Under the pieces are notes generated by a model. It had not been told where the DNA came from, ran no database searches, and worked only from the letters and a program-made list of their open reading frames with translations. From contig CACYQI010000001.1 in the NCBI GenBank assembly GCA_902776455.1, positions 48,434 through 112,433 of the forward strand: 64,000 nucleotides of DNA, read 5' to 3'. A program made the position numbers and the translations under genes. This stretch comes from an uncultured Bacteroidales bacterium. Lineage in GTDB: Bacteria; Bacteroidota; Bacteroidia; Bacteroidales; Bacteroidaceae. Numbering within the stretch: the first letter of the stretch is position 1; the number at the start of each line of letters is the position of its first letter. This document shows positions 1 to 64,000 of this stretch, in pieces.

Positions 1-400
1 GGCTCTTGTAGCCGTCTATCTTTCCGTCCTGATAGCGAAGCTTCCGAAGCCAGGAGAGGTAGTCAGCCCAGCGCTTGCCGCCGCGACTGGTCGTGAGTGC
101 CAAGGCACAGACCGTCTCTACGAGTGTCGTGCAGTCGAGGCTCTGCAGGTTCACGGCAAGATGCTCCTCCTTGTCCTTTATCTCCAAGGTGTGAGCCACA
201 TAGGGGCGGTTCATCAATTGCTTCGCATAGTAGAGCGTCATGCATTCGCCATTTGACCATTTGCCATTAGCCATCTCCTTTGCGCCCTTCTGCAAGAGTT
301 CTACGACGCGGAGGCTGTCTTCGCGAGTATAGCTGACGGGCTGCTCTGCAAAGGCAGGCAACATATATAATAAGGTAAAGATAAAAGCAATCTGTTTCAT
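1..400 (-). CDS. DUF1460 family muropeptide amidase, N-terminal part (runs off window)
   Basis: The minus-strand frame opens with ATG at 400 and is still open at base 1, giving 133 residues of a truncated gene. A short hydrophobic signal peptide ends near an AFA-E site, so the product is exported. The segment NLQSLDCTTLVET carries the Cys of the NlpC/P60-like DUF1460 fold. Characterised members of that family cleave the bond between N-acetylmuramic acid and L-alanine of muropeptides. The AmpG-like permease gene lies just upstream on the same strand, which fits peptidoglycan recycling. The catalytic His and the C-terminus are outside the window, so completeness cannot be judged. Confidence 0.8.
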   Translation of the reverse strand, partial: MKQIAFIFTLLYMLPAFAEQPVSYTREDSLRVVELLQKGAKEMANGKWSNGECMTLYYAKQLMNRPYVAHTLEIKDKEEHLAVNLQSLDCTTLVETVCALALTTSRGGKRWADYLSWLRKLRYQDGKIDGYKS

Positions 401-486
401 ATCGAAGTTCTGCAAGCTCTGCTTATATTGTAGGGGAAAGGAGATGGAACTTGGTATAGGCGTTCACCTCATTAGGACTATCATTT

Positions 487-574
487 TTTATCACGTGTGA
501 GAAATCGATTTATCACTGGTGAGAAATCAATTTATCACTGGTGAGAAATCAATTTATCACGTATGAGAAAAAAG
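487..574. repeat. 4 x 22-bp tandem array, TTTATCAC-NN-GTGAGAAA core
   Basis: Four contiguous 22-bp units start at 487, 509, 531 and 553. Each contains the imperfect palindrome TTTATCAC-NN-GTGAGAAA followed by a four-base spacer; the last unit is degenerate. An almost identical four-unit array lies at 55504-55591, ahead of a VirE-type gene. Here it sits between the AmpG-like permease and the DUF1460 gene. The function is unknown; iteron-like protein binding is possible. The rest of the gap (575-712) holds only a weak hairpin-rich stretch near 648-695. Confidence 0.85.
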
Positions 575-712
575 AACCTTCCTTCCCCTTATAACAAGCG
601 GAACTTAAAATCAAATCTCATTAAACATTTAGCAGCCTCCTCTGAATCGTCCCTTAGGGAAAGAGTTCGGGAGAGGATTGAAAGGTGAGGGCTGTAGTAA
701 ACTACTCATTCT

Positions 713-1990
713 TCACTCTTTAGGCAGCTTCACCAATGCCGTGACAGCGAAGGTGACGAGGCAGAAGCCCATCACGGCGACGAAGAACTGCGAGTAGCCC
801 ATCTGGTCGGACATCCAGCCGCTCACCATGCCCGGCAGCATCACGCCGCCCAAATACTGGAAAGCCGTGCAGAAGGAGAAGACCGAAGTGCTTCGCTCGC
901 CGTGCGAGAAGCCCACCAGATAGAGCGTATAGGCCGTGAAGCCCAGCCCGTAGCCCACTTGTTCGATGAAGACGCACGAAGCGATGAGGGGCAGACTCTG
1001 CGTCTGGGTAAAGCTGAGCCAAACATAGACGATGTCGGGCAGGGTGATAGCCAGCACCAGCGGCCAAAGCATCCGCTTAAGTCCGTACTTCGAGACAAGC
1101 CAGCCGCCTACGATGCCTCCGCCAAGCAGTCCTATGACTCCCAGCGTGCCATAGACAAAGCCGTACTGCACATCGGTCAAGGCCAGACCGCCTTCCTCGA
1201 CGGTTCGCTTCAGGAAAAGGGGAACAATCTTCGTCAGCAAGCCCTCCGGCAGACGGAACAGCAGGATGAAAAGCAAAGCCGTCAAGAGGTGAGGTTTCGA
1301 GAAGAAGACCTTCAGCGTCAACACAAATTCGGCAAAGACAGACAGTTTCTTCCCTTCGGGGGAGTCAGAGAGGGGCTTTGGCAACGCCCTCCAGTGGTAG
1401 GCGGCAAGCATGAGCATCAAGCCAGCTACAACCATGAAGGTAATGCTCCACGAGAGCGGAACGCTGAAGCCGAAGGAAAACCGGGAATTGAAAATGGAAA
1501 GATGTTCTGCTTGCAGCAGTCCAGCCAGCATCACCAGTCCGCCCTGTCCGAGCACCATGCCGATGCGGTAGAACGTGTTGCGCAAGCCGACGTATAGCTC
1601 TTGGTCCTTATTGTCGAGGGCAAGGATGTAGAAGCCGTCGGCACAGATGTCGTGCGTGGCGCTGCTGAAGGCAATCAGCATGAAGAGCGCAAGCGAGCAT
1701 TGCAGCCAAAGGTCAGTAGGCAACGTGAAGGCCAGCAGAGCCAACGAGGCACCGATGAGCAGCTGCATGGCAAGAATCCACCAGCGCTTCGTCTTTATGC
1801 CGTCCACGATGGGCGACCACAGCGGCTTGATGACCCACGGCAAACCCAGCCAGCCCGTGTAGAGCGTGATTTGCGTATCGGTCAGGCCCATCTCCTGATA
1901 GAGCACAAGCGACATCAACATTACCGCTGCAAAAGGCAGCGACTCGCCCAAATAGAGCGACGGAATCCAAGAAAGAGGTTTATTCTTCAT
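713..1990 (-). CDS. AmpG-like MFS permease
   Basis: A 425-residue integral membrane protein with about 12 hydrophobic segments. The N-terminus (IPSLYLGESLPFAAVM) and the following TGWLGLPWVIKPLWSP motif are typical of the AmpG/PAT branch of the major facilitator superfamily, which imports anhydro-muropeptides across the inner membrane. The frame stays open upstream through the tRNA-Ser gene to about 2197. I chose the ATG at 1990 because the family's conserved N-terminus begins there and the upstream codons are tRNA sequence. Its neighbour, a DUF1460 muropeptide amidase, supports a cell-wall recycling role. The substrate is inferred from family membership. Confidence 0.82.
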   Translation of the reverse strand: MKNKPLSWIPSLYLGESLPFAAVMLMSLVLYQEMGLTDTQITLYTGWLGLPWVIKPLWSPIVDGIKTKRWWILAMQLLIGASLALLAFTLPTDLWLQCSLALFMLIAFSSATHDICADGFYILALDNKDQELYVGLRNTFYRIGMVLGQGGLVMLAGLLQAEHLSIFNSRFSFGFSVPLSWSITFMVVAGLMLMLAAYHWRALPKPLSDSPEGKKLSVFAEFVLTLKVFFSKPHLLTALLFILLFRLPEGLLTKIVPLFLKRTVEEGGLALTDVQYGFVYGTLGVIGLLGGGIVGGWLVSKYGLKRMLWPLVLAITLPDIVYVWLSFTQTQSLPLIASCVFIEQVGYGLGFTAYTLYLVGFSHGERSTSVFSFCTAFQYLGGVMLPGMVSGWMSDQMGYSQFFVAVMGFCLVTFAVTALVKLPKE

Positions 1991-2116
1991 CTGATGATTT
2001 ATTAGAGTTTCGTAGTTGCGGTATGTTGGCTTCGACTGAAGAGTAGAGGTGTTCCAACACAACACACGGCATCGTCTGAAACGACGTGCCGTGTGAACTT
2101 TTACTTTCTTCTTTTG

Positions 2117-2203
2117 CGGAGAGACTGGGATTCGAACCCAGGGTACCCGTAAGAGTACGCCGCATTTCGAGTGCGGTCCATTCGACCACTCTGGCATCTC
2201 TCC
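2117..2203 (-). tRNA. tRNA-Ser (CGA)
   Basis: On the minus strand the 7-bp acceptor stem GGAGAGA/TCTCTCC, a T-arm with GGTTCGAATCC, a long variable arm typical of class II tRNAs, and an anticodon stem CCGCA/TGCGG around loop CTCGAAA give anticodon CGA (serine). The discriminator is G, and CCA is not encoded. Length is 87 nt. Confidence 0.96.
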
Positions 2204-2219
2204 TTTCTGTTTGCGACTG

Positions 2220-2227
2220 CAAAATTA
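2220..2227 (-). promoter_or_regulatory. Bacteroidota -7 box for tRNA-Ser
   Basis: On the minus strand this reads TAATTTTG, matching the TAnnTTTG -7 consensus of the Bacteroidota primary sigma factor. It lies 16 nt upstream of the tRNA-Ser 5' end. No clear -33 TTTG was confirmed. Confidence 0.6.
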
Positions 2228-2252
2228 CAACTTTATTTCGAACTATGCAAAT

Positions 2253-3176
2253 CTAAACGAAGAAAAGTGATGCTCCGGCTACTGCAATGATGGCCCCGAC
2301 GATTTCCTGCATGCTTACTTTCTTGCCGAAAATCTGTCGGGAAGGCCACAGAATGAGGACTGGAGTAAGGGACATCAGCGTCTGCGCCACGCCTGTATTC
2401 GTCATGCTTACAGCCAGCAGACTGAAGCTGACGCCGAAGAAAGGGCCGAGCAGGACGGCACCCATGGCAGCAGCCGCACCGCGAAAGTCAGTTGCTGCAC
2501 GGAAGAACTGACCGAGCTTGCGGGCAAGCAGGAGCGATGCGCCGAAGGCAAGAAGCCCCATCAAAGCACGTATCTGCGTCCCGGCAAAAGGCATCATCGA
2601 GGCAACATCGGTGGCTTCGGGAGGACAGGAAGCAGCATAGTGCAACATGCCTTGCTTGCTGAGGACGAGACCCACGCCTTGTCCCAATCCGGCCCCGATG
2701 CCAAGCAGGATGCCACGAAGCGGCAAAGCGACATGGCGACTGCCCGAATCGTCCTTGCCCAAGATGGAGATGCCGATGCCTGTCAGCGTGACCATCATGC
2801 CGAGCAGGCCAAGCGTTCCCATCGTTTCGCCCATCAGGAGCCATGCGGTGATGGCAGCGAAGGGGCAGCCAAGCGTCATGAAAAGCTGAGCATAGCGACT
2901 GCCGATGACGACGTAGGCATTGAACAGACAGTAGTCGCCGAAGACGAAGCCCATGAAGCCGCTGGCCAAGAACCACTTCCACACTTCGGGCGTGGTGTGC
3001 TGCGGCCAAGGACGACCGCAAGTCACCCATAGCAGACAGCCAAGAAGGACGATGGTAAGAACCATGCGCCAAACGTTGAGCACCAGCGTACCCATGCGCT
3101 TGCTCGCTATCTCTGCAAAGATGGCCGTGAAGGTCCACATCACAGCCACAAGAAGTGAAAGCAGTTCGCCGGTCAT
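2253..3176 (-). CDS. EamA/DMT-family transporter
   Basis: A 307-residue protein with about ten hydrophobic helices arranged as two EamA halves. It opens with MTGELLSLLVAVMWTFTAIF, and the second half is marked by GPFFGVSFSLLAVSMTNTGV. The family exports metabolites or amino-acid-like compounds across the inner membrane; the substrate cannot be inferred. The ATG at 3176 is followed upstream by a 9-bp tandem repeat, then by mtnN on the same strand, so the two genes could be co-transcribed. Length and composition are normal for the family. Confidence 0.85.
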   Translation of the reverse strand: MTGELLSLLVAVMWTFTAIFAEIASKRMGTLVLNVWRMVLTIVLLGCLLWVTCGRPWPQHTTPEVWKWFLASGFMGFVFGDYCLFNAYVVIGSRYAQLFMTLGCPFAAITAWLLMGETMGTLGLLGMMVTLTGIGISILGKDDSGSRHVALPLRGILLGIGAGLGQGVGLVLSKQGMLHYAASCPPEATDVASMMPFAGTQIRALMGLLAFGASLLLARKLGQFFRAATDFRGAAAAMGAVLLGPFFGVSFSLLAVSMTNTGVAQTLMSLTPVLILWPSRQIFGKKVSMQEIVGAIIAVAGASLFFV

Positions 3177-3178
3177 AA

Positions 3179-3225
3179 GGACTTTAGGGACTTTAAGGAC
3201 CTTAAGGACTTTAAGGTCTTTAAGG
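3179..3225. repeat. 5 x 9-bp tandem repeat (GGACTTTAA)
   Basis: Five contiguous 9-bp units (GGACTTTAG, GGACTTTAA, GGACCTTAA, GGACTTTAA, GGTCTTTAA) fill the whole gap between the start of the EamA gene and the end of mtnN. The array would be transcribed as the 5' leader of the EamA gene and supplies AAGG tracts near its start. Confidence 0.85.
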
Positions 3226-3226
3226 A

Positions 3227-3916
3227 TTAGATTTTGCTTAGGAACTCTTTGGTGACGCTGAAGCTTTTGTCGGCCATTGTGTCCCAGAAGTTGAGGTATT
3301 GCTCAAAGTGAGCATCTACTCCGGGCGTGTCGCTGATGATGCGGAAGCTGAGGAAAGGTACACCCCAGAGGTGGCAGACCTGAGCGATGGCTGCGCTTTC
3401 CATATCAACGGCCATGCCTTCAGGGTACTTCTCCTTGATGACGTTCAGCTCTTCGCGGTTGGTGATGAACTGGTCGCCTGTGCAGATAAGTCCGGGCACG
3501 ACGCGGATGTCGGTCTTCAAGGATGTGGCAGCAGAGACGAGCTGCTTATCGCCGTCGAAGAACCTGGGCAGGCCTTGCACCTGTCCTGGGTCGTAGTTGT
3601 CGCCGCAAATGACGTCGTGATAGCAAACCTCTTTGCCGATGACGATATCCATCACATTGAGTTTCGCATCGATGCCGCCTGCTGCACCTGTCGAGATGAC
3701 GTAATCGGGATGGAACGTCAAGATGAGGTTCGTCACGCCCGAAGCAGCGTTGGCCTTGCCGATGCCGCATTGCAGCAGAACAACCTTGCTCTCACCCATT
3801 TTGCCTACCAGGAACTCCTGCGGACCTGACTGCACCGTCTCTGTCTCGCTGAGCATGGCAGCCACATGACGGTACTCGATATTCATCGCCGTCAATACTC
3901 CTATTGTCTTTTGCAT
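3227..3916 (-). CDS. mtnN: 5'-methylthioadenosine/S-adenosylhomocysteine nucleosidase
   Basis: A 229-residue protein of the PNP/UDP phosphorylase fold. It hydrolyses MTA, SAH and 5'-deoxyadenosine in the methionine salvage and activated-methyl cycles. Diagnostic signatures are IGVLTAM at the N-terminus, STGAAGGI in the purine site, the AVDMESAAIAQV ribose-binding segment with its catalytic region, and the C-terminal SDTPG with the proton-donating Asp near residue 196. ATG at 3916 is preferred to the in-frame TTG two codons upstream. A -7 box (TACCTTTG) lies about 25 nt upstream. The length matches the family. Confidence 0.95.
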   Translation of the reverse strand: MQKTIGVLTAMNIEYRHVAAMLSETETVQSGPQEFLVGKMGESKVVLLQCGIGKANAASGVTNLILTFHPDYVISTGAAGGIDAKLNVMDIVIGKEVCYHDVICGDNYDPGQVQGLPRFFDGDKQLVSAATSLKTDIRVVPGLICTGDQFITNREELNVIKEKYPEGMAVDMESAAIAQVCHLWGVPFLSFRIISDTPGVDAHFEQYLNFWDTMADKSFSVTKEFLSKI

Positions 3917-3940
3917 AATCAATTATGATGATTTTTGCTG

Positions 3941-3948
3941 CAAAGGTA
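3941..3948 (-). promoter_or_regulatory. -7 box of mtnN promoter
   Basis: Minus-strand TACCTTTG matches the Bacteroidota TAnnTTTG consensus and sits about 25 nt upstream of the mtnN ATG in the divergent gap with the Fur-family gene. Confidence 0.6.
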
Positions 3949-3992
3949 CGAAAAAGATTAGAGAATAAGGATTAAGGATGAAAGTTTTTTTG

Positions 3993-4000
3993 TATATTTG
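3993..4000 (+). promoter_or_regulatory. -7 box of Fur-family gene promoter, very short leader
   Basis: TATATTTG ends only 5 nt before the ATG at 4006. A start site about 5-7 nt downstream of the box would put transcription at or next to the ATG, so the message may be leaderless or nearly so. Confidence 0.5.
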
Positions 4001-4005
4001 CAGAC

Positions 4006-4449
4006 ATGAAATACAATTCTACGCTATGTGAGGCTCTGCTTGAGTCGCACGAGATAAAGCCAACAGCCAACCGCATCCTTGTGCTCCGCACGTTGGCAGA
4101 AGCCCGACAACCATTGTCGCTCAGCGAGTTGGAGTGCGAAATGCTGTCTGTCGATAGGTCGAGCGTGTTCCGAGTGCTGACGTTGTTCCGCGAGCATCAC
4201 CTTGTGCATGTGCTCGAGGACGGGAGCGACAGCGTCCGCTACGAGCTGTGCCACAGCACCGACGGCCACGAGCACGACGACGACCAGCACGTTCACTTCT
4301 ACTGCGAACAGTGCCAGCAGACGTTTTGCATCACCGACGTGCCCATTCCTACCGTCAGTTTGCCCGACGGATACGTGCTGGAAAGCGTCAACTATATGGC
4401 AAAAGGGCTTTGTCCCCGATGTGCTTTGAGGAAAGAAAAAGGCCGATAA
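4006..4449 (+). CDS. Fur-family metalloregulator (Zur/Fur-like)
   Basis: A 147-residue protein with an N-terminal winged helix (KPTANRILVLRTL, then a recognition helix with VDRSSVFRVLTLF) and a C-terminal metal and dimerisation domain. It has a His-rich stretch, HVHFYCEQCQQTFC, and the second Cys pair in GLCPRC, forming the structural zinc Cys4 site. The gene is followed 75 bp downstream by a predicted Cu/Zn efflux permease, which suggests it senses zinc or copper and controls that transporter. It could instead be a general Zur; the metal is not decided by sequence. The start is the ATG at 4006. Confidence 0.87.
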   Translation: MKYNSTLCEALLESHEIKPTANRILVLRTLAEARQPLSLSELECEMLSVDRSSVFRVLTLFREHHLVHVLEDGSDSVRYELCHSTDGHEHDDDQHVHFYCEQCQQTFCITDVPIPTVSLPDGYVLESVNYMAKGLCPRCALRKEKGR

Positions 4450-4524
4450 TCAACCTTTGCAACCCAGTTGCACGAAATCCTTCGTACCTTTGCAGCGCAA
4501 AACATAAACAATACAATATATAAT

Positions 4525-5895
4525 ATGGTACTTGAATGGATTGAACAATACTGGGAGGCTCTGCTTCTGATGACAGCCGAGATGGCTCCCTATCTGCTTT
4601 TGGGTTTCTTCATTGCAGGCATTTTGCGTGTGTTTGTGCCGCGCAGTTTGTACTCCCAACACCTTGCCAAGCCTGGCATGAAGAGCGTGGTGAAGGCCGC
4701 TGCTCTTGGCATTCCCCTGCCGCTTTGCTCGTGCGGCGTCATCCCGACGGCTGTGGGGCTTCGCAAGGAAGGTGCCAGCCACGGAGCCTGCACCAGCTTC
4801 CTGATTGCTACGCCGCAGACGGGTGTCGATAGCATCGCCGCCACCTATTCCCTCATGGGCCTGCCTTTCGCTATTGTGCGCCCACTTGCTGCTCTGTTCA
4901 CGGCTATGTTCGGCGGATGGCTGGTCAGCAAGTATGCCCATGAGAATAAAGAGGTTGTGGCCGACGTCACCTGCGACGACGACTGCTGCCACTGCCACGA
5001 CGAGAGCGAGAGCAAAGGAAAAAACTTCGCAGGGAAACTGAAGGAGGCTTTCTCCTATGCTTTTGTGGAGATGATGGAGGACGTGGGCAAATGGCTTGTC
5101 GTAGGCTTGCTCATTGCAGCACTCATCACGGTGGCTGTGCCTAACGATTGGCTGGCAGCACTCCACGACTACAAGCTGCTGAACATGCTTATCGTGCTTG
5201 CCATCGCCATTCCGATGTACGTCTGCGCCACGGGCAGCATCCCTATCGCTGTGTCGCTGATGGCTAAAGGCTTGACACCTGGTGCAGGCCTGGTACTGCT
5301 GATGGCAGGTCCTGCCGTCAACACGGCCTCGATGCTGGTCATCGGCAAGGTCTTCGGAGGGCGCACGCTCAAGCTCTACCTCCTCTCCATCGTCGTCGGA
5401 GCCATGCTCTTCGGACTTGGCATCGACTATCTGCTGCCGCAGGAGTGGTTTGCCGTGCAGAGCGGCATAACAGAGTCTGCCTGCCACGAGGAAGGCATCG
5501 GCCTCTTCTCCTACATCTGCACAGCCCTGCTGATCATATTCCTGCTGAATGCGCTTCTGCTTAGCCACCATCATCACCACCACCATCACGAAGAACATAA
5601 AAAGACCCCCTCTAACTCCCCATCTAGGGGGAGAATATTAGGCAAGGAAAGCCTCCCCATAGAGGGAGAGGTTTGGAGAGGGTCTGAGATCTCTGTTACC
5701 ATCGAGGGCATGAACTGCAGCCATTGTGCCGAGAGCGTCAGGCGGGCGATTGCCGCAGTGGAAGGCGTGGAGAGCGTGGAAGTGTCGCTCCACGAAGGCA
5801 AGGCCTACATCGTCGGTTCGCCCGATGAGGCCGAGGTACACAGCGCCATAGAAAGCATCGGGTTCAGAGTGAAGAGTGAAGGCTTCCACTCCTAG
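4525..5895 (+). CDS. SO_0444-family Cu/Zn efflux permease fused to an HMA domain
   Basis: A 456-residue inner-membrane permease of the ArsP/DUF318 type. The signature IPLPLCSCGVIPTAVGLRK lies near residues 70-88, and a second half carries the matching TGSIPIAVSLMAKG segment. The central cytoplasmic loop is rich in Cys, His and Asp. After the last membrane helix comes a run of eight His, then a linker of about 28 residues, then a complete heavy-metal-associated domain with GMNCSHC. The linker is encoded by a palindromic repeat element (5603-5685), an in-frame invasion. I took ATG 4525 rather than an in-frame start at 4468 because the membrane protein begins there. A -7-like TACCTTTG lies at 4485-4492. 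The gene probably exports Cu or Zn under control of the upstream Fur-family protein. Confidence 0.85.
   Translation: MVLEWIEQYWEALLLMTAEMAPYLLLGFFIAGILRVFVPRSLYSQHLAKPGMKSVVKAAALGIPLPLCSCGVIPTAVGLRKEGASHGACTSFLIATPQTGVDSIAATYSLMGLPFAIVRPLAALFTAMFGGWLVSKYAHENKEVVADVTCDDDCCHCHDESESKGKNFAGKLKEAFSYAFVEMMEDVGKWLVVGLLIAALITVAVPNDWLAALHDYKLLNMLIVLAIAIPMYVCATGSIPIAVSLMAKGLTPGAGLVLLMAGPAVNTASMLVIGKVFGGRTLKLYLLSIVVGAMLFGLGIDYLLPQEWFAVQSGITESACHEEGIGLFSYICTALLIIFLLNALLLSHHHHHHHHEEHKKTPSNSPSRGRILGKESLPIEGEVWRGSEISVTIEGMNCSHCAESVRRAIAAVEGVESVEVSLHEGKAYIVGSPDEAEVHSAIESIGFRVKSEGFHS
5603..5685. repeat. Double-hairpin palindromic element, copy inside metal permease gene
   Basis: An 83-bp imperfect palindrome runs from AGACCCCC to GAGGGTCT and contains two internal hairpins (CCCCATCTAGGGGG and CTCCCCATAGAGGGAGAG). 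It encodes permease residues about 360-387 and leaves the frame open. It belongs to the same family as copies near 5933, 7877, 9051, 33973, 37104 and 37499. Confidence 0.8.
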
Positions 5896-5932
5896 CCTCC
5901 CTCTAGGTGAAAGGGCTTGGTGCTGAAGAATA

Positions 5933-6095
5933 CAGACCCCACCCCTACCCCCCCAGCCCCCTCCCATCCTCCCCCGAGGGGGAGGGGCTTGTGACGTCGG
6001 AGAGAGGGAAGTCCGCCGCGGCCCCCTCCCCTTGGAGAGAATAGACCCCACCCCTAACCCCTCCCCTTGGAGGGGAGGGGAAGGGAGGGGGCTTT
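5933..6095. repeat. Tandem double-hairpin elements (intergenic)
   Basis: Two or more GC-rich copies are nested in tandem, with alternating CCCCTCCC and GGGGAGGG blocks, AGACCCCACCCCTA at two places, and a central CCGCCGCGG. They lie between the convergent ends of the metal permease and the TRIC/plug gene and may act as a bidirectional terminator. Between 6287 and 6598 I see no gene. Confidence 0.7.
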
Positions 6096-6220
6096 CTCCT
6101 TTGGCTCCTTGGCTCCGTAGTGATTTAGTTCAAGAAGGGGAAGCGAACCGAAAAACCTTGACAGGATTTTGTACTGCGGCGAGGGGGATTGGACGATGCG
6201 GCTGGGGAAGATTTCTGATG

Positions 6221-6286
6221 CTACGTGGAGCATCGGGCTACACTACGTGGAGCGTCAGATGATGCTCCACGTTGAATTTCCACTCT
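6221..6286. repeat. 3 x 22-bp CGTGGAG/CTCCACG array
   Basis: Three contiguous 22-bp units start at 6221, 6243 and 6265. The first two begin CTACGTGGAGC; the third has the opposite polarity, CTCCACGTTGAA. They share the core with arrays near 17410, 30028 and 39589. The remaining sequence to 6598 contains no supported coding region. Confidence 0.8.
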
Positions 6287-6598
6287 CAACTTTCAATTTT
6301 CAACTTCATTCTTTGTTCCGTTTGACAGCACTGTGTGCAGTCCCTATACTTTCTTAACAGCACTCTGAAAAACGCGCCCTTGCAAGTGGCTGGTTATCAG
6401 CGGCGATTAAAAATAAGGCCTTTTCCCGCATTCGGTGGACCAAAGTGCCACAGAAGCGAAAAAAGGCCGTTAGAACGAGGCAAGATGCGAAAAGTTTTGA
6501 CATCTTGCATAGGGCGAGTGGGCGGTTATGGTGCGATTGAAAATCCCGATAATCCATGCGTGCGGAGTACAATTCCACACGAACAGCGGGGGAGGTCC

Positions 6599-8641
6599 TT
6601 ACCGGGCGTTGTGCATGATGCTGTAGCCGGTGAGGCGGTCGAAGCGGGCACCTTGCTGACGATAATAGACGAGGACCTGATACTCGTTCTCGGTCTCGAA
6701 GAAGCTGCCCATGGTGCGCCGTGTCAGACCATCCTGCTGGAGGAACTCGTAGCTGTAGTAGCCTTGTTTGAGCAGGAGGTCGGCATGATACTCCTGTCGC
6801 AGTTCGTCGTACTCCATGCGGCAGTCGGGGTTGAAGGTCTGGCCTGTCCAGTTGCCGCTCACATAGACGTCGCCTCCGTCGAGGCGGGGCGTGGAGAGGA
6901 AGAAGTGGACTACGACGTATTCGGCTGTTGTGGCATCGTCGTAGTCGTCGGCGCTGCGGAGCACGAAGACGCCGTTCTGGTCCTCGACGTAGCTGTAGGC
7001 ATGGTCGATGGTAGCAGGGAAGAGCGTGGCGTGGTAATAGGGTTCGAACCACTCGATGCGGTCCACTCCGGTTGCTGTCCGGTGGACGTCGAGAATCTCG
7101 AAGCGGTGGTACTCGTTACCACCGGGGAAGACGAGCTGTCGGTTGTGCGTGAACTCTATCCCGTTGGGCTTGCGGACGTTAGGCACGAGACCCTCAACTC
7201 GGCTGTCCCATCGGCGGTTCTGCATGACGACGACCTTCAGTTCGCGCTGTGGGTCGAATACCTGCAAGGCGCCGAAGCCTACGGAGAGCGTCATCTGCTG
7301 GTGCTTGTCGTTGAAGTCGATGTCGGTGTTGCTGCTCAGCGATGCCACGATGCCCGTCTCTTTCTCGTAGATGCAGAAGCGTGCTTCGAGTACGGGGTTG
7401 TCCTCCTCGTCCTCTTCGTAGATGCGGACACGGTAGTTGCCGCTCAGGCGGAGTCGAAGCTCGCGGGAGGGCACTCGCAGGCGGTAGTGCGTATAGATCT
7501 GTGTGGTGTTGAAGCTCTTCTCGTAGTCCTCGATGAGCTGGTCGTTGAGTCCTTCGAGGAAGTCGCTCTCGAAGATGCCGTCGGTGGGCTGCCAGTCCCA
7601 GTTGCAATGGTCGATGTGGTAGCGGTAGCGCTTGTAGTCGTGGCTCATCTCGTCCCATTCGATGTCGAGGTGCTGACGGCCTCGGAAGGCCAGATAGGGC
7701 GGCAAGGTGGGGTCGTCGTCGACAGTCAGGGTAAGCGTCCGCACGTTCCGGTCGAAGATTTGCTGCGTCTGAGCGTGAAGAGCAAAAAGCGAAGACTGAA
7801 GAATAAAGACGGCAAAGATGACAGAGCGGAGGATGCTGCTCAAAGACTCTTCCTGTGCAGACTCAGCCTCTTCCATACCTTCCCTTAAAGGGGAGGCTTC
7901 CTTCCCTGAGTTCTCTCCCTTTAAAGGGGAGGACTCCCTCACTTTAGGGGAGGGATGGGAAGGTTCTGTCTCTTCGCCCTTCAGCACAGGCAGTTGCCAA
8001 TGGAACTTGACGGCAAGGATGCGAATCAGTATGACTCCGAAGGCACTCAGCATGGCGCTGATTTCGACGCTCAGCCCCATGTGGAGGCAGACGACGTAGG
8101 CCAGTCCGCCAGCCACGCAGGCAAGGGCGTAGATTTCGCTGCGGAAGATGAGCGGCACGTCGTTCATCAGGACGTCGCGGATGATTCCGCCTCCGGCTCC
8201 AGTCACGGCTCCCATCGTAATCGCCACCCAGAAGGGATGCCCCAGAGCAAGCGTCTTTTCGATGCCGATGACGTTGAAAAGGGCAAGGCCAATGGTGTCG
8301 AAGATGAACCAGGTGTAGTTGTGATGGATGATGTACTTGCCGAACATGCCGACAGCCAGCACGGCCAGGGCGCAACAGACGAAGTAGCTGCTGTTCGTCA
8401 TCCAGAAGGGATTGACGCCAAGCATGAGGTCGCGAATCGTTCCGCCACCGATAGCCGTCGCCATGCCCACAATCCATGCGCCGAAGATGTCGAACTGCTT
8501 CGTCGAGGACAGCCTGACGCCCGAGATGGCAAAGGCAAAGGTGCCGATGAACTCGATGACGACAAACGTGACAGGCAACCGCAACGTGTCGGCCATGTCC
8601 TGCAAAAGGTTATGAATCGAAAAGTCGAAAAGATAAAACAT
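6599..8641 (-). CDS. TRIC-family (UPF0126) membrane protein read in frame into T9SS plug protein (DUF5103)
   Basis: One open frame of 680 residues joins two unrelated proteins. Residues 1 to about 215 form a UPF0126/TRIC cation channel: seven hydrophobic helices and the duplicated motif GGGTIRDLMLG ... GAGGGIIRDVLM. Residues about 223-258 are encoded by a palindromic element (7877-7964). Then come a signal-peptide-like helix (ILRSVIFAVFILQSSLFALHA) and a DUF5103 domain with HCNWDWQPTDG, SFNTTQIYTHYRLRVPS and LSGNYRVRIYEE. DUF5103 is the plug subunit of the type IX secretion translocon in the envelope. Normally these are separate genes. An ATG at 7876, in the same frame, would give a 425-residue secreted plug protein of expected length, so two separate products are plausible. 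The PqqD gene lies 76 bp upstream. Confidence 0.78.
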   Translation of the reverse strand: MFYLFDFSIHNLLQDMADTLRLPVTFVVIEFIGTFAFAISGVRLSSTKQFDIFGAWIVGMATAIGGGTIRDLMLGVNPFWMTNSSYFVCCALAVLAVGMFGKYIIHHNYTWFIFDTIGLALFNVIGIEKTLALGHPFWVAITMGAVTGAGGGIIRDVLMNDVPLIFRSEIYALACVAGGLAYVVCLHMGLSVEISAMLSAFGVILIRILAVKFHWQLPVLKGEETEPSHPSPKVRESSPLKGENSGKEASPLREGMEEAESAQEESLSSILRSVIFAVFILQSSLFALHAQTQQIFDRNVRTLTLTVDDDPTLPPYLAFRGRQHLDIEWDEMSHDYKRYRYHIDHCNWDWQPTDGIFESDFLEGLNDQLIEDYEKSFNTTQIYTHYRLRVPSRELRLRLSGNYRVRIYEEDEEDNPVLEARFCIYEKETGIVASLSSNTDIDFNDKHQQMTLSVGFGALQVFDPQRELKVVVMQNRRWDSRVEGLVPNVRKPNGIEFTHNRQLVFPGGNEYHRFEILDVHRTATGVDRIEWFEPYYHATLFPATIDHAYSYVEDQNGVFVLRSADDYDDATTAEYVVVHFFLSTPRLDGGDVYVSGNWTGQTFNPDCRMEYDELRQEYHADLLLKQGYYSYEFLQQDGLTRRTMGSFFETENEYQVLVYYRQQGARFDRLTGYSIMHNAR
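7877..7964. repeat. Double-hairpin palindromic element at the TRIC/plug junction
   Basis: An 88-bp palindrome (minus strand AACCTTCCCATCCCTCCCC to AAGGGAAGGT) contains two inner hairpins (CCTCCCCTTTAAAGGGAGAG and GCCTCCCCTTTAAGGGAAGG). It supplies the linker between the two domains and lies immediately upstream of the candidate internal ATG at 7876. Confidence 0.8.
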
Positions 8642-8717
8642 ATATTGCTTAAATCAACTTTTGCAAGCTACGCTTCTTTTATCTTCTTATTATCAACACT
8701 TCCGAAACTTGAACCTA

Positions 8718-8987
8718 TCAGCCTTCTGCCAGTCCCACCTTCACCCACTCGTCGAGCAGAGTCTGGGCATCGCGACGGGCTGTGTCGGCATCCACCTCAT
8801 ACTCCTGCATCAGAAGCTCAGCCATCGTCTCGGCCGTGAACTCTTTGTCGCAGATATTCTTCCACAGATAGGTTGCCGACTCGTTGAGGCTGATGACCTT
8901 GTTGAAGTCGATGTTCTCTCTTCCGTAAGCCACGATGATGTGCTCGCCGCACACCTCGCGGAGTTCAAATCCTTTCTTAATCTTCAT
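8718..8987 (-). CDS. PqqD-family peptide-binding protein
   Basis: An 89-residue small protein with the winged-helix fold known as the RiPP recognition element. It opens KIKKGFELREVCGEHIIVAYG, with the central VISLNESATYLW and the C-terminal ARRDAQTLLDEWVKVGL. PqqD proteins bind leader peptides and present them to modifying enzymes. The gene follows an S26-type peptidase and an HprK-like kinase on the same strand, a set seen in peptide-maturation clusters. I found no radical SAM or cyclase enzyme and no precursor peptide nearby, so the substrate is unknown. It starts at ATG 8987. The 128-bp gap upstream is AT-rich with repeated ATTTACTATTTA, plus a palindromic element. Confidence 0.87.
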   Translation of the reverse strand: MKIKKGFELREVCGEHIIVAYGRENIDFNKVISLNESATYLWKNICDKEFTAETMAELLMQEYEVDADTARRDAQTLLDEWVKVGLAEG

Positions 8988-9050
8988 CCTTATAATTTAC
9001 TATTTGACGATTTACTATTTACTATTTATTTACGATTTAACTATTTATAT

Positions 9051-9113
9051 CCCACTTCCCTTTAGGGGAGGGATGGGGAGAGAGGCTAAGGGAGGCCTAA
9101 GGAAGTCTTCCTT
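9051..9113. repeat. Double-hairpin-type palindromic element (intergenic)
   Basis: CCCACTTCCCTTTAGGGGAG, GGATGGGGAGAG and GGAGGCCTAAGGAAGTCTTCC form two adjacent hairpins between the S26-type peptidase and PqqD genes. Composition and motif order match the elements inside the TRIC/plug frame. Confidence 0.6.
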
Positions 9114-9115
9114 TG

Positions 9116-9655
9116 TTATACTATTGCCTTATATATAAATAATAGGTATCTCCTGACGGGTCTGAGCTTGCGCCACAGCTTGATGCGGCGGATGAGCTTA
9201 GGGTCGTCGGCAGGAATGATGCGATGCGGACGGATATACTGCGTGACGAGGCCGCTGACGTCCTGCTGCCTGCAATGTTCCACGCCTCTCACGTTGCCAT
9301 CGCCCTGCAGGACAAGGTTTTCGCCGTGCTTCTCTATGATGCGGTGCAGGACATAGTGCCCCGGTGCTATCTGTGCCAGAACCGCATCGCCTACATCGTA
9401 GCTGTCGCGCTTCTCGAGGAAGACACGGTCGCGTGTGTGCTCGATGAAGGGACGCATGCTGTAGCCCTTGACGTAAATGGCATAGGGCTTGCCTTCGCTC
9501 AGCATCTTCGACACCTCGCCCAGCCAAGCATCGTTAGGCAACTCATGCCGAGGCTGAAGGGAGGTCGTGCCGTTGCGACGCTGATAGCTCTTGCGCCAAG
9601 GCGTCAGCAGGACGCGCGTCGAGCGTTTAACGATTGCTTTCAATAGCCTTTTCAT
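9116..9655 (-). CDS. S24/S26-type peptidase (signal-peptidase-like)
   Basis: A 179-residue protein. After about 45 basic residues it carries the signal-peptidase core: YVKGYSMRPFI with the nucleophile Ser near residue 66, VGDAVLAQI, GHYVLHRI with His near residue 104, and LQGDGNVRG. A His rather than a Lys as the base resembles the ER/archaeal/SipW type. No strong membrane anchor is obvious; the C-terminus is basic and aromatic. ATG 9655 is preferred to the TTG four codons upstream. Between an HprK-like kinase and PqqD, it may cleave a leader peptide; that role is inference. The 64-bp gap to the kinase is filled with TAATCCTTAATC-type simple repeat. Confidence 0.8.
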   Translation of the reverse strand: MKRLLKAIVKRSTRVLLTPWRKSYQRRNGTTSLQPRHELPNDAWLGEVSKMLSEGKPYAIYVKGYSMRPFIEHTRDRVFLEKRDSYDVGDAVLAQIAPGHYVLHRIIEKHGENLVLQGDGNVRGVEHCRQQDVSGLVTQYIRPHRIIPADDPKLIRRIKLWRKLRPVRRYLLFIYKAIV

Positions 9656-9719
9656 CTCCACAACCAATCCCTAATCCCTAATCCTTAATCTTTAATCCTT
9701 AATCTTTAATCCTTATTCT

Positions 9720-10610
9720 CTAATCCTTATCAGCGGCTACCGTGTCATGGCACAAGATGGCAGCCTCGGCATTGGGCAGGCAGCCAAGCTCGTACATGCC
9801 GACGATGCGGATGAGTTCGCCGATGCCATCGCAAACGCCGTTATAGACACGCTCGTCCCACTTCATGTTGCTCATGGCAGGAAGCAGATTGCAGAAAGCT
9901 TCGACGGTACGGAGCTTGCGAATCGTGTTCTCAGGCCGCTGCTGGATGCGGACAATGCCGCCGACAGGAGCCTGAATGTTGCGGTAGCAGCGCGTCTTTC
10001 CGCTCCACGGACTGCCGAAGACGATGGCCTGGCCTTCGATGATGCGTACCACGGGGTTGTCGTCGTTCATAAGGTCGCAACCCGGTATGTTGTCGTACCA
10101 AAGGCGTGTGTGCGTACTCTTGCCCGTTCCGCTGGGAGCAGTCATCAGATAGCCCTTGCCATCGCATCGGATGACCGAAGCATGCATGAGCATCGTCCTC
10201 GTGCAGGCCGCAGCAAAAGCATAAGCCATCATCAAGGCATTGTTCAGCCCATAGTTGCGTTGCACAAAGGTCTTGCCGAAGAGCGACACTTGGCACTGAG
10301 AGAAGTCGGCTTTGCTGCGCATACGGCTGCAGAGCACTCCATCGACATCGTTGACGGCATACTGATAGCCTCCGTCTGCCATGCAATACACGCCGTAGTC
10401 GCATCCGCCACAGTCGAACACGCCTATCTCGTCGCCCTCCTCCTGCCAGTCGAGGCTGTCGTCCACAGTCATCGTGAAAAGCAACGCCTCTTCGGGCTTC
10501 CCCTCCAGCAGGAAGGGAGCAAACGAAGGAATAAGCCTGTCATCGTTGGCCTCGTCGGCAAAGTGAATGGCAAACGCATGGCCGCCAACCTTATAGTAGT
10601 AACTTTTCAT
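9720..10610 (-). CDS. HprK-like P-loop kinase, PqqD-associated
   Basis: A 296-residue protein. The N-terminal half is unassigned beta-rich sequence. The C-terminal half begins LMHASVIRCDGKGYLMTAPS and has a P-loop, SGTGKSTHTRLW, near residues 158-170. It then has NDDNPVVRI and GSPWSGKTRCYRN, the pattern of HPr kinase/PEP carboxykinase-type domains found beside PqqD and in lasso-type peptide clusters. The likely reaction is ATP-dependent phosphorylation of an unknown protein or peptide. ATG 10610 is chosen over the TTG two codons upstream. The gene is 14 bp downstream of a secreted orphan and on the same strand as the peptidase and PqqD genes, so a single transcript is likely. Confidence 0.78.
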   Translation of the reverse strand: MKSYYYKVGGHAFAIHFADEANDDRLIPSFAPFLLEGKPEEALLFTMTVDDSLDWQEEGDEIGVFDCGGCDYGVYCMADGGYQYAVNDVDGVLCSRMRSKADFSQCQVSLFGKTFVQRNYGLNNALMMAYAFAAACTRTMLMHASVIRCDGKGYLMTAPSGTGKSTHTRLWYDNIPGCDLMNDDNPVVRIIEGQAIVFGSPWSGKTRCYRNIQAPVGGIVRIQQRPENTIRKLRTVEAFCNLLPAMSNMKWDERVYNGVCDGIGELIRIVGMYELGCLPNAEAAILCHDTVAADKD

Positions 10611-10624
10611 GTGCAATGTAATGA

Positions 10625-11089
10625 TTACTTCTTCTTTGTAGGAGAAACAACTTGTTCTTCCACTTCGATATACTCTTCCGGCTTAAAGCGGAACTGGCCT
10701 CGGTCAACCAATATCATACGCAACTCGTCGCTGTGGGCATAACGCTTGTGCAGAGACAAGTAGCGGCGCTCCATCTTCTTCCTGCCAGGACTGAAGTAGA
10801 TGGCCGTGACATACGGGCCGCCCTTGTACGTCGCCTCAAGGTAGCGTTGCAGCTGAAAGGAGTAGAGCTGCCTGTCCATCAAGAACTTCCTCTTCTTGTC
10901 GAGCGTAATGCTGTCAACCTGCATCATGTCGGTGATGAACACCGATGAGTCTGCAAACGAGATGCCCACGCCCATCAGATAGACAGGCTTCTGCACTACC
11001 TTGTTCTTCTTTGCCTCAAGAGGCGTAGCGCCAAAGGCGCAGAACAGGCAAGCACACAGGATTACCCTTAGAGATTTGCTCATTGTCAT
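10625..11089 (-). CDS. Secreted protein of unknown function
   Basis: I do not recognise this 154-residue protein. An ATG at 11089, with AAGGA eight to nine bases upstream, opens a signal peptide (MSKSLRVILCACLFCAFGATPLEA). A mature part with KPVYLMGVGISFADSSVFIT, a central basic QRYLEATYKGG, and a Lys-rich tail follows. The form resembles small periplasmic proteins that Bacteroidota keep next to housekeeping genes. It lies 13 bp after the DUF3276 gene and 14 bp before the HprK-like gene, which suggests an operon. Its link to the peptidase cassette is positional only. Confidence 0.7.
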   Translation of the reverse strand: MTMSKSLRVILCACLFCAFGATPLEAKKNKVVQKPVYLMGVGISFADSSVFITDMMQVDSITLDKKRKFLMDRQLYSFQLQRYLEATYKGGPYVTAIYFSPGRKKMERRYLSLHKRYAHSDELRMILVDRGQFRFKPEEYIEVEEQVVSPTKKK

Positions 11090-11102
11090 ACGGGGGTATC
11101 CT

Positions 11103-11438
11103 TCAGAAATCCAAATCGATATTGATGGCGTTGTCAACTTCGGGACGCGCCTCGGCCTCGCCCTGCTCGCTGGCTACAAAGTCGAATGCCTGCTGCAATG
11201 CTTCGTTGAACTTGCCAAAGTCCTCGCGGAAGAGGAATATCTTGTGCTTCTCGTAGCTGATTTGAGGCATTTCCTGAGTTCCGCTGAGTATCTTCTTGCT
11301 CTCCGTTACACTCAGATACATTTCGCCCCGACGGTTCTGCTTCACGTCGATGTAGTAGATGCGCTGCCCAGCTTTGACAGTTCGCGAGAATAAGATCTCG
11401 GCATCGTGACCTTCTGTTAGTTTCTTGTCTGTTTCCAT
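11103..11438 (-). CDS. DUF3276 PUR-like nucleic-acid-binding protein
   Basis: A 111-residue protein with the beta-beta-beta-beta-alpha PUR repeat. The strands are EILFSRTVKAGQRIYYIDVK, then GEMYLSVTESKK and KHKIFLFREDFGKF, with an amphipathic helix and an acidic tail rich in Glu and Asp. Bacterial PUR proteins bind single-stranded DNA or RNA. It is the first gene of a minus-strand run that continues into the secreted orphan and the HprK-like gene. It is divergent from nusB across a 128-bp gap. Confidence 0.85.
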   Translation of the reverse strand: METDKKLTEGHDAEILFSRTVKAGQRIYYIDVKQNRRGEMYLSVTESKKILSGTQEMPQISYEKHKIFLFREDFGKFNEALQQAFDFVASEQGEAEARPEVDNAINIDLDF

Positions 11439-11533
11439 AGTGCATACTTACTTTTGCCGCCCAAATTTCCCCTTATTTCTGCAAACTGCCAAAAAAAGAT
11501 GAAGGAAAAAGTCTCTTTTTGCATTAAAATGAC

Positions 11534-11541
11534 TAAATTTG
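11534..11541 (+). promoter_or_regulatory. -7 box of the nusB operon
   Basis: TAAATTTG lies 25 nt upstream of the nusB ATG and fits TAnnTTTG. A correctly spaced TTTG at -33 was not found. Confidence 0.5.
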
Positions 11542-11566
11542 CACTCTCTTTTACATCTATCAGACT

Positions 11567-12505
11567 ATGATAAACCGTGAATTGATACGTTTAAAGCTTG
11601 TTCAGGTGCTTTACTCATACCTCCAAAAAGGTAGTCACAATCCTGATGTTGCCGAGAAGGAACTCTTGCTGAGTCTCGACAAGGCATACGACCTCTACAA
11701 CTACATGCTTCTGCTCATGGTTGAGACGAGCCGGATATCTCTCCGCATGCTTGAGATGAGGGAAAGTCGCAGCAAGAAGCTGAACGACGGCATCCACTGG
11801 AGCCATAAGTTCGTGGACAACCGTTTCATCCTACAGCTGGAGTCGAACAGGGAACTTCGCGACTATTGCGACGAGCAGGAACTGAGCTGGGCAAACCATG
11901 AGGACTTCGTGCGCAACTTATATAATAAGGTAGAAGAGAGTGACTTCTATCAGCAGTACATGAACTCCGACACTTCCTCCTACGAGGAGGACCGCGAGAT
12001 TTGGCGCCTCATCTACCGCCACCTCATCGTGGACAACGAAGAGCTTGCCGGCATCCTGGAGGACATCAATGTCTATTGGAACGACGACAAGACCATAATA
12101 GACACCTTTGTGCTCAAGACCATCAACCGCTTCACGGAGAAGAGCACAGCGGCACAGCCTCTCATGCCAAAGTTCAAGACAGACACTGACCGCGACTTCG
12201 CCATCAAGCTCATGCGGCGTGCACTAATGGGACAGGAGCACTTCTACGGACTCATTGGCACTACTACCCGCAAGTGGGACTTCGAACGAATTGCCTTGAT
12301 GGACCGCATCATCCTGCAATTAGGGCTTGCCGAGATAACCACCTTCCCGAACATCCCTATCAGCGTCAGCATCAACGAGTACGTTGACATCGCCAAGATG
12401 TACAGCACCCCGAAGAGCGGCAAGTACATCAACGCTACGCTCGACACCATCGCAAAGAAGCTCATCGAGGAAGGAAAACTGGTGAAGGAGACCGAAGCTG
12501 AATAG
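11567..12505 (+). CDS. nusB: Transcription antitermination factor NusB (long Bacteroidota form)
   Basis: 312 residues, about twice the E. coli length, as usual in this phylum. The N-terminal half (INRELIRLKLVQVLYSYLQ) is a lineage-specific extension. The canonical NusB domain is at the end: DRIILQLGLAEI, then IPISVSINEYVDIAKMYSTPKSGKYINATLD. NusB with S10 binds boxA of rRNA leaders and keeps RNA polymerase processive. It heads a plus-strand run with yajC, ybbR and coaE, a conserved Bacteroidales order. The start at 11567 follows a good -7 box. Confidence 0.94.
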   Translation: MINRELIRLKLVQVLYSYLQKGSHNPDVAEKELLLSLDKAYDLYNYMLLLMVETSRISLRMLEMRESRSKKLNDGIHWSHKFVDNRFILQLESNRELRDYCDEQELSWANHEDFVRNLYNKVEESDFYQQYMNSDTSSYEEDREIWRLIYRHLIVDNEELAGILEDINVYWNDDKTIIDTFVLKTINRFTEKSTAAQPLMPKFKTDTDRDFAIKLMRRALMGQEHFYGLIGTTTRKWDFERIALMDRIILQLGLAEITTFPNIPISVSINEYVDIAKMYSTPKSGKYINATLDTIAKKLIEEGKLVKETEAE

Positions 12506-12556
12506 GAATCAGAACTAAGAAATAACTTTTTTCACATATTAAACAAACAGTAAACG

Positions 12557-12856
12557 ATGCTTACATTACTTCAAGCTCAGGGCGGCGGGAACATGTCGTT
12601 CCTTCTTATGATGGTCATCATCTTTGCCATCATGTGGTTCTTTATGATTCGCCCACAAAAGAAGAAACAAAATGAGATTCAGAACTTCCGGGCAAACATT
12701 ACCCGAGGACAGCAGATTGTAACGGCCGGCGGCATCTACGGCGTGGTCAAGGACATCGACGAGGCCGCTAACACACTCAAAGTGGAGATTGCCAGCGGCA
12801 TCTGCATCAAGGTGGACCGCGGCAGCGTGTTCGCCTCGCCACAGGTGACGCTGTAA
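12557..12856 (+). CDS. yajC: Preprotein translocase subunit YajC
   Basis: A 99-residue protein with a single N-terminal membrane helix (FLLMMVIIFAIMWFFMI), the conserved RPQKKKQNE, then a small soluble domain with IVTAGGIYGVVKDID. YajC associates with SecDF in the inner membrane. It lies 51 bp after nusB and 74 bp before the YbbR gene. The length is typical. Confidence 0.95.
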   Translation: MLTLLQAQGGGNMSFLLMMVIIFAIMWFFMIRPQKKKQNEIQNFRANITRGQQIVTAGGIYGVVKDIDEAANTLKVEIASGICIKVDRGSVFASPQVTL

Positions 12857-12930
12857 GAGGAGAAGCCACAAAGAGAGGCAGACGGAGAACCGAGATGTTG
12901 CCTCCTTCCTACAACTTCCCAGCATAAGGC

Positions 12931-13938
12931 ATGTCAAAGGGCAAAAACATCTTCAATCAATGGAGGGACTTGCTGTTCGGGACGAAGAGTCACGAACTGC
13001 TTGTCTTTTGCTTTTTCCTTGCCGTGTCCTTTGGCTTCTGGCTTCTGCAGGCGCTCAACGAGACACTCGAACGCGAAGTGCAGGTCAGGCTGGAACTGGA
13101 GAACATCCCCGACAATGTGGTCATCATCGATTCCCTGCCTCCTACGCTCAGCGTCGTCTTGCGCGACAGAGGACTCATCCTTGCACGCCACAGTATCTAC
13201 AGCCTCTTTCAGCCGAACCGCCTGAAGTTGGACTTCGCCCGTTACGACACAAAGCGGAAAGACGCGGAGGTGTATGTCCCTGCTACCGACATCGTGCGTA
13301 TGCTGAACCGCGTCTTCGATGCCTCCACGAAGATAACCTCTTTCCGGCCCGACACCATTCGCTACGCCTACAACCACGGCGGTTCACGCAAATTCCCTGT
13401 CAGGCTGGCAGGCACCTTCGAAACGTCGCGGGAGAACTACATCAAGAGCATCAGCATAGAGCCGGAATCGGTTCTTGTGTTCGCTCCGAAAGTCATTCTC
13501 GACACGATGCATGCCGTCTATTCTGAGCCTTTCCTGCTGGAAGAACTGCACAAGGACGGGAGCCATCCCATCAGCCTGCGCAAGCAGAAACTGCTGAAGT
13601 ACGAGCAGGAACAGATCAACATCAAGGTGGACTTAGGCTTCTACACGGAGAAGACGGTCGAAGTGCCCGTCATGGGACTGAACTTCCCAGCAGAGAAGAA
13701 GTTGCGCACCTTCCCGGCACGCGTCGCCATCACCTTCCGCGTGGAATCAGGACGCTATCAGCAAGTCAAGCCAGAGGACTTTGTGCTTGCCACCACCTAC
13801 GAGGAATTGCTGTCGAACACAGAGGACAGCAAGCTGCACCTGCACTTGAAGACTGTGCCCGAAGGCGTGTCGGACGTCAGGATATTGCCGCCCGACGTGG
13901 ACTACCTTATCGAGCAAATGGTGCCCGAACAAAACTAA
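12931..13938 (+). CDS. YbbR-domain (CdaR-like) membrane protein
   Basis: 335 residues. One membrane helix near residues 22-42 (LLVFCFFLAVSFGFWLLQAL) is followed by a periplasmic part of repeated beta-rich YbbR domains, for example EREVQVRLELENIPDNVVI and the later KVDLGFYTEKTVEVPVMGL. In Firmicutes, YbbR proteins regulate the diadenylate cyclase CdaA. In Bacteroidota the same gene sits between yajC and coaE with no proven role. ATG 12931 begins MSKGKNIF. Confidence 0.82.
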   Translation: MSKGKNIFNQWRDLLFGTKSHELLVFCFFLAVSFGFWLLQALNETLEREVQVRLELENIPDNVVIIDSLPPTLSVVLRDRGLILARHSIYSLFQPNRLKLDFARYDTKRKDAEVYVPATDIVRMLNRVFDASTKITSFRPDTIRYAYNHGGSRKFPVRLAGTFETSRENYIKSISIEPESVLVFAPKVILDTMHAVYSEPFLLEELHKDGSHPISLRKQKLLKYEQEQINIKVDLGFYTEKTVEVPVMGLNFPAEKKLRTFPARVAITFRVESGRYQQVKPEDFVLATTYEELLSNTEDSKLHLHLKTVPEGVSDVRILPPDVDYLIEQMVPEQN

Positions 13939-14093
13939 CACATCATTCGTAATACATAATTGATAATGAGGATACGCACAAGGCTTTGATTCCCATCCCA
14001 TTCACCCTGGCAAAGCCTAACAGATATAAACGACTGGAAATATCTCTCACGAAAGAACAGCGGCTGATTAAAAAGCAAGCGAAATAAACAATT

Positions 14094-14684
14094 ATGAATG
14101 ATGTATTAACCATAGGCATCACCGGTGGCATAGGGAGCGGCAAGAGCTACGTTGCGAAGATGCTGGCAGAACGCTTCGGGATACCTGTTTACGACTGCGA
14201 CAGGGAGGCCAAGCGGCTCATGGCTGAGAGCGAAGAGATACGCAGCCAGCTCGTCGGCCTCGTCGGGCCTGAAGTCTATGGCGCATCGGGCCTCAACAGG
14301 CAGCACCTTGCCGACTACCTCTTTGCCGACCCCGAACATGCCCGAAAGGTGAATGCCATCGTCCATCCCACTGTTCTGAAGGACTTCTCAGCCTGGGCGG
14401 AAAAGCAGACGAAGCCTGTAGTCGCGCTGGAGAGCGCCATCCTCTACGAGAGCGGATTCTACAAACACGTTGACTACATTCTCTTTGTTGACGCACCCGA
14501 AGACGTCCGCCTCCGAAGGGCCATGCAGCGCGACACGGCGACAGAGGCACAGGTCGTGGCACGCATGAAGATGCAGCAGACGGAGCAAAGCCGCAAGCTT
14601 GCCGACTTCATCGTCGATAACAGCACGGACAGCGACCTGCTGTTGCTGGAACAACTGAAGCAGATTGCTCTGCTCAAACAATAG
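14094..14684 (+). CDS. coaE: Dephospho-CoA kinase
   Basis: A 196-residue P-loop kinase that catalyses the last step of coenzyme A synthesis, ATP-dependent phosphorylation of the 3'-hydroxyl of dephospho-CoA. The P-loop GITGGIGSGKSYVAKML is at residues 6-22. It is followed by VYDCDREAKRLM (Asp of the substrate site) and the lid region RRAMQRD. The 155-bp gap after the YbbR gene contains no gene. The downstream DUF5606 gene begins 31 bp later. Confidence 0.95.
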   Translation: MNDVLTIGITGGIGSGKSYVAKMLAERFGIPVYDCDREAKRLMAESEEIRSQLVGLVGPEVYGASGLNRQHLADYLFADPEHARKVNAIVHPTVLKDFSAWAEKQTKPVVALESAILYESGFYKHVDYILFVDAPEDVRLRRAMQRDTATEAQVVARMKMQQTEQSRKLADFIVDNSTDSDLLLLEQLKQIALLKQ

Positions 14685-14715
14685 AAAGTTATACTTAACA
14701 TAATCAAATAAAACA

Positions 14716-15153
14716 ATGCTTGAAACCATTTTAGCAATCTCCGGCAAGCCCGGACTCTACAAACTCGTATCGCGCGGTAATCGCAGCCTTATCGTTGAAA
14801 CCATCGACGCTCAGAAGAAGCGCATGCCCGCCTTTTCCGCCGACAAAGTCATCTCGCTGGCAGACATCGCCATGTACACCGAAGAAAAAGAAGTGCCTCT
14901 GCGCCAAGTGCTGAAGAGCATCAAGGAGAAGGAAGGCGGCAAAGCAGCCAGCATCGACTACCGCAAGGCTTCGAAAGAGGAACTCTATGCTTACCTTGGC
15001 GAAGTACTGCCCGACTTCGACCGCGACCGCGTATATCCCACAGACGTCAAGAAGCTCGTCCAGTGGTACGACATACTCATCGAGAACGGCCTCGACGACT
15101 TCGACGAAACACTTCGCGAGACGGAAGGGGACAACATCGACGACCGTAAATAA
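14716..15153 (+). CDS. DUF5606 family protein
   Basis: A 145-residue soluble, charged protein of a family found in Bacteroidota. It has LAISGKPGLYKLVSRGNRSL at the N-terminus, a central KVISLADIAMYTEEKEVPL, and the acidic tail ETEGDNIDDRK. The N-terminal part looks like a small beta barrel. No function is known. It lies immediately after coaE, the usual position in Bacteroidales. Confidence 0.85.
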   Translation: MLETILAISGKPGLYKLVSRGNRSLIVETIDAQKKRMPAFSADKVISLADIAMYTEEKEVPLRQVLKSIKEKEGGKAASIDYRKASKEELYAYLGEVLPDFDRDRVYPTDVKKLVQWYDILIENGLDDFDETLRETEGDNIDDRK

Positions 15154-15201
15154 AGTCTCTCCCCCTGAGGGCGTGCACTAAACAACGGATATTATAATAA
15201 T

Positions 15202-15287
15202 CAACGGATTGTACGGATTTGACGGATTCTATCTTGTATGCTGATTATCAGCTTGGGTAAAGTCCGTCAAATCCGTGCAATCCGTTG
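15202..15287. terminator. 25-bp inverted repeat between convergent genes
   Basis: Arms at 15202-15226 (CAACGGATTGTACGGATTTG...) and 15263-15287 pair over 25 bp with one mismatch. The intervening loop itself contains GCTGATTATCAGC. It lies between the convergent ends of the DUF5606 and phosphoethanolamine transferase genes, so bidirectional termination is the simplest role. The same CCGTGCAATCCG-like words recur in the repeat at 26041-26190. Confidence 0.55.
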
Positions 15288-15294
15288 TCGTTTA

Positions 15295-17070
15295 TTATTG
15301 CATCCCCTCATGTGGGGAGGGCTTCAGCTCATCGTAATAAACGTCTTCGCGGATGATGCGGGGATAGCTTTCATCGTATTCGGGCGAAAGGATGTCGAGC
15401 GTCGGCTTGTAGTCGGCATGGCTGATGCCTGCCAGATGGAAGAGCGCGAAGGGTAGCATCGAGGCGATGAAAGGCTTGTGACGTGCCGCCTGTATCTCTC
15501 CGAGCAGGTCGGGATGCTTCGCCTTGTAGCTGTCCGACACATAGAACAGCAGCGGAATCTCATACTGATACTTCGCTATTTCAGGCGTCATCTGGTCGCT
15601 GTTGGTGCGGTAGCACGAGTTGCGCCAATCGTAGATCTCTTCGCCATGGTCGGAGAGATAGATGCCCACCACGTCCAGCGACGCGTACCTTTCAAGCAGT
15701 CGGCCTACGACGGCATCGTTGTAGAGCGTGGCATTATCGTATTCCGCCACCACTTGCCGCCCTTGTTCATCGGTAAAGCGATTCTGTATGCTGTCGGCCG
15801 TAAAGTGGTTGAAGGCTTCGGGATAGCGTTCGCGATAGTCCTCGTGCTGCCCTATCATGTGGAAGATGAGCAACGAAGGCTGTGCGGCAAGCGTGTCGGC
15901 AGGCGGCAGTTCGCAAAGCAGATCCATGTCGTAGCGCTGGGCCTCGCTGTTCATGTACGAGAACTGCAGGCGTCGCAACTCGCTCTGGTTGAAGATGGTG
16001 CCGCCAGCATGGTCGTGATGGTCCTTGTTGTTCTCCTCGCCGGCGAACTGATTGGTAATGAACCAGACACGATAGCCTGCCTTGCGGAACACGGCGGGGA
16101 AGAGCGTACAATCCACCCATTCGCGTCCGCAGCCCGGATAGTACGTGGAGAACATCTGCCGGAACGTCTTGCTCGTCACGTTATAGGGACTCAGAGCATC
16201 GTCATAGACAATGAGGTTGCCCTGCTCGTGGAGGCGACAGAGACAGGGCGTTGTCTGCCGAGCCTCAGCATTGTAGAGCGGAGAGTGATACTTGTTGTAC
16301 GACTCTCCGATGAGCAGCAGGATGACGGGACTGCGGTACTCGCAGCCTTCCACTTCCGTAGCCCTGACCGTATGCACCAGCTTTCGCAACTCCTTTGTGC
16401 TCACCACGTTGAGCGCATGTCCGTAGAGGAAGCGGACGAAGGGGCTGTTGCGCAAGGGCATGTACTTGTTTTCGGCTATCGTTGTCGTCACTTCAGCTGA
16501 ATACGCCTGCCAAAGGCGGAAGTAGGAATAGCCTTGGCAGAAGGCGGAGAGGAGAAGAAGGAAGAAAAGGCAGATACTTCCAACTCCCGTTGAGGACTGG
16601 CGGCTTTTCCTTCCCTCTCGAGGGAGAAGGAGGGGGGCCAACATAGCCGCGACGGTTATCAACGTGCTCCAAGCCAGCTGACACAACACGCCTCGACCCA
16701 TCAGAAACTCGGTTGCCTCGCGTCCATTCGTTTCGAGAATGAGCTGAAGCACCGTCATCGAATAGGGCGACTGATAGCAGAGCAGGCAGAAGACCTCGCC
16801 GCCGAGCAGGAAAAAGCACAGCAACCACACCAACCATTGCAGGCGCAGACGCCTCAGCAGGCTGGCAAGCAACACTACCAGATAGCAATCGAACACCGGC
16901 GCAGCGAACACAAACGGCTTGGGGAAAGCACCTGTTGCATAGCACATCACAGGGATTACGACACAGCACATCAACACCAGGAAGACGAAGAGCGCCTTCT
17001 GTTCGCTTACAGGCCGCAGCACGAACTGCACGAAGCGGCGGAAAAAGCTTTGACGAGGTTTACTTTGCAA
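15295..17070 (-). CDS. Phosphoethanolamine transferase-like sulfatase-fold membrane protein (EptA family)
   Basis: About 590 residues. Five N-terminal membrane helices precede a periplasmic alkaline-phosphatase-fold domain: VILLLIGESYNKYHSPLYN, then SPYNVTSKTFRQMFS containing the likely Thr nucleophile, HMIGQHEDYRERYP, and YLSDHGEEIYDWRN with metal ligands. The family moves phosphoethanolamine onto lipid A or glycans, raising polymyxin resistance. The start is uncertain: no ATG precedes the first helix, so I used TTG 17070, just inside the -7 box at 17092-17099. GTG codons at 17031 and 17022 are alternatives. Between helices 4 and 5, LLLPREGRKSRQSS is encoded by what looks like a decayed palindromic element (about 16576-16645). 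Confidence 0.8.
   Translation of the reverse strand: MQSKPRQSFFRRFVQFVLRPVSEQKALFVFLVLMCCVVIPVMCYATGAFPKPFVFAAPVFDCYLVVLLASLLRRLRLQWLVWLLCFFLLGGEVFCLLCYQSPYSMTVLQLILETNGREATEFLMGRGVLCQLAWSTLITVAAMLAPLLLPREGRKSRQSSTGVGSICLFFLLLLSAFCQGYSYFRLWQAYSAEVTTTIAENKYMPLRNSPFVRFLYGHALNVVSTKELRKLVHTVRATEVEGCEYRSPVILLLIGESYNKYHSPLYNAEARQTTPCLCRLHEQGNLIVYDDALSPYNVTSKTFRQMFSTYYPGCGREWVDCTLFPAVFRKAGYRVWFITNQFAGEENNKDHHDHAGGTIFNQSELRRLQFSYMNSEAQRYDMDLLCELPPADTLAAQPSLLIFHMIGQHEDYRERYPEAFNHFTADSIQNRFTDEQGRQVVAEYDNATLYNDAVVGRLLERYASLDVVGIYLSDHGEEIYDWRNSCYRTNSDQMTPEIAKYQYEIPLLFYVSDSYKAKHPDLLGEIQAARHKPFIASMLPFALFHLAGISHADYKPTLDILSPEYDESYPRIIREDVYYDELKPSPHEGMQ
16576..16645. repeat. Probable degenerate double-hairpin element inside the transferase gene
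   Basis: The minus strand has CCTTCTCCCTCGAGAGGGAAGG followed by GAAAAGCC and a weaker hairpin CCTCAACGGGAGTTGG. The order hairpin, GAAA-GCC, hairpin matches the intact elements elsewhere in the window. It encodes a loop between two membrane helices and keeps frame. The assignment is by resemblance only. Confidence 0.45.
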
Positions 17071-17091
17071 AGTTCTGACCTTTCTTTTCTG

Positions 17092-17099
17092 CAAAATTA
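17092..17099 (-). promoter_or_regulatory. -7 box for the phosphoethanolamine transferase gene
   Basis: Minus-strand TAATTTTG fits TAnnTTTG. It argues that the coding start lies below about 17085 and therefore at a TTG or GTG codon. Confidence 0.5.
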
Positions 17100-17409
17100 C
17101 AACTTTTCTTTTGACCCTCCAAATTTTAGGGCACAAAGTTAACTGAAAAGTTCTGCATTTGTCAAAACAATTCGCAACAGCACGCCCGCTACGGCATTAT
17201 TTTGGGCAGTGTGGCACTTTGTAGCCCCAAACGCGAGAAATGGGCTTAAATCGAATGGGCATTGATAATCAAGTCATTACAAAGGAGTATTTTTCGACTC
17301 AATGTTAAGAAGATGTCTGTCCCTCTTGTTGCGCAGCAAAATTCAGCATAGTTTTCGGCCAAAAACGCCACGGAGCGATAGTAGAACCTCCACAGAGGAA
17401 AAGCCAACT

Positions 17410-17475
17410 CTCCACGTTGTGTTGGCCAACTCAACGTGGAGTGTTGAACGACACGGCACGTTAAGATGCTCCGCG
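17410..17475. repeat. 3 x 22-bp CTCCACG/CGTGGAG array
   Basis: Units at 17410, 17432 and 17454 carry CTCCACGTTGTGTTGGCC, AACGTGGAGTGTTGAAC and GGCACGTTAAGATGCTCC at a 22-bp period. The first unit matches the sixth unit of the array at 39589 for 18 consecutive bases. It lies in the 730-bp gap between the transferase and the dockerin protein gene, where I see no coding sequence. Confidence 0.75.
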
Positions 17476-17540
17476 CCCCCTTTTCCAGAGGAATTTACTG
17501 TAAAGTTTTTTTCGCGATATTGTTGTCTGAGGAAAATCAA

Positions 17541-17620
17541 GAGCACCTCTACTTATGCGCCTATTATTCGGCTTTCCTGACGAAAAGCAGTTCATGGGGG
17601 TCTATTCTAAAGTCTCGAAG
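17541..17620. repeat. Dispersed repeat shared with 37184-37262
   Basis: About 80 bp containing TTATTCGGCTTTCCTGACGA and AAAGCAGTTCATGGGG is closely similar to 37184-37262, including the preceding GAGCACCTCT. Both copies are intergenic. It is non-coding by appearance and its role is unknown. Confidence 0.7.
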
Positions 17621-17725
17621 GTGCTTTTCCCCAAACAACAATCTTCGCAACAATTACTTTCCAGGGGAAGCACACGCTCTGCTGAGAAGAGGGATGAGGA
17701 GAGGCTTACACTCCCAGCACCCAAA

Positions 17726-17763
17726 GAAAAATCGCCCCCTGCATGTTCTATGCAAGGGGCGAT
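17726..17763 (-). terminator. Rho-independent terminator after the dockerin protein gene
   Basis: Stem 17731-17744 / 17750-17763 (ATCGCCCCNTGCAT) has 14 bp with one mismatch and a 5-nt loop. On the minus strand it is followed by TTTTTC, and it lies 37 bp past the stop codon at 17800. Confidence 0.85.
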
Positions 17764-17799
17764 GCTTACTGTCTCTCTAATGAGATGAGAGCGGAGACG

Positions 17800-20700
17800 T
17801 TACTGCTTTGCCATGGTTTCGAGCACGGCTACGAAGTCTGCTATGTCAACCTTACCGTCGCCGTTGAGGTCGGCAGCTGTGCTGTACTCGTCTCTTGCCA
17901 TTACCTCGAGGATTGCTACGGCATCGGCGATGTCGGTCTTGCCATCGAGGTTGAGGTCGGCATAGAGGTTGCGGGTGACGATGGTATTGTGGTTCATGTC
18001 GAAGGAGATGAGGTAGCGCTGTGTCTCTTCCAGGCTGCTCTCGTTCCAGTTCATGTACCACTTGCGGTCAGCACCGCGGATGAGGTCGCCCAGTGCAACG
18101 CCGTCTTCAAGGATGAGCTTGTTCTCGTCGCTTCCGTAGCGGCCTTCGTTCCATCCGCTGCGAGTGGTTGTGGCATAGGGAACTACGGCTGTGTTGGAGC
18201 GGCAGGAGAAGATGGTGAAGTTGGGATAGTAGTTCTCCACAGAGTCTCTGTAGAAGGTGACGATGCCTTCGTAGAGGCCGTTGCCCTTATGAGCCAGCGG
18301 AGCCATCTCGTCGTTCTTCCAGCGATGCTTCTGGCCTGCCTGGTTGATGATGGAACCTACGACATAGACGTTGTCGGACCAGTTGTAGCTGACGGTCTCA
18401 ACCTTCGTCTCGCCGGTAGCTGGATTGAAGGTGACGTTGAATTCGCCGCCTACCATCTGCAGGTCGTTGCCTGCGCCCTTGGCCAAGGTGAAGGTGGTGG
18501 TGGCAGGTGTCACGAAGCGACGGGTGCTCTGGTTGGCCTTATAGACTTCGTCCATACGGTTGATGTAGAGGCCGGCACGGGCATTAGCGTTGGCAAGGTT
18601 AGCACGGTTCTGCACCTTGACGCCAGTAGCGAGGTACGTTCCGTCCTCCTGAAGCGTCATGGGATAGAGTGTGCAGTGGCCGTCGTATGGGAGGTCGTTG
18701 CCTTCGGCATCGAGCAGGTCGCCCTGTACGTAGTAGCCACCGCCGAGAGCCGGGTCGTTGAGGATGGTCTCACGATAGTTGCGTGCCTCTTCGTCGGTGA
18801 GGTCGCCTTCGGTGTAGTGAGACTGTATTTCGCTGGCCACTTCGAAGAAGGCTTCGCTCTTAGTTTCGTCGCCGGCATCGAAGTACTCTTGTCCCTTGTC
18901 GGAGCAGAACTCGTAGAGGTTGAGAAGTTCTTCGTAGGCATCGTAGCTGTCGAGGATGGTGTTGAACTCGTCGTTGAGCCTCCTGATGTTCGCAATCTGC
19001 TGTGCACCGCTGGTATGCTTCACTTCAGCGATGAGCGACTCGATTCTGTCGATATGGCTCAGGCTGTAGAACATGAACCACTGGTCGTCGTGAGCATACT
19101 TGAGGGCAGCAAGGCGAGACTCGAAGTTCTCTATCATGGCCTGGATGGCTTCGCTGCTGTTGCCGCGATAGGTGAGCTTGAACTTGCCCCACATGGTCAT
19201 GCCGCTTTCGTACCAGGGCTTGCCGGTGTTGCGGATGCCGAGACGAAGCTCGCCGCCCTGAACAAGGCCATATACCTTATTAATATAGCGGCCGCCGGCA
19301 AATGCAAAGCTGACTGCCTGACGTTGTTCGGGCACGTAGCCGTCGCCTGTATCGAAGTCCTGAGCGGATGTCGATTCGCCGTTATGAGGAGCCTCGGGGT
19401 CGCCGCTGGCATCGTAACGACAGTTCACGCCGTTGATGGCATCGGCATAGAGCACGCGGCCGGCATAGATGTTCATAATGGGCGTGTAGAAGTCGTTGAT
19501 GAAGAGGTCGGCGGGCACATAGTCGTTGCCTTCGAAGTCGCTGATGCAATTCTCGTTGCGTCCGTCGGGACCTGGGCGATAGAAGGCAGGAACCTCCAGT
19601 TCGTAGATGCCGTCGGGAATGTCGGCCACGATGTACTGCGATACGTTGAAGGCTGTGTTCCAAGAGCCGGCAACGGGATAGATGTCGGTGAAGCCGGTGT
19701 TGGAGCTGAAGTTGCTGCCAGCTGAGCTTTGGAATGTAATCTCAGTCTCCCAATCCTGGAAGTTGCCGTCGGCTGTGAAGGCAGCGTTCTTGATGATGTT
19801 GCTGACGTCGGAGCCTTCGGAGACGCTTGTCAAGATGGCGTTGTTGTACAGTTCCTTAGCAAACTCTATCTCGGCTGCCAGCTCCTCTTCGTTGAGCGTG
19901 CGTGCGTCGATGATGTTGATGAAGGTACCGTTGGGCAGCTCTTCGCTTGCCTCCTCGTCTTCTTCGAGATACTTGTCGAGCAAGTCGGCAGCAGCTCCGT
20001 TGAGGTCGTCGCGAGAGGAGCGTTCCTCCCTGATGGCTTCAATGGCAGCCTGGAAGTTTTCGTATGCAAGGTGGCTGCGACGGATGAGGTTGGGATAGCG
20101 TGCCAGCACGTCGGAGGCATCCATTATCTGCTGGAGGGTCGAAGCATTGGCGATGTCATTCTTTGCCTTGTTGTAAGCTTCCATGAGAGAGAGCTGAGGC
20201 AAGAGGTCCTCGATGTCGTGCTGAATGGCAGCTTCCTGCTGCTTGCGGATGAGTTCGATGCTGCCATCGGCTATCTTGTCGAGGCGCCAGCTGTCCCATA
20301 CCGTCCAGTTGCCATAGAGGTAGAGGCTGTTCTCAACGCCCACGTTGACGCTGTCCTCTGCATTCTCGATGGCGAAGTAGATAGGCTCGTTCCAGTAGAG
20401 GCCACGGGCAAAGTACTTGTTGCAGGCAGCCAGCGAGTTGGGCACCCAAAGGTTGGTGTTTTCGTTGTAGTTCTCTGTCTCGTTGACGCGTTCTTCCTGT
20501 CCGCCCTTGGTGATATCCATGAAGCGGGCAGCTATCTTCTTGCCGCCTACCTCTGCGAAGTACTGGCTGCTGTGGTAGAGAGGAGCATATTCTTCGCTAA
20601 GCTCACCTGTTTCGTAGGGGCTTCCTTCGTCGTTGCTCCACTGCTGTACGCGGGTCAAGCCTTGCAGACGAAGGCGATAGATGCCAGGCTCCAGACCCTT

Positions 20701-22986
20701 GATGGTCTGATAGGTCTCGAACCAATGCATGTTCCAATGTTCAGCCACGCTGTTGTTGATAGCCAAGCCGCTTCCGTCGCCGGAGTTGCTGGTCGTGTAG
20801 CCCGTAGCTACGTCGTGGTCGGCATTGGCAAAGACTTCGAGGAAGGGGAAGTCGGGGTCTTGCTGATGGCAGACTTTGCAGAAGCCATCGACGAACTGGT
20901 GGTCGGGCTTGACTGAACCATTCGTATTGGAATAGGTAATCTCGTCGCCTATGAACATGCCGTCGCAACGCATCTGACCGTTAGCATAAACTTGCTTGTG
21001 ACCAGGCATGAAGGTGGGGAACTCGTCTGAGCCAAGGTCTTGGAACCAAGTGATGTTCTCCTGATTGCCGTTCAGCTTGTAGCAGAGGGCACCGCTTTCG
21101 ATGTCTTCATACTCTACGATTGTAGCCTGCAGCGGGTTGATGCCCTCTTCGGGAACCGTGCAGAAGCAGTTGGTGAAGGTAGCGTTGTCGAAGCGGGCAA
21201 GATACTTGTCGCCGTTCTGATAGCCGCTTACCGTTGCCGATGACCAGCAGCCTGTGATGACTGCGCCGCTGCTGCCGAGCCATGCACTCAAGGCACCGTT
21301 CTCCATGACGGTTGAACCAGAGATGAAACCGGTGACGTAGCAGTTGGTCATGTAGATGTGAGCCTGTGAGCCAGTGTTGCAGCCCAGAATGCCGCCGGCA
21401 CCAGCACGTGAGCAATAGACGTCGCCCTCGAAGCCAAGGTTCTCCAAGTGGATATCGCCAGGAGCCGTAGAGCCGCCGATGAAGCCGGCATTGCCTGTAG
21501 CATTGATGAAGCAGGTGGCATCGCCACGAAGGTTCTTGACGGTAGCGCCGCCGTTGAGGAAGTTGATGAAGCCAACCCATTCCTCGCCTTCGCGCCAAGT
21601 CATGTCCATGTTGCTGATGGTATGGAAGCCACCATCGAAGATGCCTTTGAAACCGTGGTTGCGGTCGCCAATACCACTGAAGCAGTAGGCAGATTCTATC
21701 GAGTAGTCTGTGAAGTCGAGGTCAGCATTCAGCTTGGCATTCACCTCGACGTTGCCTGCCTTGACGTACTCTGCAAACCAGCAGACGTCAAGTTCGTTGT
21801 TCAGCTGATAGAAGCCTTCGGCATCCTTCTCGCAGAAGTCGTCGCTGATCTTGCCGCAATTGATGCAATAGAAGTCGCCTTCGTCGTATTCATGAGGCGG
21901 ACGGACAGGCTCCACAGGGTTGTTCGTATAGGTGCCGCCCTCGATGGGAGTACCGTCGCAGAGCACTTCGCCTTGCAGATAGACCTGCTTACTGGTGCTG
22001 AAGGGCATAGGATATTCGTCCACACCGAGTGTCTGCCAATAGACTATAGAGCCAGCCAGCTGGTTGATGACGTAAGTAAGCTTGCCGTTTACTACGTCTT
22101 CTGCCGTGAGCTCGTGGTCGATGTACTGGTAGTTGAGTTCGTTGCCGCTGATGTCGTAGCAGTTTATGCCCACAGATGCATTGTTTGAGTGACGGAAGAC
22201 ACCACGGCCGTTGCCATCAATACCGTTTACCAAGCCAAGGTTGATACAGTTCACGACGCGCGTGTTTCCGTTGTCGCCCAGCCAACCGGAGATGCCAGCA
22301 GACTCGCCATCGCCAGTGGATGTAATCGTGCCTGTGTTGACACAGTTCGAAATCTTCCAGATAGGATGATTGCTGTTGCTGCCGCCAGTGATGCCGCCTG
22401 CATTTTTGCTGGGAGTATTGATTTCGGCCTCGTTCACGCAGTTCATGATGACAATCTCCTTCTCATTGTTCTGACCAGTACCTGTGATGCCGCCAGTACG
22501 CAAGGCGCCAGTAATAGAGCAACTCTTGTCAAGGATAAGGTTCTTGATAACCGTACCTTCACCACGACTATTCGGGTTGCCACGAAGGGAGCCGAAGAAG
22601 CCTTGCATCTCACTGTCGGGACGATTGATAATCATGTTCTTGATGCGGAAGCCCTGACCATCGAACGTACCATTGTACTTCTTGCCGTTGGTTGGACCAA
22701 TAGGCCTGTGCAAGTTCTCGATGTTCTCGAAGTCGATGTCGTTCATCAACTTACAATTAGGGTCGAGGTTGCCATTGGCAACTAAGTCCGAAATCCATTC
22801 CACATTGCCCGCATTGCAAAGCATGTAGAAGCCATCCGCATCCTGCTTAGGAGCTTCGAAGTGTTCCGGGCAATCGTCGTGCATCGTACAGATACCGTTC
22901 ACGTATCCGTGGTCGTCGGCGAAAGCAGACGCAGACCCTGCAAGCCACATGAGGCCGAGGATGGCAAGAGACGTAATCTTTCTCAT
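17800..22986 (-). CDS. Large secreted protein with GLUG-like beta-helix repeats, helical region and C-terminal dockerin
   Basis: A 1728-residue exported protein. The signal peptide is ITSLAILGLMWLAGSASAFA. Residues about 30-700 contain two similar blocks of right-handed beta-helix-like repeats with GFFGSLRG, GGITGTGQNN and AGFIGGSTAPG-type turns, as in GLUG adhesin domains. Next comes a jelly-roll-like region (WFETYQTIKGLEPGIYRLRL), then charged helical segments rich in Glu and Ala, then further beta domains. The end is a type I dockerin pair, with loops DLNLDGKTDIAD and DLNGDGKVDIAD that carry the calcium-ligand Asp and Asn. No enzyme motif is visible. It is likely a surface or secreted binding protein. 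It is monocistronic, with a -7 box upstream and a strong terminator downstream. Confidence 0.85.
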   Translation of the reverse strand: MRKITSLAILGLMWLAGSASAFADDHGYVNGICTMHDDCPEHFEAPKQDADGFYMLCNAGNVEWISDLVANGNLDPNCKLMNDIDFENIENLHRPIGPTNGKKYNGTFDGQGFRIKNMIINRPDSEMQGFFGSLRGNPNSRGEGTVIKNLILDKSCSITGALRTGGITGTGQNNEKEIVIMNCVNEAEINTPSKNAGGITGGSNSNHPIWKISNCVNTGTITSTGDGESAGISGWLGDNGNTRVVNCINLGLVNGIDGNGRGVFRHSNNASVGINCYDISGNELNYQYIDHELTAEDVVNGKLTYVINQLAGSIVYWQTLGVDEYPMPFSTSKQVYLQGEVLCDGTPIEGGTYTNNPVEPVRPPHEYDEGDFYCINCGKISDDFCEKDAEGFYQLNNELDVCWFAEYVKAGNVEVNAKLNADLDFTDYSIESAYCFSGIGDRNHGFKGIFDGGFHTISNMDMTWREGEEWVGFINFLNGGATVKNLRGDATCFINATGNAGFIGGSTAPGDIHLENLGFEGDVYCSRAGAGGILGCNTGSQAHIYMTNCYVTGFISGSTVMENGALSAWLGSSGAVITGCWSSATVSGYQNGDKYLARFDNATFTNCFCTVPEEGINPLQATIVEYEDIESGALCYKLNGNQENITWFQDLGSDEFPTFMPGHKQVYANGQMRCDGMFIGDEITYSNTNGSVKPDHQFVDGFCKVCHQQDPDFPFLEVFANADHDVATGYTTSNSGDGSGLAINNSVAEHWNMHWFETYQTIKGLEPGIYRLRLQGLTRVQQWSNDEGSPYETGELSEEYAPLYHSSQYFAEVGGKKIAARFMDITKGGQEERVNETENYNENTNLWVPNSLAACNKYFARGLYWNEPIYFAIENAEDSVNVGVENSLYLYGNWTVWDSWRLDKIADGSIELIRKQQEAAIQHDIEDLLPQLSLMEAYNKAKNDIANASTLQQIMDASDVLARYPNLIRRSHLAYENFQAAIEAIREERSSRDDLNGAAADLLDKYLEEDEEASEELPNGTFINIIDARTLNEEELAAEIEFAKELYNNAILTSVSEGSDVSNIIKNAAFTADGNFQDWETEITFQSSAGSNFSSNTGFTDIYPVAGSWNTAFNVSQYIVADIPDGIYELEVPAFYRPGPDGRNENCISDFEGNDYVPADLFINDFYTPIMNIYAGRVLYADAINGVNCRYDASGDPEAPHNGESTSAQDFDTGDGYVPEQRQAVSFAFAGGRYINKVYGLVQGGELRLGIRNTGKPWYESGMTMWGKFKLTYRGNSSEAIQAMIENFESRLAALKYAHDDQWFMFYSLSHIDRIESLIAEVKHTSGAQQIANIRRLNDEFNTILDSYDAYEELLNLYEFCSDKGQEYFDAGDETKSEAFFEVASEIQSHYTEGDLTDEEARNYRETILNDPALGGGYYVQGDLLDAEGNDLPYDGHCTLYPMTLQEDGTYLATGVKVQNRANLANANARAGLYINRMDEVYKANQSTRRFVTPATTTFTLAKGAGNDLQMVGGEFNVTFNPATGETKVETVSYNWSDNVYVVGSIINQAGQKHRWKNDEMAPLAHKGNGLYEGIVTFYRDSVENYYPNFTIFSCRSNTAVVPYATTTRSGWNEGRYGSDENKLILEDGVALGDLIRGADRKWYMNWNESSLEETQRYLISFDMNHNTIVTRNLYADLNLDGKTDIADAVAILEVMARDEYSTAADLNGDGKVDIADFVAVLETMAKQ

Positions 22987-23087
22987 TTGCGTTTGTTTTT
23001 TAAGTTAATAAATATAATATATTATATAATTAATGTATGTCGTTAGCTTTTGCCAAAAAAGTACTTCATTTCTTCATGTTTGCGCTA

Positions 23088-23095
23088 CAAAAATA
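23088..23095 (-). promoter_or_regulatory. -7 box for the dockerin protein gene
   Basis: Minus-strand TATTTTTG fits TAnnTTTG about 100 nt upstream of the ATG at 22986, leaving an AT-rich leader. Confidence 0.5.
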
Positions 23096-23159
23096 CAACT
23101 TTTTGCCGAAACATGAAAGAAAAGTGAACAATAATTAAGTACTTTTAACAAATAAGGAC

Positions 23160-24056
23160 ATCTGAAAGTTGAAAATTGAAAGTAGGCAGTTGAAAGTTGA
23201 AAGTAGAAGAGACCCGCTATAACTTCCCTTAGGGGGAGAAGCAAACGCTCGACGAGGTCATATTTAGGGAAGGAAAGAGGGCTGTGTCATAAATATAAAC
23301 AACTATTGCTGCCCGCTAAATAAGTGCCAAAGGCGCGAAAGACCACAGACGGGGGTGACTCCGCCTGCGCCTGAGCGAAGCGAAGAACCCCCGGGATAGG
23401 GTCGCAGAACAATAATAAGCCCCCTTCGACTTCTATACGCTAGAAATGCCGATGAAAAGGTTCTAAAAGGCAGCGGAAGAAATGTTCCCCAGACAGCAAT
23501 AATAAACAACCGTCTGTGACTGAGCGACAGCCGAAGTACCGTCTGTGCATGAACGAAAGCCGGAGTACCGCCTGTGCATGAGGCGGCTGCTGTAGGCTGC
23601 TCTTTCGCCCTTGTATTCCTCCACGGCAGTAATGTCGCACAGCGAGGAGCAAGAGCCAACACTCCATGTTGTTCACTTACTTCCTGCCAGTGGCATCGTC
23701 CGACACAGCACGCCTCAATAATCATCTAACCTCTAACAACCAGTTTCACTTTTCTATTTTGAACGCTCCATTTTCAATTCTCAACTTTCAATTCTCAATT
23801 TTTAACTTTCAATTCTCAACTTTCAATTCTCAACTTTCAATTCTCAACTTTAAAAATTTCTATCGTCACCCGTCACTTTTTGCCCTAACAGAATGAAAAT
23901 AAGCAGGGTAACGGGGTGACAGTACTGTCACCCTACCGTCACCCTCTCGTCACCTCGCATCCTATTGAATCACAACGCAATAAGTGGAAAGGTGACGGGG
24001 TGACAGTGAAAGTTGAAAGTTGGGAGTTGAAAATTGAAAGTTGAAAGATATTGAAA
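23160..24056. repeat. Repeat-rich non-coding stretch
   Basis: No supported gene is present. It holds TTGAAAATTGAAAGTTGA-type simple repeats (23165-23210, 23750-23855, 24005-24055). A CACAGACGGGGGTG motif near 23343 is shared with the large hairpin at 37271. Two 29-bp units (GTCTGTGACTGAGCG, GTCTGTGCATGAACG) plus a partial third lie near 23510-23590. Paired GTGACGGGGTGACAGT words lie near 23910-24010. Confidence 0.65.
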
Positions 24057-24089
24057 AGAAAAAAGCACCAAACATATTGTTTAGTGCTT
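24053..24089 (-). terminator. Terminator of tRNA-Phe
   Basis: Stem 24063-24073 / 24079-24089 (AAGCACNAAAC, one mismatch) has loop ATATT. On the minus strand it is followed by TTTTTTCTTTTC, and it lies 10 nt past the 3' end of tRNA-Phe. Confidence 0.85.
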
Positions 24090-24098
24090 CCTTTCGCG

Positions 24099-24171
24099 TG
24101 GTGTCACCAGGAATCGAACCGGGGACACAAGGATTTTCAGTCCTTTGCTCTACCAACTGAGCTATGACACC
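24099..24171 (-). tRNA. tRNA-Phe (GAA)
   Basis: Minus strand: acceptor GGTGTCA/TGACACC, D-arm TAGCTCAGTTGGTAGAGC, anticodon arm AGGACTGAAAATCCT with anticodon GAA, T-arm CCGGTTCGATTCCTGG, discriminator A; CCA not encoded. A -7 box (TACCTTTG) lies at 24191-24198. Confidence 0.97.
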
Positions 24172-24293
24172 TTTTTACGATTTGCGAGTGCAAAGGTATA
24201 GCTTTTTTCTGAACCTTGCAAGTAAATACAAAAAAAAATGTAGAAAAGCGTGTATTTTTTACTTTTCAATTTTCGTTTTTCAATTATTTGTCG

Positions 24294-24301
24294 TACCTTT
24301 G
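24294..24301 (+). promoter_or_regulatory. -7 box for tRNA-Pro
   Basis: TACCTTTG ends 19 nt before the tRNA-Pro 5' end. Confidence 0.55.
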
Positions 24302-24320
24302 CAGCGGTTTTTAGGCCATT

Positions 24321-24393
24321 CGGAAAGTAGCGCAGTTGGTAGCGTACCACGTTCGGGACGTGGGGGTCGGGAGTTCGAGTCTCCTCTTTCCGA
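24321..24393 (+). tRNA. tRNA-Pro (CGG)
   Basis: Acceptor CGGAAAG/CTTTCCG, D-arm TAGCGCAGTTGGTAGCG, anticodon stem CCACG/CGTGG around loop TTCGGGA giving anticodon CGG, T-arm GGGAGTTCGAGTCTCC, discriminator A; CCA not encoded. It is divergent from tRNA-Phe. Confidence 0.96.
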
Positions 24394-24502
24394 CGGAAAT
24401 TAAGGGGTTAGTGGTTAGAGGTTAAGGGTAGAGAATACAAATGCCCACAGCAATCCTCTCACCTCTAACCCCTTACTTCTAACCTCCTTTTTAATCGCAT
24501 CA

Positions 24503-25027
24503 ATGGAGAACTGGTTCGCAATGCGCGTCACCTATCGGCGCGAGATGAAGGTAAAGGCAGAGATGGATGCGCTTGGCATCCAAGCCTTTGTGCCCATGCG
24601 CCGCATCATGAAGCACGGCCCACGACTGGAAAACGCAATGGAGCCTGCCATTCACAACCTCATATTCATTCATATCACAGAGGACAGGCTTCAGACGCTA
24701 AAGAAGTCGCGCCCCGAACTCCAATACATGATGCGCTGCATAGACGGGCGGATGGAGAAAATCATCGTGCCCCAGCGACAGATGGACGACTTCATGAAGG
24801 TCTGTACCACAAGTCCCGAGTTTGTGGAGATACTGCCGGCAGAGGGGATTCAGTTCAAGCCCGGACAGGAAGTGCTGGTGGTAAGCGGCCCGCTCAAGGG
24901 AGTCCGCGGCTTCTTCAAGCGCACCGAAGGCCATCGTGCTCGTAGGCTCGTGGTCAGCATCCCAGGTGCCTGCACCGCTTCCGTGCAAGTCAAAGCGGAA
25001 GAGGTGACACTAATTCACAATTCTTAA
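24503..25027 (+). CDS. UpxY-type NusG-like antiterminator (orphan)
   Basis: A 174-residue NusG paralogue. The NGN domain starts WFAMRVTYRREMKVKAEMDA with the family's FVPMRRI, and a KOW-like end has FKPGQEVLVVSGPLKGVRGF. UpxY proteins let RNA polymerase read through the long leaders of capsule operons. Here the gene is alone: the next genes are on the opposite strand, and the polysaccharide locus begins 15 kb away. It is preceded by a short inverted repeat made of GGGGTTAGTGGTTAGAGG and CCTCTAACCCCTT, in which a promoter or attenuator could lie. Acting in trans on the polysaccharide locus at 40-61 kb is inference. Confidence 0.83.
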   Translation: MENWFAMRVTYRREMKVKAEMDALGIQAFVPMRRIMKHGPRLENAMEPAIHNLIFIHITEDRLQTLKKSRPELQYMMRCIDGRMEKIIVPQRQMDDFMKVCTTSPEFVEILPAEGIQFKPGQEVLVVSGPLKGVRGFFKRTEGHRARRLVVSIPGACTASVQVKAEEVTLIHNS

Positions 25028-25056
25028 TTCACATTTTATAATTCATAATTCATAAT

Positions 25057-25143
25057 CGCTACACACAAAACTATGCGAGATATTAGGCGATGGGAATAAA
25101 CGCTACGCCCAAAGCTGTGCGAGATATTAGGCGATGGGAATAA
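25057..25143. repeat. 2 x 44-bp tandem repeat
   Basis: Two copies beginning CGCTAC at 25057 and 25101 share GCGAGATATTAGGCGATGGG; the period is exactly 44 bp. They lie between the convergent ends of the UpxY and DUF3108 genes. Confidence 0.8.
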
Positions 25144-25164
25144 TTATGAATTAAGAATTATGCC

Positions 25165-25959
25165 TCAGTGTCTCAATCCTTTGGTTTTGCTGAGGTAGGC
25201 TTTGGCTACGCCGAAGCGCAGAAAGAGGTCGAGGCGGACGGGGATGTGGTTCTCGTCGTCGGAGATATAGAAGGTGATGACTTCTTTCTCTTTGCCGGCA
25301 GGGTACTCTACAAACGAGAAGACTAGGCAACGATAGATTTTTCCATCCGACTTCATCTTGAAGTCCTCGCGTCCACGGAAGATGAGTGTGATGTCCTCCA
25401 CTTTGTGCCCGTCGGCAAGAGGCAGGCGAAACTTCTCGCCAGCTCGCATGCTTTCGACACGGAAGGAACGCGCCCGCAGCATCTGGCTCAGCATGTCGTA
25501 GATGCACTTGGGACTGTCGTATGTCTGCTCCGTCACCACTCCGTCGCGATTGCGATAGCGCTGGCGCAAGTGAGTCTTGCCGCCCGGATAGGAATACCAT
25601 ACTTCGTCCACATAGTAGCGTCCGCCCTCGTTTGCGCCCTTTCGGTAGTAGCAGGGCGACATGTCTTCTGTGACGATGCTCACCATCGTGTCGCGCATCA
25701 TGAAGAAGCGATCAAGTCGATCGCTGGTACGGGTGATGAGGTGCGCCTTGTAGGCAGGCTTGCCGTTCCAATTCGACTGAACAATCTTCATCGTAGCTGA
25801 GCCTGCATTCAGCCAGATGAACTTCCAGTTGAAGAAGAGGTCGTAGGTTAGTTCTTCGCCAGCACGGAAAGCGGTGTTCTCGGCGGAACATTGGCCGAAG
25901 GAACTCGTGGCGAAAGATAACGCGACGGCCAAAACTGCTATAAGTCGTTTGTAATTCAT
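25165..25959 (-). CDS. DUF3108 family periplasmic protein
   Basis: A 264-residue secreted protein. The signal peptide MNYKRLIAVLAVALSFATSS ends before FGQ, so ATG 25959 is preferred to a longer upstream frame. The DUF3108 domain is seen in FRAGEELTYDLFFNWKFIWLNAG, in YKAHLITRTSDRLDRFFMMRDT, and in the later ITFYISDDENHIPVRLDL. The family is beta-rich, periplasmic or outer-membrane-associated, and of unknown function. The 200-bp gap upstream holds repeated words, not a gene. Confidence 0.85.
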   Translation of the reverse strand: MNYKRLIAVLAVALSFATSSFGQCSAENTAFRAGEELTYDLFFNWKFIWLNAGSATMKIVQSNWNGKPAYKAHLITRTSDRLDRFFMMRDTMVSIVTEDMSPCYYRKGANEGGRYYVDEVWYSYPGGKTHLRQRYRNRDGVVTEQTYDSPKCIYDMLSQMLRARSFRVESMRAGEKFRLPLADGHKVEDITLIFRGREDFKMKSDGKIYRCLVFSFVEYPAGKEKEVITFYISDDENHIPVRLDLFLRFGVAKAYLSKTKGLRH

Positions 25960-26020
25960 ACGCCTGTAGCGGAGTGAAAAGTGAAAAGTTACCATCCAAT
26001 CCGCTTTCTTATATCTCACA

Positions 26021-26200
26021 CGGAAGGTTTAATATCTCACACGGAAATCACAGGAATCACAGAAATAAAATTCGTGGAGTTCGTGTAATCCGTGGTTAAG
26101 TAATAATCTCAATCCGTTCAATCTGTGGTTAAGTTATATAATCCGTAGTTAAGTAATAATCCGTTCAATCTGTGGTTACATTATTATTCATGCTGGTTCG
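26021..26200. repeat. Short-word repeat region
   Basis: ATCTCACACGGAA occurs twice near 26020-26045. AATCCGTTCAATCTGTGGTTA and related words recur three to four times between 26085 and 26180, separated by AAGTAATAATC. It lies between the start of the DUF3108 gene and the end of the lipoprotein gene; no gene is visible. Confidence 0.6.
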
Positions 26201-26220
26201 TGTCATTCGGGTGGTTTTAA

Positions 26221-28194
26221 CTATTCCGTGGATTGGGGTCTTCGCTTCTCTTCTTGTTTCTTGATTTCGCGCTCTCGGTTGCGTTGCTTGATGTCCCTCT
26301 GCTTGTCGGGCTTCTGCTTGGTTATCACCATTGGTTTCTGCCCGAGACGCGGTATGGTGAGCGGTGCCCATTCCTGCTCCACGTCCCACTTTGCCTTGAT
26401 GAAGATGGGCTTCGGGAAGTAGTACACCATTTCGGGCTGCAGGCCGCTGGCATAGTCGCCTGTGTCCCATACGCGGTCTTGGTCGCTGTCGAGGTAGCAA
26501 CGCAGGTAGTACTCGCCGGGCTTCACGAAGAAGAAGTCGGCACGCCCGTCGGAACCTGTCGGCAACTCGGCCACGCACTTGTCGCTCTTGTTCAGCAGCT
26601 GCACGACGACATGCGACGTGTCGGGCAACAGGACATGGACGAAGAGCGAGCCGTACTCTTCCTCCCCTCTGACTGTGAACTCATTCTTGATGGGTCTGCA
26701 CGAATGGCCCATTGCCCCTACCACAGCTGCGCTGTCGATGGTGAAGCGATACTGGCGTTTCTGTTCCCACTCGGCATAGAGCGTATAGGACTTCACGTCG
26801 CGGTCCGGCAAGAAAAGGAAGGGTTCGGGAATCCAAAGGGTGTCCTGCTTGATGAAGAGATGCATGCGTGTCGTATCGACGCTGACGATAGGCTGTTTGG
26901 ACGAGTAGTGCACATTCTGGTTCGGGTCGAGGCTTCCGCTAGGCTTGGCGGAGAGGTCGAGGAACTCCTTCTCGTAGGGGTTCTCTTCGGGCGGCAATGG
27001 TTCCTTCGAGCGCTTCTGCCGCTTCTCGCGTTGCTTCTGCCAGTCCTGTATGCGCTTCTCCTTTTCCTTACTGATTTTAGCCCACGTCGTCTTCGGCACT
27101 TTTTCCATCACTTCTGTATGCGGACGCAAGATGCCCAGCGAGTCGTCGGTCTCGAGGAAAGTGATTTCGAAGCGTATGGTGTCCTCGCGATGCGTGAATG
27201 CCGTGTCGGTAATCCAATAGGTGATGGTGTCGTAATGGAGCGACGCGTCAACGACGAGGCACTTCTCGTCGAAGTTCAAGCCGCGAAGGACGGGCAGCGT
27301 GTCGGCCGGAGCCGTGAAGAAGAGCGTCATGGCATCGGGATCGAGACGCTCCACCTTGAGCAGATGCTGTGCCTGTCCTGCTTCGAGGAAGACATTGAGC
27401 ACGAGGTCGTCGGGATAGTAGTGGACGTAGGGTGTGACGCGGATGGAGTCGTAGTGGGTAGAGTCGCGCCAAATGGTGTCATTGCGCATGTCCCACTTGC
27501 AGGAAGTGGTGAAGGTGTCCTTCTGGAAGGCGATGCGCTCGCTCTTCTGCGAGAAGAGGAAGTCGCCGTCCTTGTCTTCGAGGGCAAAAGCACGGTAGCG
27601 TCCCGGCTTGACGCCCTTGATGCAGAAGCGTCCGGAGCCATTCGTACGCGAGACGCGGCTGAAGGGACTCTTGTAGAGGATGGAGTCGTTGAAGAGCGAG
27701 TCGAGGGGGAAGAGGCCGACCAGCATTCCCTTGACGGGTTCCAAGTCGGATGCATTGAGCACAGCACCAGAGACTTCCATGGTGTCTATCTCGCTGCCGG
27801 TGCTGAAGCTATAGGTGTAGTTGCCCATCGGGTTGCCCTCGTTGTTGTCCACGATAGCGTCGCTGAAGTCGATGGTGTAGGTGGTGTTAGCCTTCAGCGA
27901 GTCGTAGAGCGTAATCTTCACGTTTTTGCCTTCGGCGCGTATATTGGCGGGTTCCAGTTGTGGGGGCGAGACGATGACTTTGTCGTTAGCGTTCTCGAGC
28001 TTGATAAATTCATTGAAGCGAATCCTCATCTTGCGTGTCGAGACGTCCACGGAGCGGTCGGCAGGATAGCAGGCCAGCACCTGCGGCGGTATCTCGTCGT
28101 AGATGCCGCCATCGGGAGCTCCGATGCTTGCGCAAGCCACCAAAAGGAGCAATGCCAAGCCTGCAAGTATGTGTTTTGCCTTCACTAATTTCAC
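26221..28194 (-). CDS. Ig-like domain lipoprotein
   Basis: 657 residues. The lipobox LLLLVACAS near residue 21 marks an outer-membrane or surface lipoprotein. The first domain (PPQVLACYPADRSVDVSTRK ... YTYSFSTGS) is a bacterial Ig-like Big_5 fold. Later parts resemble carboxypeptidase-regulatory beta domains (GRFCIKGVKPGRYRAFALED and FFFVKPGEYYLRCYLDSDQD). A highly charged helical segment (KEKEKRIQDWQKQREKRQKR) lies mid-protein, and the tail is Lys/Arg/Glu-rich. The start codon is GTG 28194, with GTG 28185 an alternative. The function is unknown. It is a single gene with a -7 box at 28228-28235. Confidence 0.83.
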   Translation of the reverse strand: MKLVKAKHILAGLALLLLVACASIGAPDGGIYDEIPPQVLACYPADRSVDVSTRKMRIRFNEFIKLENANDKVIVSPPQLEPANIRAEGKNVKITLYDSLKANTTYTIDFSDAIVDNNEGNPMGNYTYSFSTGSEIDTMEVSGAVLNASDLEPVKGMLVGLFPLDSLFNDSILYKSPFSRVSRTNGSGRFCIKGVKPGRYRAFALEDKDGDFLFSQKSERIAFQKDTFTTSCKWDMRNDTIWRDSTHYDSIRVTPYVHYYPDDLVLNVFLEAGQAQHLLKVERLDPDAMTLFFTAPADTLPVLRGLNFDEKCLVVDASLHYDTITYWITDTAFTHREDTIRFEITFLETDDSLGILRPHTEVMEKVPKTTWAKISKEKEKRIQDWQKQREKRQKRSKEPLPPEENPYEKEFLDLSAKPSGSLDPNQNVHYSSKQPIVSVDTTRMHLFIKQDTLWIPEPFLFLPDRDVKSYTLYAEWEQKRQYRFTIDSAAVVGAMGHSCRPIKNEFTVRGEEEYGSLFVHVLLPDTSHVVVQLLNKSDKCVAELPTGSDGRADFFFVKPGEYYLRCYLDSDQDRVWDTGDYASGLQPEMVYYFPKPIFIKAKWDVEQEWAPLTIPRLGQKPMVITKQKPDKQRDIKQRNREREIKKQEEKRRPQSTE

Positions 28195-28227
28195 TTTTAC
28201 GCTTTTACTTATTTACCTTTTCACCTG

Positions 28228-28235
28228 CAAAGGTA
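28228..28235 (-). promoter_or_regulatory. -7 box for the Ig-like lipoprotein gene
   Basis: Minus-strand TACCTTTG lies 33 nt upstream of the GTG start and fits TAnnTTTG. Confidence 0.55.
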
Positions 28236-28310
28236 CGAAAAAAAGTGATAAGGTAAAAACATGAAAAGAGGAAAAGGGGAACTTTTTCAACTCTTTAACG
28301 CTTTACTGGG

Positions 28311-28390
28311 TGCTCCTAGGCTTTCCTAGGGCCTCCTAGGCTTTCCTAGGGCCTCCTAGGCTTTCCTAGGATTTCCTAGGGTCTCCTAGG
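28311..28390. repeat. 8 x CCTAGG at exact 10-bp spacing
   Basis: Eight CCTAGG palindromes end at 28320, 28330 and so on to 28390. The four intervening bases largely alternate between CTTT and GCCT/GTCT, giving a partial 20-bp higher-order period. The array lies between the GH3 stop codon (28421) and the promoter of the lipoprotein gene. All copies face the same side of the helix. Confidence 0.9.
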
Positions 28391-28420
28391 CTTTCTCCTT
28401 TAGGCGAAGATTCCTTGCAC

Positions 28421-29926
28421 TCAATTGAGCGCAAGGACTTGCTCGATGATGTCGCGGGTGTTTGAGAGGCGCGGCACTTTGTGCTGGCCGCCGAGCTTGC
28501 CTTTCTGCTTGAGCCAGTCGTTGAAGACGCCGGGACGCGCCTTGATGAGTTCGAGCCGCTGGAGTGTGATGTCCTTGTAGCGCTTTGCCTCGTAGTCGGA
28601 GTTGAGCTGCTGGAGGGTCTCGTCGAGGATGCGGGCGAACTCGGAGAGGTCGCTTGGCGCGTGGCTGAACTCCACTACCCACTGGTGACGGCACTTGCCT
28701 TGGTCGTCCATGAAGACGGGCGCAGCTGTGTATTCCAGCACTTCCGCTCCTGTCTGATGGCAGGCTTCGGCCAGTCCTTTCTCTGCGTTATCGACGATGA
28801 GTTCCTCGCCGAAGGCGTTGATGAAGGACTTTGTTCGGCCTGTGATGATGAACTTATAGGGCTTCGTCTGCGTGAACCGTATCATGTCGCCGATGATGTA
28901 TCGCCAAAGGCCGCCTGTGGTGGAGATTACCATCGCATAGTTGCGCCCAGGCTCTACGCCCCAGAGGGGAACGACGCTGGGGTTCTCCTGGTCGAACTCG
29001 TCCATGGGGATGAACTCGTAGAACACGCCATAGTCTATCATCAGGCTCATGGCCGAGTCTGTCGGGTCGGTCTGCAGTCCAAAGAAGCCCTCGGAGGCGT
29101 TGTAGGTCTCTACGTAGTGCATCTTGGGCGAAGTGATAAGCCGCTGATACTGTTTGCGATAGGGAGTAAAGGCGACGCCGCCGTGGAAGAATACTTCCAG
29201 ATTGGGCCAGACGTCGTTGAGGTGCTGCTTGCCGCTGAGTTCCATCACTCGGTTCAGCACGGAGAGCATCCAGGAGGGTACGCCGCTCAGGTTCGTGACG
29301 TCCTTCGTCATAGCTTCGCGGGCTATGCGGTCGCGCTTTATCTCGAAGTCGCTGAGCAGGGCTGTTGACTTCTTGGGCACGCGCACTAGGTTGACGATAG
29401 GGTTGATGTTCTCGATGAGGATGGCGCTGAGGTCGCCGACGAGGCTGTGCGGCAGGTTGTAGTTGGGGGAGTGACTGCCGCCGAGAATCAAAGCTCTGCC
29501 GTCGAAGAAGCGGCTCTTCGGGTTGTCGCGCAGGTAGCAGGCCACGGAATCCGTGCCGCCAGCATAGTGCGTGTCAACGAGGCAGTCGTTGCTCACCGGG
29601 ATGAACTTGCTCTTGTCGTTGGTGGTGCCGCTCGACTTCGCGTACCATTTCACGCTGCCCGGCCAAAGGATATCCTTCTCGCCGTGCCTCATGCGGTCGA
29701 TGTAGCCCTTCAGTTCCTCGTAGGTATTGAGGGGAGTCTGGCGGACGAAGCCGTCGTAGTCGAGCGTTTTGCCATAGGCATGAGCCACGCCCCATTCCGT
29801 CTGGGAAGCCTTGTCAAGCAGATGCTTTAGTACCTTTCGCTGCATGGCCTCTGGTTCCGTTGCATAGCGTTCCAATCTCTTGCAGCGGGAAGTAAGAAGC
29901 GGACTGATAAGCTTAGTTAGCGACAT
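28421..29926 (-). CDS. GH3-family acyl-adenylate-type protein
   Basis: About 501 residues of the GH3 family, members of the adenylating superfamily. In plants GH3 enzymes conjugate amino acids to hormones; bacterial substrates are unknown. Signatures are VKWYAKSSGTTNDKSKFIPV (ATP-binding P-loop-like segment), the central ETYNASEGFFGLQ, and TGRTKSFINAFGEELI in the C-terminal region. The length fits the family. The 221-bp gap to rnc is occupied by a 22-bp tandem array. The exact first base is accurate to about one nucleotide. Confidence 0.85.
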   Translation of the reverse strand: MSLTKLISPLLTSRCKRLERYATEPEAMQRKVLKHLLDKASQTEWGVAHAYGKTLDYDGFVRQTPLNTYEELKGYIDRMRHGEKDILWPGSVKWYAKSSGTTNDKSKFIPVSNDCLVDTHYAGGTDSVACYLRDNPKSRFFDGRALILGGSHSPNYNLPHSLVGDLSAILIENINPIVNLVRVPKKSTALLSDFEIKRDRIAREAMTKDVTNLSGVPSWMLSVLNRVMELSGKQHLNDVWPNLEVFFHGGVAFTPYRKQYQRLITSPKMHYVETYNASEGFFGLQTDPTDSAMSLMIDYGVFYEFIPMDEFDQENPSVVPLWGVEPGRNYAMVISTTGGLWRYIIGDMIRFTQTKPYKFIITGRTKSFINAFGEELIVDNAEKGLAEACHQTGAEVLEYTAAPVFMDDQGKCRHQWVVEFSHAPSDLSEFARILDETLQQLNSDYEAKRYKDITLQRLELIKARPGVFNDWLKQKGKLGGQHKVPRLSNTRDIIEQVLALN

Positions 29927-30027
29927 CTTTGTTTTAATTAATTGAGATTTAACGATATAGAAACCTGTTTCTGCAGTCTCGAAGGGCGACTCGCAGGGGT
30001 GCCTTCCTACGCTTGCTGGAGCGAAGG

Positions 30028-30115
30028 CCGATGCTCCGTGGAGTGTAAGCCGATACTCCGTGGAGCGTAAGCCGATGCTCCGTGGAGTGTGAAGCGATGC
30101 TCCGTGGAGTGTAAA
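30028..30115. repeat. 4 x 22-bp CTCCGTGGAG array
   Basis: Units at 30028, 30050, 30072 and 30094 follow the pattern CCGATGCTCCGTGGAGTG plus four variable bases, with exact 22-bp spacing. It lies between rnc and the GH3 gene. Confidence 0.88.
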
Positions 30116-30147
30116 ACCGCCCCTCTTGGGTCACGTTTTTTCGCCCT

Positions 30148-30918
30148 CTACTTGACTGCTCCCGACAGCTCGTCGTGCAGGCGTCGGTCGTGCTTGAGCC
30201 GGTGCAGCACATTACGGCTTGCCTTCTGATGGCTCTCCTTTTTGGAGTAGCCTTTGCCGCGGCCGCATTCTATGCCATTGATGACTACCTTCGAGTTGAA
30301 AAGCGGCGACCCGTCGTCGCCCTTTGTCTCGTCCAGCAGGACATACTCGAGCCTGGCCTTGTGCTTCTGGCACCACTCCAGCAGCTTGCTCTTGAAGTTG
30401 ACCTCCTGATAGGCCAGCTTGTCGATGTCGATGAGGCCGCGCATTATCTTCTTCGTAATGAAGTCCTTGCAATGTCCGTAGCCCCTGTCGAGGTAGATGG
30501 CGCCAACGAGAGCTTCGAAGGCATTGCCCGCAAGGTAGCTGTTGTGCGTCTGGTTGTGCTCGTTGCGGATGAGGAGCTTGTCAAGCCCTATCTCGGTGGC
30601 CAACTTGCCGAGCGATTCGCGCTGCACTATCTTGCTGCGCGTGTTGGTCAGGAAGCCCTCGCGCTTGCGGGGGAAGTGGTGATAGACTATCTCGCCCACC
30701 ACGGCGTCGAGTATGGCATCGCCCAGGAACTCCAGGCGCTCGTTGTTGAGGGGCGTTCCCTCCTTGGCATGAGCCAGCATCGACTTGTGCATCAGCGCCT
30801 CCTGGTAGAGGCTTATCCTGTGCGGATAGAAGCCCAGCATATTACGAAAAGCGCGATAAAGTCCCTTGTCCTTGCGGAAAGGAAGCCTTATCGCGTCTAT
30901 AAGGTTAGTGGCAAACAC
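30148..30918 (-). CDS. rnc: Ribonuclease III
   Basis: 256 residues. The endonuclease domain carries the NNERLEFLGDAILDAVVGE signature with its metal-binding Glu and Asp, and downstream AGNAFEALVGAIYLDRG. The C-terminal double-stranded RNA-binding domain contains INGIECGRGKGYSKKESHQK. It processes rRNA precursors and other duplex RNAs. A GTG start at 30918 lies 4 bp after the fabF stop, so translation is likely coupled. The order acpP-fabF-rnc is conserved in Bacteroidales. Confidence 0.95.
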   Translation of the reverse strand: MFATNLIDAIRLPFRKDKGLYRAFRNMLGFYPHRISLYQEALMHKSMLAHAKEGTPLNNERLEFLGDAILDAVVGEIVYHHFPRKREGFLTNTRSKIVQRESLGKLATEIGLDKLLIRNEHNQTHNSYLAGNAFEALVGAIYLDRGYGHCKDFITKKIMRGLIDIDKLAYQEVNFKSKLLEWCQKHKARLEYVLLDETKGDDGSPLFNSKVVINGIECGRGKGYSKKESHQKASRNVLHRLKHDRRLHDELSGAVK

Positions 30919-30922
30919 GGCC

Positions 30923-32188
30923 CTATTCTACATATTTCTTGAAGACAACGCAGGCGTTGTGACCACCGAAGCCAAACGTATTGCTCAAGGCTGCCCTTAC
31001 CGTGCGCTTCTGAGCCTGCCCGAAGGTGAAGTTCAGTTTATAGTCAATCTCGGGGTCTTCGTCGCCCTCCTCGTGATTGATCGTCGGAGGCACAATGTCC
31101 TGATTGACCGACATCACACTGGCCATTGCCTCGATGGCACCGGCAGCACCCAGCAGATGGCCCGTCATGGACTTCGTACTGCTGATGTTAAGCTCGTAGG
31201 CATGCTGTCCGAAGACTGCCTGGATAGCCTTGCATTCGCTGATGTCGCCCACCTTCGTCGATGTGCCATGAACGTTGATGTAGTCAATGTCATCGGGCTG
31301 AAAGGCTGCATCCTCAAGTGCATTCTGCATGACGAGAATGGCTCCGAGACCCTCGGGATGCGAGGCTGTGATGTGATAGGCATCGGCACTCATGCCGGCA
31401 CCTGCCATCTCGGCATAGATCTTCGCACCGCGAGCCTTGGCATGCTCCAGTTCCTCAAGCACGAGAACTGCGCTGCCCTCGGCAATGACGAAGCCGTCGC
31501 GACTGGCACTGAAAGGCCGGCTGGCTGTTTCGGGACTATCGTTGCGCGTGCTCAGAGCATGCATGGCAGTGAACCCGCCCACACCCGAAGGAGTGATGGC
31601 TGCCTCGGCACCACCGCTCACGATGACATCTGCCTTACCCAAACGGATGAGGTTGAAAGCATCGGCAAGCGCGTTGGTCGAAGAAGCACAGGCACTCGAG
31701 GTGATGAAGTTGGGGCCGTGGAACCCGTACTTCATGCTGATCTGGCCGGCACAGATGTCGGCTATCATCTTAGGCACAAAGAACGGATTGAACTTGGGAC
31801 CGAGCGTCTCGCCTGTCTTGGCATAGTTCGACACCTCTTCCTCGTAGGTCTTCATGCCGCCGATACCGACACCCATCACCACACCCACGCGGTTCTTGTC
31901 CACCTTCTCCAGGTCCATCGCGCTGTCATCCACAGCCATAATGGCAGCAGCCAGCGCGTACTGGCAGTAGGGGTCCATCTTGCGTGCTTCCTTGCGGTCG
32001 ATGAATTGCTCGGGGTCGAAACCTTTGACCTCGCAGGCAAACTGCGACTTGAACTTGGAGGCATCGAAATGAGTAATAGGTGCAGCACCGCTCACGCCCG
32101 CAAGCATGTTCTGCCACGTCTCAGCAGCTGTGTTGCCCAAAGGCGTAACGGCACCCAGTCCTGTTACTACAACTCTTTTCAGTTCCAT
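30923..32188 (-). CDS. fabF: Beta-ketoacyl-ACP synthase II
   Basis: 421 residues of the thiolase fold. It elongates acyl-ACP with malonyl-ACP in fatty acid synthesis. The active-site Cys is in SSACASSTNALADA, and the two His are in NVHGTSTKVGD and KSMTGHLLGAAGA. RRVVVTGLGAVTPLG-like sequence opens the protein. It lies 256 bp after acpP; that gap contains short hairpins (for example AAGCCAGAGGTCTGGCTT near 32341) and no gene. Confidence 0.96.
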   Translation of the reverse strand: MELKRVVVTGLGAVTPLGNTAAETWQNMLAGVSGAAPITHFDASKFKSQFACEVKGFDPEQFIDRKEARKMDPYCQYALAAAIMAVDDSAMDLEKVDKNRVGVVMGVGIGGMKTYEEEVSNYAKTGETLGPKFNPFFVPKMIADICAGQISMKYGFHGPNFITSSACASSTNALADAFNLIRLGKADVIVSGGAEAAITPSGVGGFTAMHALSTRNDSPETASRPFSASRDGFVIAEGSAVLVLEELEHAKARGAKIYAEMAGAGMSADAYHITASHPEGLGAILVMQNALEDAAFQPDDIDYINVHGTSTKVGDISECKAIQAVFGQHAYELNISSTKSMTGHLLGAAGAIEAMASVMSVNQDIVPPTINHEEGDEDPEIDYKLNFTFGQAQKRTVRAALSNTFGFGGHNACVVFKKYVE

Positions 32189-32444
32189 ATTAATTCACTG
32201 AAGTTTCGGAAGTTAAAATGGAAGTTAAAGTGGAAGTAAACTCGCTACGCTTGTGGAAGTTATAAAAGGACAATACCATATAGGCAGACAGCATCCAAAG
32301 CTATCGTCCTGCCAGCATCTTCGGCTGACGCCTCAGGCGGCAAGCCAGAGGTCTGGCTTTACTTCCTGCGCGAAGCGCTTAACTCCCTATTTAACTTCAT
32401 CCTATAACTCCCAAAACTTAAATTATGAATTGTGAATTGTTTGC

Positions 32445-32678
32445 TTACTTGTTTGCTTCGATGAAAGCAATAGCATCAGCAACGGTAGAGATCTTCTCTG
32501 CCTGATCGTCGGGAATGGTGATTTCGAATGCGTTCTCGAATGCCATAATCAGCTCAACGGTATCCAAAGAATCGGCACCAAGGTCGTTGGTGAAAGATGC
32601 TTCGGGAGTAACGTCTGCTTCATCTACACCCAACTTGTCAACAATAATCTCTTTTACTTTAGCTTCAATTTCTGACAT
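32445..32678 (-). CDS. acpP: Acyl carrier protein
   Basis: 77 residues, acidic, four-helix. The phosphopantetheine attachment Ser lies in [16 protein letters not shown]. The N-terminal [16 protein letters not shown] and the tail [11 protein letters not shown] are typical. It carries acyl intermediates for FabF and the other FAS II enzymes in the cytoplasm. It is the first gene of the acpP-fabF-rnc run. Confidence 0.97.
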
Positions 32679-32940
32679 AACTTTATAAATTAACTATTTA
32701 ACTGTTTGTTTTTCTGCTTCTTCACTGCCTTAACAAGGCGTTTTTTAGCTTTTTGCGGTGCAAAGTAACTACATTTTGAGCAATTATGCAATAGAAGAAC
32801 AGAAAAATATCTCCTATTTTGCACAAAAACGTCTAATATGTGCACAAAAGGGGCCTCTTGTGCAATGATTTCGTTCCTGCTTTTATGTTAGCTCGCGGTT
32901 TAGGGGGCGGGAGCAAGCAGATACTGCCGTCGGGCAGCAA

Positions 32941-33240
32941 GAACTATCCTCTTGCTCCTTGCCCCCTGCCCCTTTCTTATCATTCCTCATGCACCTTGCT
33001 CCTTGCCCCTTGCCCCTTAGAAACTATTCCTCTTGCCCCTTGCTCCTTGCCCCCTGCCCCTTTCCTATCATTCCTCTTGCACCTTGCTCCTTGCCCCCTG
33101 CTCCTTTCTTATCATTCCTCTTGCCCCTTGCTCCTTGCCCCTTGCTCCTTTCTTATCATTCCTCTTGCCCCTTGCTCCTTGCCCCTTGCTCCTTTCTTAT
33201 CATTCCTCTTGCCCCCTGCTCCTTGCCCCTTGCTCCTTTC
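32941..33240. repeat. 44-bp tandem repeat array (about 7 units)
   Basis: Units anchored on TTTCTTATCATTCCTCTTGC start at 32973, 33061, 33105, 33149 and 33193. A variant unit is at 33017 and a degenerate one lies before 32973. Spacing is exactly 44 bp. The filler is CCCCTTGCTCCTTG-like, giving strong pyrimidine bias on this strand. Because 44 is not a multiple of three, all three plus frames stay open; this is not a gene. The array lies upstream of priA. The rest of 32700-33374 shows only promoter-like sequence near the end. Confidence 0.9.
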
Positions 33241-33358
33241 GAAACTGAGGAAGTGCAAACTTCCGAAGTCTATATATAATATAATGTGTATTTCTCTCTG
33301 GAGGCATTTTTAGTTAATCTTAGGAATGTTTCATCACGCTCAACTCTCAATTTCTTTG

Positions 33359-33366
33359 TACCTTTG
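33359..33366 (+). promoter_or_regulatory. -7 box of priA, very short leader
   Basis: TACCTTTG ends 8 nt before the priA ATG at 33375, so the transcript probably starts at or next to the start codon. Confidence 0.5.
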
Positions 33367-33374
33367 TACCCAAG

Positions 33375-35657
33375 ATGTCACAATACGCAGATGTCATATT
33401 GCCGCTACCGCTTCAGGGAGCCTTCACCTACGCCTTGCCGGACGAATTCGCCACGCGGACGCAGGTGGGATGCCGTGTCATAGTGCCTTTCGGAGTACGC
33501 AAGTTCTACACGGCTATCGTGGTGCGTCTGCACAACGAAAAGCCGCCCTACCCCACCAAAGACGTTTCGGAGCTGCTCGACGACGCGCCTGCCGTCCTGC
33601 CCGGCCAGTTGCGTCTGTGGAAATGGGTCAGCGAGTACTACCTCTGCTCCTTGGGCGAAGTGTTCAAGGCGGCACTTCCTTCCGGCCTCAAGCTTGAGAG
33701 CGAGAGCGTTGTCCTGCTGAATGCCGACTGGGATGCGACGTTGCCTCTCACGACGGGCGAAGAGAAGGTGTGGCAGGCACTTCAGCCCAAGAAGAAGGGC
33801 AAAGCATCGGGGCAGTCGCTGGCAAACTTGCAGAAAGCCACCGGCTTGAAGGGGATTCTTCCTGTCGTGAAGAGTCTTTTGGAGAAAGGAGCCGTGCAGA
33901 TGAAGGAGGAGTTGCGACGTAGCCGCAAGCCAAGAACAGCGAAGTCTCAAGCAAACACACAGCCCATTTCCGGCCCCCTCCCCCAAGAAGGAGGGGAGTC
34001 TCGCCGCGAAAGCCCCTCCTCCTCGGGGGAGAGGAAGGGGGAGGGGGCTTTGACCGAAGCCCAGCAGCAGGCCATGGACGGCATCGTTGGCCAATGGAAG
34101 AAGCATGGCGTCTGCCTGCTCCACGGCGTGACGAGCAGCGGAAAGACGGAAATCTACATTCAGCTCATCAAGAAAGCCATCGGGGAAGGGAAGCAAGTGC
34201 TCTACATGCTGCCCGAGATTGTACTGACCACCCAGCTTACCGAGCGGCTGCGACGCGTCTTCGGCGAGCGTTTGGGAGTCTATCACTCGCGCTATCCCGA
34301 CCGAGACCGCGTGGAGCTTTACCAGAAGATGCTCTCCGATGCGCCCTACGACATAGTGGTGGGAGTGCGAAGTAGCATCTTTCTTCCCTTCCAAAGGCTG
34401 GGCTTGCTCATCATCGACGAAGAGCACGAGACGTCGTTCAAGCAGCAAGACCCTGCCCCTCGCTACCATGCCCGCAACGCCGCCCTCGTGCTGGCAGCAC
34501 AGGCCGGAGCGAAGGCTTTGCTGGGTTCTGCCACGCCGAGTCTGGAGTCGTACTACAACGCCCTGAGCGGCAAGTACGGGCTTGTCACGCTGAAGACCCG
34601 CTATGCCGGGCTGAGCCTGCCCGACATCGAGGTGGTCGATGTGCAGGAGATGCAGCGGAAGAAGATGATGTCGGGCGTGTTCTCGCCGCAGTTGCTTGCC
34701 CACATACGCAAAGCCTTGGAGCAACACCAGCAGGTCATCCTCTTCCAGAACCGCAGAGGCTATGCGCCCGTACTGGAGTGCCGCGAATGCGGATGGACGC
34801 CGCGTTGCCAGAGCTGCGACGTCAGCCTGACCGTCCACCGCGGCTTCCGACAGCTGGTCTGCCATTATTGCGGCAAGACCTACGACATCCCTTCCGTCTG
34901 TCCCAACTGCCAAGGCCGCGAACTGTCCAGCCGAGGCTACGGGACGGAGCGCATCGAGGAGCAGCTCGGCCGACTGATACCCGAGGCCCGCATCAGCCGC
35001 ATGGACCTCGACACGACGCGTTCCCGACAGAACTACGAACAGATACTGCACGACTTCGAAGAGGGGCGGACCGACATCCTCATCGGCACGCAAATGGTGA
35101 CGAAGGGCCTCGACTTCGACCGTGTCAGCCTTGTCGGCATCCTTTCTGCCGACACGATGCTCTCGCAGCCCGACTTCCGCAGCTACGAGCGAGCGTTCCA
35201 ACTCATGGAGCAGGTGGCGGGCAGAGCCGGAAGAAAAGGCTCCACGGGGCACGTCGTACTGCAGACACGCGACGCGGGGAATGGCATCGTCGGACAAGTG
35301 GTGAGGCACGACTACGAAGGCATGTACGCCCAGCAAGCCCAGGAGCGTGAGCTGTTCCGCTTCCCTCCCTACTGCCGCATCGTCTCCATCTACCTCAAAC
35401 ACCGCGACGAGAAGGTGGCCGAAAGCCTCTCCAACGACTTCGCCGCCCTGCTTCGGCAGGTGTTCGGCGAGCGCGTGCTGGGACCGGACACGCCGCCCAT
35501 AGCCTTCGTCCAGCTCATGCACATTCGCAAACTGATGCTGAAGCTGGAACTTACCCTCCCCCTCTCTGCCGTCCGCCAGCGTCTCGTCGCCCTTCAGGAG
35601 CAAATCCTCAGCATGCCGGCCTACCGCTCAGCACAGATGTACTACGACGTCGATTGA
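33375..35657 (+). CDS. priA: Primosomal helicase PriA
   Basis: 760 residues. It restarts stalled replication forks. Order: N-terminal 3'-DNA-binding domain (VILPLPLQGAFTYALPDEF), winged helix, a linker, helicase lobe 1 with Walker A GVTSSGKTEIY and box IIDEEHE, a zinc region with eight Cys (CRECGWTPRCQSC and CHYCGKTYDIPSVCPNC), and lobe 2 with VAGRAGRKG. Residues about 200-225, exactly between winged helix and lobe 1, are encoded by a palindromic element (33973-34048), giving a Gly/Ser/Glu-rich loop. The helicase then resumes with LTEAQQQAMDGI. The frame is intact. Confidence 0.95.
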   Translation: MSQYADVILPLPLQGAFTYALPDEFATRTQVGCRVIVPFGVRKFYTAIVVRLHNEKPPYPTKDVSELLDDAPAVLPGQLRLWKWVSEYYLCSLGEVFKAALPSGLKLESESVVLLNADWDATLPLTTGEEKVWQALQPKKKGKASGQSLANLQKATGLKGILPVVKSLLEKGAVQMKEELRRSRKPRTAKSQANTQPISGPLPQEGGESRRESPSSSGERKGEGALTEAQQQAMDGIVGQWKKHGVCLLHGVTSSGKTEIYIQLIKKAIGEGKQVLYMLPEIVLTTQLTERLRRVFGERLGVYHSRYPDRDRVELYQKMLSDAPYDIVVGVRSSIFLPFQRLGLLIIDEEHETSFKQQDPAPRYHARNAALVLAAQAGAKALLGSATPSLESYYNALSGKYGLVTLKTRYAGLSLPDIEVVDVQEMQRKKMMSGVFSPQLLAHIRKALEQHQQVILFQNRRGYAPVLECRECGWTPRCQSCDVSLTVHRGFRQLVCHYCGKTYDIPSVCPNCQGRELSSRGYGTERIEEQLGRLIPEARISRMDLDTTRSRQNYEQILHDFEEGRTDILIGTQMVTKGLDFDRVSLVGILSADTMLSQPDFRSYERAFQLMEQVAGRAGRKGSTGHVVLQTRDAGNGIVGQVVRHDYEGMYAQQAQERELFRFPPYCRIVSIYLKHRDEKVAESLSNDFAALLRQVFGERVLGPDTPPIAFVQLMHIRKLMLKLELTLPLSAVRQRLVALQEQILSMPAYRSAQMYYDVD
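33973..34048. repeat. Double-hairpin palindromic element inside priA
   Basis: A 76-bp palindrome (GCCCCCTCCCCC ... GGGGGAGGGGGC). Its two inner hairpins (CCAAGAAGG-type and CCTCCTCCTCGGGGGAGAGG) are separated by the conserved centre GTCTCGCCGCGAAAGCC. It occupies the linker region only. The same centre (TTTCGCGGCAGAAA) is in the copies at 37104 and 37499. Confidence 0.85.
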
Positions 35658-35710
35658 GGTCCGGAGTCCCTCGCCCAAGCCTCCCTTCCGGACACAACGT
35701 GGAGCGTCGC

Positions 35711-35776
35711 CAGTACTACCGTGGAGAAACTCCAGTACTACCACGGGAAAACTCCAGTACTACCACGGTGGTACTG
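35711..35776. repeat. 3 x 22-bp array (CAGTACTACCACGG)
   Basis: Units at 35711, 35733 and 35755 begin CAGTACTACC at an exact 22-bp period. They are preceded by a CAACGTGGAGCG word, and the last unit folds as CAGTACTACCACGGTGGTACTG. It lies between priA and the OmpA-family gene. Confidence 0.85.
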
Positions 35777-35880
35777 GGAGCAAGGCACGGAGCTTCGCCA
35801 CGAGCACGATGCCGTTTGCCTCGCAGAAACGCAGAAAGTGGGCACAAAAAGGCTTTCTCGGAATGTTTTTAGGAATAATG

Positions 35881-35912
35881 TTTGGAAGATTTATTAAAAA
35901 GTGTTACTTTTG
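35881..35912 (+). promoter_or_regulatory. Bacteroidota-type promoter of the OmpA-family gene
   Basis: TTTG at 35881-35884 and TACTTTTG at 35905-35912 are separated by 20 nt, an exact match to the TTTG-N19-21-TAnnTTTG consensus. The ATG is 35 nt downstream. Confidence 0.8.
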
Positions 35913-35947
35913 CGTCACAATAGGAACAAAAACTAACATTATTCAGT

Positions 35948-37075
35948 ATGAACAGATTCAAAAACCTTTGTGCCGTCGGCCTGCTGATGTTGGGCATGAC
36001 CGTGACGGCAAGTGCGCAGGAAAGCGAAAAGACGCTCACTTATCCTCAACTCTTCTTCGGACTGCAAGGCGGCGCACAGACCACCTTCACCGACTTTGAC
36101 AACATGAAGCTGATTACGCCTACGGCAAGCTTCAGCTTCGGCTCGTTCTTCACGCCCGTCATCGGAGCCAGGCTCCACTTCAACGGACTTTGGAACAAAG
36201 GCGGCTACAAGGACGACGAGGAAAGCTTCAAGTACAAATACAAGTACCTGACCTCCGACCTCGACCTGCTTGTCAATCTCGTCACACTCTTCGGCAAGAA
36301 GAACTACTACCCCCTGAACGTGTATCTCATCGGAGGCATCGGACTGAACTACGCCTGGGATAATGACGACGCATACCGACGCATCGACAAGCTCCCGATG
36401 GCATACGACAGCGGCAAACTCAGCCACAACGCCCGCGTCGGAGTACAGCTCGACTACAACATCTCGAAGCACGTCAGCATCAACCTCGAAGTGGCTGCCA
36501 ACAGCCTGAAGGACCGCTACAACAGCAAGATGTCGGGCAAAGACGACTGGCAGCTCACGGCACAGCTCGGCGTTGCCTACAAGTTTGCAGCCAAGAAAGC
36601 CAAGAAGGTGGTCGAGGAAGAAGTGTGGGAGACACGCATCGACACCATTTGGTACGACGACGCCGTGTTCACTCCGAAGGTAGAGAACGGCACGGCCACG
36701 TGGACGGTGTTCTACAAGATACGCGAAAGCGACTTCGAAGCCGACGAACAGCTCAAGCTCATCGGAGACTTCCTGAAGGACCATCGCGAATGCAAGGTTG
36801 ACATCAAGTCCTACGCCGACGTGCAGACGGGCAACCCGAAGATTAACATGGAGTACTCGAAGCAACGTTGCGAGAAGGCCGTGAAGGCGCTGACCGATGC
36901 CGGCGTGCCTGCTTCGTCCATCACTTCGGCATACTTCGGCGACACCGTCCAGCCGTTTGCCGAGAACGACAAGAACCGTGTCAGCATCATCGTTGCAACC
37001 GGCCTGAAGGACATCAACGAGAAGGGCATGGTGAAGAAATACAAGACGAAGGAAGTACGCTACCGCGTAAAGTAA
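35948..37075 (+). CDS. OmpA-family outer-membrane protein
   Basis: 375 residues. A signal peptide (FKNLCAVGLLMLGMTVTASA-Q) is followed by a beta-barrel of alternating hydrophobic strands and a C-terminal OmpA/MotB peptidoglycan-binding domain. In the latter, DIKSYADVQTGNPKINMEYS, CEKAVKALTDAGVPASSI and the final ENDKNRVSIIVA are diagnostic. It links the outer membrane to the cell wall. It has its own consensus promoter. The sequence beyond the stop codon enters a palindromic element. Confidence 0.92.
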   Translation: MNRFKNLCAVGLLMLGMTVTASAQESEKTLTYPQLFFGLQGGAQTTFTDFDNMKLITPTASFSFGSFFTPVIGARLHFNGLWNKGGYKDDEESFKYKYKYLTSDLDLLVNLVTLFGKKNYYPLNVYLIGGIGLNYAWDNDDAYRRIDKLPMAYDSGKLSHNARVGVQLDYNISKHVSINLEVAANSLKDRYNSKMSGKDDWQLTAQLGVAYKFAAKKAKKVVEEEVWETRIDTIWYDDAVFTPKVENGTATWTVFYKIRESDFEADEQLKLIGDFLKDHRECKVDIKSYADVQTGNPKINMEYSKQRCEKAVKALTDAGVPASSITSAYFGDTVQPFAENDKNRVSIIVATGLKDINEKGMVKKYKTKEVRYRVK

Positions 37076-37103
37076 AAGAAACACCTTTTCCCATCCACTC
37101 CCC

Positions 37104-37188
37104 AGCCCCCTCCCCCATCCCCTCCCCCGAGGAGGAGGGGAGTTTCGCGGCAGAAAACCTCCCTCATCAAGGGGAGGTTAAAGGGAGC
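37104..37188. repeat. Double-hairpin palindromic element downstream of ompA-like gene
   Basis: AGCCCCCTCCCCCATCCCC ... GGTTAAAGGGAGC, with inner hairpins around CCTCCCCCGAGGAGGAGGGG and CCTCCCTCATCAAGGGGAGG and the centre AGTTTCGCGGCAGAAAA. It may double as a terminator. Confidence 0.8.
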
Positions 37189-37270
37189 ACCTCTGCTTTT
37201 GCTCCTTTTATTCGGCTTTCCTGACGAAAAGCAGCTCATGGGGATTAATCTTAAGTCTCAAAGAGACAAA

Positions 37271-37446
37271 AGACCACAGACGGGGGTGCAAGCCCCCGAT
37301 AGAAGTGCAACAACAAAAGAAGCCCCGAGGGGGCGACAGAGATAGATGCAAGTTGAAATTAAACAAGTTAGATATTCTGTCGCCCCTTCAGGGTTTTTGT
37401 TTTGTTGATGCTCCTCTACCGGGGGCTTACACCCCCGTCTGTGTTC
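37271..37446. repeat. Large inverted repeat, about 75-bp arms
   Basis: The arm at 37271-37345 (AGACCACAGACGGGGGTGCA...) is closely complementary to 37372-37446 (...TTACACCCCCGTCTGTG), with small gaps. The loop of about 26 bp is AT-rich (AAGTTGAAATTAAACAAG). The inner parts pair AGCCCCGAGGGGGCGACAGA with TCTGTCGCCCCTTCAGGGTT. It encodes no protein and resembles a MITE or structured RNA. The outer sequence CACAGACGGGGGTG also occurs near 23343. Confidence 0.75.
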
Positions 37447-37498
37447 TTTCGCACCTCCGGTGCTTTCCCCCGGACAACAATAATTAAGAAACTACAAT

Positions 37499-37620
37499 CC
37501 CCACCCCCTACCCCTACCCTGCGAAGGGAGGGGAAAGGGACGCTAAGGCTTTCACAAAGCTTCGCGGCAGAAAGCCTCCCTCCTCGGAGCGTAGGCCGAT
37601 GCTCCGCGAAGGAGGGGACT
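37499..37620. repeat. Double-hairpin element with an embedded 22-mer
   Basis: TCCCCACCCCCTACCCCTAC ... GGAGGGGACT with the centre TTCGCGGCAGAAAGCC. The second hairpin, CCTCCCTCCT ... GAAGGAGGGG, has CGGAGCGTAGGCCGATGCTCCG (37585-37606, exactly 22 bp) in its loop. That is the sequence of the separate 22-bp repeat family. Confidence 0.75.
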
Positions 37621-37655
37621 TTTTTCAACTTTCAATTTTCAACTTTCAATTTATT

Positions 37656-39173
37656 TTACTGATGCATGGGCCTCAGCAAGTCGTTGACGGTCTTGACAGG
37701 GTTGAAAGTCGAGAGAGGCACCTCGACCATGATGGTGCTCCAGTCGCTCATGGCGCCGTTCCAAAGACCGGGCAACTCCAAGGCCTTCAGTTCCTTGCCG
37801 TCCTTGCTCTTGTAGGAGATGAAGCCTGTGGCAGGGTCAACGAAGTCGGGCAAATGGAACTTCGTGCCCTTGTAGCCGCGGACGGCGCAGACAAGGTCAA
37901 CGGGATTGAAGTGCGTCCCCTCGGTGAACATCTTCATGTAGGCTGCATTGTTCTTGTCGATCTGACTGCTTTCGAGTATCTGCAGCGAGACGCTTCCGTC
38001 GGGATTGTAGGCGAGGAAGGGACCTCCACCCGGCTCGCCGACATTCTTCACCACGCCGCAGACGCGGATGGGGCGGTCGAGCTTCTTTCTCAGGAAGATA
38101 GTGAGGTCGGCATCCTCCATTTCCTTCAGGCCGGGCATGTCGCAGCCGAGCGTGTGACGCACGAAGCGGATGATTTCCTCCAGGTCGGCATGATTGTACT
38201 TGCCGCTGTCGAGCAGACGCAAATAGGCGAACACTTGCTTCTGAGCCTGCACGAGGACTCCGGCTATGACCTGCTTCCAAAGGACGGTATCGGCCTTGAG
38301 GCGGTCGGGCACCACATTATCTATATTCTTAATGAAGACTATGTCGCTCCCGAGGTCGTCGAGGTTCTCGATGAGCGCACCATGCCCGCCCGGACGGAAG
38401 AGGAGTTTGCCGTCGGCCGTACGGAAAGGCGTGTTGTCCATGTTCACCGCAATGGTGTCGGTGCTGGGCTTCTGTTCGCTCAGGCTCACCTTGAAGGTTA
38501 TCTTGTACTTCGCCTCGACTTCTGGCACGACGCGACTGATGAGTTCCTCGAAGAGTTCGCGGTGCTCGCTGCTGACCGTAAAGTGGACCGATGCTTCTCC
38601 TCTGCTGCTGGCATAGAGAGCGGCTTCGGTGAGGTGCTCTTCGACCGGCGTCTTGGCGCAATCGTCGTACGTATGGAACTGCAAGAGGCCCTTCGGCAAC
38701 CGCCCGTAGTTCAAGCCCTCTTCGCCCAGCATGTTAGCCACAACAGCCTTATAATCACCCTCTTCGACGAGCGCGTCCACGCCTTTGCCCTCGTTCAGGA
38801 AGCAGGCGTCGTTCAGCGCGTCGAAGAAAGCGAAGCTGTGGATGTGGGCGAAGAACGTCTTCTCGAAGTCGGTGGTGGGAACCTCATAGTCGGCATCGAG
38901 GAACTCGAACATATTCTTGAACATACGGCTTGCGGCTCCGCTGGCAGGCACAAACTTCGTGATGTCGTGCCCCTCGGCTTTGTAGTCGTTCCAAGCCTGT
39001 ACGTAAGCCTCCGCCTCTTCCTCCGTCGGCGCCATGATACCGCCGCCAATGGATGCTGCACCCTGAAGCTTCAAGTAGTCAAAACCCTTGCGGAAACTCT
39101 CCAACTGCGCTTCTATCTGCGCCTCGCTGATGCCCTTTTGCTGCATCTGCTCAATGTCTTCTTTGCTGAACAT
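37656..39173 (-). CDS. DUF4301 family protein (sugar-nucleotidyltransferase-like)
   Basis: 505 residues of a family found in Bacteroidota. Recognisable features: KFVPASGAASRMFKNMFEFL near residue 95, LLFRPGGHGALIENLDDLGS in the middle, VFIKNIDNVVPDRLK, and GGGPFLAYNPDGSVSLQILE near the end. The GAASR and GGHGALIENL segments recall nucleotide-sugar pyrophosphorylases such as UDPGP enzymes, so a nucleotidyl-transfer role on a sugar is possible but unproven. It is a single gene, starting with ATG 39173. A simple-repeat tract follows the promoter region. Confidence 0.85.
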   Translation of the reverse strand: MFSKEDIEQMQQKGISEAQIEAQLESFRKGFDYLKLQGAASIGGGIMAPTEEEAEAYVQAWNDYKAEGHDITKFVPASGAASRMFKNMFEFLDADYEVPTTDFEKTFFAHIHSFAFFDALNDACFLNEGKGVDALVEEGDYKAVVANMLGEEGLNYGRLPKGLLQFHTYDDCAKTPVEEHLTEAALYASSRGEASVHFTVSSEHRELFEELISRVVPEVEAKYKITFKVSLSEQKPSTDTIAVNMDNTPFRTADGKLLFRPGGHGALIENLDDLGSDIVFIKNIDNVVPDRLKADTVLWKQVIAGVLVQAQKQVFAYLRLLDSGKYNHADLEEIIRFVRHTLGCDMPGLKEMEDADLTIFLRKKLDRPIRVCGVVKNVGEPGGGPFLAYNPDGSVSLQILESSQIDKNNAAYMKMFTEGTHFNPVDLVCAVRGYKGTKFHLPDFVDPATGFISYKSKDGKELKALELPGLWNGAMSDWSTIMVEVPLSTFNPVKTVNDLLRPMHQ

Positions 39174-39588
39174 ATCGTTTATTTTTAATTAATTATCATA
39201 AGATTAAGGATTAAGGATTAAAGATTAAAGATTGGTTGTTTCGGTGCAACCATCACTATCAGCCTTAATCCGTAGTCTTTAATCAATCTTTCATCTTCAA
39301 CTTATATACATCACCTTTTCAACTTTTGACTTTCCATTCTCAACTTTCAACTTTCAGCTTTCTCGTCCACAAAGTTACGAAAAAAGTTAATACGAAAGAA
39401 GTTCCGTGCTTAAAAAAATGAATTTTTGTGCAGAAGAACCAAAGAAAACTGAAGAATGGCACAAGGGAAGGACGCGAGAGAACGCATCGTGACGGACGAA
39501 ATATCTTGACATTCCTTTTCAAGGAACAGGCTTCGTTCGGCGACGAAGAACAGAGCGGGACGTCGCAAAGGCAGAAGTCGGCCCAAAC

Positions 39589-39733
39589 ACTCCGTGGAGC
39601 ATCGGCTCACACTCCACGTTGAATCGGCTCACACTCCACGTTGAATCGGCCGACACTCCACGTTGAATCGGCCGACACTCCACGTTGAATCGGCCGACAC
39701 TCCACGTTGTGTTGGCCGACAAAACACGTTAAA
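39589..39733. repeat. 6-7 x 22-bp CTCCACGTTGAA array
   Basis: Units start at 39589, 39611, 39633, 39655, 39677 and 39699, with a decayed seventh at 39721. Units 2-5 are ACTCCACGTTGAATCGG plus five bases; unit 1 has CTCCGTGGAGC and unit 6 CTCCACGTTGTGTTGG. The array lies in the 1-kb divergent gap before the polysaccharide locus. I see no gene in 39174-40207; 39200-39370 is simple repeat. Confidence 0.92.
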
Positions 39734-40069
39734 TTTTTCTTCTCTTCATTTTGATTTTGGAATTACCTCTGTATGAATGAGTTGCAAAGCAAGCGAAAAA
39801 GCCTCTTCTCGTCCGTCGCGGAAAGAAGACTTCTCACGGAATTTTTCCTCGTTCATTCAGAGAAGAAGACGAGAAGAAAGTTTCGGACGAAATAAAAAGG
39901 CTGGCAGGAAGGAGAAAAACGAGTCGGAAAAAATCTTTACAAAACTTCACTTTTGCGTTCATTTCCGCAGTTTGCCCCACTTCCTCGCCTCGTGCCAGAA
40001 CTTGACACAAACAGAAGAAAAGACCGACATTTTTATTCACAAATCCTTGCACATTGTTAATAATTGTTG

Positions 40070-40077
40070 TAAATTTG
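40070..40077 (+). promoter_or_regulatory. -7 box, candidate promoter of the polysaccharide locus
   Basis: TAAATTTG followed by CAGGCG fits TAnnTTTG. It leaves an untranslated leader of about 125 nt before the first gene at 40208, where an UpxY-type factor could act. Confidence 0.5.
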
Positions 40078-40207
40078 CAGGCGAAAAAGAAACAGCAGGC
40101 AAGTGCTTCATGCGTAATAAAGTTCTTGGATTGCTTTCAATTGATTGGAGATTAGGCTTTTACATAGTCTCCAAAGCCCCAGAGGTATGTCCTTAATCAA
40201 AGTAGCA

Positions 40208-41275
40208 ATGGTAGAAAACAACATTTCACTCGAAGGGAAAACCATTCTTGTGACGGGTGCAGCCGGTTTCATCGGCAGTAATCTCGTAATGCGACTCTTT
40301 AAAGAATTCAACAACATCAAGGTCGTCGGCATCGACTCCATGAACGAATACTATGACGTCAACCTCAAGAAGGAACGTCTCTCGAAGATAGAAGCCATGG
40401 ATCGGGACTGGACATTCATCCAAGACAACATCGCCAACAAGGCCTGCATCGACAGCCTCTTCGAGGAATACAAGCCCAGCGTCGTGGTCAACCTCGCAGC
40501 ACAGGCCGGCGTCCGCTACAGCATCACCAACCCCGATGCCTACATCGAGAGCAACCTCATCGGCTTCTACAACATCCTGGAGGCCTGCCGGCATCATGCC
40601 GTAGAGCACCTCGTCTATGCCAGCAGCAGCAGCGTCTATGGCTCGAACAAGAAAGTGCCCTACTCCACCGACGACAAGGTCGATAACCCCGTCAGCCTCT
40701 ATGCCGCCACGAAGAAAAGCAACGAACTGCTGGCACATGCCTACAGCAAGCTCTACAACATCCCCTCGACCGGCCTCCGCTTCTTCACCGTCTATGGCCC
40801 CGCCGGACGTCCCGACATGGCCTACTTCGGCTTTACCAACAAGCTCCGCGAAGGCAAGACCATCCAAATCTTCAACTACGGCAACTGCAAGCGCGACTTC
40901 ACCTACGTCGATGACATCGTCGAAGGCGTCGTAAGAGTCATGCAGCACGCACCAGAGAAACAAACCGGCGAAGATGGTCTGCCTCTACCGGCGTATGCTG
41001 TTTATAACATCGGCAACAGTTCTCCCGAGAACCTGCTCGACTTCGTCACTATCCTACAGGAAGAACTCATCGCAGCAGGCGTCCTCCCCGCCGACTACGA
41101 CTTCGAGGCCCACAAGGAACTCGTGCCCATGCAACCCGGCGACGTGCCCGTCACCTTTGCCGACACCACACCCCTCGAGCGCGACTTCGGCTTCCGTCCC
41201 TCCACCCCCCTCCGCCTCGGTCTCCGCGCCTTCGCCCAATGGTACGCTGGGTACTACGGGACAAAGAAAAGGTGA
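40208..41275 (+). CDS. UDP-glucuronate 4-epimerase-like SDR enzyme
   Basis: 355 residues of the extended short-chain dehydrogenase family. The NAD-binding motif is TILVTGAAGFIGSNLVMRL, the catalytic pair is YAATKKSNE (Tyr and Lys), SSSSVYGSNKKVPYSTDD and KRDFTYVDDIVEGV are typical of the CapI/LspL group, and the length fits. It likely makes UDP-galacturonate for the glycan built by the downstream genes; other UDP-sugar epimerases are possible. I chose ATG 40208 (MVENNISLEG) over ATG 40187 because family homology begins there. Confidence 0.88.
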   Translation: MVENNISLEGKTILVTGAAGFIGSNLVMRLFKEFNNIKVVGIDSMNEYYDVNLKKERLSKIEAMDRDWTFIQDNIANKACIDSLFEEYKPSVVVNLAAQAGVRYSITNPDAYIESNLIGFYNILEACRHHAVEHLVYASSSSVYGSNKKVPYSTDDKVDNPVSLYAATKKSNELLAHAYSKLYNIPSTGLRFFTVYGPAGRPDMAYFGFTNKLREGKTIQIFNYGNCKRDFTYVDDIVEGVVRVMQHAPEKQTGEDGLPLPAYAVYNIGNSSPENLLDFVTILQEELIAAGVLPADYDFEAHKELVPMQPGDVPVTFADTTPLERDFGFRPSTPLRLGLRAFAQWYAGYYGTKKR

Positions 41276-41393
41276 AAGGTGAAAGGTGAATATTAAAGAT
41301 TACGGATTAAGGCTGATAGTGATGGCTGCGGCAAAACAACCAAACTTTAATCCTTAATCCTTAATCTCTTGGTAAATAGTCAAATTTCCCACA

Positions 41394-42974
41394 ATGACTG
41401 ACAGAAAATACCCTTTAGGCATACAGACCTTTTCCAGAATTATCAAGGAAAACTATCTCTATGTCGATAAAACTGACTTAGTTTGGCAACTGGCTCATTA
41501 CGCATCATTCGTGTTCCTGAGCCGTCCACGCAGATTCGGCAAGTCGCTGCTGACAACAACGTTAGACAGTTATTTCCGTGGCGAGCGTCAGCTGTTCGAG
41601 GGACTAAAGATAATGGACTACGAACAGGAATGGGAAAGCTATCCTGTGATACACCTTGACCTAAGCATCGTCAAGGGTCAAGGCTCGGCAGAAGCATTGA
41701 GAACGAGACTAATGCTGATGTTAGATGATTTGGCAGAGCAATACGGGAGAAAAGCCAACGAGACAACCCCGGGCGGCCTTCTCGCAGGCATCATCAAGCG
41801 GGCAAACAAGCAAACAGGCAAGCAAGTCGTCATCATCATCGACGAATACGATGCGCCCTTGCTCGACGTCCTCCACAGACAAGAGATGCTCGAAGACATG
41901 CGTACCGTGATGCAGGAGTTCTACCAGCCCCTGAAGGCCAGCGAAGCATTGATAAAGTTCTGCTTCATCACAGGCATCACACGATTAAGTCAGCTGAACA
42001 TTTTCTCCACGCTCAACAATCTCACAAACATATCCTTACTCCCAAAATTCTCGCCTCTTTGCGGTATCACAGAAGAAGAGCTGTATAGCACCATGCTCCC
42101 GGACATTGAAGCATTGGCGGAATCATACGGATGCAGCACCGAAGAGATGAAGAACATGCTGAAGACGAGGTACGACGGCTACCACTTCGCCAGCGATTCG
42201 CCCGACATATACAACCCCTACAGCCTGCTAAGCGCCTTCCGCAACGAGAAGATAAGCAACTACTGGTTCGAGACGGGCACTCCCACCTTCTTGATACAGA
42301 TGATGCGGAGATTCAAATACGACATCACATCCATAGACGACGTAGAGTCAACCGATTATGCCATAAGCCGCCCAACAGAAGCGATGACCACGATAGTGCC
42401 CCTGCTCTATCAAAGCGGCTATCTCACCATCAAAGGCTACGACCGCGAAAGCGAGATATACTTCCTGTCAATACCCAATCAGGAAGTTCGCATCGGATAT
42501 GCCGACGGTTTGCTGCCCGCCTATGCAGGCCTTGAAGGAGAAAATGTCCAAGCCGGCTTTGCCCTCAAATTCTGGCGAGCCCTCAAGAAGAACGACATCA
42601 ACCTGGCCTTGCAGGAAATGCAAGCCTACATGTCCGGGATACCCTACATCGAAGGCTTCAAGAAAAAGCTGGCGGAAGCAGCCAGTGCAGAAGGCTTCTA
42701 CGAATACACCATGTACCTCATCTTCTCCATGCTCAACGTCTATGTACGTACCCAAGTAAAATGCATCGGCGGACGCGTGGATATGGTCGTATGGATGCCT
42801 GATACCGTCTATGTCTTCGAACTGAAGACACAAGGCACACCCCAAGAAGCATTACAACAGATTGACAGCAAAGGCTATGCCATCCCATATCAGGCTGACG
42901 GCCGCTCCGTCGTGAAAATCGGAGTCACATTCGATGCCGAAAACCGCGTACCCAAAGAATGGGCCGTCGCTTAG
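41394..42974 (+). CDS. AAA-ATPase-like / PD-(D/E)XK protein
   Basis: 526 residues. The N-terminal AAA-ATPase_like domain has KENYLYVDKTDLVWQLA, a Walker A-like FLSRPRRFGKSLLTTTLDS, Walker B VVIIIDEYDAPLLD, and GITRLSQLNIFSTLNNLTNI. The C-terminal PD-(D/E)XK nuclease-like domain has GGRVDMVVWMPDTVYVFELK and EALQQIDSKGYAIPY. The family is highly expanded in gut Bacteroidota; its role is unknown, perhaps mobile or defence-related. It separates the epimerase from the rest of the polysaccharide genes. A remnant of a second copy follows at 43053. Confidence 0.88.
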   Translation: MTDRKYPLGIQTFSRIIKENYLYVDKTDLVWQLAHYASFVFLSRPRRFGKSLLTTTLDSYFRGERQLFEGLKIMDYEQEWESYPVIHLDLSIVKGQGSAEALRTRLMLMLDDLAEQYGRKANETTPGGLLAGIIKRANKQTGKQVVIIIDEYDAPLLDVLHRQEMLEDMRTVMQEFYQPLKASEALIKFCFITGITRLSQLNIFSTLNNLTNISLLPKFSPLCGITEEELYSTMLPDIEALAESYGCSTEEMKNMLKTRYDGYHFASDSPDIYNPYSLLSAFRNEKISNYWFETGTPTFLIQMMRRFKYDITSIDDVESTDYAISRPTEAMTTIVPLLYQSGYLTIKGYDRESEIYFLSIPNQEVRIGYADGLLPAYAGLEGENVQAGFALKFWRALKKNDINLALQEMQAYMSGIPYIEGFKKKLAEAASAEGFYEYTMYLIFSMLNVYVRTQVKCIGGRVDMVVWMPDTVYVFELKTQGTPQEALQQIDSKGYAIPYQADGRSVVKIGVTFDAENRVPKEWAVA

Positions 42975-43052
42975 CCTTCTTATCTAACTGAGCAATTAGA
43001 AGTTTCATAGAAGAATAGGAGAGCAGAACATTTCCTCGCTTCAATCCAGTAG

Positions 43053-43316
43053 TACGCAGAGTACTACGGAACACTGGGCATATATGTCGATGTCGAACGG
43101 CATACAACCGACGGCCGCATGGACATTCTCATTCAAACGTCCAACTACATCTACATCATGGAACTGAAGAAGAACCAATCCGCCGCCATCGCTCTCCAGC
43201 AGATTGAGAACAAAGGCTACGCAGCCCCTTTCGCCTCCGACAAGCGCCGCATCTTCAAGATTGGACTCAATTTCAACACAAAAAGTCGAAAGATAGACGA
43301 TTGGGCAATCAGATAA
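43053..43316 (+). pseudogene. Remnant: C-terminal nuclease-like domain of an AAA/PD-(D/E)XK protein
   Basis: In frame, directly after a TAG, the bases encode YYGTLGIYVDVERHTTDGRM, DILIQTSNYIYIMELKKNQ and AIALQQIENKGYAAPF, which align with the end of the intact gene just upstream (GGRVDMVVWMP, VFELK, ALQQIDSKGYA). The ATPase part is missing. It is a deletion remnant of a paralogue rather than a functional small gene. Confidence 0.8.
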
Positions 43317-43374
43317 ACCAACATAGAAAACAATCCCCAATAATCCTTACAAAAAACGAATAAGTCATCAAGAA

Positions 43375-43384
43375 GGGGGGGGGG
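43375..43384 (+). repeat. G10 homopolymer
   Basis: Ten consecutive G in a non-coding stretch. Such runs are slippage-prone, but no open frame crosses it. The surrounding 43385-43470 contains a doubled AGCCATTTCCGA word. Confidence 0.85.
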
Positions 43385-43470
43385 ATTTTGCAGATTAAAA
43401 AGGATGATGCCATTTCGCATCGAAACAGCCATTTCCGAAATAGCCATTTCCGATGACAAGCTACTGAATC

Positions 43471-43624
43471 ATGAGATTTTACGATAGAGAACAAGAAATA
43501 CTCATTCTGAGAGAGGCACGGAATACAGCTAAGAAGATGGCCCGTTTTACCGTGGTGACGGACGACTCACGAGTTTAAGAATTATAAGATATCGTACAAG
43601 GGATTGTCAATGAATGACATGTAG
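43471..43624 (+). pseudogene. Internally deleted ATPase (DUF234-type) remnant
   Basis: ATG 43471 encodes MRFYDREQEILILREA and continues through ARFTVVTDD to a stop at 43576, matching the extreme N-terminus of Bacteroidota ATPases that start with FYDRE. A second frame right after (CAC GAG TTT AAG) encodes HEFKNYKISYKGLSMNDM and a stop at 43622, matching the C-terminal GLSLEDM-type end of the same family. So about 30 N-terminal and 18 C-terminal codons survive around a large deletion. From 43625 to 43910 I see no gene. Confidence 0.7.
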
Positions 43625-43910
43625 CATTAATAAAAACACCTCCTCTCCCTCACAGATGATTGATTAATATAATGGAAATGCATCACAACATGCAAGCTAC
43701 AAGCCACAAAGCGATTCTCAGTAGTGCTGGAGGTTTCACAGCCTTTAGCTTTGGGGAAGTACATAACTGAGCAAACCATGATAATTAACCAAACATAAGA
43801 GACTGTATTACTTGGATAATTTATTCTGTGGATGTAATTCATGCTACATTAACACAGCAGCTCAACGAAGCGCCAATTATAAACAATAAGACAAAACATA
43901 TCACAAGCTA

Positions 43911-44978
43911 ATGCTCTCTTCTCAACCAATCCCATTATGCTGCAATAATCGAGACACCACGCTCGACATAGCAAAGGGTCTATTGATTATTCTTGTTGTG
44001 TTAGGTCATGCTATTCAGTATTCTTTCGGTACAGAATACACTCAGTCGAGAGAATTCTTTTCAAACATTGTATTTAAGACTATATATTCTTTTCACATGC
44101 CCTTATTTATGCTTATAAGTGGATACCTATTTCACAATAGCAATAAAAAGGATTTCAAGACACTTATGGTTACTAAACTGATCGCAATTGGAATTCCAAT
44201 GATTTCCTTTATAATCCTATGTAATTTTTATACCGAAATTAGATATTTAAGGGACTATGATTTTACAGGTCTTTTTCTTTATATTATAGATCAAGTTTTT
44301 AGAGGCGGGACAATGTGGTTTCTGTTTTCACTTCTCCTTAACATGACAGTTATATCAATAATTACTAGAAGCCTTAGAAACAAAAAACTCCAATACATAT
44401 TAATGCTTATCGTTTTTATTTTGACGATGTTAATTCCTGATACCATTTTACTGAGTTCCCATAAATATATGTTCCCTTTCTTTTGCATAGGCTATTTCAT
44501 TAAGGAGAGAAAAATCAAACTATATAATGGTACAAATAACAAAATCACGCTTATTGTCCTAACACTGCTATCTATAATTGCAATATCTTGGTTTGATACA
44601 AACACATACATTTACACCACAGGCTTTTGCATAGTGAATGACTACATGGGACATCTATATCTAAATACTAAACGTATAGTCATCGCATTAATCACCTCAT
44701 ATACATTCATGCAGTATGTTCACATATTGTCAAACCAGACTAAGAGTGTTGCTCATGTTTTAATCATAAGATTAGGGCAAATTTCACTCTTCGTTTATGG
44801 ATTCAATGTTTTCTTTGATACCATATATACAAGAGTCCTGTTTCTTCTCCATATTAATTGGGATTTTAATTACATTATTCCATTTTTGTTTACCATCTCT
44901 ACAATAATCCTCGCAACATCTTTATACAATGTTTTTGATAGAAGCAAAATAACAAGAATGATATTATTAGGGAAATAA
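43911..44978 (+). CDS. Acyltransferase family 3 membrane protein
   Basis: 355 residues with about ten membrane helices. The N-terminus carries the family motif TLDIAKGLLIILVVLGHAIQ with the essential His, and later SFHMPLFMLISGYLFHN. These enzymes move acetyl or other acyl groups onto glycans at the inner membrane, so it likely O-acetylates the polysaccharide repeat unit. It is much more AT-rich than genes before 43 kb, in line with the acquired core of the locus. wzy follows 37 bp downstream. Confidence 0.85.
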   Translation: MLSSQPIPLCCNNRDTTLDIAKGLLIILVVLGHAIQYSFGTEYTQSREFFSNIVFKTIYSFHMPLFMLISGYLFHNSNKKDFKTLMVTKLIAIGIPMISFIILCNFYTEIRYLRDYDFTGLFLYIIDQVFRGGTMWFLFSLLLNMTVISIITRSLRNKKLQYILMLIVFILTMLIPDTILLSSHKYMFPFFCIGYFIKERKIKLYNGTNNKITLIVLTLLSIIAISWFDTNTYIYTTGFCIVNDYMGHLYLNTKRIVIALITSYTFMQYVHILSNQTKSVAHVLIIRLGQISLFVYGFNVFFDTIYTRVLFLLHINWDFNYIIPFLFTISTIILATSLYNVFDRSKITRMILLGK

Positions 44979-45015
44979 GAGTAAGCTCTCAACTTCTTAT
45001 AAAGGATAAAACTTC

Positions 45016-46350
45016 ATGATTAAAATCCACGACGAATTATATTATCCCTTCTACGAATATCTCTATCTGTTCGTAATGGTCATCTATATGGCACAGATGA
45101 CGCCAGATACAGGAAGAATGGTAGGAGAACTATCTGGTAATCCGATTCCTCTTCTCATTCCCATAGTATTGACCATCATACTGCTCATTCGCAATCCAAT
45201 TAGCTTTGTACATAGCAAATTATGGATTTTTGTGTGCATCATGCTTAGCTGGTCGGTAGCTGTATGCTATAAGTTTCACGACTTTAGCCCCAGTAATCTT
45301 TCATATTACCTTTTCCTAATCTATGGCATCATTATTGCATTTATCCATATCCGGGTATTCGGGCGTGACCTGTTCCCTATATACGAGCACATCATGGTAG
45401 CATTTTCTGCTATCAGCTTAATTTTTTGGGGTATAAGTGTTGTCCTTCCTGCATCAGAGGCTTTCTTTCGCCTTTTCCCTGAAACAGCTAACGGGAATAA
45501 TTTTCTTTACTTATATAATTGGACAGACCCCGCCAAAATACAAGTTTATGGTAGTCTTGTCCGTAACCAAGGATGTTCCTGGGAACCTGGTCGTTTTGCC
45601 ATTATGCTGATACCTGCCATTCTAATCAATTTATCCAGAAATGGCATAACATTCAACGACAACAAAAGGATCATAATTCTTCTGACAACTCTTTTAAGCA
45701 CAATGTCCACAACTGGTTATAGCATTGCTTGTTTGCTCTATCTTATTTTTTTGTTTTCCGATGTTAACTCTAAGCGCATATTATCATTTGGATTCATATT
45801 ATTACCTCTCTCCATATTCCTTTTTTCGCTTGACTTTATGGGAAACAAAATACAGGATAGAGCTAACTTCGAAGGGTTGACCCGCGAAAGAATGGAGGGT
45901 ATTAACTACAATGCAAAAGTACATGGTGACGAGTATTATACCTCTCTTGACCGTTTCGAATCAGCATATTTTGAATGGATTAATTTCCAACAGGAGCCTA
46001 TCATAGGATACAGCAGGAATAATGACCATAGTTGGTTCAAACAAAAAATTTCGAAGAATCTTGAACTCACAGGTGGACTTGTAAAAGTTTTCAGTCAATA
46101 TGGCATCTTCATTGGAGTTCTTCTCTATGTTATTCTCTTCTATTCATCTTACAAAATAAGTAGAACAAGTTGGTATCAGAACAAGTTCGCTTATGCTATC
46201 ATATTACTATTGTCATCTATTTCATACGTTATTTTCTGTATCCCTATATTTACTGCCCTTTGGTTATATGGCCTTTTCTGTTACGATGAAGACGAAATTG
46301 ATGCAGAAGATTTAGAATTCGAAGAAATTGACATCAACGATGACTATTAG
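45016..46350 (+). CDS. O-antigen/capsule polymerase (Wzy-like)
   Basis: 444 residues, about 11-12 membrane helices and a large periplasmic loop (NWTDPAKIQVYGSLVRNQGC, then SWEPGRFAIMLIPA), as in Wzy polymerases that join lipid-linked repeat units in the periplasm. The sequence is poorly conserved, so assignment rests on topology, the NQGCSWEPGRF signature and position beside the flippase. It ends in an acidic tail (DEDEIDAEDLEFEEIDIN) whose codons overlap the start of wzx. Confidence 0.75.
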   Translation: MIKIHDELYYPFYEYLYLFVMVIYMAQMTPDTGRMVGELSGNPIPLLIPIVLTIILLIRNPISFVHSKLWIFVCIMLSWSVAVCYKFHDFSPSNLSYYLFLIYGIIIAFIHIRVFGRDLFPIYEHIMVAFSAISLIFWGISVVLPASEAFFRLFPETANGNNFLYLYNWTDPAKIQVYGSLVRNQGCSWEPGRFAIMLIPAILINLSRNGITFNDNKRIIILLTTLLSTMSTTGYSIACLLYLIFLFSDVNSKRILSFGFILLPLSIFLFSLDFMGNKIQDRANFEGLTRERMEGINYNAKVHGDEYYTSLDRFESAYFEWINFQQEPIIGYSRNNDHSWFKQKISKNLELTGGLVKVFSQYGIFIGVLLYVILFYSSYKISRTSWYQNKFAYAIILLLSSISYVIFCIPIFTALWLYGLFCYDEDEIDAEDLEFEEIDINDDY

Positions 46351-47569
46351 TAAAAGCAAAAAACAAGTTGGCGTTCTGTATGTTAGCACTCTTTTAGGAG
46401 TGGTAATCGGCATGTTGGTGTCCATTCTGAACACTCGGAACCTTGCACCAAGCGAGTATGGCGATGTCCGATATGTCAACAACATCATCCAGATGCTTTC
46501 AGGCATCTTCCTGTTTGGCTACTTTGTCACAGGCAGTCGTCTTCTCGCAATTGCAAAGAGCGAAGAAGAAGCAGCACAAATAAAAGGTGGCTTGGTAACC
46601 ATACTTGGCATGACAATCGCACTTATGATGGTATGTATGGTTGCATGCGGCCTTATCCACCATTATGTCCTTCATCGAGACTATGCTTGGCTCTTCTATT
46701 CAGTCATTCCTGTCTGCGGGTCAGTTCTGCTACTTAATTATATAAATACGTCTGCCCAGGGAGACAACAGCATCTACTCGATAGCAGCGGCTCGACTGCT
46801 ACCAAGCACCATATATCTGGGTATTGCCTATTGGGTTTACTACCAATTTGGCGCTTCAAACTGGCTTATGTTGGTTTTGCAGAATGGCATAGCAATCATC
46901 ATTCTAAGCGTCATTATTTGGTACAACAAGCCTTCCTTCAAGAACCTAAAGCAAACTTTTAAGGCCCTACAGCAAGAAAACAAATCTTATGGACTTCAAG
47001 TTTATTATGGTTCTCTTGCCAACGTTTCTGTCCAATACATCGCAGGCATTACCCTCGGCATGTTTGCTCTTGACAATACGAATGTGGGCTTTTATTCTTT
47101 GGCCCTTACAGTAACAGGTCCACTTGCAATGTTACCAAGCATAATTGGCACAACCTACTTCAAACGATTTGCCCATGAGAACTGCATAAGTCGAAGAATC
47201 CTTATATCGACATTTTCGATGGCACTACTCTCAATAATCGGTTTCGTAATATTGATATATCCTGTAGTGGGATTTCTTTATGACGAAAGGTACTCGGATG
47301 TCGCTTTATATGCTTGTATCTTGTCTATTGGTTTCACATTTCATGGCCTTGGTGATGTATTCAACAGATTCCTTGGTGCCCATGGTCAAGGGAAACCATT
47401 GCGCAATGTCGCTTTCATATCAGGTGTAATAGCTTTGCTCGGCTACACTATAGGTGTCTATTTTGGGGGCATATGGGGAGCCATTTTCACCAAGATAGCT
47501 GCATCTTTGGCATATTTTGTCTTTACAATGCTATTCTATTTAACTTTTGCTAAAAGGAAAAGGACATGA
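46340..47569 (+). CDS. Polysaccharide flippase (Wzx-like, MOP superfamily)
   Basis: 409 residues, about 12-14 membrane helices. The N-terminal VGVLYVSTLLGVVIGMLVSI, TRNLAPSEYGDVRYVNNIIQ and the middle NVSVQYIAGITLGMFALDN fit oligosaccharide flippases that move the undecaprenyl-linked unit outward. ATG 46340 overlaps the wzy stop by 11 bp; a TTG at 46328 is an alternative. The stop overlaps the next ATG (ATGA at 47566), indicating tight coupling of polymerase, flippase and glycosyltransferase. Confidence 0.85.
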   Translation: MTISKSKKQVGVLYVSTLLGVVIGMLVSILNTRNLAPSEYGDVRYVNNIIQMLSGIFLFGYFVTGSRLLAIAKSEEEAAQIKGGLVTILGMTIALMMVCMVACGLIHHYVLHRDYAWLFYSVIPVCGSVLLLNYINTSAQGDNSIYSIAAARLLPSTIYLGIAYWVYYQFGASNWLMLVLQNGIAIIILSVIIWYNKPSFKNLKQTFKALQQENKSYGLQVYYGSLANVSVQYIAGITLGMFALDNTNVGFYSLALTVTGPLAMLPSIIGTTYFKRFAHENCISRRILISTFSMALLSIIGFVILIYPVVGFLYDERYSDVALYACILSIGFTFHGLGDVFNRFLGAHGQGKPLRNVAFISGVIALLGYTIGVYFGGIWGAIFTKIAASLAYFVFTMLFYLTFAKRKRT

Positions 47570-48699
47570 TATATTTTTTGAATTACCTATTTGCTCCTAA
47601 TACCGCACCGGAAAACCGGAAACAAGGTTATTATCATGCGCTTGATAAAATGAACATTAAGGCAACAATTGTATATCTTCATCCGGATAATCATTATAGT
47701 AAAATACCCACAAAATATAAAAATCTTTCTATAGAGTATTTGTGGTGTCCTTTTATGTTATATAGGGGATTGTTTCGAAAGCTAACATTATTTAGATACA
47801 TTCAACGATTTCTAAAACGACTAAAGGAGGGGGATATCGTTTATACATATTCTTTGACCCTTTTAACAAAAATGTGTGAAGAGGTAAAGGGTGTCAAAGT
47901 ATATGCAGAGCGGACAGAACACCCTGATGCAAGCCCAGGTTTTATAAATCCATTGCTTGCCTTATCTGAAAATGAAATAAGAGAGACGCTGGATCGACTC
48001 TGTGGACTATTTGTTATATCAAAGCCACTTAAGGAGTACTATGAAAGTTTAGGTGTGAATCCTTCTAAAATTCACATCATAAATATGACTGTTGATACAG
48101 ATAGGTTTCAGTTTATTCAAAAGATGCCTTCAAACGAAAGATATATTGCATATTGCGGAAATGTTTCCAACAATAAAGACGGTGTTGATATCCTACTAAA
48201 AGCTTTCGCGATTGTTTGTCAACGTCATCCCGAAATGAAGTTATATATTATTGGAAAAACTCCTTCAAAAAAAGAGTCTTCTGATAATTTACTTCTTATA
48301 AAGAGTCTTGGTATTGAAAATAAAGTTGTGCTTACTGGTGTAGTCTCATCAGAAAAGGTTCCACAATTGTTGAAAAATGCAGAGGTTTTAGCTCTTGCCA
48401 GACCAGATAACTTACAGGCAGGATACGGTTTTCCAACAAAGTTAGGAGAGTATCTGTTGACTGAGAATCCAGTCGTAATAACTTCCGTTGGTGATATTCC
48501 CTTTTTTCTGAAAGATGGTGTCTCTGCTCTAATATCAGAGCCTTCGAATGTAGAGATGTTTGCCGACAAGCTTCTTTGGGCTTTAGACAATCCTAAAGAA
48601 GCTACTGCAATTGGAAAAGCAGGAGCTAATGTGGCTATTGAAAACTTTAACTCTGATATAGAAACAAAGAAATTATTAAGTATTATCGGCGTATGCTAA
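47566..48699 (+). CDS. Glycosyltransferase family 4 protein
   Basis: 377 residues, two Rossmann domains of the GT-B fold. The C-terminal nucleotide-sugar region has RYIAYCGNVSNNKDGVDILL, KMKLYIIGKTPSKKE-like sequence, VVLTGVVSSEKVPQLLKNAE and ADNLQAGYGFPTKLGEYLLT with its acidic-Gly motif. It adds one sugar to the lipid-linked repeat unit at the inner face of the membrane; donor and acceptor are not predictable. It overlaps wzx by 4 bp. Confidence 0.85.
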   Translation: MIYFLNYLFAPNTAPENRKQGYYHALDKMNIKATIVYLHPDNHYSKIPTKYKNLSIEYLWCPFMLYRGLFRKLTLFRYIQRFLKRLKEGDIVYTYSLTLLTKMCEEVKGVKVYAERTEHPDASPGFINPLLALSENEIRETLDRLCGLFVISKPLKEYYESLGVNPSKIHIINMTVDTDRFQFIQKMPSNERYIAYCGNVSNNKDGVDILLKAFAIVCQRHPEMKLYIIGKTPSKKESSDNLLLIKSLGIENKVVLTGVVSSEKVPQLLKNAEVLALARPDNLQAGYGFPTKLGEYLLTENPVVITSVGDIPFFLKDGVSALISEPSNVEMFADKLLWALDNPKEATAIGKAGANVAIENFNSDIETKKLLSIIGVC

Positions 48700-48717
48700 A
48701 TTTAATTATTTTATGAT

Positions 48718-49263
48718 ATGTCTATTAAAACCATTTATCAAAAGATTCGAAAAAGTATAATGTCTCCGAATGAATATGCTTTGTCTGTTGGAGTAAAATT
48801 AGGAAAAGGGAGTTGGCTTTCCACTAAAGAACTTCCATCTGAAGGTTATTTGATAGAAATTGGTGATTATGTACGAATTGCATCGCACACATCAATTTAT
48901 ACGCATGGAGGTATCTGGTCTATACGAAAATACTATAATGACCCTACTGTTGAGCATTTCGGCAAAGTTAAGATTGGCAGTTATACTTCAATTGGCGCTT
49001 ATGCAATGATTATGCCAGGCGTCACAATCGGTGAAAGATGTATTGTCGCAGGAGGCGCAGTCGTAACAAAGAGCGTACCCGATGGTTGCATGGTTGCTGG
49101 AAATCCCGCTAAATTTATAGGTTACACTGAAGACTTCTATAAAAAGCTTAAAGATAAACATGATTTTGGATGCAAGAAAATGTCTTATGAAGAGAAAAGA
49201 TCATTTTTGCTTGCTCAATCCGATGAGAAGTTTATAAAAAAAGGATATATAAACATTCCATAA
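48718..49263 (+). CDS. Hexapeptide-repeat acetyltransferase
   Basis: 181 residues, left-handed beta-helix. The repeats GDYVRIASHTSIYTHG, KIGSYTSIGAYAMIMPGVTI and GERCIVAGGAVVTKSVPDGC, followed by MVAGNPAKFIGY, are those of sugar O- or N-acetyltransferases using acetyl-CoA. The C-terminal helix ends DEKFIKKGYINIP. A copy of that end recurs at 50490-50541 beyond the next gene, so part of this gene was once duplicated. It is likely soluble and modifies the glycan precursor. Confidence 0.87.
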   Translation: MSIKTIYQKIRKSIMSPNEYALSVGVKLGKGSWLSTKELPSEGYLIEIGDYVRIASHTSIYTHGGIWSIRKYYNDPTVEHFGKVKIGSYTSIGAYAMIMPGVTIGERCIVAGGAVVTKSVPDGCMVAGNPAKFIGYTEDFYKKLKDKHDFGCKKMSYEEKRSFLLAQSDEKFIKKGYINIP

Positions 49264-49339
49264 ATAAGATTATGCTGCACCATATGAGTTGTAAACACAA
49301 TTTTACAATCAGTTTTGTGACTTTGGTTTTATTTCTCAT

Positions 49340-50371
49340 ATGCGCTCATCTATATATATGAACGAAGTATATAATCTTTCTGACTTGAGCACCTATAGAA
49401 CTCAAATGATGGGCATCGCAACCTTGATGATTATCATTTGTCATTCTTGCGCGTCAAAAGTTATCATGCCTGATTTCCTTGCATATCTATATCGCTTTGG
49501 AAATCTCGGTGTGGACTTTTTTTTGTTCTTGTCTGGCTTAGGACTCTATTATTCATTAAGCAAAAATAATCTCAATAGTAAGGAAAACCATATATCTTTC
49601 TATAAAAGAAGACTTTACAGAATCTATATTCCTTATTTGATGGTTTTCATCCCCTCCAGTTTGGTATTAATGCTTTTAGGCGAGTATTCTGTATACGACT
49701 GTATTCTTTGTCTAAGCACTCTTGAATACTGGCTGTTCCATCGGGGAGCATGGTTTGTTTCGTTGATTGTTCTTTTATATCTTGTTGCACCCTTTTTATA
49801 CAGAGCACTTATTGGGAAACACAAATGGATTATTGCTATGGCGATAATAATAGCCCTGATGATATTGAGCAATATACCTATTGAAGACCAATCATCAACA
49901 AGCGTGCCATACAATATACAACGAGCATTTAGCCGGGCCCCAAGTTTTATTGTAGGACTAACTATCGGACGCAGTTGTAAAGAAGGTAAACAAATAACTG
50001 TAAAAGAAATGGCTATTTTAGTCATTGTCAGCACTATCACGTCTGTCATCCTCGGCTTTTGGAAATGTATTTGGCTTGTTATTCCAATTTTACTATATAT
50101 TCTAACACCGCTAATAAGATGGTCAAAAGGCTCATGGGTTGACAAAAGTCTTAAGTTTCTGGGGAAAATTTCACTTGAATCCTATCTGACCAACATCTCT
50201 CTCAATGGCATTTTGATTGTGCTGATTCCAACATACATTGCATCACCAGTATTCTATGGCCGTTATCTAGAATATACAATTGTAGTCGTTGCAGGATTAT
50301 TGCTTGCATACATTATTAACAATGTTGCACAAAGAATAATTAAAAGGCTACAAGCAAATTCCTGTTACTAA
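49340..50371 (+). CDS. Acyltransferase family 3 membrane protein (second)
   Basis: 343 residues, about ten membrane helices. The N-terminal QMMGIATLMIIICHSCASKV, LGVDFFLFLSGLGLYYSLSK and RRLYRIYIPYLMVF match the acyltransferase-3 family of glycan O-acyltransferases. ATG 49340 is used; ATG 49358 (MNEVYNLSDL) is an alternative. It is AT-rich like its neighbours, and two acyltransferases of this family in the locus imply two acylation sites or substituents. Confidence 0.83.
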   Translation: MRSSIYMNEVYNLSDLSTYRTQMMGIATLMIIICHSCASKVIMPDFLAYLYRFGNLGVDFFLFLSGLGLYYSLSKNNLNSKENHISFYKRRLYRIYIPYLMVFIPSSLVLMLLGEYSVYDCILCLSTLEYWLFHRGAWFVSLIVLLYLVAPFLYRALIGKHKWIIAMAIIIALMILSNIPIEDQSSTSVPYNIQRAFSRAPSFIVGLTIGRSCKEGKQITVKEMAILVIVSTITSVILGFWKCIWLVIPILLYILTPLIRWSKGSWVDKSLKFLGKISLESYLTNISLNGILIVLIPTYIASPVFYGRYLEYTIVVVAGLLLAYIINNVAQRIIKRLQANSCY

Positions 50372-50459
50372 TTCACGCTGGGCTGTTTATCCTAATTCCA
50401 TGGAACACAATTAGTATGTTATGTGTGTAACTCCATCAAACATAAATATAGATTCGTGT

Positions 50460-50541
50460 ATGACGAGACAGAACAAAAAGAAAATTCTTTTGAAATTACC
50501 TGATGAGAAGTTCATAAAGAAAGGATATATAAACATTCTGC
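50460..50541 (+). pseudogene. 3'-end remnant of a hexapeptide acetyltransferase gene
   Basis: The bases encode KKKILLKLPDEKFIKKGYIN, paralleling the intact gene's end KRSFLLAQSDEKFIKKGYIN at 49263. The nucleotide match is nearly exact over GGATATATAAACATT. Only the last 20 or so codons survive. It marks a duplication or recombination joint just before the AAA ATPase gene. Two copies of AATTTGCATAATT follow at 50558-50584. Confidence 0.75.
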
Positions 50542-50621
50542 AACCATTATTATGCAATTTGCATAATTCAATTTGCATAATTGCTATGCCCTTGTAACTG
50601 ATAGAGTAGTAGAAACAAGCT

Positions 50622-51770
50622 ATGCCTGATTTTATTAAAAACCCATTCATTATAATAGGTGACATACCTGAACCTTACTTCTGTGACAGAGAAGCAGAGA
50701 CTCGGCGAATCATCCGCACCATTACAAACGAAGGCAACATGGTTCTCATGTCGCCACGACGTATGGGTAAATCGCGATTGGTTAAGCATGTATTCAAGCA
50801 AACACAGATAGCAGAACATTACCAAGCCTTCTATATTGACTTGCTCCATACAAGTAGCATCCGTGAGTTCGCATATACATTTGGCAGGACCGTATTCGAC
50901 CAATTGAAGTCGCGGAGCGAGAAAATGCTTCAGTCGCTTACGCTCGCATTGAAATCGATTGCAGGCACTTTCGGGTTCGACCCATTGACAGGATTGCCCA
51001 CCTTCACACTGGAAATGGGCAGAATACAATCTCCCGAATATACGATACAAGAAATTATAAGTTGGCTGGAAGAATGTGACACACCTTGCATTGTCTGTTT
51101 TGATGAATTCCAACGCATCAGCAAATATCCCGACAATAAGCAAGGACAGGTTGAAGCTCTGCTACGCGGAATCATTCAACATCTGCGCAACGTCAACTTC
51201 ATCTTTGCAGGCAGTGAGCAACATCTCCTTTCCGAGATGTTCTTTTCTTCTGCAAAACCATTTTACAACAGTGCCGACCTGTTGAACCTCAGTCCTCTGG
51301 ATGTGAGCGTTTATACAGAGTTCGTTAAGTCTTGGATGGAACGATATGGAAAATCTATTGACACAGATGCACTCAATTATTACTATACCAAATTCGAGGG
51401 AACAACATATTGCCTGCAAAAAATAATGCATGAGGCTTTTATTGACTGTGATGCCGGTTCAACATGCAGCAGAGCACTCCTTGACAAAACATATACCGAT
51501 ATGCTTGAAGAAGCCCACGAAAACATCTCCAAGTTATTAGGTACATTGACAGAACAACAGAAAAACGCTCTTTATGCTATTGCCAGAGAAGGTAAGGCAG
51601 AACGCGTGCTGAGTGCATCTTTCATCAAAAAGCATGCACTCGTGTCATCAAGTTCCATGCAGTCTGCCCTTAAAAAACTTATTGAAATGGAACTCGTCTC
51701 AGTAAATGGCAACACATATAGTATATCTGACATTATGTTAAGGCTGTATATCACCAATGAAATGAATTAA
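50622..51770 (+). CDS. AAA-family ATPase (ATPase_2/PF01637-like)
   Basis: 382 residues. The N-terminus FIKNPFIIIGDIPEPYFCDR is followed by Walker A MSPRRMGKSRLVKHVF and Walker B CIVCFDEFQRISKY. The end is a winged helix (LSASFIKKHALVSSSSMQSA and LKKLIEMELVS). It is soluble, of a group common as cargo genes in Bacteroidota genomes, with no proven function. Less AT-rich than the glycan genes around it, it sits between an acetyltransferase remnant and a glycosyltransferase. It thus looks inserted into the locus. Confidence 0.86.
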   Translation: MPDFIKNPFIIIGDIPEPYFCDREAETRRIIRTITNEGNMVLMSPRRMGKSRLVKHVFKQTQIAEHYQAFYIDLLHTSSIREFAYTFGRTVFDQLKSRSEKMLQSLTLALKSIAGTFGFDPLTGLPTFTLEMGRIQSPEYTIQEIISWLEECDTPCIVCFDEFQRISKYPDNKQGQVEALLRGIIQHLRNVNFIFAGSEQHLLSEMFFSSAKPFYNSADLLNLSPLDVSVYTEFVKSWMERYGKSIDTDALNYYYTKFEGTTYCLQKIMHEAFIDCDAGSTCSRALLDKTYTDMLEEAHENISKLLGTLTEQQKNALYAIAREGKAERVLSASFIKKHALVSSSSMQSALKKLIEMELVSVNGNTYSISDIMLRLYITNEMN

Positions 51771-51795
51771 AACGGGAACTAGCTCCTAAAACACT

Positions 51796-52896
51796 ATGCG
51801 AATCACTTATATTCTTGATTCTTTTGGAGGAGGTGGCAAAGAACGTCGCTGCCTGCAATTGATACAAGGGTTAAACCGTAGGGGTATTAATGACATACAA
51901 GTTATTATTATCGACAACAGGATATCATATCCTGAATTGTATGACACCACTGCTAAAATAGAGATTATCGGCCGAAAGGAAAAAGGGCTGGGACAATTTC
52001 AAACAGCTCGCATCATGTATTGGCTGATAAAAGGCTTCAAACCAGATATAGTTCAGGCATGGGGCTTGATGTCGGCTGGTGTTGTGTTACTTGTAAAGCC
52101 TTTTATCAAATTTAAATTCTTGGCATCTTATGTGGCAGATTGCGATACCCCTCATGGGCTTGAAGGAATGATCAACAAGATTTGCAATCAGGTTTGTCTG
52201 AAAATTATTTCCAATTCGGAGGCTGGTCTAAAAGCTTATGGAACCCCAGCATCAAAAGCTACGGTTATATACAATGGATTCAACGAATCCCGTTACAATA
52301 ATAGGATTGACAGGGCAGAAAAGAAAAAAGAATTAGGGATAAGTACCCAGAATGTTGTAGCTATGGTGGCTGTTTTTAGGGAAGACAAAGACTGGCGGTG
52401 CTACATAGATGCTGCAAAAAAAATAATTGCGAAGCGACAAGATATTACATTCTTGGCTGTGGGTGGAGGTCCGCAATGGGATTACTATAACACCCAAATT
52501 AAAGATGATGAACGCAAATATATTATGATGCTGGGTAGGCGTGATGATGTTGATGAGATTTTTCAAGTATGCGACTTTTCAATCCTGACTTCAAATCATG
52601 GAGAAGGTGTTTCCAATTCCATTATGGAGTCGATGGCTTGGGGGGTGCCTGTGATTGCCACAAACTGTGGTGGAACGCCAGAAATCATTGAAGATGGAGT
52701 GAATGGCAGATTAATAGAGAGGCAAACGTCTGAAAGCGTAGGCACTTTAATCACAGAAATAATCAATCAGCCTGATATGCTTGCAAAAATGAGCGAGAAA
52801 GCATCGCAGACAGTAAAAGACAAGTTCTTGTTACATCGCATGACTGATGAATATGTTGAATTATATATAAAAGATTCCATAAATAACTCTCTTTAA
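51796..52896 (+). CDS. Glycosyltransferase family 4 protein
   Basis: 366 residues, GT-B fold. The acceptor-side loop FGGGGKERRCLQLIQGLNRR is at the N-terminus. The donor domain has VVAMVAVFREDKDWRCYIDA and DFSILTSNHGEGVSNSIMES, which contains the acidic-x7-Glu motif, then MAWGVPVIATNCGGTPEIIE. It adds a sugar to the lipid-linked intermediate. It is 25 bp after the ATPase gene and 23 bp before another GT4. Confidence 0.9.
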   Translation: MRITYILDSFGGGGKERRCLQLIQGLNRRGINDIQVIIIDNRISYPELYDTTAKIEIIGRKEKGLGQFQTARIMYWLIKGFKPDIVQAWGLMSAGVVLLVKPFIKFKFLASYVADCDTPHGLEGMINKICNQVCLKIISNSEAGLKAYGTPASKATVIYNGFNESRYNNRIDRAEKKKELGISTQNVVAMVAVFREDKDWRCYIDAAKKIIAKRQDITFLAVGGGPQWDYYNTQIKDDERKYIMMLGRRDDVDEIFQVCDFSILTSNHGEGVSNSIMESMAWGVPVIATNCGGTPEIIEDGVNGRLIERQTSESVGTLITEIINQPDMLAKMSEKASQTVKDKFLLHRMTDEYVELYIKDSINNSL

Positions 52897-52919
52897 TAGA
52901 ATCAAGCAGACATAACCAA

Positions 52920-53981
52920 ATGGATGTAATCATCGTATCTCCGAATTTAGACCCTTCTGTTTCTTTAGGAGGAGTGTCTGCTGTTTCAAGCTTTATTGTA
53001 AACAACAATAAGGATTGCAACTACATCCATTTCGAGTTAGGGAAAAGAGACTCCGAACCGGGAGGCCTGAAAAGGTTCCTTGGTTTATGGAATAGTCTTA
53101 ATGCATGGAAATCTCTTCTCCGTTCTTATCCCAATGCTGTTATTCACTATAATTTTCCATTATCTCCTGGAGCCATCATTCGCGACTTCTTTTTTATGAA
53201 GGTAGCAAGGAAGCTGCGACGGAAAATGGTGGTTCATGTACATGGTGGAGTTTATATGAATTCCTCACATATTCCCTTTGTCTTATATAAGGTTTTAAAA
53301 CACATATTCCACTGGGATGTGCCATTCATTGTTCTTAGCGAACATGAAAAGGAGGTCATTTCTCTGAGATTCTCTCCTCAAAATGTCTATTCATTGCCAA
53401 ATTGTGTAGAACTAAGTGACAATATCAGTAAAACTGAGAACACACAAGCCTTGACAATAGGATATTTAGGCAGAATAACAGAGGCAAAGGGAATGAAGGA
53501 ATTGCTTGAAGCATGTAAAGTCCTACTTACAAAAGGAATCCTATTCAAACTGAAAATTGCAGGAGTTGAGGACAAAGAAGAATCATATATCAACGCATTT
53601 AAGAATCACCTTGGCAACTGCTTTGAATATGATGGGATAATATCTGGCAATACAAAAAAAGAGTTTCTTAATTCATTAGACGTCTTTATATTACCTTCAT
53701 ATTTCGAAGGGCTTCCCGTATCCCTCTTAGAAAGCATGAGCTATGGCGCTGTTCCTGTAGTGACCCCTGTTGGCAGTATTCCAGAAGTGGTAAAAGATGG
53801 TATCAATGGCTTACTAATTAAAGTTCATGATATTGAGAGCATAGTCAATGCCATTATTCGTCTGCAGGAGCAAAATTCTTTAAGAACTCAGTTGTCAGAA
53901 GCTGCCAGGTTGACAATTGAAGAACAATTTAATCCTAAGGAATACATCCAGAAGTTAAACACGATATACCAACTCGCTTAA
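52920..53981 (+). CDS. Glycosyltransferase family 4 protein
   Basis: 353 residues, GT-B fold. The donor domain has LTIGYLGRITEAKGMKELLE, FKLKIAGVEDKEESYINAF, then DVFILPSYFEGLPVSLLESM and SYGAVPVVTPVGSIPEVVKD, a textbook GT4 series with the acidic-x7-Glu catalytic motif. It is likely the third sugar transfer in the locus. It is 8 bp before the WecG-type gene, so co-translation is likely. Confidence 0.9.
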   Translation: MDVIIVSPNLDPSVSLGGVSAVSSFIVNNNKDCNYIHFELGKRDSEPGGLKRFLGLWNSLNAWKSLLRSYPNAVIHYNFPLSPGAIIRDFFFMKVARKLRRKMVVHVHGGVYMNSSHIPFVLYKVLKHIFHWDVPFIVLSEHEKEVISLRFSPQNVYSLPNCVELSDNISKTENTQALTIGYLGRITEAKGMKELLEACKVLLTKGILFKLKIAGVEDKEESYINAFKNHLGNCFEYDGIISGNTKKEFLNSLDVFILPSYFEGLPVSLLESMSYGAVPVVTPVGSIPEVVKDGINGLLIKVHDIESIVNAIIRLQEQNSLRTQLSEAARLTIEEQFNPKEYIQKLNTIYQLA

Positions 53982-53989
53982 TAAGAATT

Positions 53990-54715
53990 ATGGATTTAAA
54001 AGAAGTTAGAATCTGGAACATAAAATACAATTTGCTTACTGTTTCTGAAATAGCAGAGATAGTGAGCAAATGGATTGATGAAGGGAAAAAGGGGATTCAT
54101 TTGACGGGGGCTAATGCTGATACTGTAGCATTGGCTCAAACGGACGAGTTGTTACGTAGAGCAATTTTGGATTCAGATATAGTAAATGTTGACAGCACTC
54201 TGCCAACTTATTTCCTGAAGCGGAAAGGGTATCATTTTGACAAAAGGGTGCCTACTCCCGATGTTATGGAAGAGCTGCTGAAGATTGCCAATTCAAAAAA
54301 GCAGAAAGTTTTCTTTTTAGGATCAAAGCAAAGCACACTTGACAAATTACATGTCATTCTCCAGAAGGAGTATCCGGATATGAGTATCGTCGGAATGCAA
54401 AACGGCTATTATCAGAAGGAGGATGAAGAAAAGATTGTAGAAAACATATCTTCTGCAGCTCCTGACTATCTATTCATCGCGTTGCCGTCTCCTAAAAAGG
54501 AACATTTTATTTTAAAATACAAGAAAAGGATAAATGTCGGGGTGTTTTACGGAATAGGAGGTGCGCTGGATGCTAAGACTGGTGTGCTAAGGCGCCCGCC
54601 AAAATGGTTAAGAGAACATGGGATAGAGTATATGCTCAGATTGATTAGAAGACCTGACATGTACGCCAAACGAGTTCCTTTGGCATTTAAATTTGTCAAA
54701 CTCGCCTTATCATAG
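53990..54715 (+). CDS. WecG/TagA/CpsF-family glycosyltransferase
   Basis: 241 residues, GT26. Signatures: GIHLTGANADTVALAQTDEL near the N-terminus, SDIVNVDSTLPTYFLKRKGY, LFIALPSPKKEHFI and the C-terminal GVFYGIGGALDAKTGVLRRP plus PPKWLREHGIEYMLRL. The family adds N-acetylmannosaminuronate, ManNAc or glucose as the second sugar on undecaprenyl carriers. This is the last gene of the AT-rich core; a second GT26 lies at 57770. Confidence 0.9.
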   Translation: MDLKEVRIWNIKYNLLTVSEIAEIVSKWIDEGKKGIHLTGANADTVALAQTDELLRRAILDSDIVNVDSTLPTYFLKRKGYHFDKRVPTPDVMEELLKIANSKKQKVFFLGSKQSTLDKLHVILQKEYPDMSIVGMQNGYYQKEDEEKIVENISSAAPDYLFIALPSPKKEHFILKYKKRINVGVFYGIGGALDAKTGVLRRPPKWLREHGIEYMLRLIRRPDMYAKRVPLAFKFVKLALS

Positions 54716-54849
54716 AACCGACAGATAGCATCCGGCCCTAACACTTTACTCCATCATGCTTTGGACACCTCAGCAAATGTGGGGTTGACAAATCATTTGT
54801 GCATGCAAAGTTCATTTATACTCCTACCCTATGTGTTTTTCCCTCGAAA

Positions 54850-54946
54850 AATCTGCCAATCTGCCACAAAGTGCATATAACACACTTTCACACAAACGGT
54901 TAAGCGTGTGGCAGATTTGTGGCAGATTGGGATTTTGTGGCAGATT
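54850..54946. repeat. Cluster of GTGGCAGATT boxes upstream of the DUF6078/VirE module
   Basis: GTGGCAGATT occurs at 54908-54917, 54919-54928 and 54937-54946. Its inverse AATCTGCCAC lies at 54858-54867, preceded by a shorter AATCTGCC at 54850. The direct copies end 23 nt before the -33 TTTG of the promoter at 54970, as expected for an activator or repressor site. The rest of 54716-55057 holds only the promoter. Confidence 0.75.
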
Positions 54947-54969
54947 ATGTACATTTTTCCGGCATTTTC

Positions 54970-55001
54970 TTTGGAGAACTGACTTTTTTGTTGTATCTTT
55001 G
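54970..55001 (+). promoter_or_regulatory. Bacteroidota-type promoter of the DUF6078/VirE module
   Basis: TTTG at 54970-54973 and TATCTTTG at 54994-55001 are 20 nt apart, an exact consensus match. The first ATG is 57 nt downstream. Confidence 0.8.
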
Positions 55002-55057
55002 CAGAGTGAATGAATGAAGGATAACACCTTATTACTAACTATTAATTTACAATACCT

Positions 55058-55495
55058 ATGGAAACACTTTCTTACGCTTTGGCACCAAAAGATTGGGCCA
55101 TTTGCTTCCAGCATGACTGTCCGATGGCCAACAAGTGTCTGCGTCACGCTGTAGCCTTATTGGCTCCAAGTAATCTCACTCATCACAATACCGTGCTTCC
55201 GGCTGCACGTAAAGGTGATACTTGCAGCATGTTTGCGACTGCCGAACCCGTAAAAATAATGCGAGGCATGAGGTCTATGCTGCCACGAATCTATTCGGAA
55301 AAGGTGACTGCTATCCGACAAGAACTTTACAAGATGTTTGGCAGCGTTGCCACCTTTTACCGCTACCGCGACGGAAGACACGGGATCACACCCGAACTCC
55401 AAGCCCGCATTGAGTCGGTCTTCCGCAAGCACGGCATCGAGGAACCGCCAACCTACGACGACATAACGCTTGCCTACCACTTCCCCCGCGAATAG
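55058..55495 (+). CDS. DUF6078 family protein
   Basis: 145 residues, soluble. The Cys-rich N-terminus (WAICFQHDCPMANKCLRHAV), a later GDTCSMF, and a C-terminal segment FGSVATFYRYRDGRHGITPE are typical of a small Bacteroidota family next to VirE-type genes; four Cys could bind metal. The C-terminal half resembles a short helical DNA-binding domain. It has its own consensus promoter and lies ahead of a four-unit 22-bp array. I assign the family by recall of its pattern; the function is unknown. Confidence 0.7.
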   Translation: METLSYALAPKDWAICFQHDCPMANKCLRHAVALLAPSNLTHHNTVLPAARKGDTCSMFATAEPVKIMRGMRSMLPRIYSEKVTAIRQELYKMFGSVATFYRYRDGRHGITPELQARIESVFRKHGIEEPPTYDDITLAYHFPRE

Positions 55496-55503
55496 CATCA
55501 CGT

Positions 55504-55591
55504 TTTATCACGTGTGAGAAATCAATTTATCACAGGTGAGAAAACGATTTATCACTGGTGAGAAATCAATTTATCACGTGTGAGAAATCAC
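55504..55591. repeat. 4 x 22-bp tandem array, TTTATCAC-NN-GTGAGAAA core
   Basis: Units at 55504, 55526, 55548 and 55570 each contain TTTATCAC-NN-GTGAGAAA, an imperfect palindrome, at a strict 22-bp period. It is near-identical to 487-574. It starts 8 bp after the DUF6078 stop and ends 36 bp before the VirE-type ATG, so it lies in the leader of that gene. Confidence 0.9.
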
Positions 55592-55627
55592 ATAAGTACA
55601 TGTTATCAATTTTAATATCTTATTGCC

Positions 55628-57748
55628 ATGAAATTCACTACTGTCAAAACAGAGAAAAAATGCACGCGCCTCAAGGGATGGGAGGCCGAAGCATTCTTCC
55701 AGCGCATCCGAACGGATGCCAACCATTCCCTCATCACCAACTTCCGCCAGGAAGCATCAGTAGAACAGCCTGAAGGCTTCCGACGATACAACGAGATACC
55801 GCATGTATATGCTGCCGTGGAACTGCATAAGCAGGCGAATGGTGCACTGGGCATCGCTGCCTTCAACGGCCTTGTAGTGCTGGAAGTACGCCAACTGATG
55901 AGTCAGACGCTGTGTGCCGAGGTGAAGGATGCTGCCATGACGATGCCTTCAACGTTAGCGGCCTTTACGGGTGCAACGGGTACGGAAGTCATTATCCTCG
56001 TCAGCGTGGCACGTGCAGACGGCACCCTACCCTATTCCGAGCCTGAAGCTGAAGGGTTCTACACTAACGCATATCACTCTGTTGCCCACATTTATGACGC
56101 AGTCCTGCCCATAAAGATTACTCGGATGACGCCCTCCCTTCGGCACGACTTCCTGCTGCCTCTCGACAAGATGCCGTTGACGAACTTCGATGCTGTTCCT
56201 ATCCGCATCACTCCCTCGAAGGACGTCACAAGCGACGAGGACGATGCCGACGCTCATTTGCTCGCCACACCTGTACAGATGAATGTGGTGGAGGAGGGCA
56301 TGACGGCCTACGAGAACTACGAGCGTGTCTATGGCGATGTTGCGGAGCAAGTGATTGAACGCATGGGCGACCTTCGTCACGACAGCAACGAATGGTACAA
56401 GGGTTATGTCACAGGAATGGCAAGCGCACTCTTCGGCAAGGGATGGCCGGAGGAGGAAACCATCTGCCACTTGTGGAAAAAACTGACATTCAAAGACGTG
56501 CCTGGACTTACGGAAGACTTCGTCCGAACCATCGTGGAAGCGGTCTATAAGGAAGAAACCGCGGCACGCCGTCAGCAACCCAAGCGCAATAAGAAGGAAC
56601 CGCTGATGCAACAAGTCATCCGAAGGATGGAAAAGCGGTATGTGCTGCGCCACAACACCGTCATGGGCTATACAGAATACCGTGCCAACCACTCGTGGCC
56701 GACACCCTGGCGACCCGTCACGGACAAAGTGATAAACACGTTCAGTACAGACCTCCAACTTGCCGGACTCGATGTGTGGGACCGCGATGTGAAGCGCTAC
56801 GTCCACTCCACGCGCATCCGCAACTTCAACCCAATAACAGACTTCCTCTTCAGCAAATGCAGCGAATGGGACGGACGCGACCACATCGGTCAGCTGGCAG
56901 CCACCGTGCCGACAGAAAATCCGGCACAATGGGCCGAGTGGTTCCACAAGTGGTTTCTGGCCATGGTAGCGCAATGGATGGGACGCGACCGCCGCTACGG
57001 CAACAGCATCGTGCCTCTGCTCATCTCCAGACAAGGCATGCACAAGAGCGCTTTCTGCCGCTCGCTGCTTCCGCCTGAACTTAGGTCGTGGGGCTACACC
57101 GACAACCTCTCGCTCAGCGAGGAACGCCCCGTGCATCTCGCCATGTCGCAGATGCTGCTCATCAACCTCGACGAGTTCAACCGCATATCGCCTGCCAAAC
57201 AGCAAGGTTTCCTGAAGAACATCCTGCAACTGCCATCGGTCAAGGTGAAACGCCCCTACGCCAGCCATACCGAGGAAGTGCCGCGACTCGCCTCCTTCAT
57301 CGGCACCACGAACATGCCCGATGTGCTCACCGACCCCACAGGCTCGCGACGATTCATCGGCGTGCAGGTCACAGGCTGCATTGATGTCAACCAGACACCC
57401 AACTACCCACAGCTCTATGCACAGGCATTGGCAGAACTCAATGCCGGCACACGCTATTGGTTCGACGACAAGGAGACTGAAGCGCTGATACAGCACAACC
57501 GCCAGTTCGAACAGATGGACAGCTCGGAACAGTTCTTCCGCCAATACTTCAGAATTCCACCCAGCGAAAAAGAAGACGGGACTTGGATGACAACTACCGC
57601 CATCCTGCAGTACATCAAGCAACAGGCAGGAGCAACCTTCAAAGTGCCGACCCCCAAGAGTTTCGGACATACGCTCCGCAACCTTCCCGGCATCCTCTTC
57701 CGCCGCGGACGCGAAGGCAGTCAGTTCTACGTCGCCGCCATCAACTAA
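55628..57748 (+). CDS. VirE-type P-loop protein with BT4734-like N-terminal domain
   Basis: 706 residues. Residues 1-210 form a BT4734/BF3469-like domain (SLITNFRQEASVEQPEGFRR, then YAAVELHKQANGALGIAAFN), related to the primase-like part of plasmid replication proteins. Residues about 300-650 are a VirE/VapE helicase-like domain: LLISRQGMHKSAFCRSLLPP with the P-loop near residue 465, MLLINLDEFNRIS as Walker B near 510, and RLASFIGTTNMPDVLTDP as sensor. The family occurs on mobile elements and beside Bacteroidota capsule loci. An iteron-like array lies 36 bp upstream. It has higher GC than the glycan genes before it. Confidence 0.88.
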   Translation: MKFTTVKTEKKCTRLKGWEAEAFFQRIRTDANHSLITNFRQEASVEQPEGFRRYNEIPHVYAAVELHKQANGALGIAAFNGLVVLEVRQLMSQTLCAEVKDAAMTMPSTLAAFTGATGTEVIILVSVARADGTLPYSEPEAEGFYTNAYHSVAHIYDAVLPIKITRMTPSLRHDFLLPLDKMPLTNFDAVPIRITPSKDVTSDEDDADAHLLATPVQMNVVEEGMTAYENYERVYGDVAEQVIERMGDLRHDSNEWYKGYVTGMASALFGKGWPEEETICHLWKKLTFKDVPGLTEDFVRTIVEAVYKEETAARRQQPKRNKKEPLMQQVIRRMEKRYVLRHNTVMGYTEYRANHSWPTPWRPVTDKVINTFSTDLQLAGLDVWDRDVKRYVHSTRIRNFNPITDFLFSKCSEWDGRDHIGQLAATVPTENPAQWAEWFHKWFLAMVAQWMGRDRRYGNSIVPLLISRQGMHKSAFCRSLLPPELRSWGYTDNLSLSEERPVHLAMSQMLLINLDEFNRISPAKQQGFLKNILQLPSVKVKRPYASHTEEVPRLASFIGTTNMPDVLTDPTGSRRFIGVQVTGCIDVNQTPNYPQLYAQALAELNAGTRYWFDDKETEALIQHNRQFEQMDSSEQFFRQYFRIPPSEKEDGTWMTTTAILQYIKQQAGATFKVPTPKSFGHTLRNLPGILFRRGREGSQFYVAAIN

Positions 57749-57769
57749 GGACCTACATACAATTGATGC

Positions 57770-58522
57770 ATGCTAAGACTCAGAGAAATAACAATTGTTG
57801 AATCGGTCGAAGAATTGACTCACTTTCCGGAAGGTAAGACGCTCATCAACACCATATATGCTTATTCCTATGTTGTAGCACAAAAGGATGACTTCTTTGC
57901 AGATGCTCTTCGCAAGTGTGACTTCTTAATGCCCGATGGGGCTGGTATCGTCAAGGCTTGCCGATGGCTGAAGACCAAGAGCCAGCCAAAGGAACGCATT
58001 GCGGGATGGGATTTGTTTTCTTTCGAGATGAATGCTCTCGAAAGGAAAAGTGAAGAATTAAGAGTGAAGAGTGAAAAATGTCTTAAAGTGATGTTCTTCG
58101 GGTCGAGCGAGAAGGTGTTGTCTCTGATTCGCAAGCGAGCTGCTATTGACTATCCTCATCTGGAGGTGGTGACGTATTCTCCTCCTTACAAGCCTGAGTT
58201 CTCGGATGAAGATAATCAAGCCATGATAAAGGCTATCAACGATGCTGACCCCGATTTGCTATGGATTGGCATGACGGCTCCCAAACAGGAGAAGTGGACC
58301 TACAAGCATTGGGACGAACTGAACATCCACTGCCACTGCGGGACGATTGGAGCTGTGTTCGATTTCTACGCAGGTACCGTGAAGCGTGCTCCGCTTGCAT
58401 GGCAACGGAATTCGCTGGAGTGGCTCTACCGCCTGCTGATGGAGCCAAGGCGTATGTGGCGACGCTACATCATTGGCAACACGAAATTCCTTTACTATAT
58501 ATATAAGGAATGGAGAAGTTGA
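57770..58522 (+). CDS. WecG/TagA/CpsF-family glycosyltransferase (second)
   Basis: 250 residues, GT26. CDFLMPDGAGIVKACRWLKT, ERIAGWDLFSFEMNA, DPDLLWIGMTAPKQEKWTYK and CGTIGAVFDFYAGTVKRAPL are the family blocks. Between ERIAGWD-type block 2 and block 3 the protein carries ERKSEELRVKSEKCLK, encoded by GAAGAATTAAGAGTGAAGAG, the same A/G-rich simple repeat found between genes; it keeps frame. It could act in the locus just like the first GT26, adding another sugar. Confidence 0.88.
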   Translation: MLRLREITIVESVEELTHFPEGKTLINTIYAYSYVVAQKDDFFADALRKCDFLMPDGAGIVKACRWLKTKSQPKERIAGWDLFSFEMNALERKSEELRVKSEKCLKVMFFGSSEKVLSLIRKRAAIDYPHLEVVTYSPPYKPEFSDEDNQAMIKAINDADPDLLWIGMTAPKQEKWTYKHWDELNIHCHCGTIGAVFDFYAGTVKRAPLAWQRNSLEWLYRLLMEPRRMWRRYIIGNTKFLYYIYKEWRS

Positions 58523-58597
58523 AAATTGAAAATTGAAAATTGAAAATTGAAAGGGGAAAGGGGAAAATTGAAAGGTGAGAATTGAAAGGTGAGAAAA
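58519..58597. repeat. TTGAAAATTGAAA simple repeat between genes
   Basis: GAAAATTGAAAATTGAAAAT with further GAAAGGTGAGAATTGAAAGG copies fills the gap before the nucleotidyltransferase-like gene. Similar tracts occur at 6283, 23165, 23750, 24005 and 37623. Confidence 0.8.
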
Positions 58598-59677
58598 ATG
58601 CTTTTCTTTGAATTCATACGCATTGCCCTCGGCAGACAGGAAGCATTCAGCCATTCTCCTTCTGAAGAAGAATGGCACGAATTGTATGAAGAAGCAAAAC
58701 GACAAACGCTGTTGGGTGTGCTTTATGATGGTCTGTGCAGGCTCTCTGCCGACCAGAAACCGCCTCGGCAAATGCTCATCAACTGGCATGCTTCTGTTCA
58801 GAAGATTATCTTCGACAATAAACGGCTTAATCAAAACACCGTATGGGTGAGTAGGCGCTGGGAGAAACTGGGGTATCGGAGCGTTATACTCAAAGGACAA
58901 GGAAACGCTTTACTCTATCCAGACCCTATGTTACGCGTTCCGGGAGATATAGACATCTGGATTGGTGGCGAACGGAAGAAGATAGTTAACTACATTCGCA
59001 GCCACTTCCCTAAATTGGAAGTCACTCGTATCGAAATGGAGTTTCCTGTTCGCAAAGACACGCTCATCGAGGTTCATTTCCTGCCGAGTTTCCTCTACGA
59101 CCCCTTCAAGAACAGCAAGATGCAACGGTACTACCGCCAACAACTTGCTCAACCGAAGCAAGTTGAATTGCCCGAAGAAGGGATAATAAACATTCCGAAC
59201 GATGAGATGAACCTAGTGTTCCAACTGAGCCACATCTATCGTCACCTTTTTTATGAAGGCATCGGACTCCGGCAGTTAATGGACTACTATTATTTGAGCA
59301 CATCCTTAATTACACCTGATAACGAGTATTTAAGGGGAAAGGTTCTTCCTGTCATTCGTGAACTTGGCTTAATGAACTTTTGCAAGGCACTGATGTGGGT
59401 ACTGGGCGAAGTTTTCCACATGCCAGGTGAACAGATGCTGACCGAACCCGACGAAAAACGAGGCCGTTTCCTGCTCAGCGAAGTAATGCGTGCAGGTAAC
59501 TTCGGTCATGCAGACGAGCGCGTGGGCGACTGGGCACAGATGAGCCGTTGGGAGCGACTGACTTGGGGCACACGTTGGAGCTGGCGCCTCATCGGGCAAT
59601 ATCCCCGAGAGGTATTCTGGCATCCTTACTATCGAATATCACAATACATTTGGAGACTTTTTAACGGATACCTGTAA
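58598..59677 (+). CDS. Nucleotidyltransferase-family protein (NTP_transf_5)
   Basis: 359 residues. The nucleotidyltransferase core reads VILKGQGNALLYPDPMLRVP followed by GDIDIWIGG with the catalytic acidic pair, and IEVHFLPSFLYDPF supplies the third acid. The C-terminal half is helical (LSHIYRHLFYEGIGLRQLMD). This family is common in Bacteroidota polysaccharide loci and also in peptide clusters with HprK-like and PqqD proteins; no reaction is proven. ATG 58598 is preferred to GTG 58589, which lies in the repeat tract. Confidence 0.83.
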   Translation: MLFFEFIRIALGRQEAFSHSPSEEEWHELYEEAKRQTLLGVLYDGLCRLSADQKPPRQMLINWHASVQKIIFDNKRLNQNTVWVSRRWEKLGYRSVILKGQGNALLYPDPMLRVPGDIDIWIGGERKKIVNYIRSHFPKLEVTRIEMEFPVRKDTLIEVHFLPSFLYDPFKNSKMQRYYRQQLAQPKQVELPEEGIINIPNDEMNLVFQLSHIYRHLFYEGIGLRQLMDYYYLSTSLITPDNEYLRGKVLPVIRELGLMNFCKALMWVLGEVFHMPGEQMLTEPDEKRGRFLLSEVMRAGNFGHADERVGDWAQMSRWERLTWGTRWSWRLIGQYPREVFWHPYYRISQYIWRLFNGYL

Positions 59678-59738
59678 AAGGTGAAAAGATAAGAAGTTAA
59701 AAGATGAATCGTTCATCATCAAATCGAATACAAGAAAG

Positions 59739-61139
59739 ATGGTAAAAGAAAACAAGACTTCTGACAACAGCATACGTTGGATGATATTGGTAGGCGAGTT
59801 GCTGGCACTTAATGCGGCTCTGCTGGCAATGTCGTATGTGTATATAAGAATAATGGGCAACGTCACCACACCGCACTACAAGCGTCTTATGCTGCTCATG
59901 TCACTGGTGTATATCCTATGCGACTTACAAAGCCACCATCACATCCACGACCGCTTCGTGCGCGGCGACCAACTGCTGAGAAGTTTCATGATGAGTATGA
60001 CATTGTTTGTGGGGCTTAGCCTTATGGTGATGTGGGTGTTCCGCTGGCCACTTATGACGTGGGACTTCATGCTGCCTTTCTATGGTTTTATCATCATATT
60101 CATCTGCCTTTACCGTTGGGTGTTAAGACAATGCATTAAATGGTATCGCAAACGGGGACGCAACAATATGAGCGTTATCTTCATCGGCAACATCAACATT
60201 GCCAGCGAGCTATACAAAAAGATGGAGTCCGATCCGACAACTGGATACAAAGTCAATGGCTACTTTGCAGATACACCGCGAACAGACGTAACAGAAAAAG
60301 GCTATTTGGGAAAGCCTGAAGAAGTCCTTACCTACATCGAGGAGCACACGCTGCATAACGTCTATTGTATGCTTCCTTCTTCGCAAAACGAGCTGATAAA
60401 CAAGATTATGCAGACGTGCGCACAGAACATTGTTCGCTACAATCACATTCCCGATGCCTTCAATTATCAGCGACATACGATGGCTCTCAGCCTGATGGAC
60501 GGCACACCTGTATTCAGTTTGCACAACGAACCGCTCTCAATGTTTGGCAACCGCATCTTCAAGCGTACTTTCGACTTCATTGGGTCGAGCATCTTCCTGC
60601 TGACTATTTTCCCCTTTGTTTATATCATCTTTGGTACAATCATCAAACTAAGTTCTCCTGGTCCTGTTTTCTTCAAACAGAAACGCTCCGGAGTGAACGG
60701 TAAAGACTTCTATTGCTACAAGTTCCGTTCCATGCGTGTCAATGTGGATAGCGACAAGGTGCAAGCCACGAAGGACGACCCGCGAAAGACGCGCATTGGT
60801 GAGTTCATGCGCCGTACAAGCATCGACGAGTTGCCACAGTTCATCAACGTATGGTTGGGCGACATGAGCATCGTTGGCCCACGTCCGCACATGCTCATAC
60901 ATACCCAACAGTACAGCGAACTCATTTCAAGCTATATGGTTAGGCACTTTGCCAAACCGGGCATCACGGGTTATGCACAGGTGACTGGCTTTCGCGGAGA
61001 AACTTCAGAGTTGTGGCAAATGGAAGGCCGCGTCAAGAGAGACATCTGGTATATTGAGCATTGGAGCTTCGCACTCGACCTCTTTATCATCTGGAAGACT
61101 ATATACAATGCTGTACATGGAGAGGAAAACGCATACTAA
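59739..61139 (+). CDS. Undecaprenyl-phosphate sugar-1-phosphate transferase (WcaJ-like)
   Basis: 466 residues. Four N-terminal membrane helices, a CoA-binding-like Rossmann segment (NNMSVIFIGNINIASELYKK), a fifth helix, and the catalytic sugar-transferase domain with KRTFDFIGSSIFLLTIFPFV, SSPGPVFFKQKRSGVNGKDF, TRIGEFMRRTSIDELPQFIN and MSIVGPRPHMLIHTQQY. It transfers a sugar phosphate from UDP-sugar to undecaprenyl phosphate, initiating the repeat unit that the GT4 and GT26 enzymes extend. It lies at the downstream end of the locus. Confidence 0.94.
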   Translation: MVKENKTSDNSIRWMILVGELLALNAALLAMSYVYIRIMGNVTTPHYKRLMLLMSLVYILCDLQSHHHIHDRFVRGDQLLRSFMMSMTLFVGLSLMVMWVFRWPLMTWDFMLPFYGFIIIFICLYRWVLRQCIKWYRKRGRNNMSVIFIGNINIASELYKKMESDPTTGYKVNGYFADTPRTDVTEKGYLGKPEEVLTYIEEHTLHNVYCMLPSSQNELINKIMQTCAQNIVRYNHIPDAFNYQRHTMALSLMDGTPVFSLHNEPLSMFGNRIFKRTFDFIGSSIFLLTIFPFVYIIFGTIIKLSSPGPVFFKQKRSGVNGKDFYCYKFRSMRVNVDSDKVQATKDDPRKTRIGEFMRRTSIDELPQFINVWLGDMSIVGPRPHMLIHTQQYSELISSYMVRHFAKPGITGYAQVTGFRGETSELWQMEGRVKRDIWYIEHWSFALDLFIIWKTIYNAVHGEENAY

Positions 61140-61171
61140 ACAATTCTATTAATTCAAAATTCAAATATCTC

Positions 61172-63685
61172 ATGGTGAAAAAGATTGCTCTTTCGATTGC
61201 TTTGGCTGCAATCACTTTGACGGCGACGGCACAGAGTGCTGAGTTCTTCAAGCCGTACAAGCAGACCGACCTGCGTCTGCCAAGTGTTCCACTGGTGGTA
61301 AGCGACCCCTATTTCTCTGTATGGAGCCCCTACGACAAGCTTACGGATGGCAGCACACGCCACTGGACCAACGACGAGAAACCAATGGAGGGTCTGCTTT
61401 ATGTCGATGGCACGACGTACCGATGGATGGGTTCTGCCCAGCGGACGCTCATGGAGAGTGTCATCCCTATGGCCAATGAGGCTGAATGGGAGGCACAATA
61501 CACCGACCAGAAGCCTGCCGACAGCTGGATGAAGCCCGACTTCAACGCCTCTACATGGAAAACGGGCAAGGGTGCCTTCGGTTCGGACAACTACGACAAC
61601 ATCCGTACGCCTTGGACCAAGGAGGACAACGACATATGGGTGCGACGCACTGTTGAACTGACTGCCGAACAGTTGGAAGGCGACCTCTACCTCATCTTCT
61701 CGCACGACGATGCCTGCGAGATCTACATCAACGGCGAGAAGGCTGCCACTGGCATCATGGACTATGTCGATGGCGTCGTGGTTCGTCTCGACGGAAAGAA
61801 GGCCGGACTGCTCAAGGCAGGAAAGAATGTCTTTGCCGTCCACTGCTACAACAAGACGGGCGGAGCGCTGGTCGATTTCGGTATCTTCCGCAACATTGCA
61901 AAGGGCAACGAACAGATCCGGACGGCCGAACAGAAGAGCGTGGACGTGCTGGCCTGCAACACCTACTACACTTTCGCCTGCGGTCCGGTTGAGCTGGATG
62001 TAGTGTTCACGGCTCCTCACATCATCGACGACTACGACTTGCTGTCAGCTCCCATCAACTACATCTCCTATCAGGTGCGTTCCACCGACGGGCAGAAGCA
62101 CGACGTGAAGTTCTACTTCTCGACCACGCCCCAGATGGCTGTCAACAAGATACAGCAGCCTACCGTCTCTACCATCGAAAGGGAAAACGGCACGATGTAC
62201 CTCAAGTCCGGCACCATCCAGCAGCCCATTCTCGCCAAGACGGGTGATGGCATCTGCATCGATTGGGGCTACCTCTATCTCTGCGGCACTAACGGACGTC
62301 TATGTATGGCCAGCGATGCAGACATCAAGACAGCGTTCCTTGCAGGCAATGAGCTGCCTCGTGGCGAAAGGAAGGTCGTTTGCCAGAAGCAGGCCTCGCT
62401 GCCTACGCTGGCCTACGTCCACAACTTCGGCAAAACAGACAACGGCTGCAGCTTCATGATGATTGGCTACGACGAGATTTGGGACATTGAGTACTTCTTC
62501 AAGCGCTACAAGGGATACTGGGCACACGAGGGGAGTGTCAGCATCTTCAACATGTTCGACCGCATGCGGACGAACTACACCAACATCATGCAGCGTTGCC
62601 GCCAGATGGACAAGACCATCTACGACGATGCTTTCGCAGCAGGCGGCGTGAAGTATGCCGAAATACTCAGCGGTTCCTATCGCCACGTCAACGCTGCCCA
62701 CAAACTCTTCCGCGACGACAAGGGCAACGTGCTCTTCTTCTCGAAGGAGAACAATTCCAACGGCTGCGTCAACACCGTTGACCTCACCTATCCCGAAGCT
62801 CCGCTCTATCTCTGCTACAATTCCGAACTGCAGAAGGGCATGATGACCAGCATCTTCGACTACAGCCTCTCGGGACGCTGGACAAAGCCCTTTGCCGCTC
62901 ACGACCTCGGACAGTACCCCAAGGCCAATGGTCAGGTCTATGGAGGCGACATGCCGCTGGAGGAAGCCGGCAACATGATTACCCTCGCCGCACAGATCTG
63001 TAAGCAGGAAGGCAACACGCTCTACGTTGACAAGTACTGGGACATTATCACCACATGGGCAGACTACCTTGTGGGGAACGGTTTGCACCCCGCCAACCAG
63101 CTCTGCACCGACGACTTCGCAGGCCACTGGGCAGGCAACTGCAACCTCGCCATCAAGGCCATCATGGGTGTGGCTGGATATGCCGAGCTGGCAAAGATGA
63201 AGGGACAGGACGACATCTATGAGATGTACAACGCCAATGCAAAAGAGATGGCTGCCGCATGGGAAAAGGAGACAAAGGTGAAGGACCACTACGAACTCGC
63301 CTACGGAGCCGGAGCCGACACCTGGAGCCAGAAGTACAACATGGTTTGGGACAAGCTCTGGCAGACAAACATCATTCCAAATGGTGCCATGCAGACCGAG
63401 ATAAAGTACTACCTGAAGAAGCAGAACAAGTACGGCCTTCCGCTCGACTGCCGCAAGGACTACACGAAGAGCGACTGGATAATGTGGACCGCAGCAATGG
63501 CTCTGACGGACAAGGACTTCCAGGCCTTCGTCGATCCGCTCTACAAGTACATCAACGAAACAGAGAGCCGCGTGCCCATCTCCGACTGGCACGACACAAA
63601 GACCGGCCGCATGACAGGCTTCAAGGCGCGCAGCGTCATCGGCGGCTACTGGATGAAGGTACTCATGGACAAAACGCTCCGTTAG
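61172..63685 (+). CDS. Secreted glutaminase-family protein (DUF4964/5127/4965/1793)
   Basis: 837 residues. The signal peptide is KKIALSIALAAITLTATAQS. Then come DLRLPSVPLVVSDPYFSVWS (DUF4964), a galactose-binding-like sandwich (WVRRTVELTAEQLEGDLYLI and SHDDACEIYINGEKAATG), and a long alpha-toroid with GGVKYAEILSGSYRHVNAAH, NFDYSLSGRW-like ends and NGLHPANQLCTDDFAGHWAG. The fold is shared by fungal-type glutaminases and six-hairpin glycosidase-like proteins; the Bacteroidota members are uncharacterised. It is independent of the glycan locus and is followed by a strong terminator. ATG 61172 is the start before the signal peptide. Confidence 0.87.
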   Translation: MVKKIALSIALAAITLTATAQSAEFFKPYKQTDLRLPSVPLVVSDPYFSVWSPYDKLTDGSTRHWTNDEKPMEGLLYVDGTTYRWMGSAQRTLMESVIPMANEAEWEAQYTDQKPADSWMKPDFNASTWKTGKGAFGSDNYDNIRTPWTKEDNDIWVRRTVELTAEQLEGDLYLIFSHDDACEIYINGEKAATGIMDYVDGVVVRLDGKKAGLLKAGKNVFAVHCYNKTGGALVDFGIFRNIAKGNEQIRTAEQKSVDVLACNTYYTFACGPVELDVVFTAPHIIDDYDLLSAPINYISYQVRSTDGQKHDVKFYFSTTPQMAVNKIQQPTVSTIERENGTMYLKSGTIQQPILAKTGDGICIDWGYLYLCGTNGRLCMASDADIKTAFLAGNELPRGERKVVCQKQASLPTLAYVHNFGKTDNGCSFMMIGYDEIWDIEYFFKRYKGYWAHEGSVSIFNMFDRMRTNYTNIMQRCRQMDKTIYDDAFAAGGVKYAEILSGSYRHVNAAHKLFRDDKGNVLFFSKENNSNGCVNTVDLTYPEAPLYLCYNSELQKGMMTSIFDYSLSGRWTKPFAAHDLGQYPKANGQVYGGDMPLEEAGNMITLAAQICKQEGNTLYVDKYWDIITTWADYLVGNGLHPANQLCTDDFAGHWAGNCNLAIKAIMGVAGYAELAKMKGQDDIYEMYNANAKEMAAAWEKETKVKDHYELAYGAGADTWSQKYNMVWDKLWQTNIIPNGAMQTEIKYYLKKQNKYGLPLDCRKDYTKSDWIMWTAAMALTDKDFQAFVDPLYKYINETESRVPISDWHDTKTGRMTGFKARSVIGGYWMKVLMDKTLR

Positions 63686-63730
63686 AAAGACATCCGCCTC
63701 GCGGCAGACCGCTCCGTCGCGAGCAGAGAG

Positions 63731-63761
63731 AAAGAGGCTGTGCCAGTGGCACAGCCTCTTT
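63731..63761 (+). terminator. Rho-independent terminator after the glutaminase-family gene
   Basis: Perfect 14-bp stem AAAGAGGCTGTGCC / GGCACAGCCTCTTT around an AGT loop, followed by CTTATGTCT, 45 bp past the stop codon. The remaining bases to 64000 show only a CTTATGT ... ACATAAG inverted word near 63917-63957 and no supported gene. Confidence 0.88.
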
Positions 63762-64000
63762 CTTATGTCTGGACTTTCCGCAAGGCAGTAGTTCCGGGGC
63801 GGAAAGGCAAACGCCTACTTCAACCCAAATCGGTCATTAGAACGAAGAACTCAAAGATATTGATCTAAGAACTTCTATTTTAGTCCTCGCACATCTCTTT
63901 CTGGCATCTTTCCGCCTTATGTGCGGTCACAATGCCCGCATTGCTCCCTTACATAAGACGAAAACCTGCTCTAAAAAGAAATGCACGCTGACTAAAATTC

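Follow-up and report, generated by a model that had tools for sequence, protein, structure and literature searches.

Intergenic tandem arrays of a 22-bp unit, with an excess of dyad symmetry, were found in the genome of an uncultured Bacteroidales bacterium and in many of its congeners. The core of the unit (CTCCACG in the family here called F1) is species-specific, while the 22-bp pitch is held in many congeners, so that the CTCCACG core itself is incidental. This suggests that the spacing and symmetry of the arrays outweigh their exact sequence. In the samples read, the words that make up the units are particular to species, slots shared between species hold unlike words, and at two loci strains differ in words with the number of units unchanged. 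The reading preferred here, tentatively and at somewhat less than an even chance, is that these are fixed-pitch, dyad-symmetric arrays bound by protein as double-stranded DNA at gene boundaries, with words turned over by lineage. We infer the protein, the boundary function and the co-evolution of words with protein.

Sequence is what usually identifies a repeat. In these arrays length, symmetry and place are conserved while the sequence is exchanged, and searches by sequence therefore see about one species at a time.

Arrays in the window and in its genome

The window, a 64-kb stretch of DNA, contains the features listed in Table 1; Rfam at gathering thresholds found three tRNAs only. The preliminary description had reported five intergenic arrays with exact 22-bp core spacing, and all five are present and lie outside the gene calls, which were our own simple codon-score calls. 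Its unit counts were right for the arrays at 6221 (three), 30034 (four) and 39590 (six and a degenerate core), but those at 17410 and 35711 have four units each rather than three. The recurrence of words in both orientations was likewise found. The degenerate pair at 37580 and 37602 was absent from its list.

Table 1. Arrays and the associated dispersed element in the window
Feature	Position	Strand	Details
F2 array	487..570	.	22-bp unit TTTATCACGGGTGAGAAATCAA; dyad architecture alike, words different
Dispersed element of Type A that contains the 6221 array	6026..6568	+	543-bp profile match
F1 array	6221..6274	.	3 cores at 22 bp: CTACGTGGAG, CTACGTGGAG, CTCCACGTTG; starts 6221, 6243, 6265
F1 array	17366..17441	.	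4 cores at 22 bp; starts 17366, 17388, 17410, 17432
F1 array	30034..30109	.	4 cores CTCCGTGGAG at 22 bp; starts 30034, 30056, 30078, 30100
Array, F1 then F4 words (CCAGTACTACCACGG)	35695..35770	.	4 cores at 22 bp; starts 35695, 35717, 35739, 35761; variant words in the last three; directly 3' of priA
Degenerate F1 pair	37580..37611	.	CTCCTCGGAG at 37580, CTCCGCGAAG at 37602; 22 bp
F1 array	39590..39731	+	6 cores at 22 bp, starts 39590, 39612, 39634, 39656, 39678, 39700; degenerate core near 39722; divergent gap
F2 array	55504..55590	.	22-bp unit TTTATCACGGGTGAGAAATCAA

In the array at 17366 the first two cores are degenerate and the third and fourth are mutually inverted; fragments of the Type A element (17150-17317 and 17395-17516) adjoin it. 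The array at 30034 lies between rnc (30148-30918) and a GH3 gene (28421-29845), both on the minus strand, and is flanked by a possible AGGGCGA/TCGCCCT pair.

The window contains 34 copies of CTCCACG where 7.1 would be expected, and none of 100 shuffles has as many. A search of the 3.39-Mb genome makes the observation wider than first noted, with 377 copies of CTCCACGTTG against 4 of its reversed control and 220 copies of CTCCACGTTG-N12-CTCCACG against 0. With reversed controls near zero and no shuffle reaching the window count, a chance origin was rejected. Random spacing of the core had been named beforehand as evidence against the arrays; in 730 kb of the genome the spacing is exactly 22 bp in 186 of 201 neighbouring cores at most 70 bp apart, and 44 bp in six. 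There are 76 F1 arrays in these 730 kb, a non-random sample made up of contigs C1 and C2, nearly whole, and of later stretches, several of which were picked for holding hits.

A known mobile element had also been considered as the source. A dispersed repeat does carry some arrays, but no tie to a known element was found. This Type A repeat spans about 420 bp between GAAAAnnnTTGACA end motifs, which the alignment reads as directly oriented. A piece of it has at least 41 matches in the window's genome, where 40 of 80 candidates were scored, and three, the query included, in genome G020. Homologous Type A elements contain CTCCACG units in the former and GGCACGC units in the latter. An F1 array is also brought along by an 11.3-kb block in contig C26 of G065, 96% identical to the window's genome; G065 is taken as a relative from this identity.

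These copies and the travelling block favour the main rival explanation, a serious possibility although well short of probable, that the arrays are selfish REP-like palindromic repeats without host function. A putative mobilising activity would spread units to tolerated intergenic places, tandem expansion and conversion would extend and homogenise them, and species would differ through having each amplified a different member of a common library. Amplification from a shared library has been proposed for eukaryotic satellite DNA. Of 12 genomes searched for Type A, however, only 2 gave matches, and it cannot therefore be the general carrier. In a search of genomes 62-92% complete, a Y1/RAYT transposase (PF01797) was not found in seven array-bearing congeners (G005, G008, G012, G015, G016, G020 and G024); in the window's genome three hits are short and partial (21.8-25.9 bits), two of them just above the cut-off of 23, and clear hits occur in G013, G022 and G027, which also bear arrays, and in the majority of outgroups. 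No abundant paralogous family, as candidate binder or transposase, was seen among 461 predicted proteins (about a fifth of the genome), which counts both against selfish mobilisation and against the protein-binding reading.

Pitch and words across congeners

The combination CTCCACGTTG-N12-CTCCACG was found in none of 60 relatives. In 20 congener stretches taken blindly, as the first bases of contig 1, 10 arrays have period 22 and 4 have another period in the range 12 to 45, from which 44 was excluded; another set of stretches was mostly chosen for hits. Eleven periods between 17 and 27 were tested in the orthologous gaps of ten relatives: period 22 accounts for 22 arrays and the other ten together for one. 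Before counting, arrays that repeat internally at a short period (7-, 14- and 21-bp TTTCAAC repeats and similar) were taken out. Completeness of the congener genomes is mostly 61-92%, with a few above this range. Arrays of 23 bp were seen in outgroup G054 only; together with the 23-nt unit of Porphyromonas gingivalis, they point to other pitches among families of the Bacteroidales.

Clustering of the 127 arrays by unit sequence gives numbers that depend on the method, with 43 clusters from a greedy procedure and 32, 27 or 20 from single linkage allowing 5, 6 or 7 mismatches. At a looser threshold 73 of the 127 chain into one cluster, and some of the divergence may therefore have been gradual. 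One unit length over at least 20 clusters is left unexplained by selfish spread alone. Some clusters are patchily common to several species, as selfish spread would have it: one F3 cluster is common to the window's genome, G020 and G027, and a TTAACACG-type cluster to seven genomes.

Near-identical strains were compared at two loci and have equal numbers of units there (five and five), one comparison (L109 with contig C7 of the window's genome) having one flank only, with unrelated sequence 3' of the array (75 of 100 positions differ) and a chimeric contig possible. Of the 18 differing letters, 13 are in multi-letter word changes (CAA/CTC, GACA/GATG, CGTCGC/CGCAGG, CGCAGG/GAAAGC) and 5 are single letters. 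Because the unit number is constant and most letters change as words, strain differences reflect word exchange rather than growth. The preliminary description's modular growth thus holds in that more than simple slippage is involved, but not as growth at these loci. Bacterial minisatellites are common, and the arrays are short and head-to-tail, as replication slippage with no other constraint would leave them. This origin is nevertheless very unlikely, given one period over differing sequences, in blind stretches and orthologous gaps alike, the dyad excess, and strain differences that are mostly word changes at constant unit number.

Place, symmetry and proposed working

Nearly all arrays are intergenic: 43 of 45 in the window's genome and 30 of 31 placed congener arrays. 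Those 43 lie in 13 convergent, 22 tandem and 8 divergent gaps, without clear bias, which counts against the preferred reading. In orthologous gaps of ten relatives, slots are shared by 40 species pairs against 19.0 expected by length-weighted chance (sd 4.8, P = 0.0005), in two regions that were both picked because the window's genome has arrays there; the figures are those of a rerun that left out the window's species, and this rerun agrees with the first test. This excess argues against selfish insertion, although a shortage of tolerated places could also produce it, many gaps being short. In 33 of the 40 pairs the units are unlike (8 or more mismatches). Lineage-specific words thus differ between species, often even at one chromosomal place.

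The gap before the gene at C2:66446, presumably groES by its length and place, has arrays of five unlike groups in 9 of 11 species. The place 3' of priA has 22-bp arrays of other words in G020, G027 and G012. Further arrays were seen by eye, outside the detector counts, in G036 at the first of these places, in G008 and G036 at the second, and in G035 and G012 at C2:74253-75707. In the gap between rnc and the GH3 gene no array was found in the ten nearest relatives, except for an AT-rich match in G080, and the array there is, judged from this comparison, a gain of the window's lineage. Such a gain favours selfish repeats and counts against the preferred reading. Downstream of rnc, 28 of 29 congener loci were read, L194 being dropped for its cut flank; an apparent 22-bp pair was seen by eye in G084.

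Over 62 arrays, the best circular dyad covers 14.1 of the 22 positions, compared with 11.4 in shuffles. CACG recurs in 10 of the 27 clusters obtained by single linkage at 6 mismatches, where 4.1 would be expected (p = 0.005), and p lies between 0.0002 and 0.03 when 5 or 7 mismatches are allowed; finer clusters give 20 of 43 against 6.8, a figure overstated by the splitting of F1 over clusters. The commonest F1 core, CAACGTGGAG/CTCCACGTTG, makes up 62 of 120 F1 cores and is not self-complementary, which weakens both a palindromic protein site and a hairpin.

Another rival takes the arrays for RNA elements, hairpins in tandem at the 3' ends of mRNAs with a role in transcript stability or termination. 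Folding is more stable in many arrays than in their shuffles, to the detriment of the protein-binding reading, with a mean z (strands averaged) of -3.4 for 18 CTCCACG arrays and -5.9 for 10 others of the window's genome and -4.5 for 34 congener arrays, and 14 of 19 congener arrays in tandem gaps are nearer the stop (hand count). Hairpins are nonetheless improbable. Several arrays, including some of G024, G012, G015 and F1, fold no better than shuffles, and only 11 of 22 tandem-gap arrays in the window's genome are nearer the stop. Although the folds are stable, the coding strand has no excess of G-U: arm mismatches in 41 tandem-gap arrays are 85 G-T and 107 A-C, with more G-T in 14 arrays and more A-C in 18 (sign-test p = 0.60). 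Intrinsic terminators, rejected as the reason for array position, show no association with arrays either way (Fisher p = 0.48 and 0.56), so a termination role is without direct support.

Serine recombinase sites would combine a fixed central dinucleotide with variable arms, and 12 of the 43 cluster representatives have an AC/GT centre, which shuffles show at a rate of 11% (p = 0.002); F1 is split over several of these clusters. This explanation is scarcely credible, as PF00239 was found in one of 15 array-bearing genomes (G012) and not in the window's own; within the limits set by incomplete assemblies, this refutes it for most of the genomes tested.

Under the preferred protein-binding reading, the arrays would work as double-stranded DNA sites. 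The unit consists of a palindrome-like core of about 10 bp, often centred on CACG, and a spacer with a second dyad; as core and spacer each hold a dyad, half-sites alternate every 11 bp. A predicted dimeric DNA-binding protein would most likely occupy successive units on one side of the helix. The bound array may serve as a boundary that separates adjacent genes or transcription units, such as a transcription roadblock, an insulator or a chromosome-organising site. Each lineage would have its own words, and arrays in a slot may be rewritten in, or replaced by, the current words of the lineage. It is possible, though doubtful, that this is a genus-wide boundary system, in which a putative protein of ever-changing specificity has its arrays rewritten in place in each lineage and its geometry sets the 22 bp. 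Such a system may be likened to fast-evolving pairs of satellite and binder, as a bacterial counterpart.

If a protein reads the arrays, the genus would supply numerous natural unit families in which to follow the joint change of a DNA-binding protein and its many sites, and would add a new means by which bacteria could keep adjacent transcription units apart. If they are selfish, they would be an unusually length-constrained class of repeat, for which no transposase was found here.

Comparison with known repeats

Such arrays are undescribed among the open-access PMC matches listed, including the part seen of PMC5771137, most of them judged by their listing entry. In the part of PMC4596501 consulted, BrickBuilt of Porphyromonas gingivalis is a MITE-borne minisatellite with a 23-nt unit at 19 loci. 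As described there, it resembles the present arrays in belonging to the Bacteroidales, in its dispersed intergenic tandem arrays of a short fixed unit, in lying inside a larger element with leader and tail, and in its predicted stems. The same excerpt gives it one family, IS5-type terminal inverted repeats and a strain-variable unit number (PMC4596501). By contrast, the unit here is 22 bp, there are 76 F1 arrays in 730 kb and many clusters of one length across the genus, shared slots hold unlike sequence, and the Type A end motifs read as direct rather than inverted in the alignment. The 22-nt tandem direct repeats of P. gingivalis W83 are alike in period and bacterial order, the only features compared with that partial source (PMC4596501).

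REP, BIMEs and REPINs are, in the portion of PMC3733652 seen, short palindromic extragenic repeats of high copy number, often species-specific and often near gene ends. The arrays described here are also palindromic, extragenic and of high copy number. Unlike REP, they have a strict 22-bp head-to-tail pitch and no excess of GTAG (4 of 43 cluster units against 6.5 expected from shuffles) or CGTC (6 of 43 against 6.9), counted anywhere in the unit. An identity with REP/RAYT was rejected on this result and on the seven array-bearing congeners without a Y1 transposase.

The TTF-I sites 3' of mouse rRNA genes are tandem roadblock terminators, eukaryotic and with a known protein. The likeness of the arrays to roadblock terminators, as far as these are covered in the part of PMC10310618 seen, would lie by analogy in their proposed working, as protein sites that delimit transcription units.

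The arrays and other repeats in the genome of the window

The preliminary description had reported five intergenic arrays with a CTCCACG/CGTGGAG core in the window (bases 48434-112433 of contig 1 in an assembly of 3.39 Mb and 94 contigs), and all five are confirmed at the positions tabulated below, outside the gene calls, with cores exactly 22 bp apart and far above chance. In the whole genome, designated G000, CTCCACGTTG occurs 377 times, against 4 for the reversed control. Across 730 kb of G000 there are 435 CTCCACG/CGTGGAG sites, among them 76 arrays that range from 2 to 8 units, with 3 or 4 units in 48. Neighbouring sites within 70 bp are spaced at 22 bp in 186 of 201 cases and at 44 bp in 6. 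Extrapolation from this density, in a sample partly picked for matches, gives about 350 arrays genome-wide. The unit of these F1 arrays consists of a 10-bp core, CTCC-AC-GTTG in 62 of 120 and CTCC-AC-GGAG in 44 (reverse complements included), and a 12-bp spacer with a GGCC-like centre; CATCGG, YGTAAG, YGTAGG and some others recur as half words. The same arrays are present on two further contigs, one belonging to an uncultured Prevotellaceae MAG and the other to a Bacteroidaceae MAG of sheep rumen. The genus appears to be a member of the Bacteroidales, judging by these two contigs and by protein content such as DUF4301 and the plug domain of type 9 secretion.

Some F1 arrays sit within Type A, a dispersed repeat of about 420 bp (10 copies aligned) with GAAAAnnnTTGACA at each end in direct orientation. 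A piece of Type A from the relative G020 has at least 41 matches in G000, some perhaps within one copy, a lower bound because 40 of 80 candidates were scored. It has 3 matches in G020, the query included, and none in ten other genomes searched. Within the copies, G020 has GGCACGC-type units at the positions of CTCCACG in G000. The TTTCAAC / TTGAAAG arrays, matched in many congeners, also occur within Type A elements. A further dispersed repeat has some tens of matches in G000, several of them at contig ends.

Locations of the arrays and other features
Feature	Location	Remarks
F1-type arrays	window 6221, 17410, 30028, 35711, 39589	22 bp
7/14/21-bp TTTCAAC / TTGAAAG arrays	window 6277-6306, 23163-23208, 37622-37652, 58516-58592, others
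10/20-bp palindromic array TCCTAGGCTTTCCTAGGGC	window 28313-28395	gap before GH3 gene; similar matches in G027
Period-44 tandem array (CTTGCTCCTTGCCCC...)	window 32951-33240	acpP-priA gap
Genes with weak coding scores (our own gene model)	window 43900-54700	possibly foreign composition
Dispersed repeat, about 100-250 bp	L303, L304, other G000 places matching L109:1200-1358
23-bp arrays	L122 8230-8283, 9639-9751	G054
CTCCACGTTG pairs at 22 bp	L043 2307-2338, L046 3940-3971	planctomycete MAG
96% identical block	L107/L108 19786-31060	G065:C26
Array slots	C2:61792-62998, C2:74253-75707

The 22-bp pitch and the unit families in relatives

The pattern CTCCACGTTG-N12-CTCCACG was found in none of 60 relatives, 36 of these congeneric. 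A looser, near-palindromic pattern gave 835 matches in G000, both strands being counted, and at most 7 per congener in 40 congeners. The congeners carry 22-bp arrays too, with different letters. In a blind sample of contig 1 from 20 congeners, with period 44 excluded from the counts, period 22 is represented by 10 arrays, spread over 7 genomes, and all other periods from 12 to 45 by 4; with stretches mostly picked for matches added, the totals outside G000 are 34 versus 8. In 272 kb of outgroup sequence, sampled as twenty short stretches, no array has period 22, and the two with period 23 are both from G054. No array was found in a further 60 kb from three outgroups, and no additional 22- or 23-bp array in a further 40 kb of G054. 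Some units in G054, which belongs to a different family of the same order, have an ACAA-GT-TTGT core. Two contigs of a planctomycete MAG of 69% GC have CTCCACGTTG pairs adjoining a CACCCGCTGATAGCGGGTG-like hairpin, with different spacer words.

A total of 127 arrays, gathered from 20 genomes, form 43 clusters under greedy clustering; single linkage gives 32, 27 or 20 when the limit is set at 5, 6 or 7 mismatches, respectively. With the last of these limits one cluster chains 73 of the arrays, and just 3 of 2000 pairs of shuffled units lie within this distance. On this clustering, some families look linked through intermediates and others do not. In the greedy clustering, 13 of the 20 genomes have more than one of the 43 clusters. 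The best circular dyad covers a mean of 14.1 of 22 positions, versus 11.4 in shuffled units (62 arrays), and CACG is present in 10 of 27 clusters, versus 4.1 expected (p = 0.005). Examples are GGC-AC-GCC (G020), TTAAC-AC-GTTAA (G008, G005), GCCGC-AC-GCGG (G065, G027, G079) and GGTTAACC (G024, G012). The samples read show that the 22-bp arrays are a fixed-pitch, dyad-symmetric class of intergenic repeat in many congeners, with words replaced by lineage.

Arrays fold better on average than shuffles, as expected of dyad-rich sequence. Arm mismatches on the coding strand are G-T in 85 cases and A-C in 107, with 14 and 18 arrays favouring each (p = 0.60). Since G-T is no commoner than A-C, the base pairing does not look RNA-selected. 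Intrinsic terminators are neither displaced by the arrays nor associated with them. The class apparently works at the DNA level.

Shared slots and strain differences

Orthologous intergenic gaps, or slots, were compared in ten relatives over two regions (18 gaps). Nine of the 11 species have detected arrays in the gap ahead of the gene at C2:66446, and the units there fall into five groups unlike one another: word families F4/F5 (G000, G005, G035, G080), GCCGCACGC (G027, G079), and G008, G013 and G012 each alone. The two tabulated slots have arrays in 5 of 10 and 5 of 9 species, respectively. The divergent acpP-priA gap has 22-bp arrays in 4 of 11 species, four relatives of G000, and the period-44 array in G000 itself. 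Ten of the 18 gaps, mostly short (longest 258 bp), are array-free in every species. When G000 is excluded, slots are shared by 40 species pairs, in 33 of which the units are unlike; length-weighted placement predicts 19.0 such sharing pairs (sd 4.8; P = 0.0005). In these gaps period 22 accounts for 22 arrays, and the ten alternative periods examined between 17 and 27 together account for 1. Because the species are related, inheritance accounts in part for like units in a shared slot; slots with unlike units are not so easily explained in this way. The array at 30034, in the rnc-GH3 slot, was not found in the ten nearest relatives, except for an AT-rich match in G080.

The blocks of contig G065:C26 are mostly 73-87% identical to G000, and G065, a relative, has its own GCCGCACGCGG arrays. 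One 11.3-kb block is 96% identical, apparently through recent horizontal exchange between congeners or because the contig is chimeric. Its F1 array has 5 units in both genomes and differs at 10 of 110 positions; the upstream flank differs at 1 of 150 and the downstream flank at 5 of 150. Contig JAFXZK010000060 and G000:C7 likewise have 5 and 5 units, with 8 of 99 array positions differing versus 3 of 200 upstream; the 3' flank is not alignable. The alignments of these two loci contain 18 differences: 13 are within multi-letter word changes, and the other 5 are single-letter differences, of which four are an identical T/C change. Across the two loci, a small sample, this looks like word exchange, not growth.

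Candidate proteins and known systems

A boundary formed by a proposed protein bound to the arrays is, tentatively, the most likely working model. The chief rival, that the arrays are a selfish repeat, is possible but somewhat less likely. Clear genes for Y1/RAYT, the transposase of REP systems, are present in three array-bearing congeners (G013, G022, G027) and none was detected in seven others. A resolvase was found in only 1 of 15 genomes. Among 461 predicted proteins, encoded in roughly a fifth of the genome, no paralogous family is abundant; the largest numbers 4.

The nearest described thing found is BrickBuilt, a minisatellite of P. gingivalis (PMC4596501), and REP elements (PMC3733652) are the nearest kind by form. 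What sets the arrays apart from both descriptions, in the available portions of these papers, is a constant unit length together with sequence exchanged at shared places.
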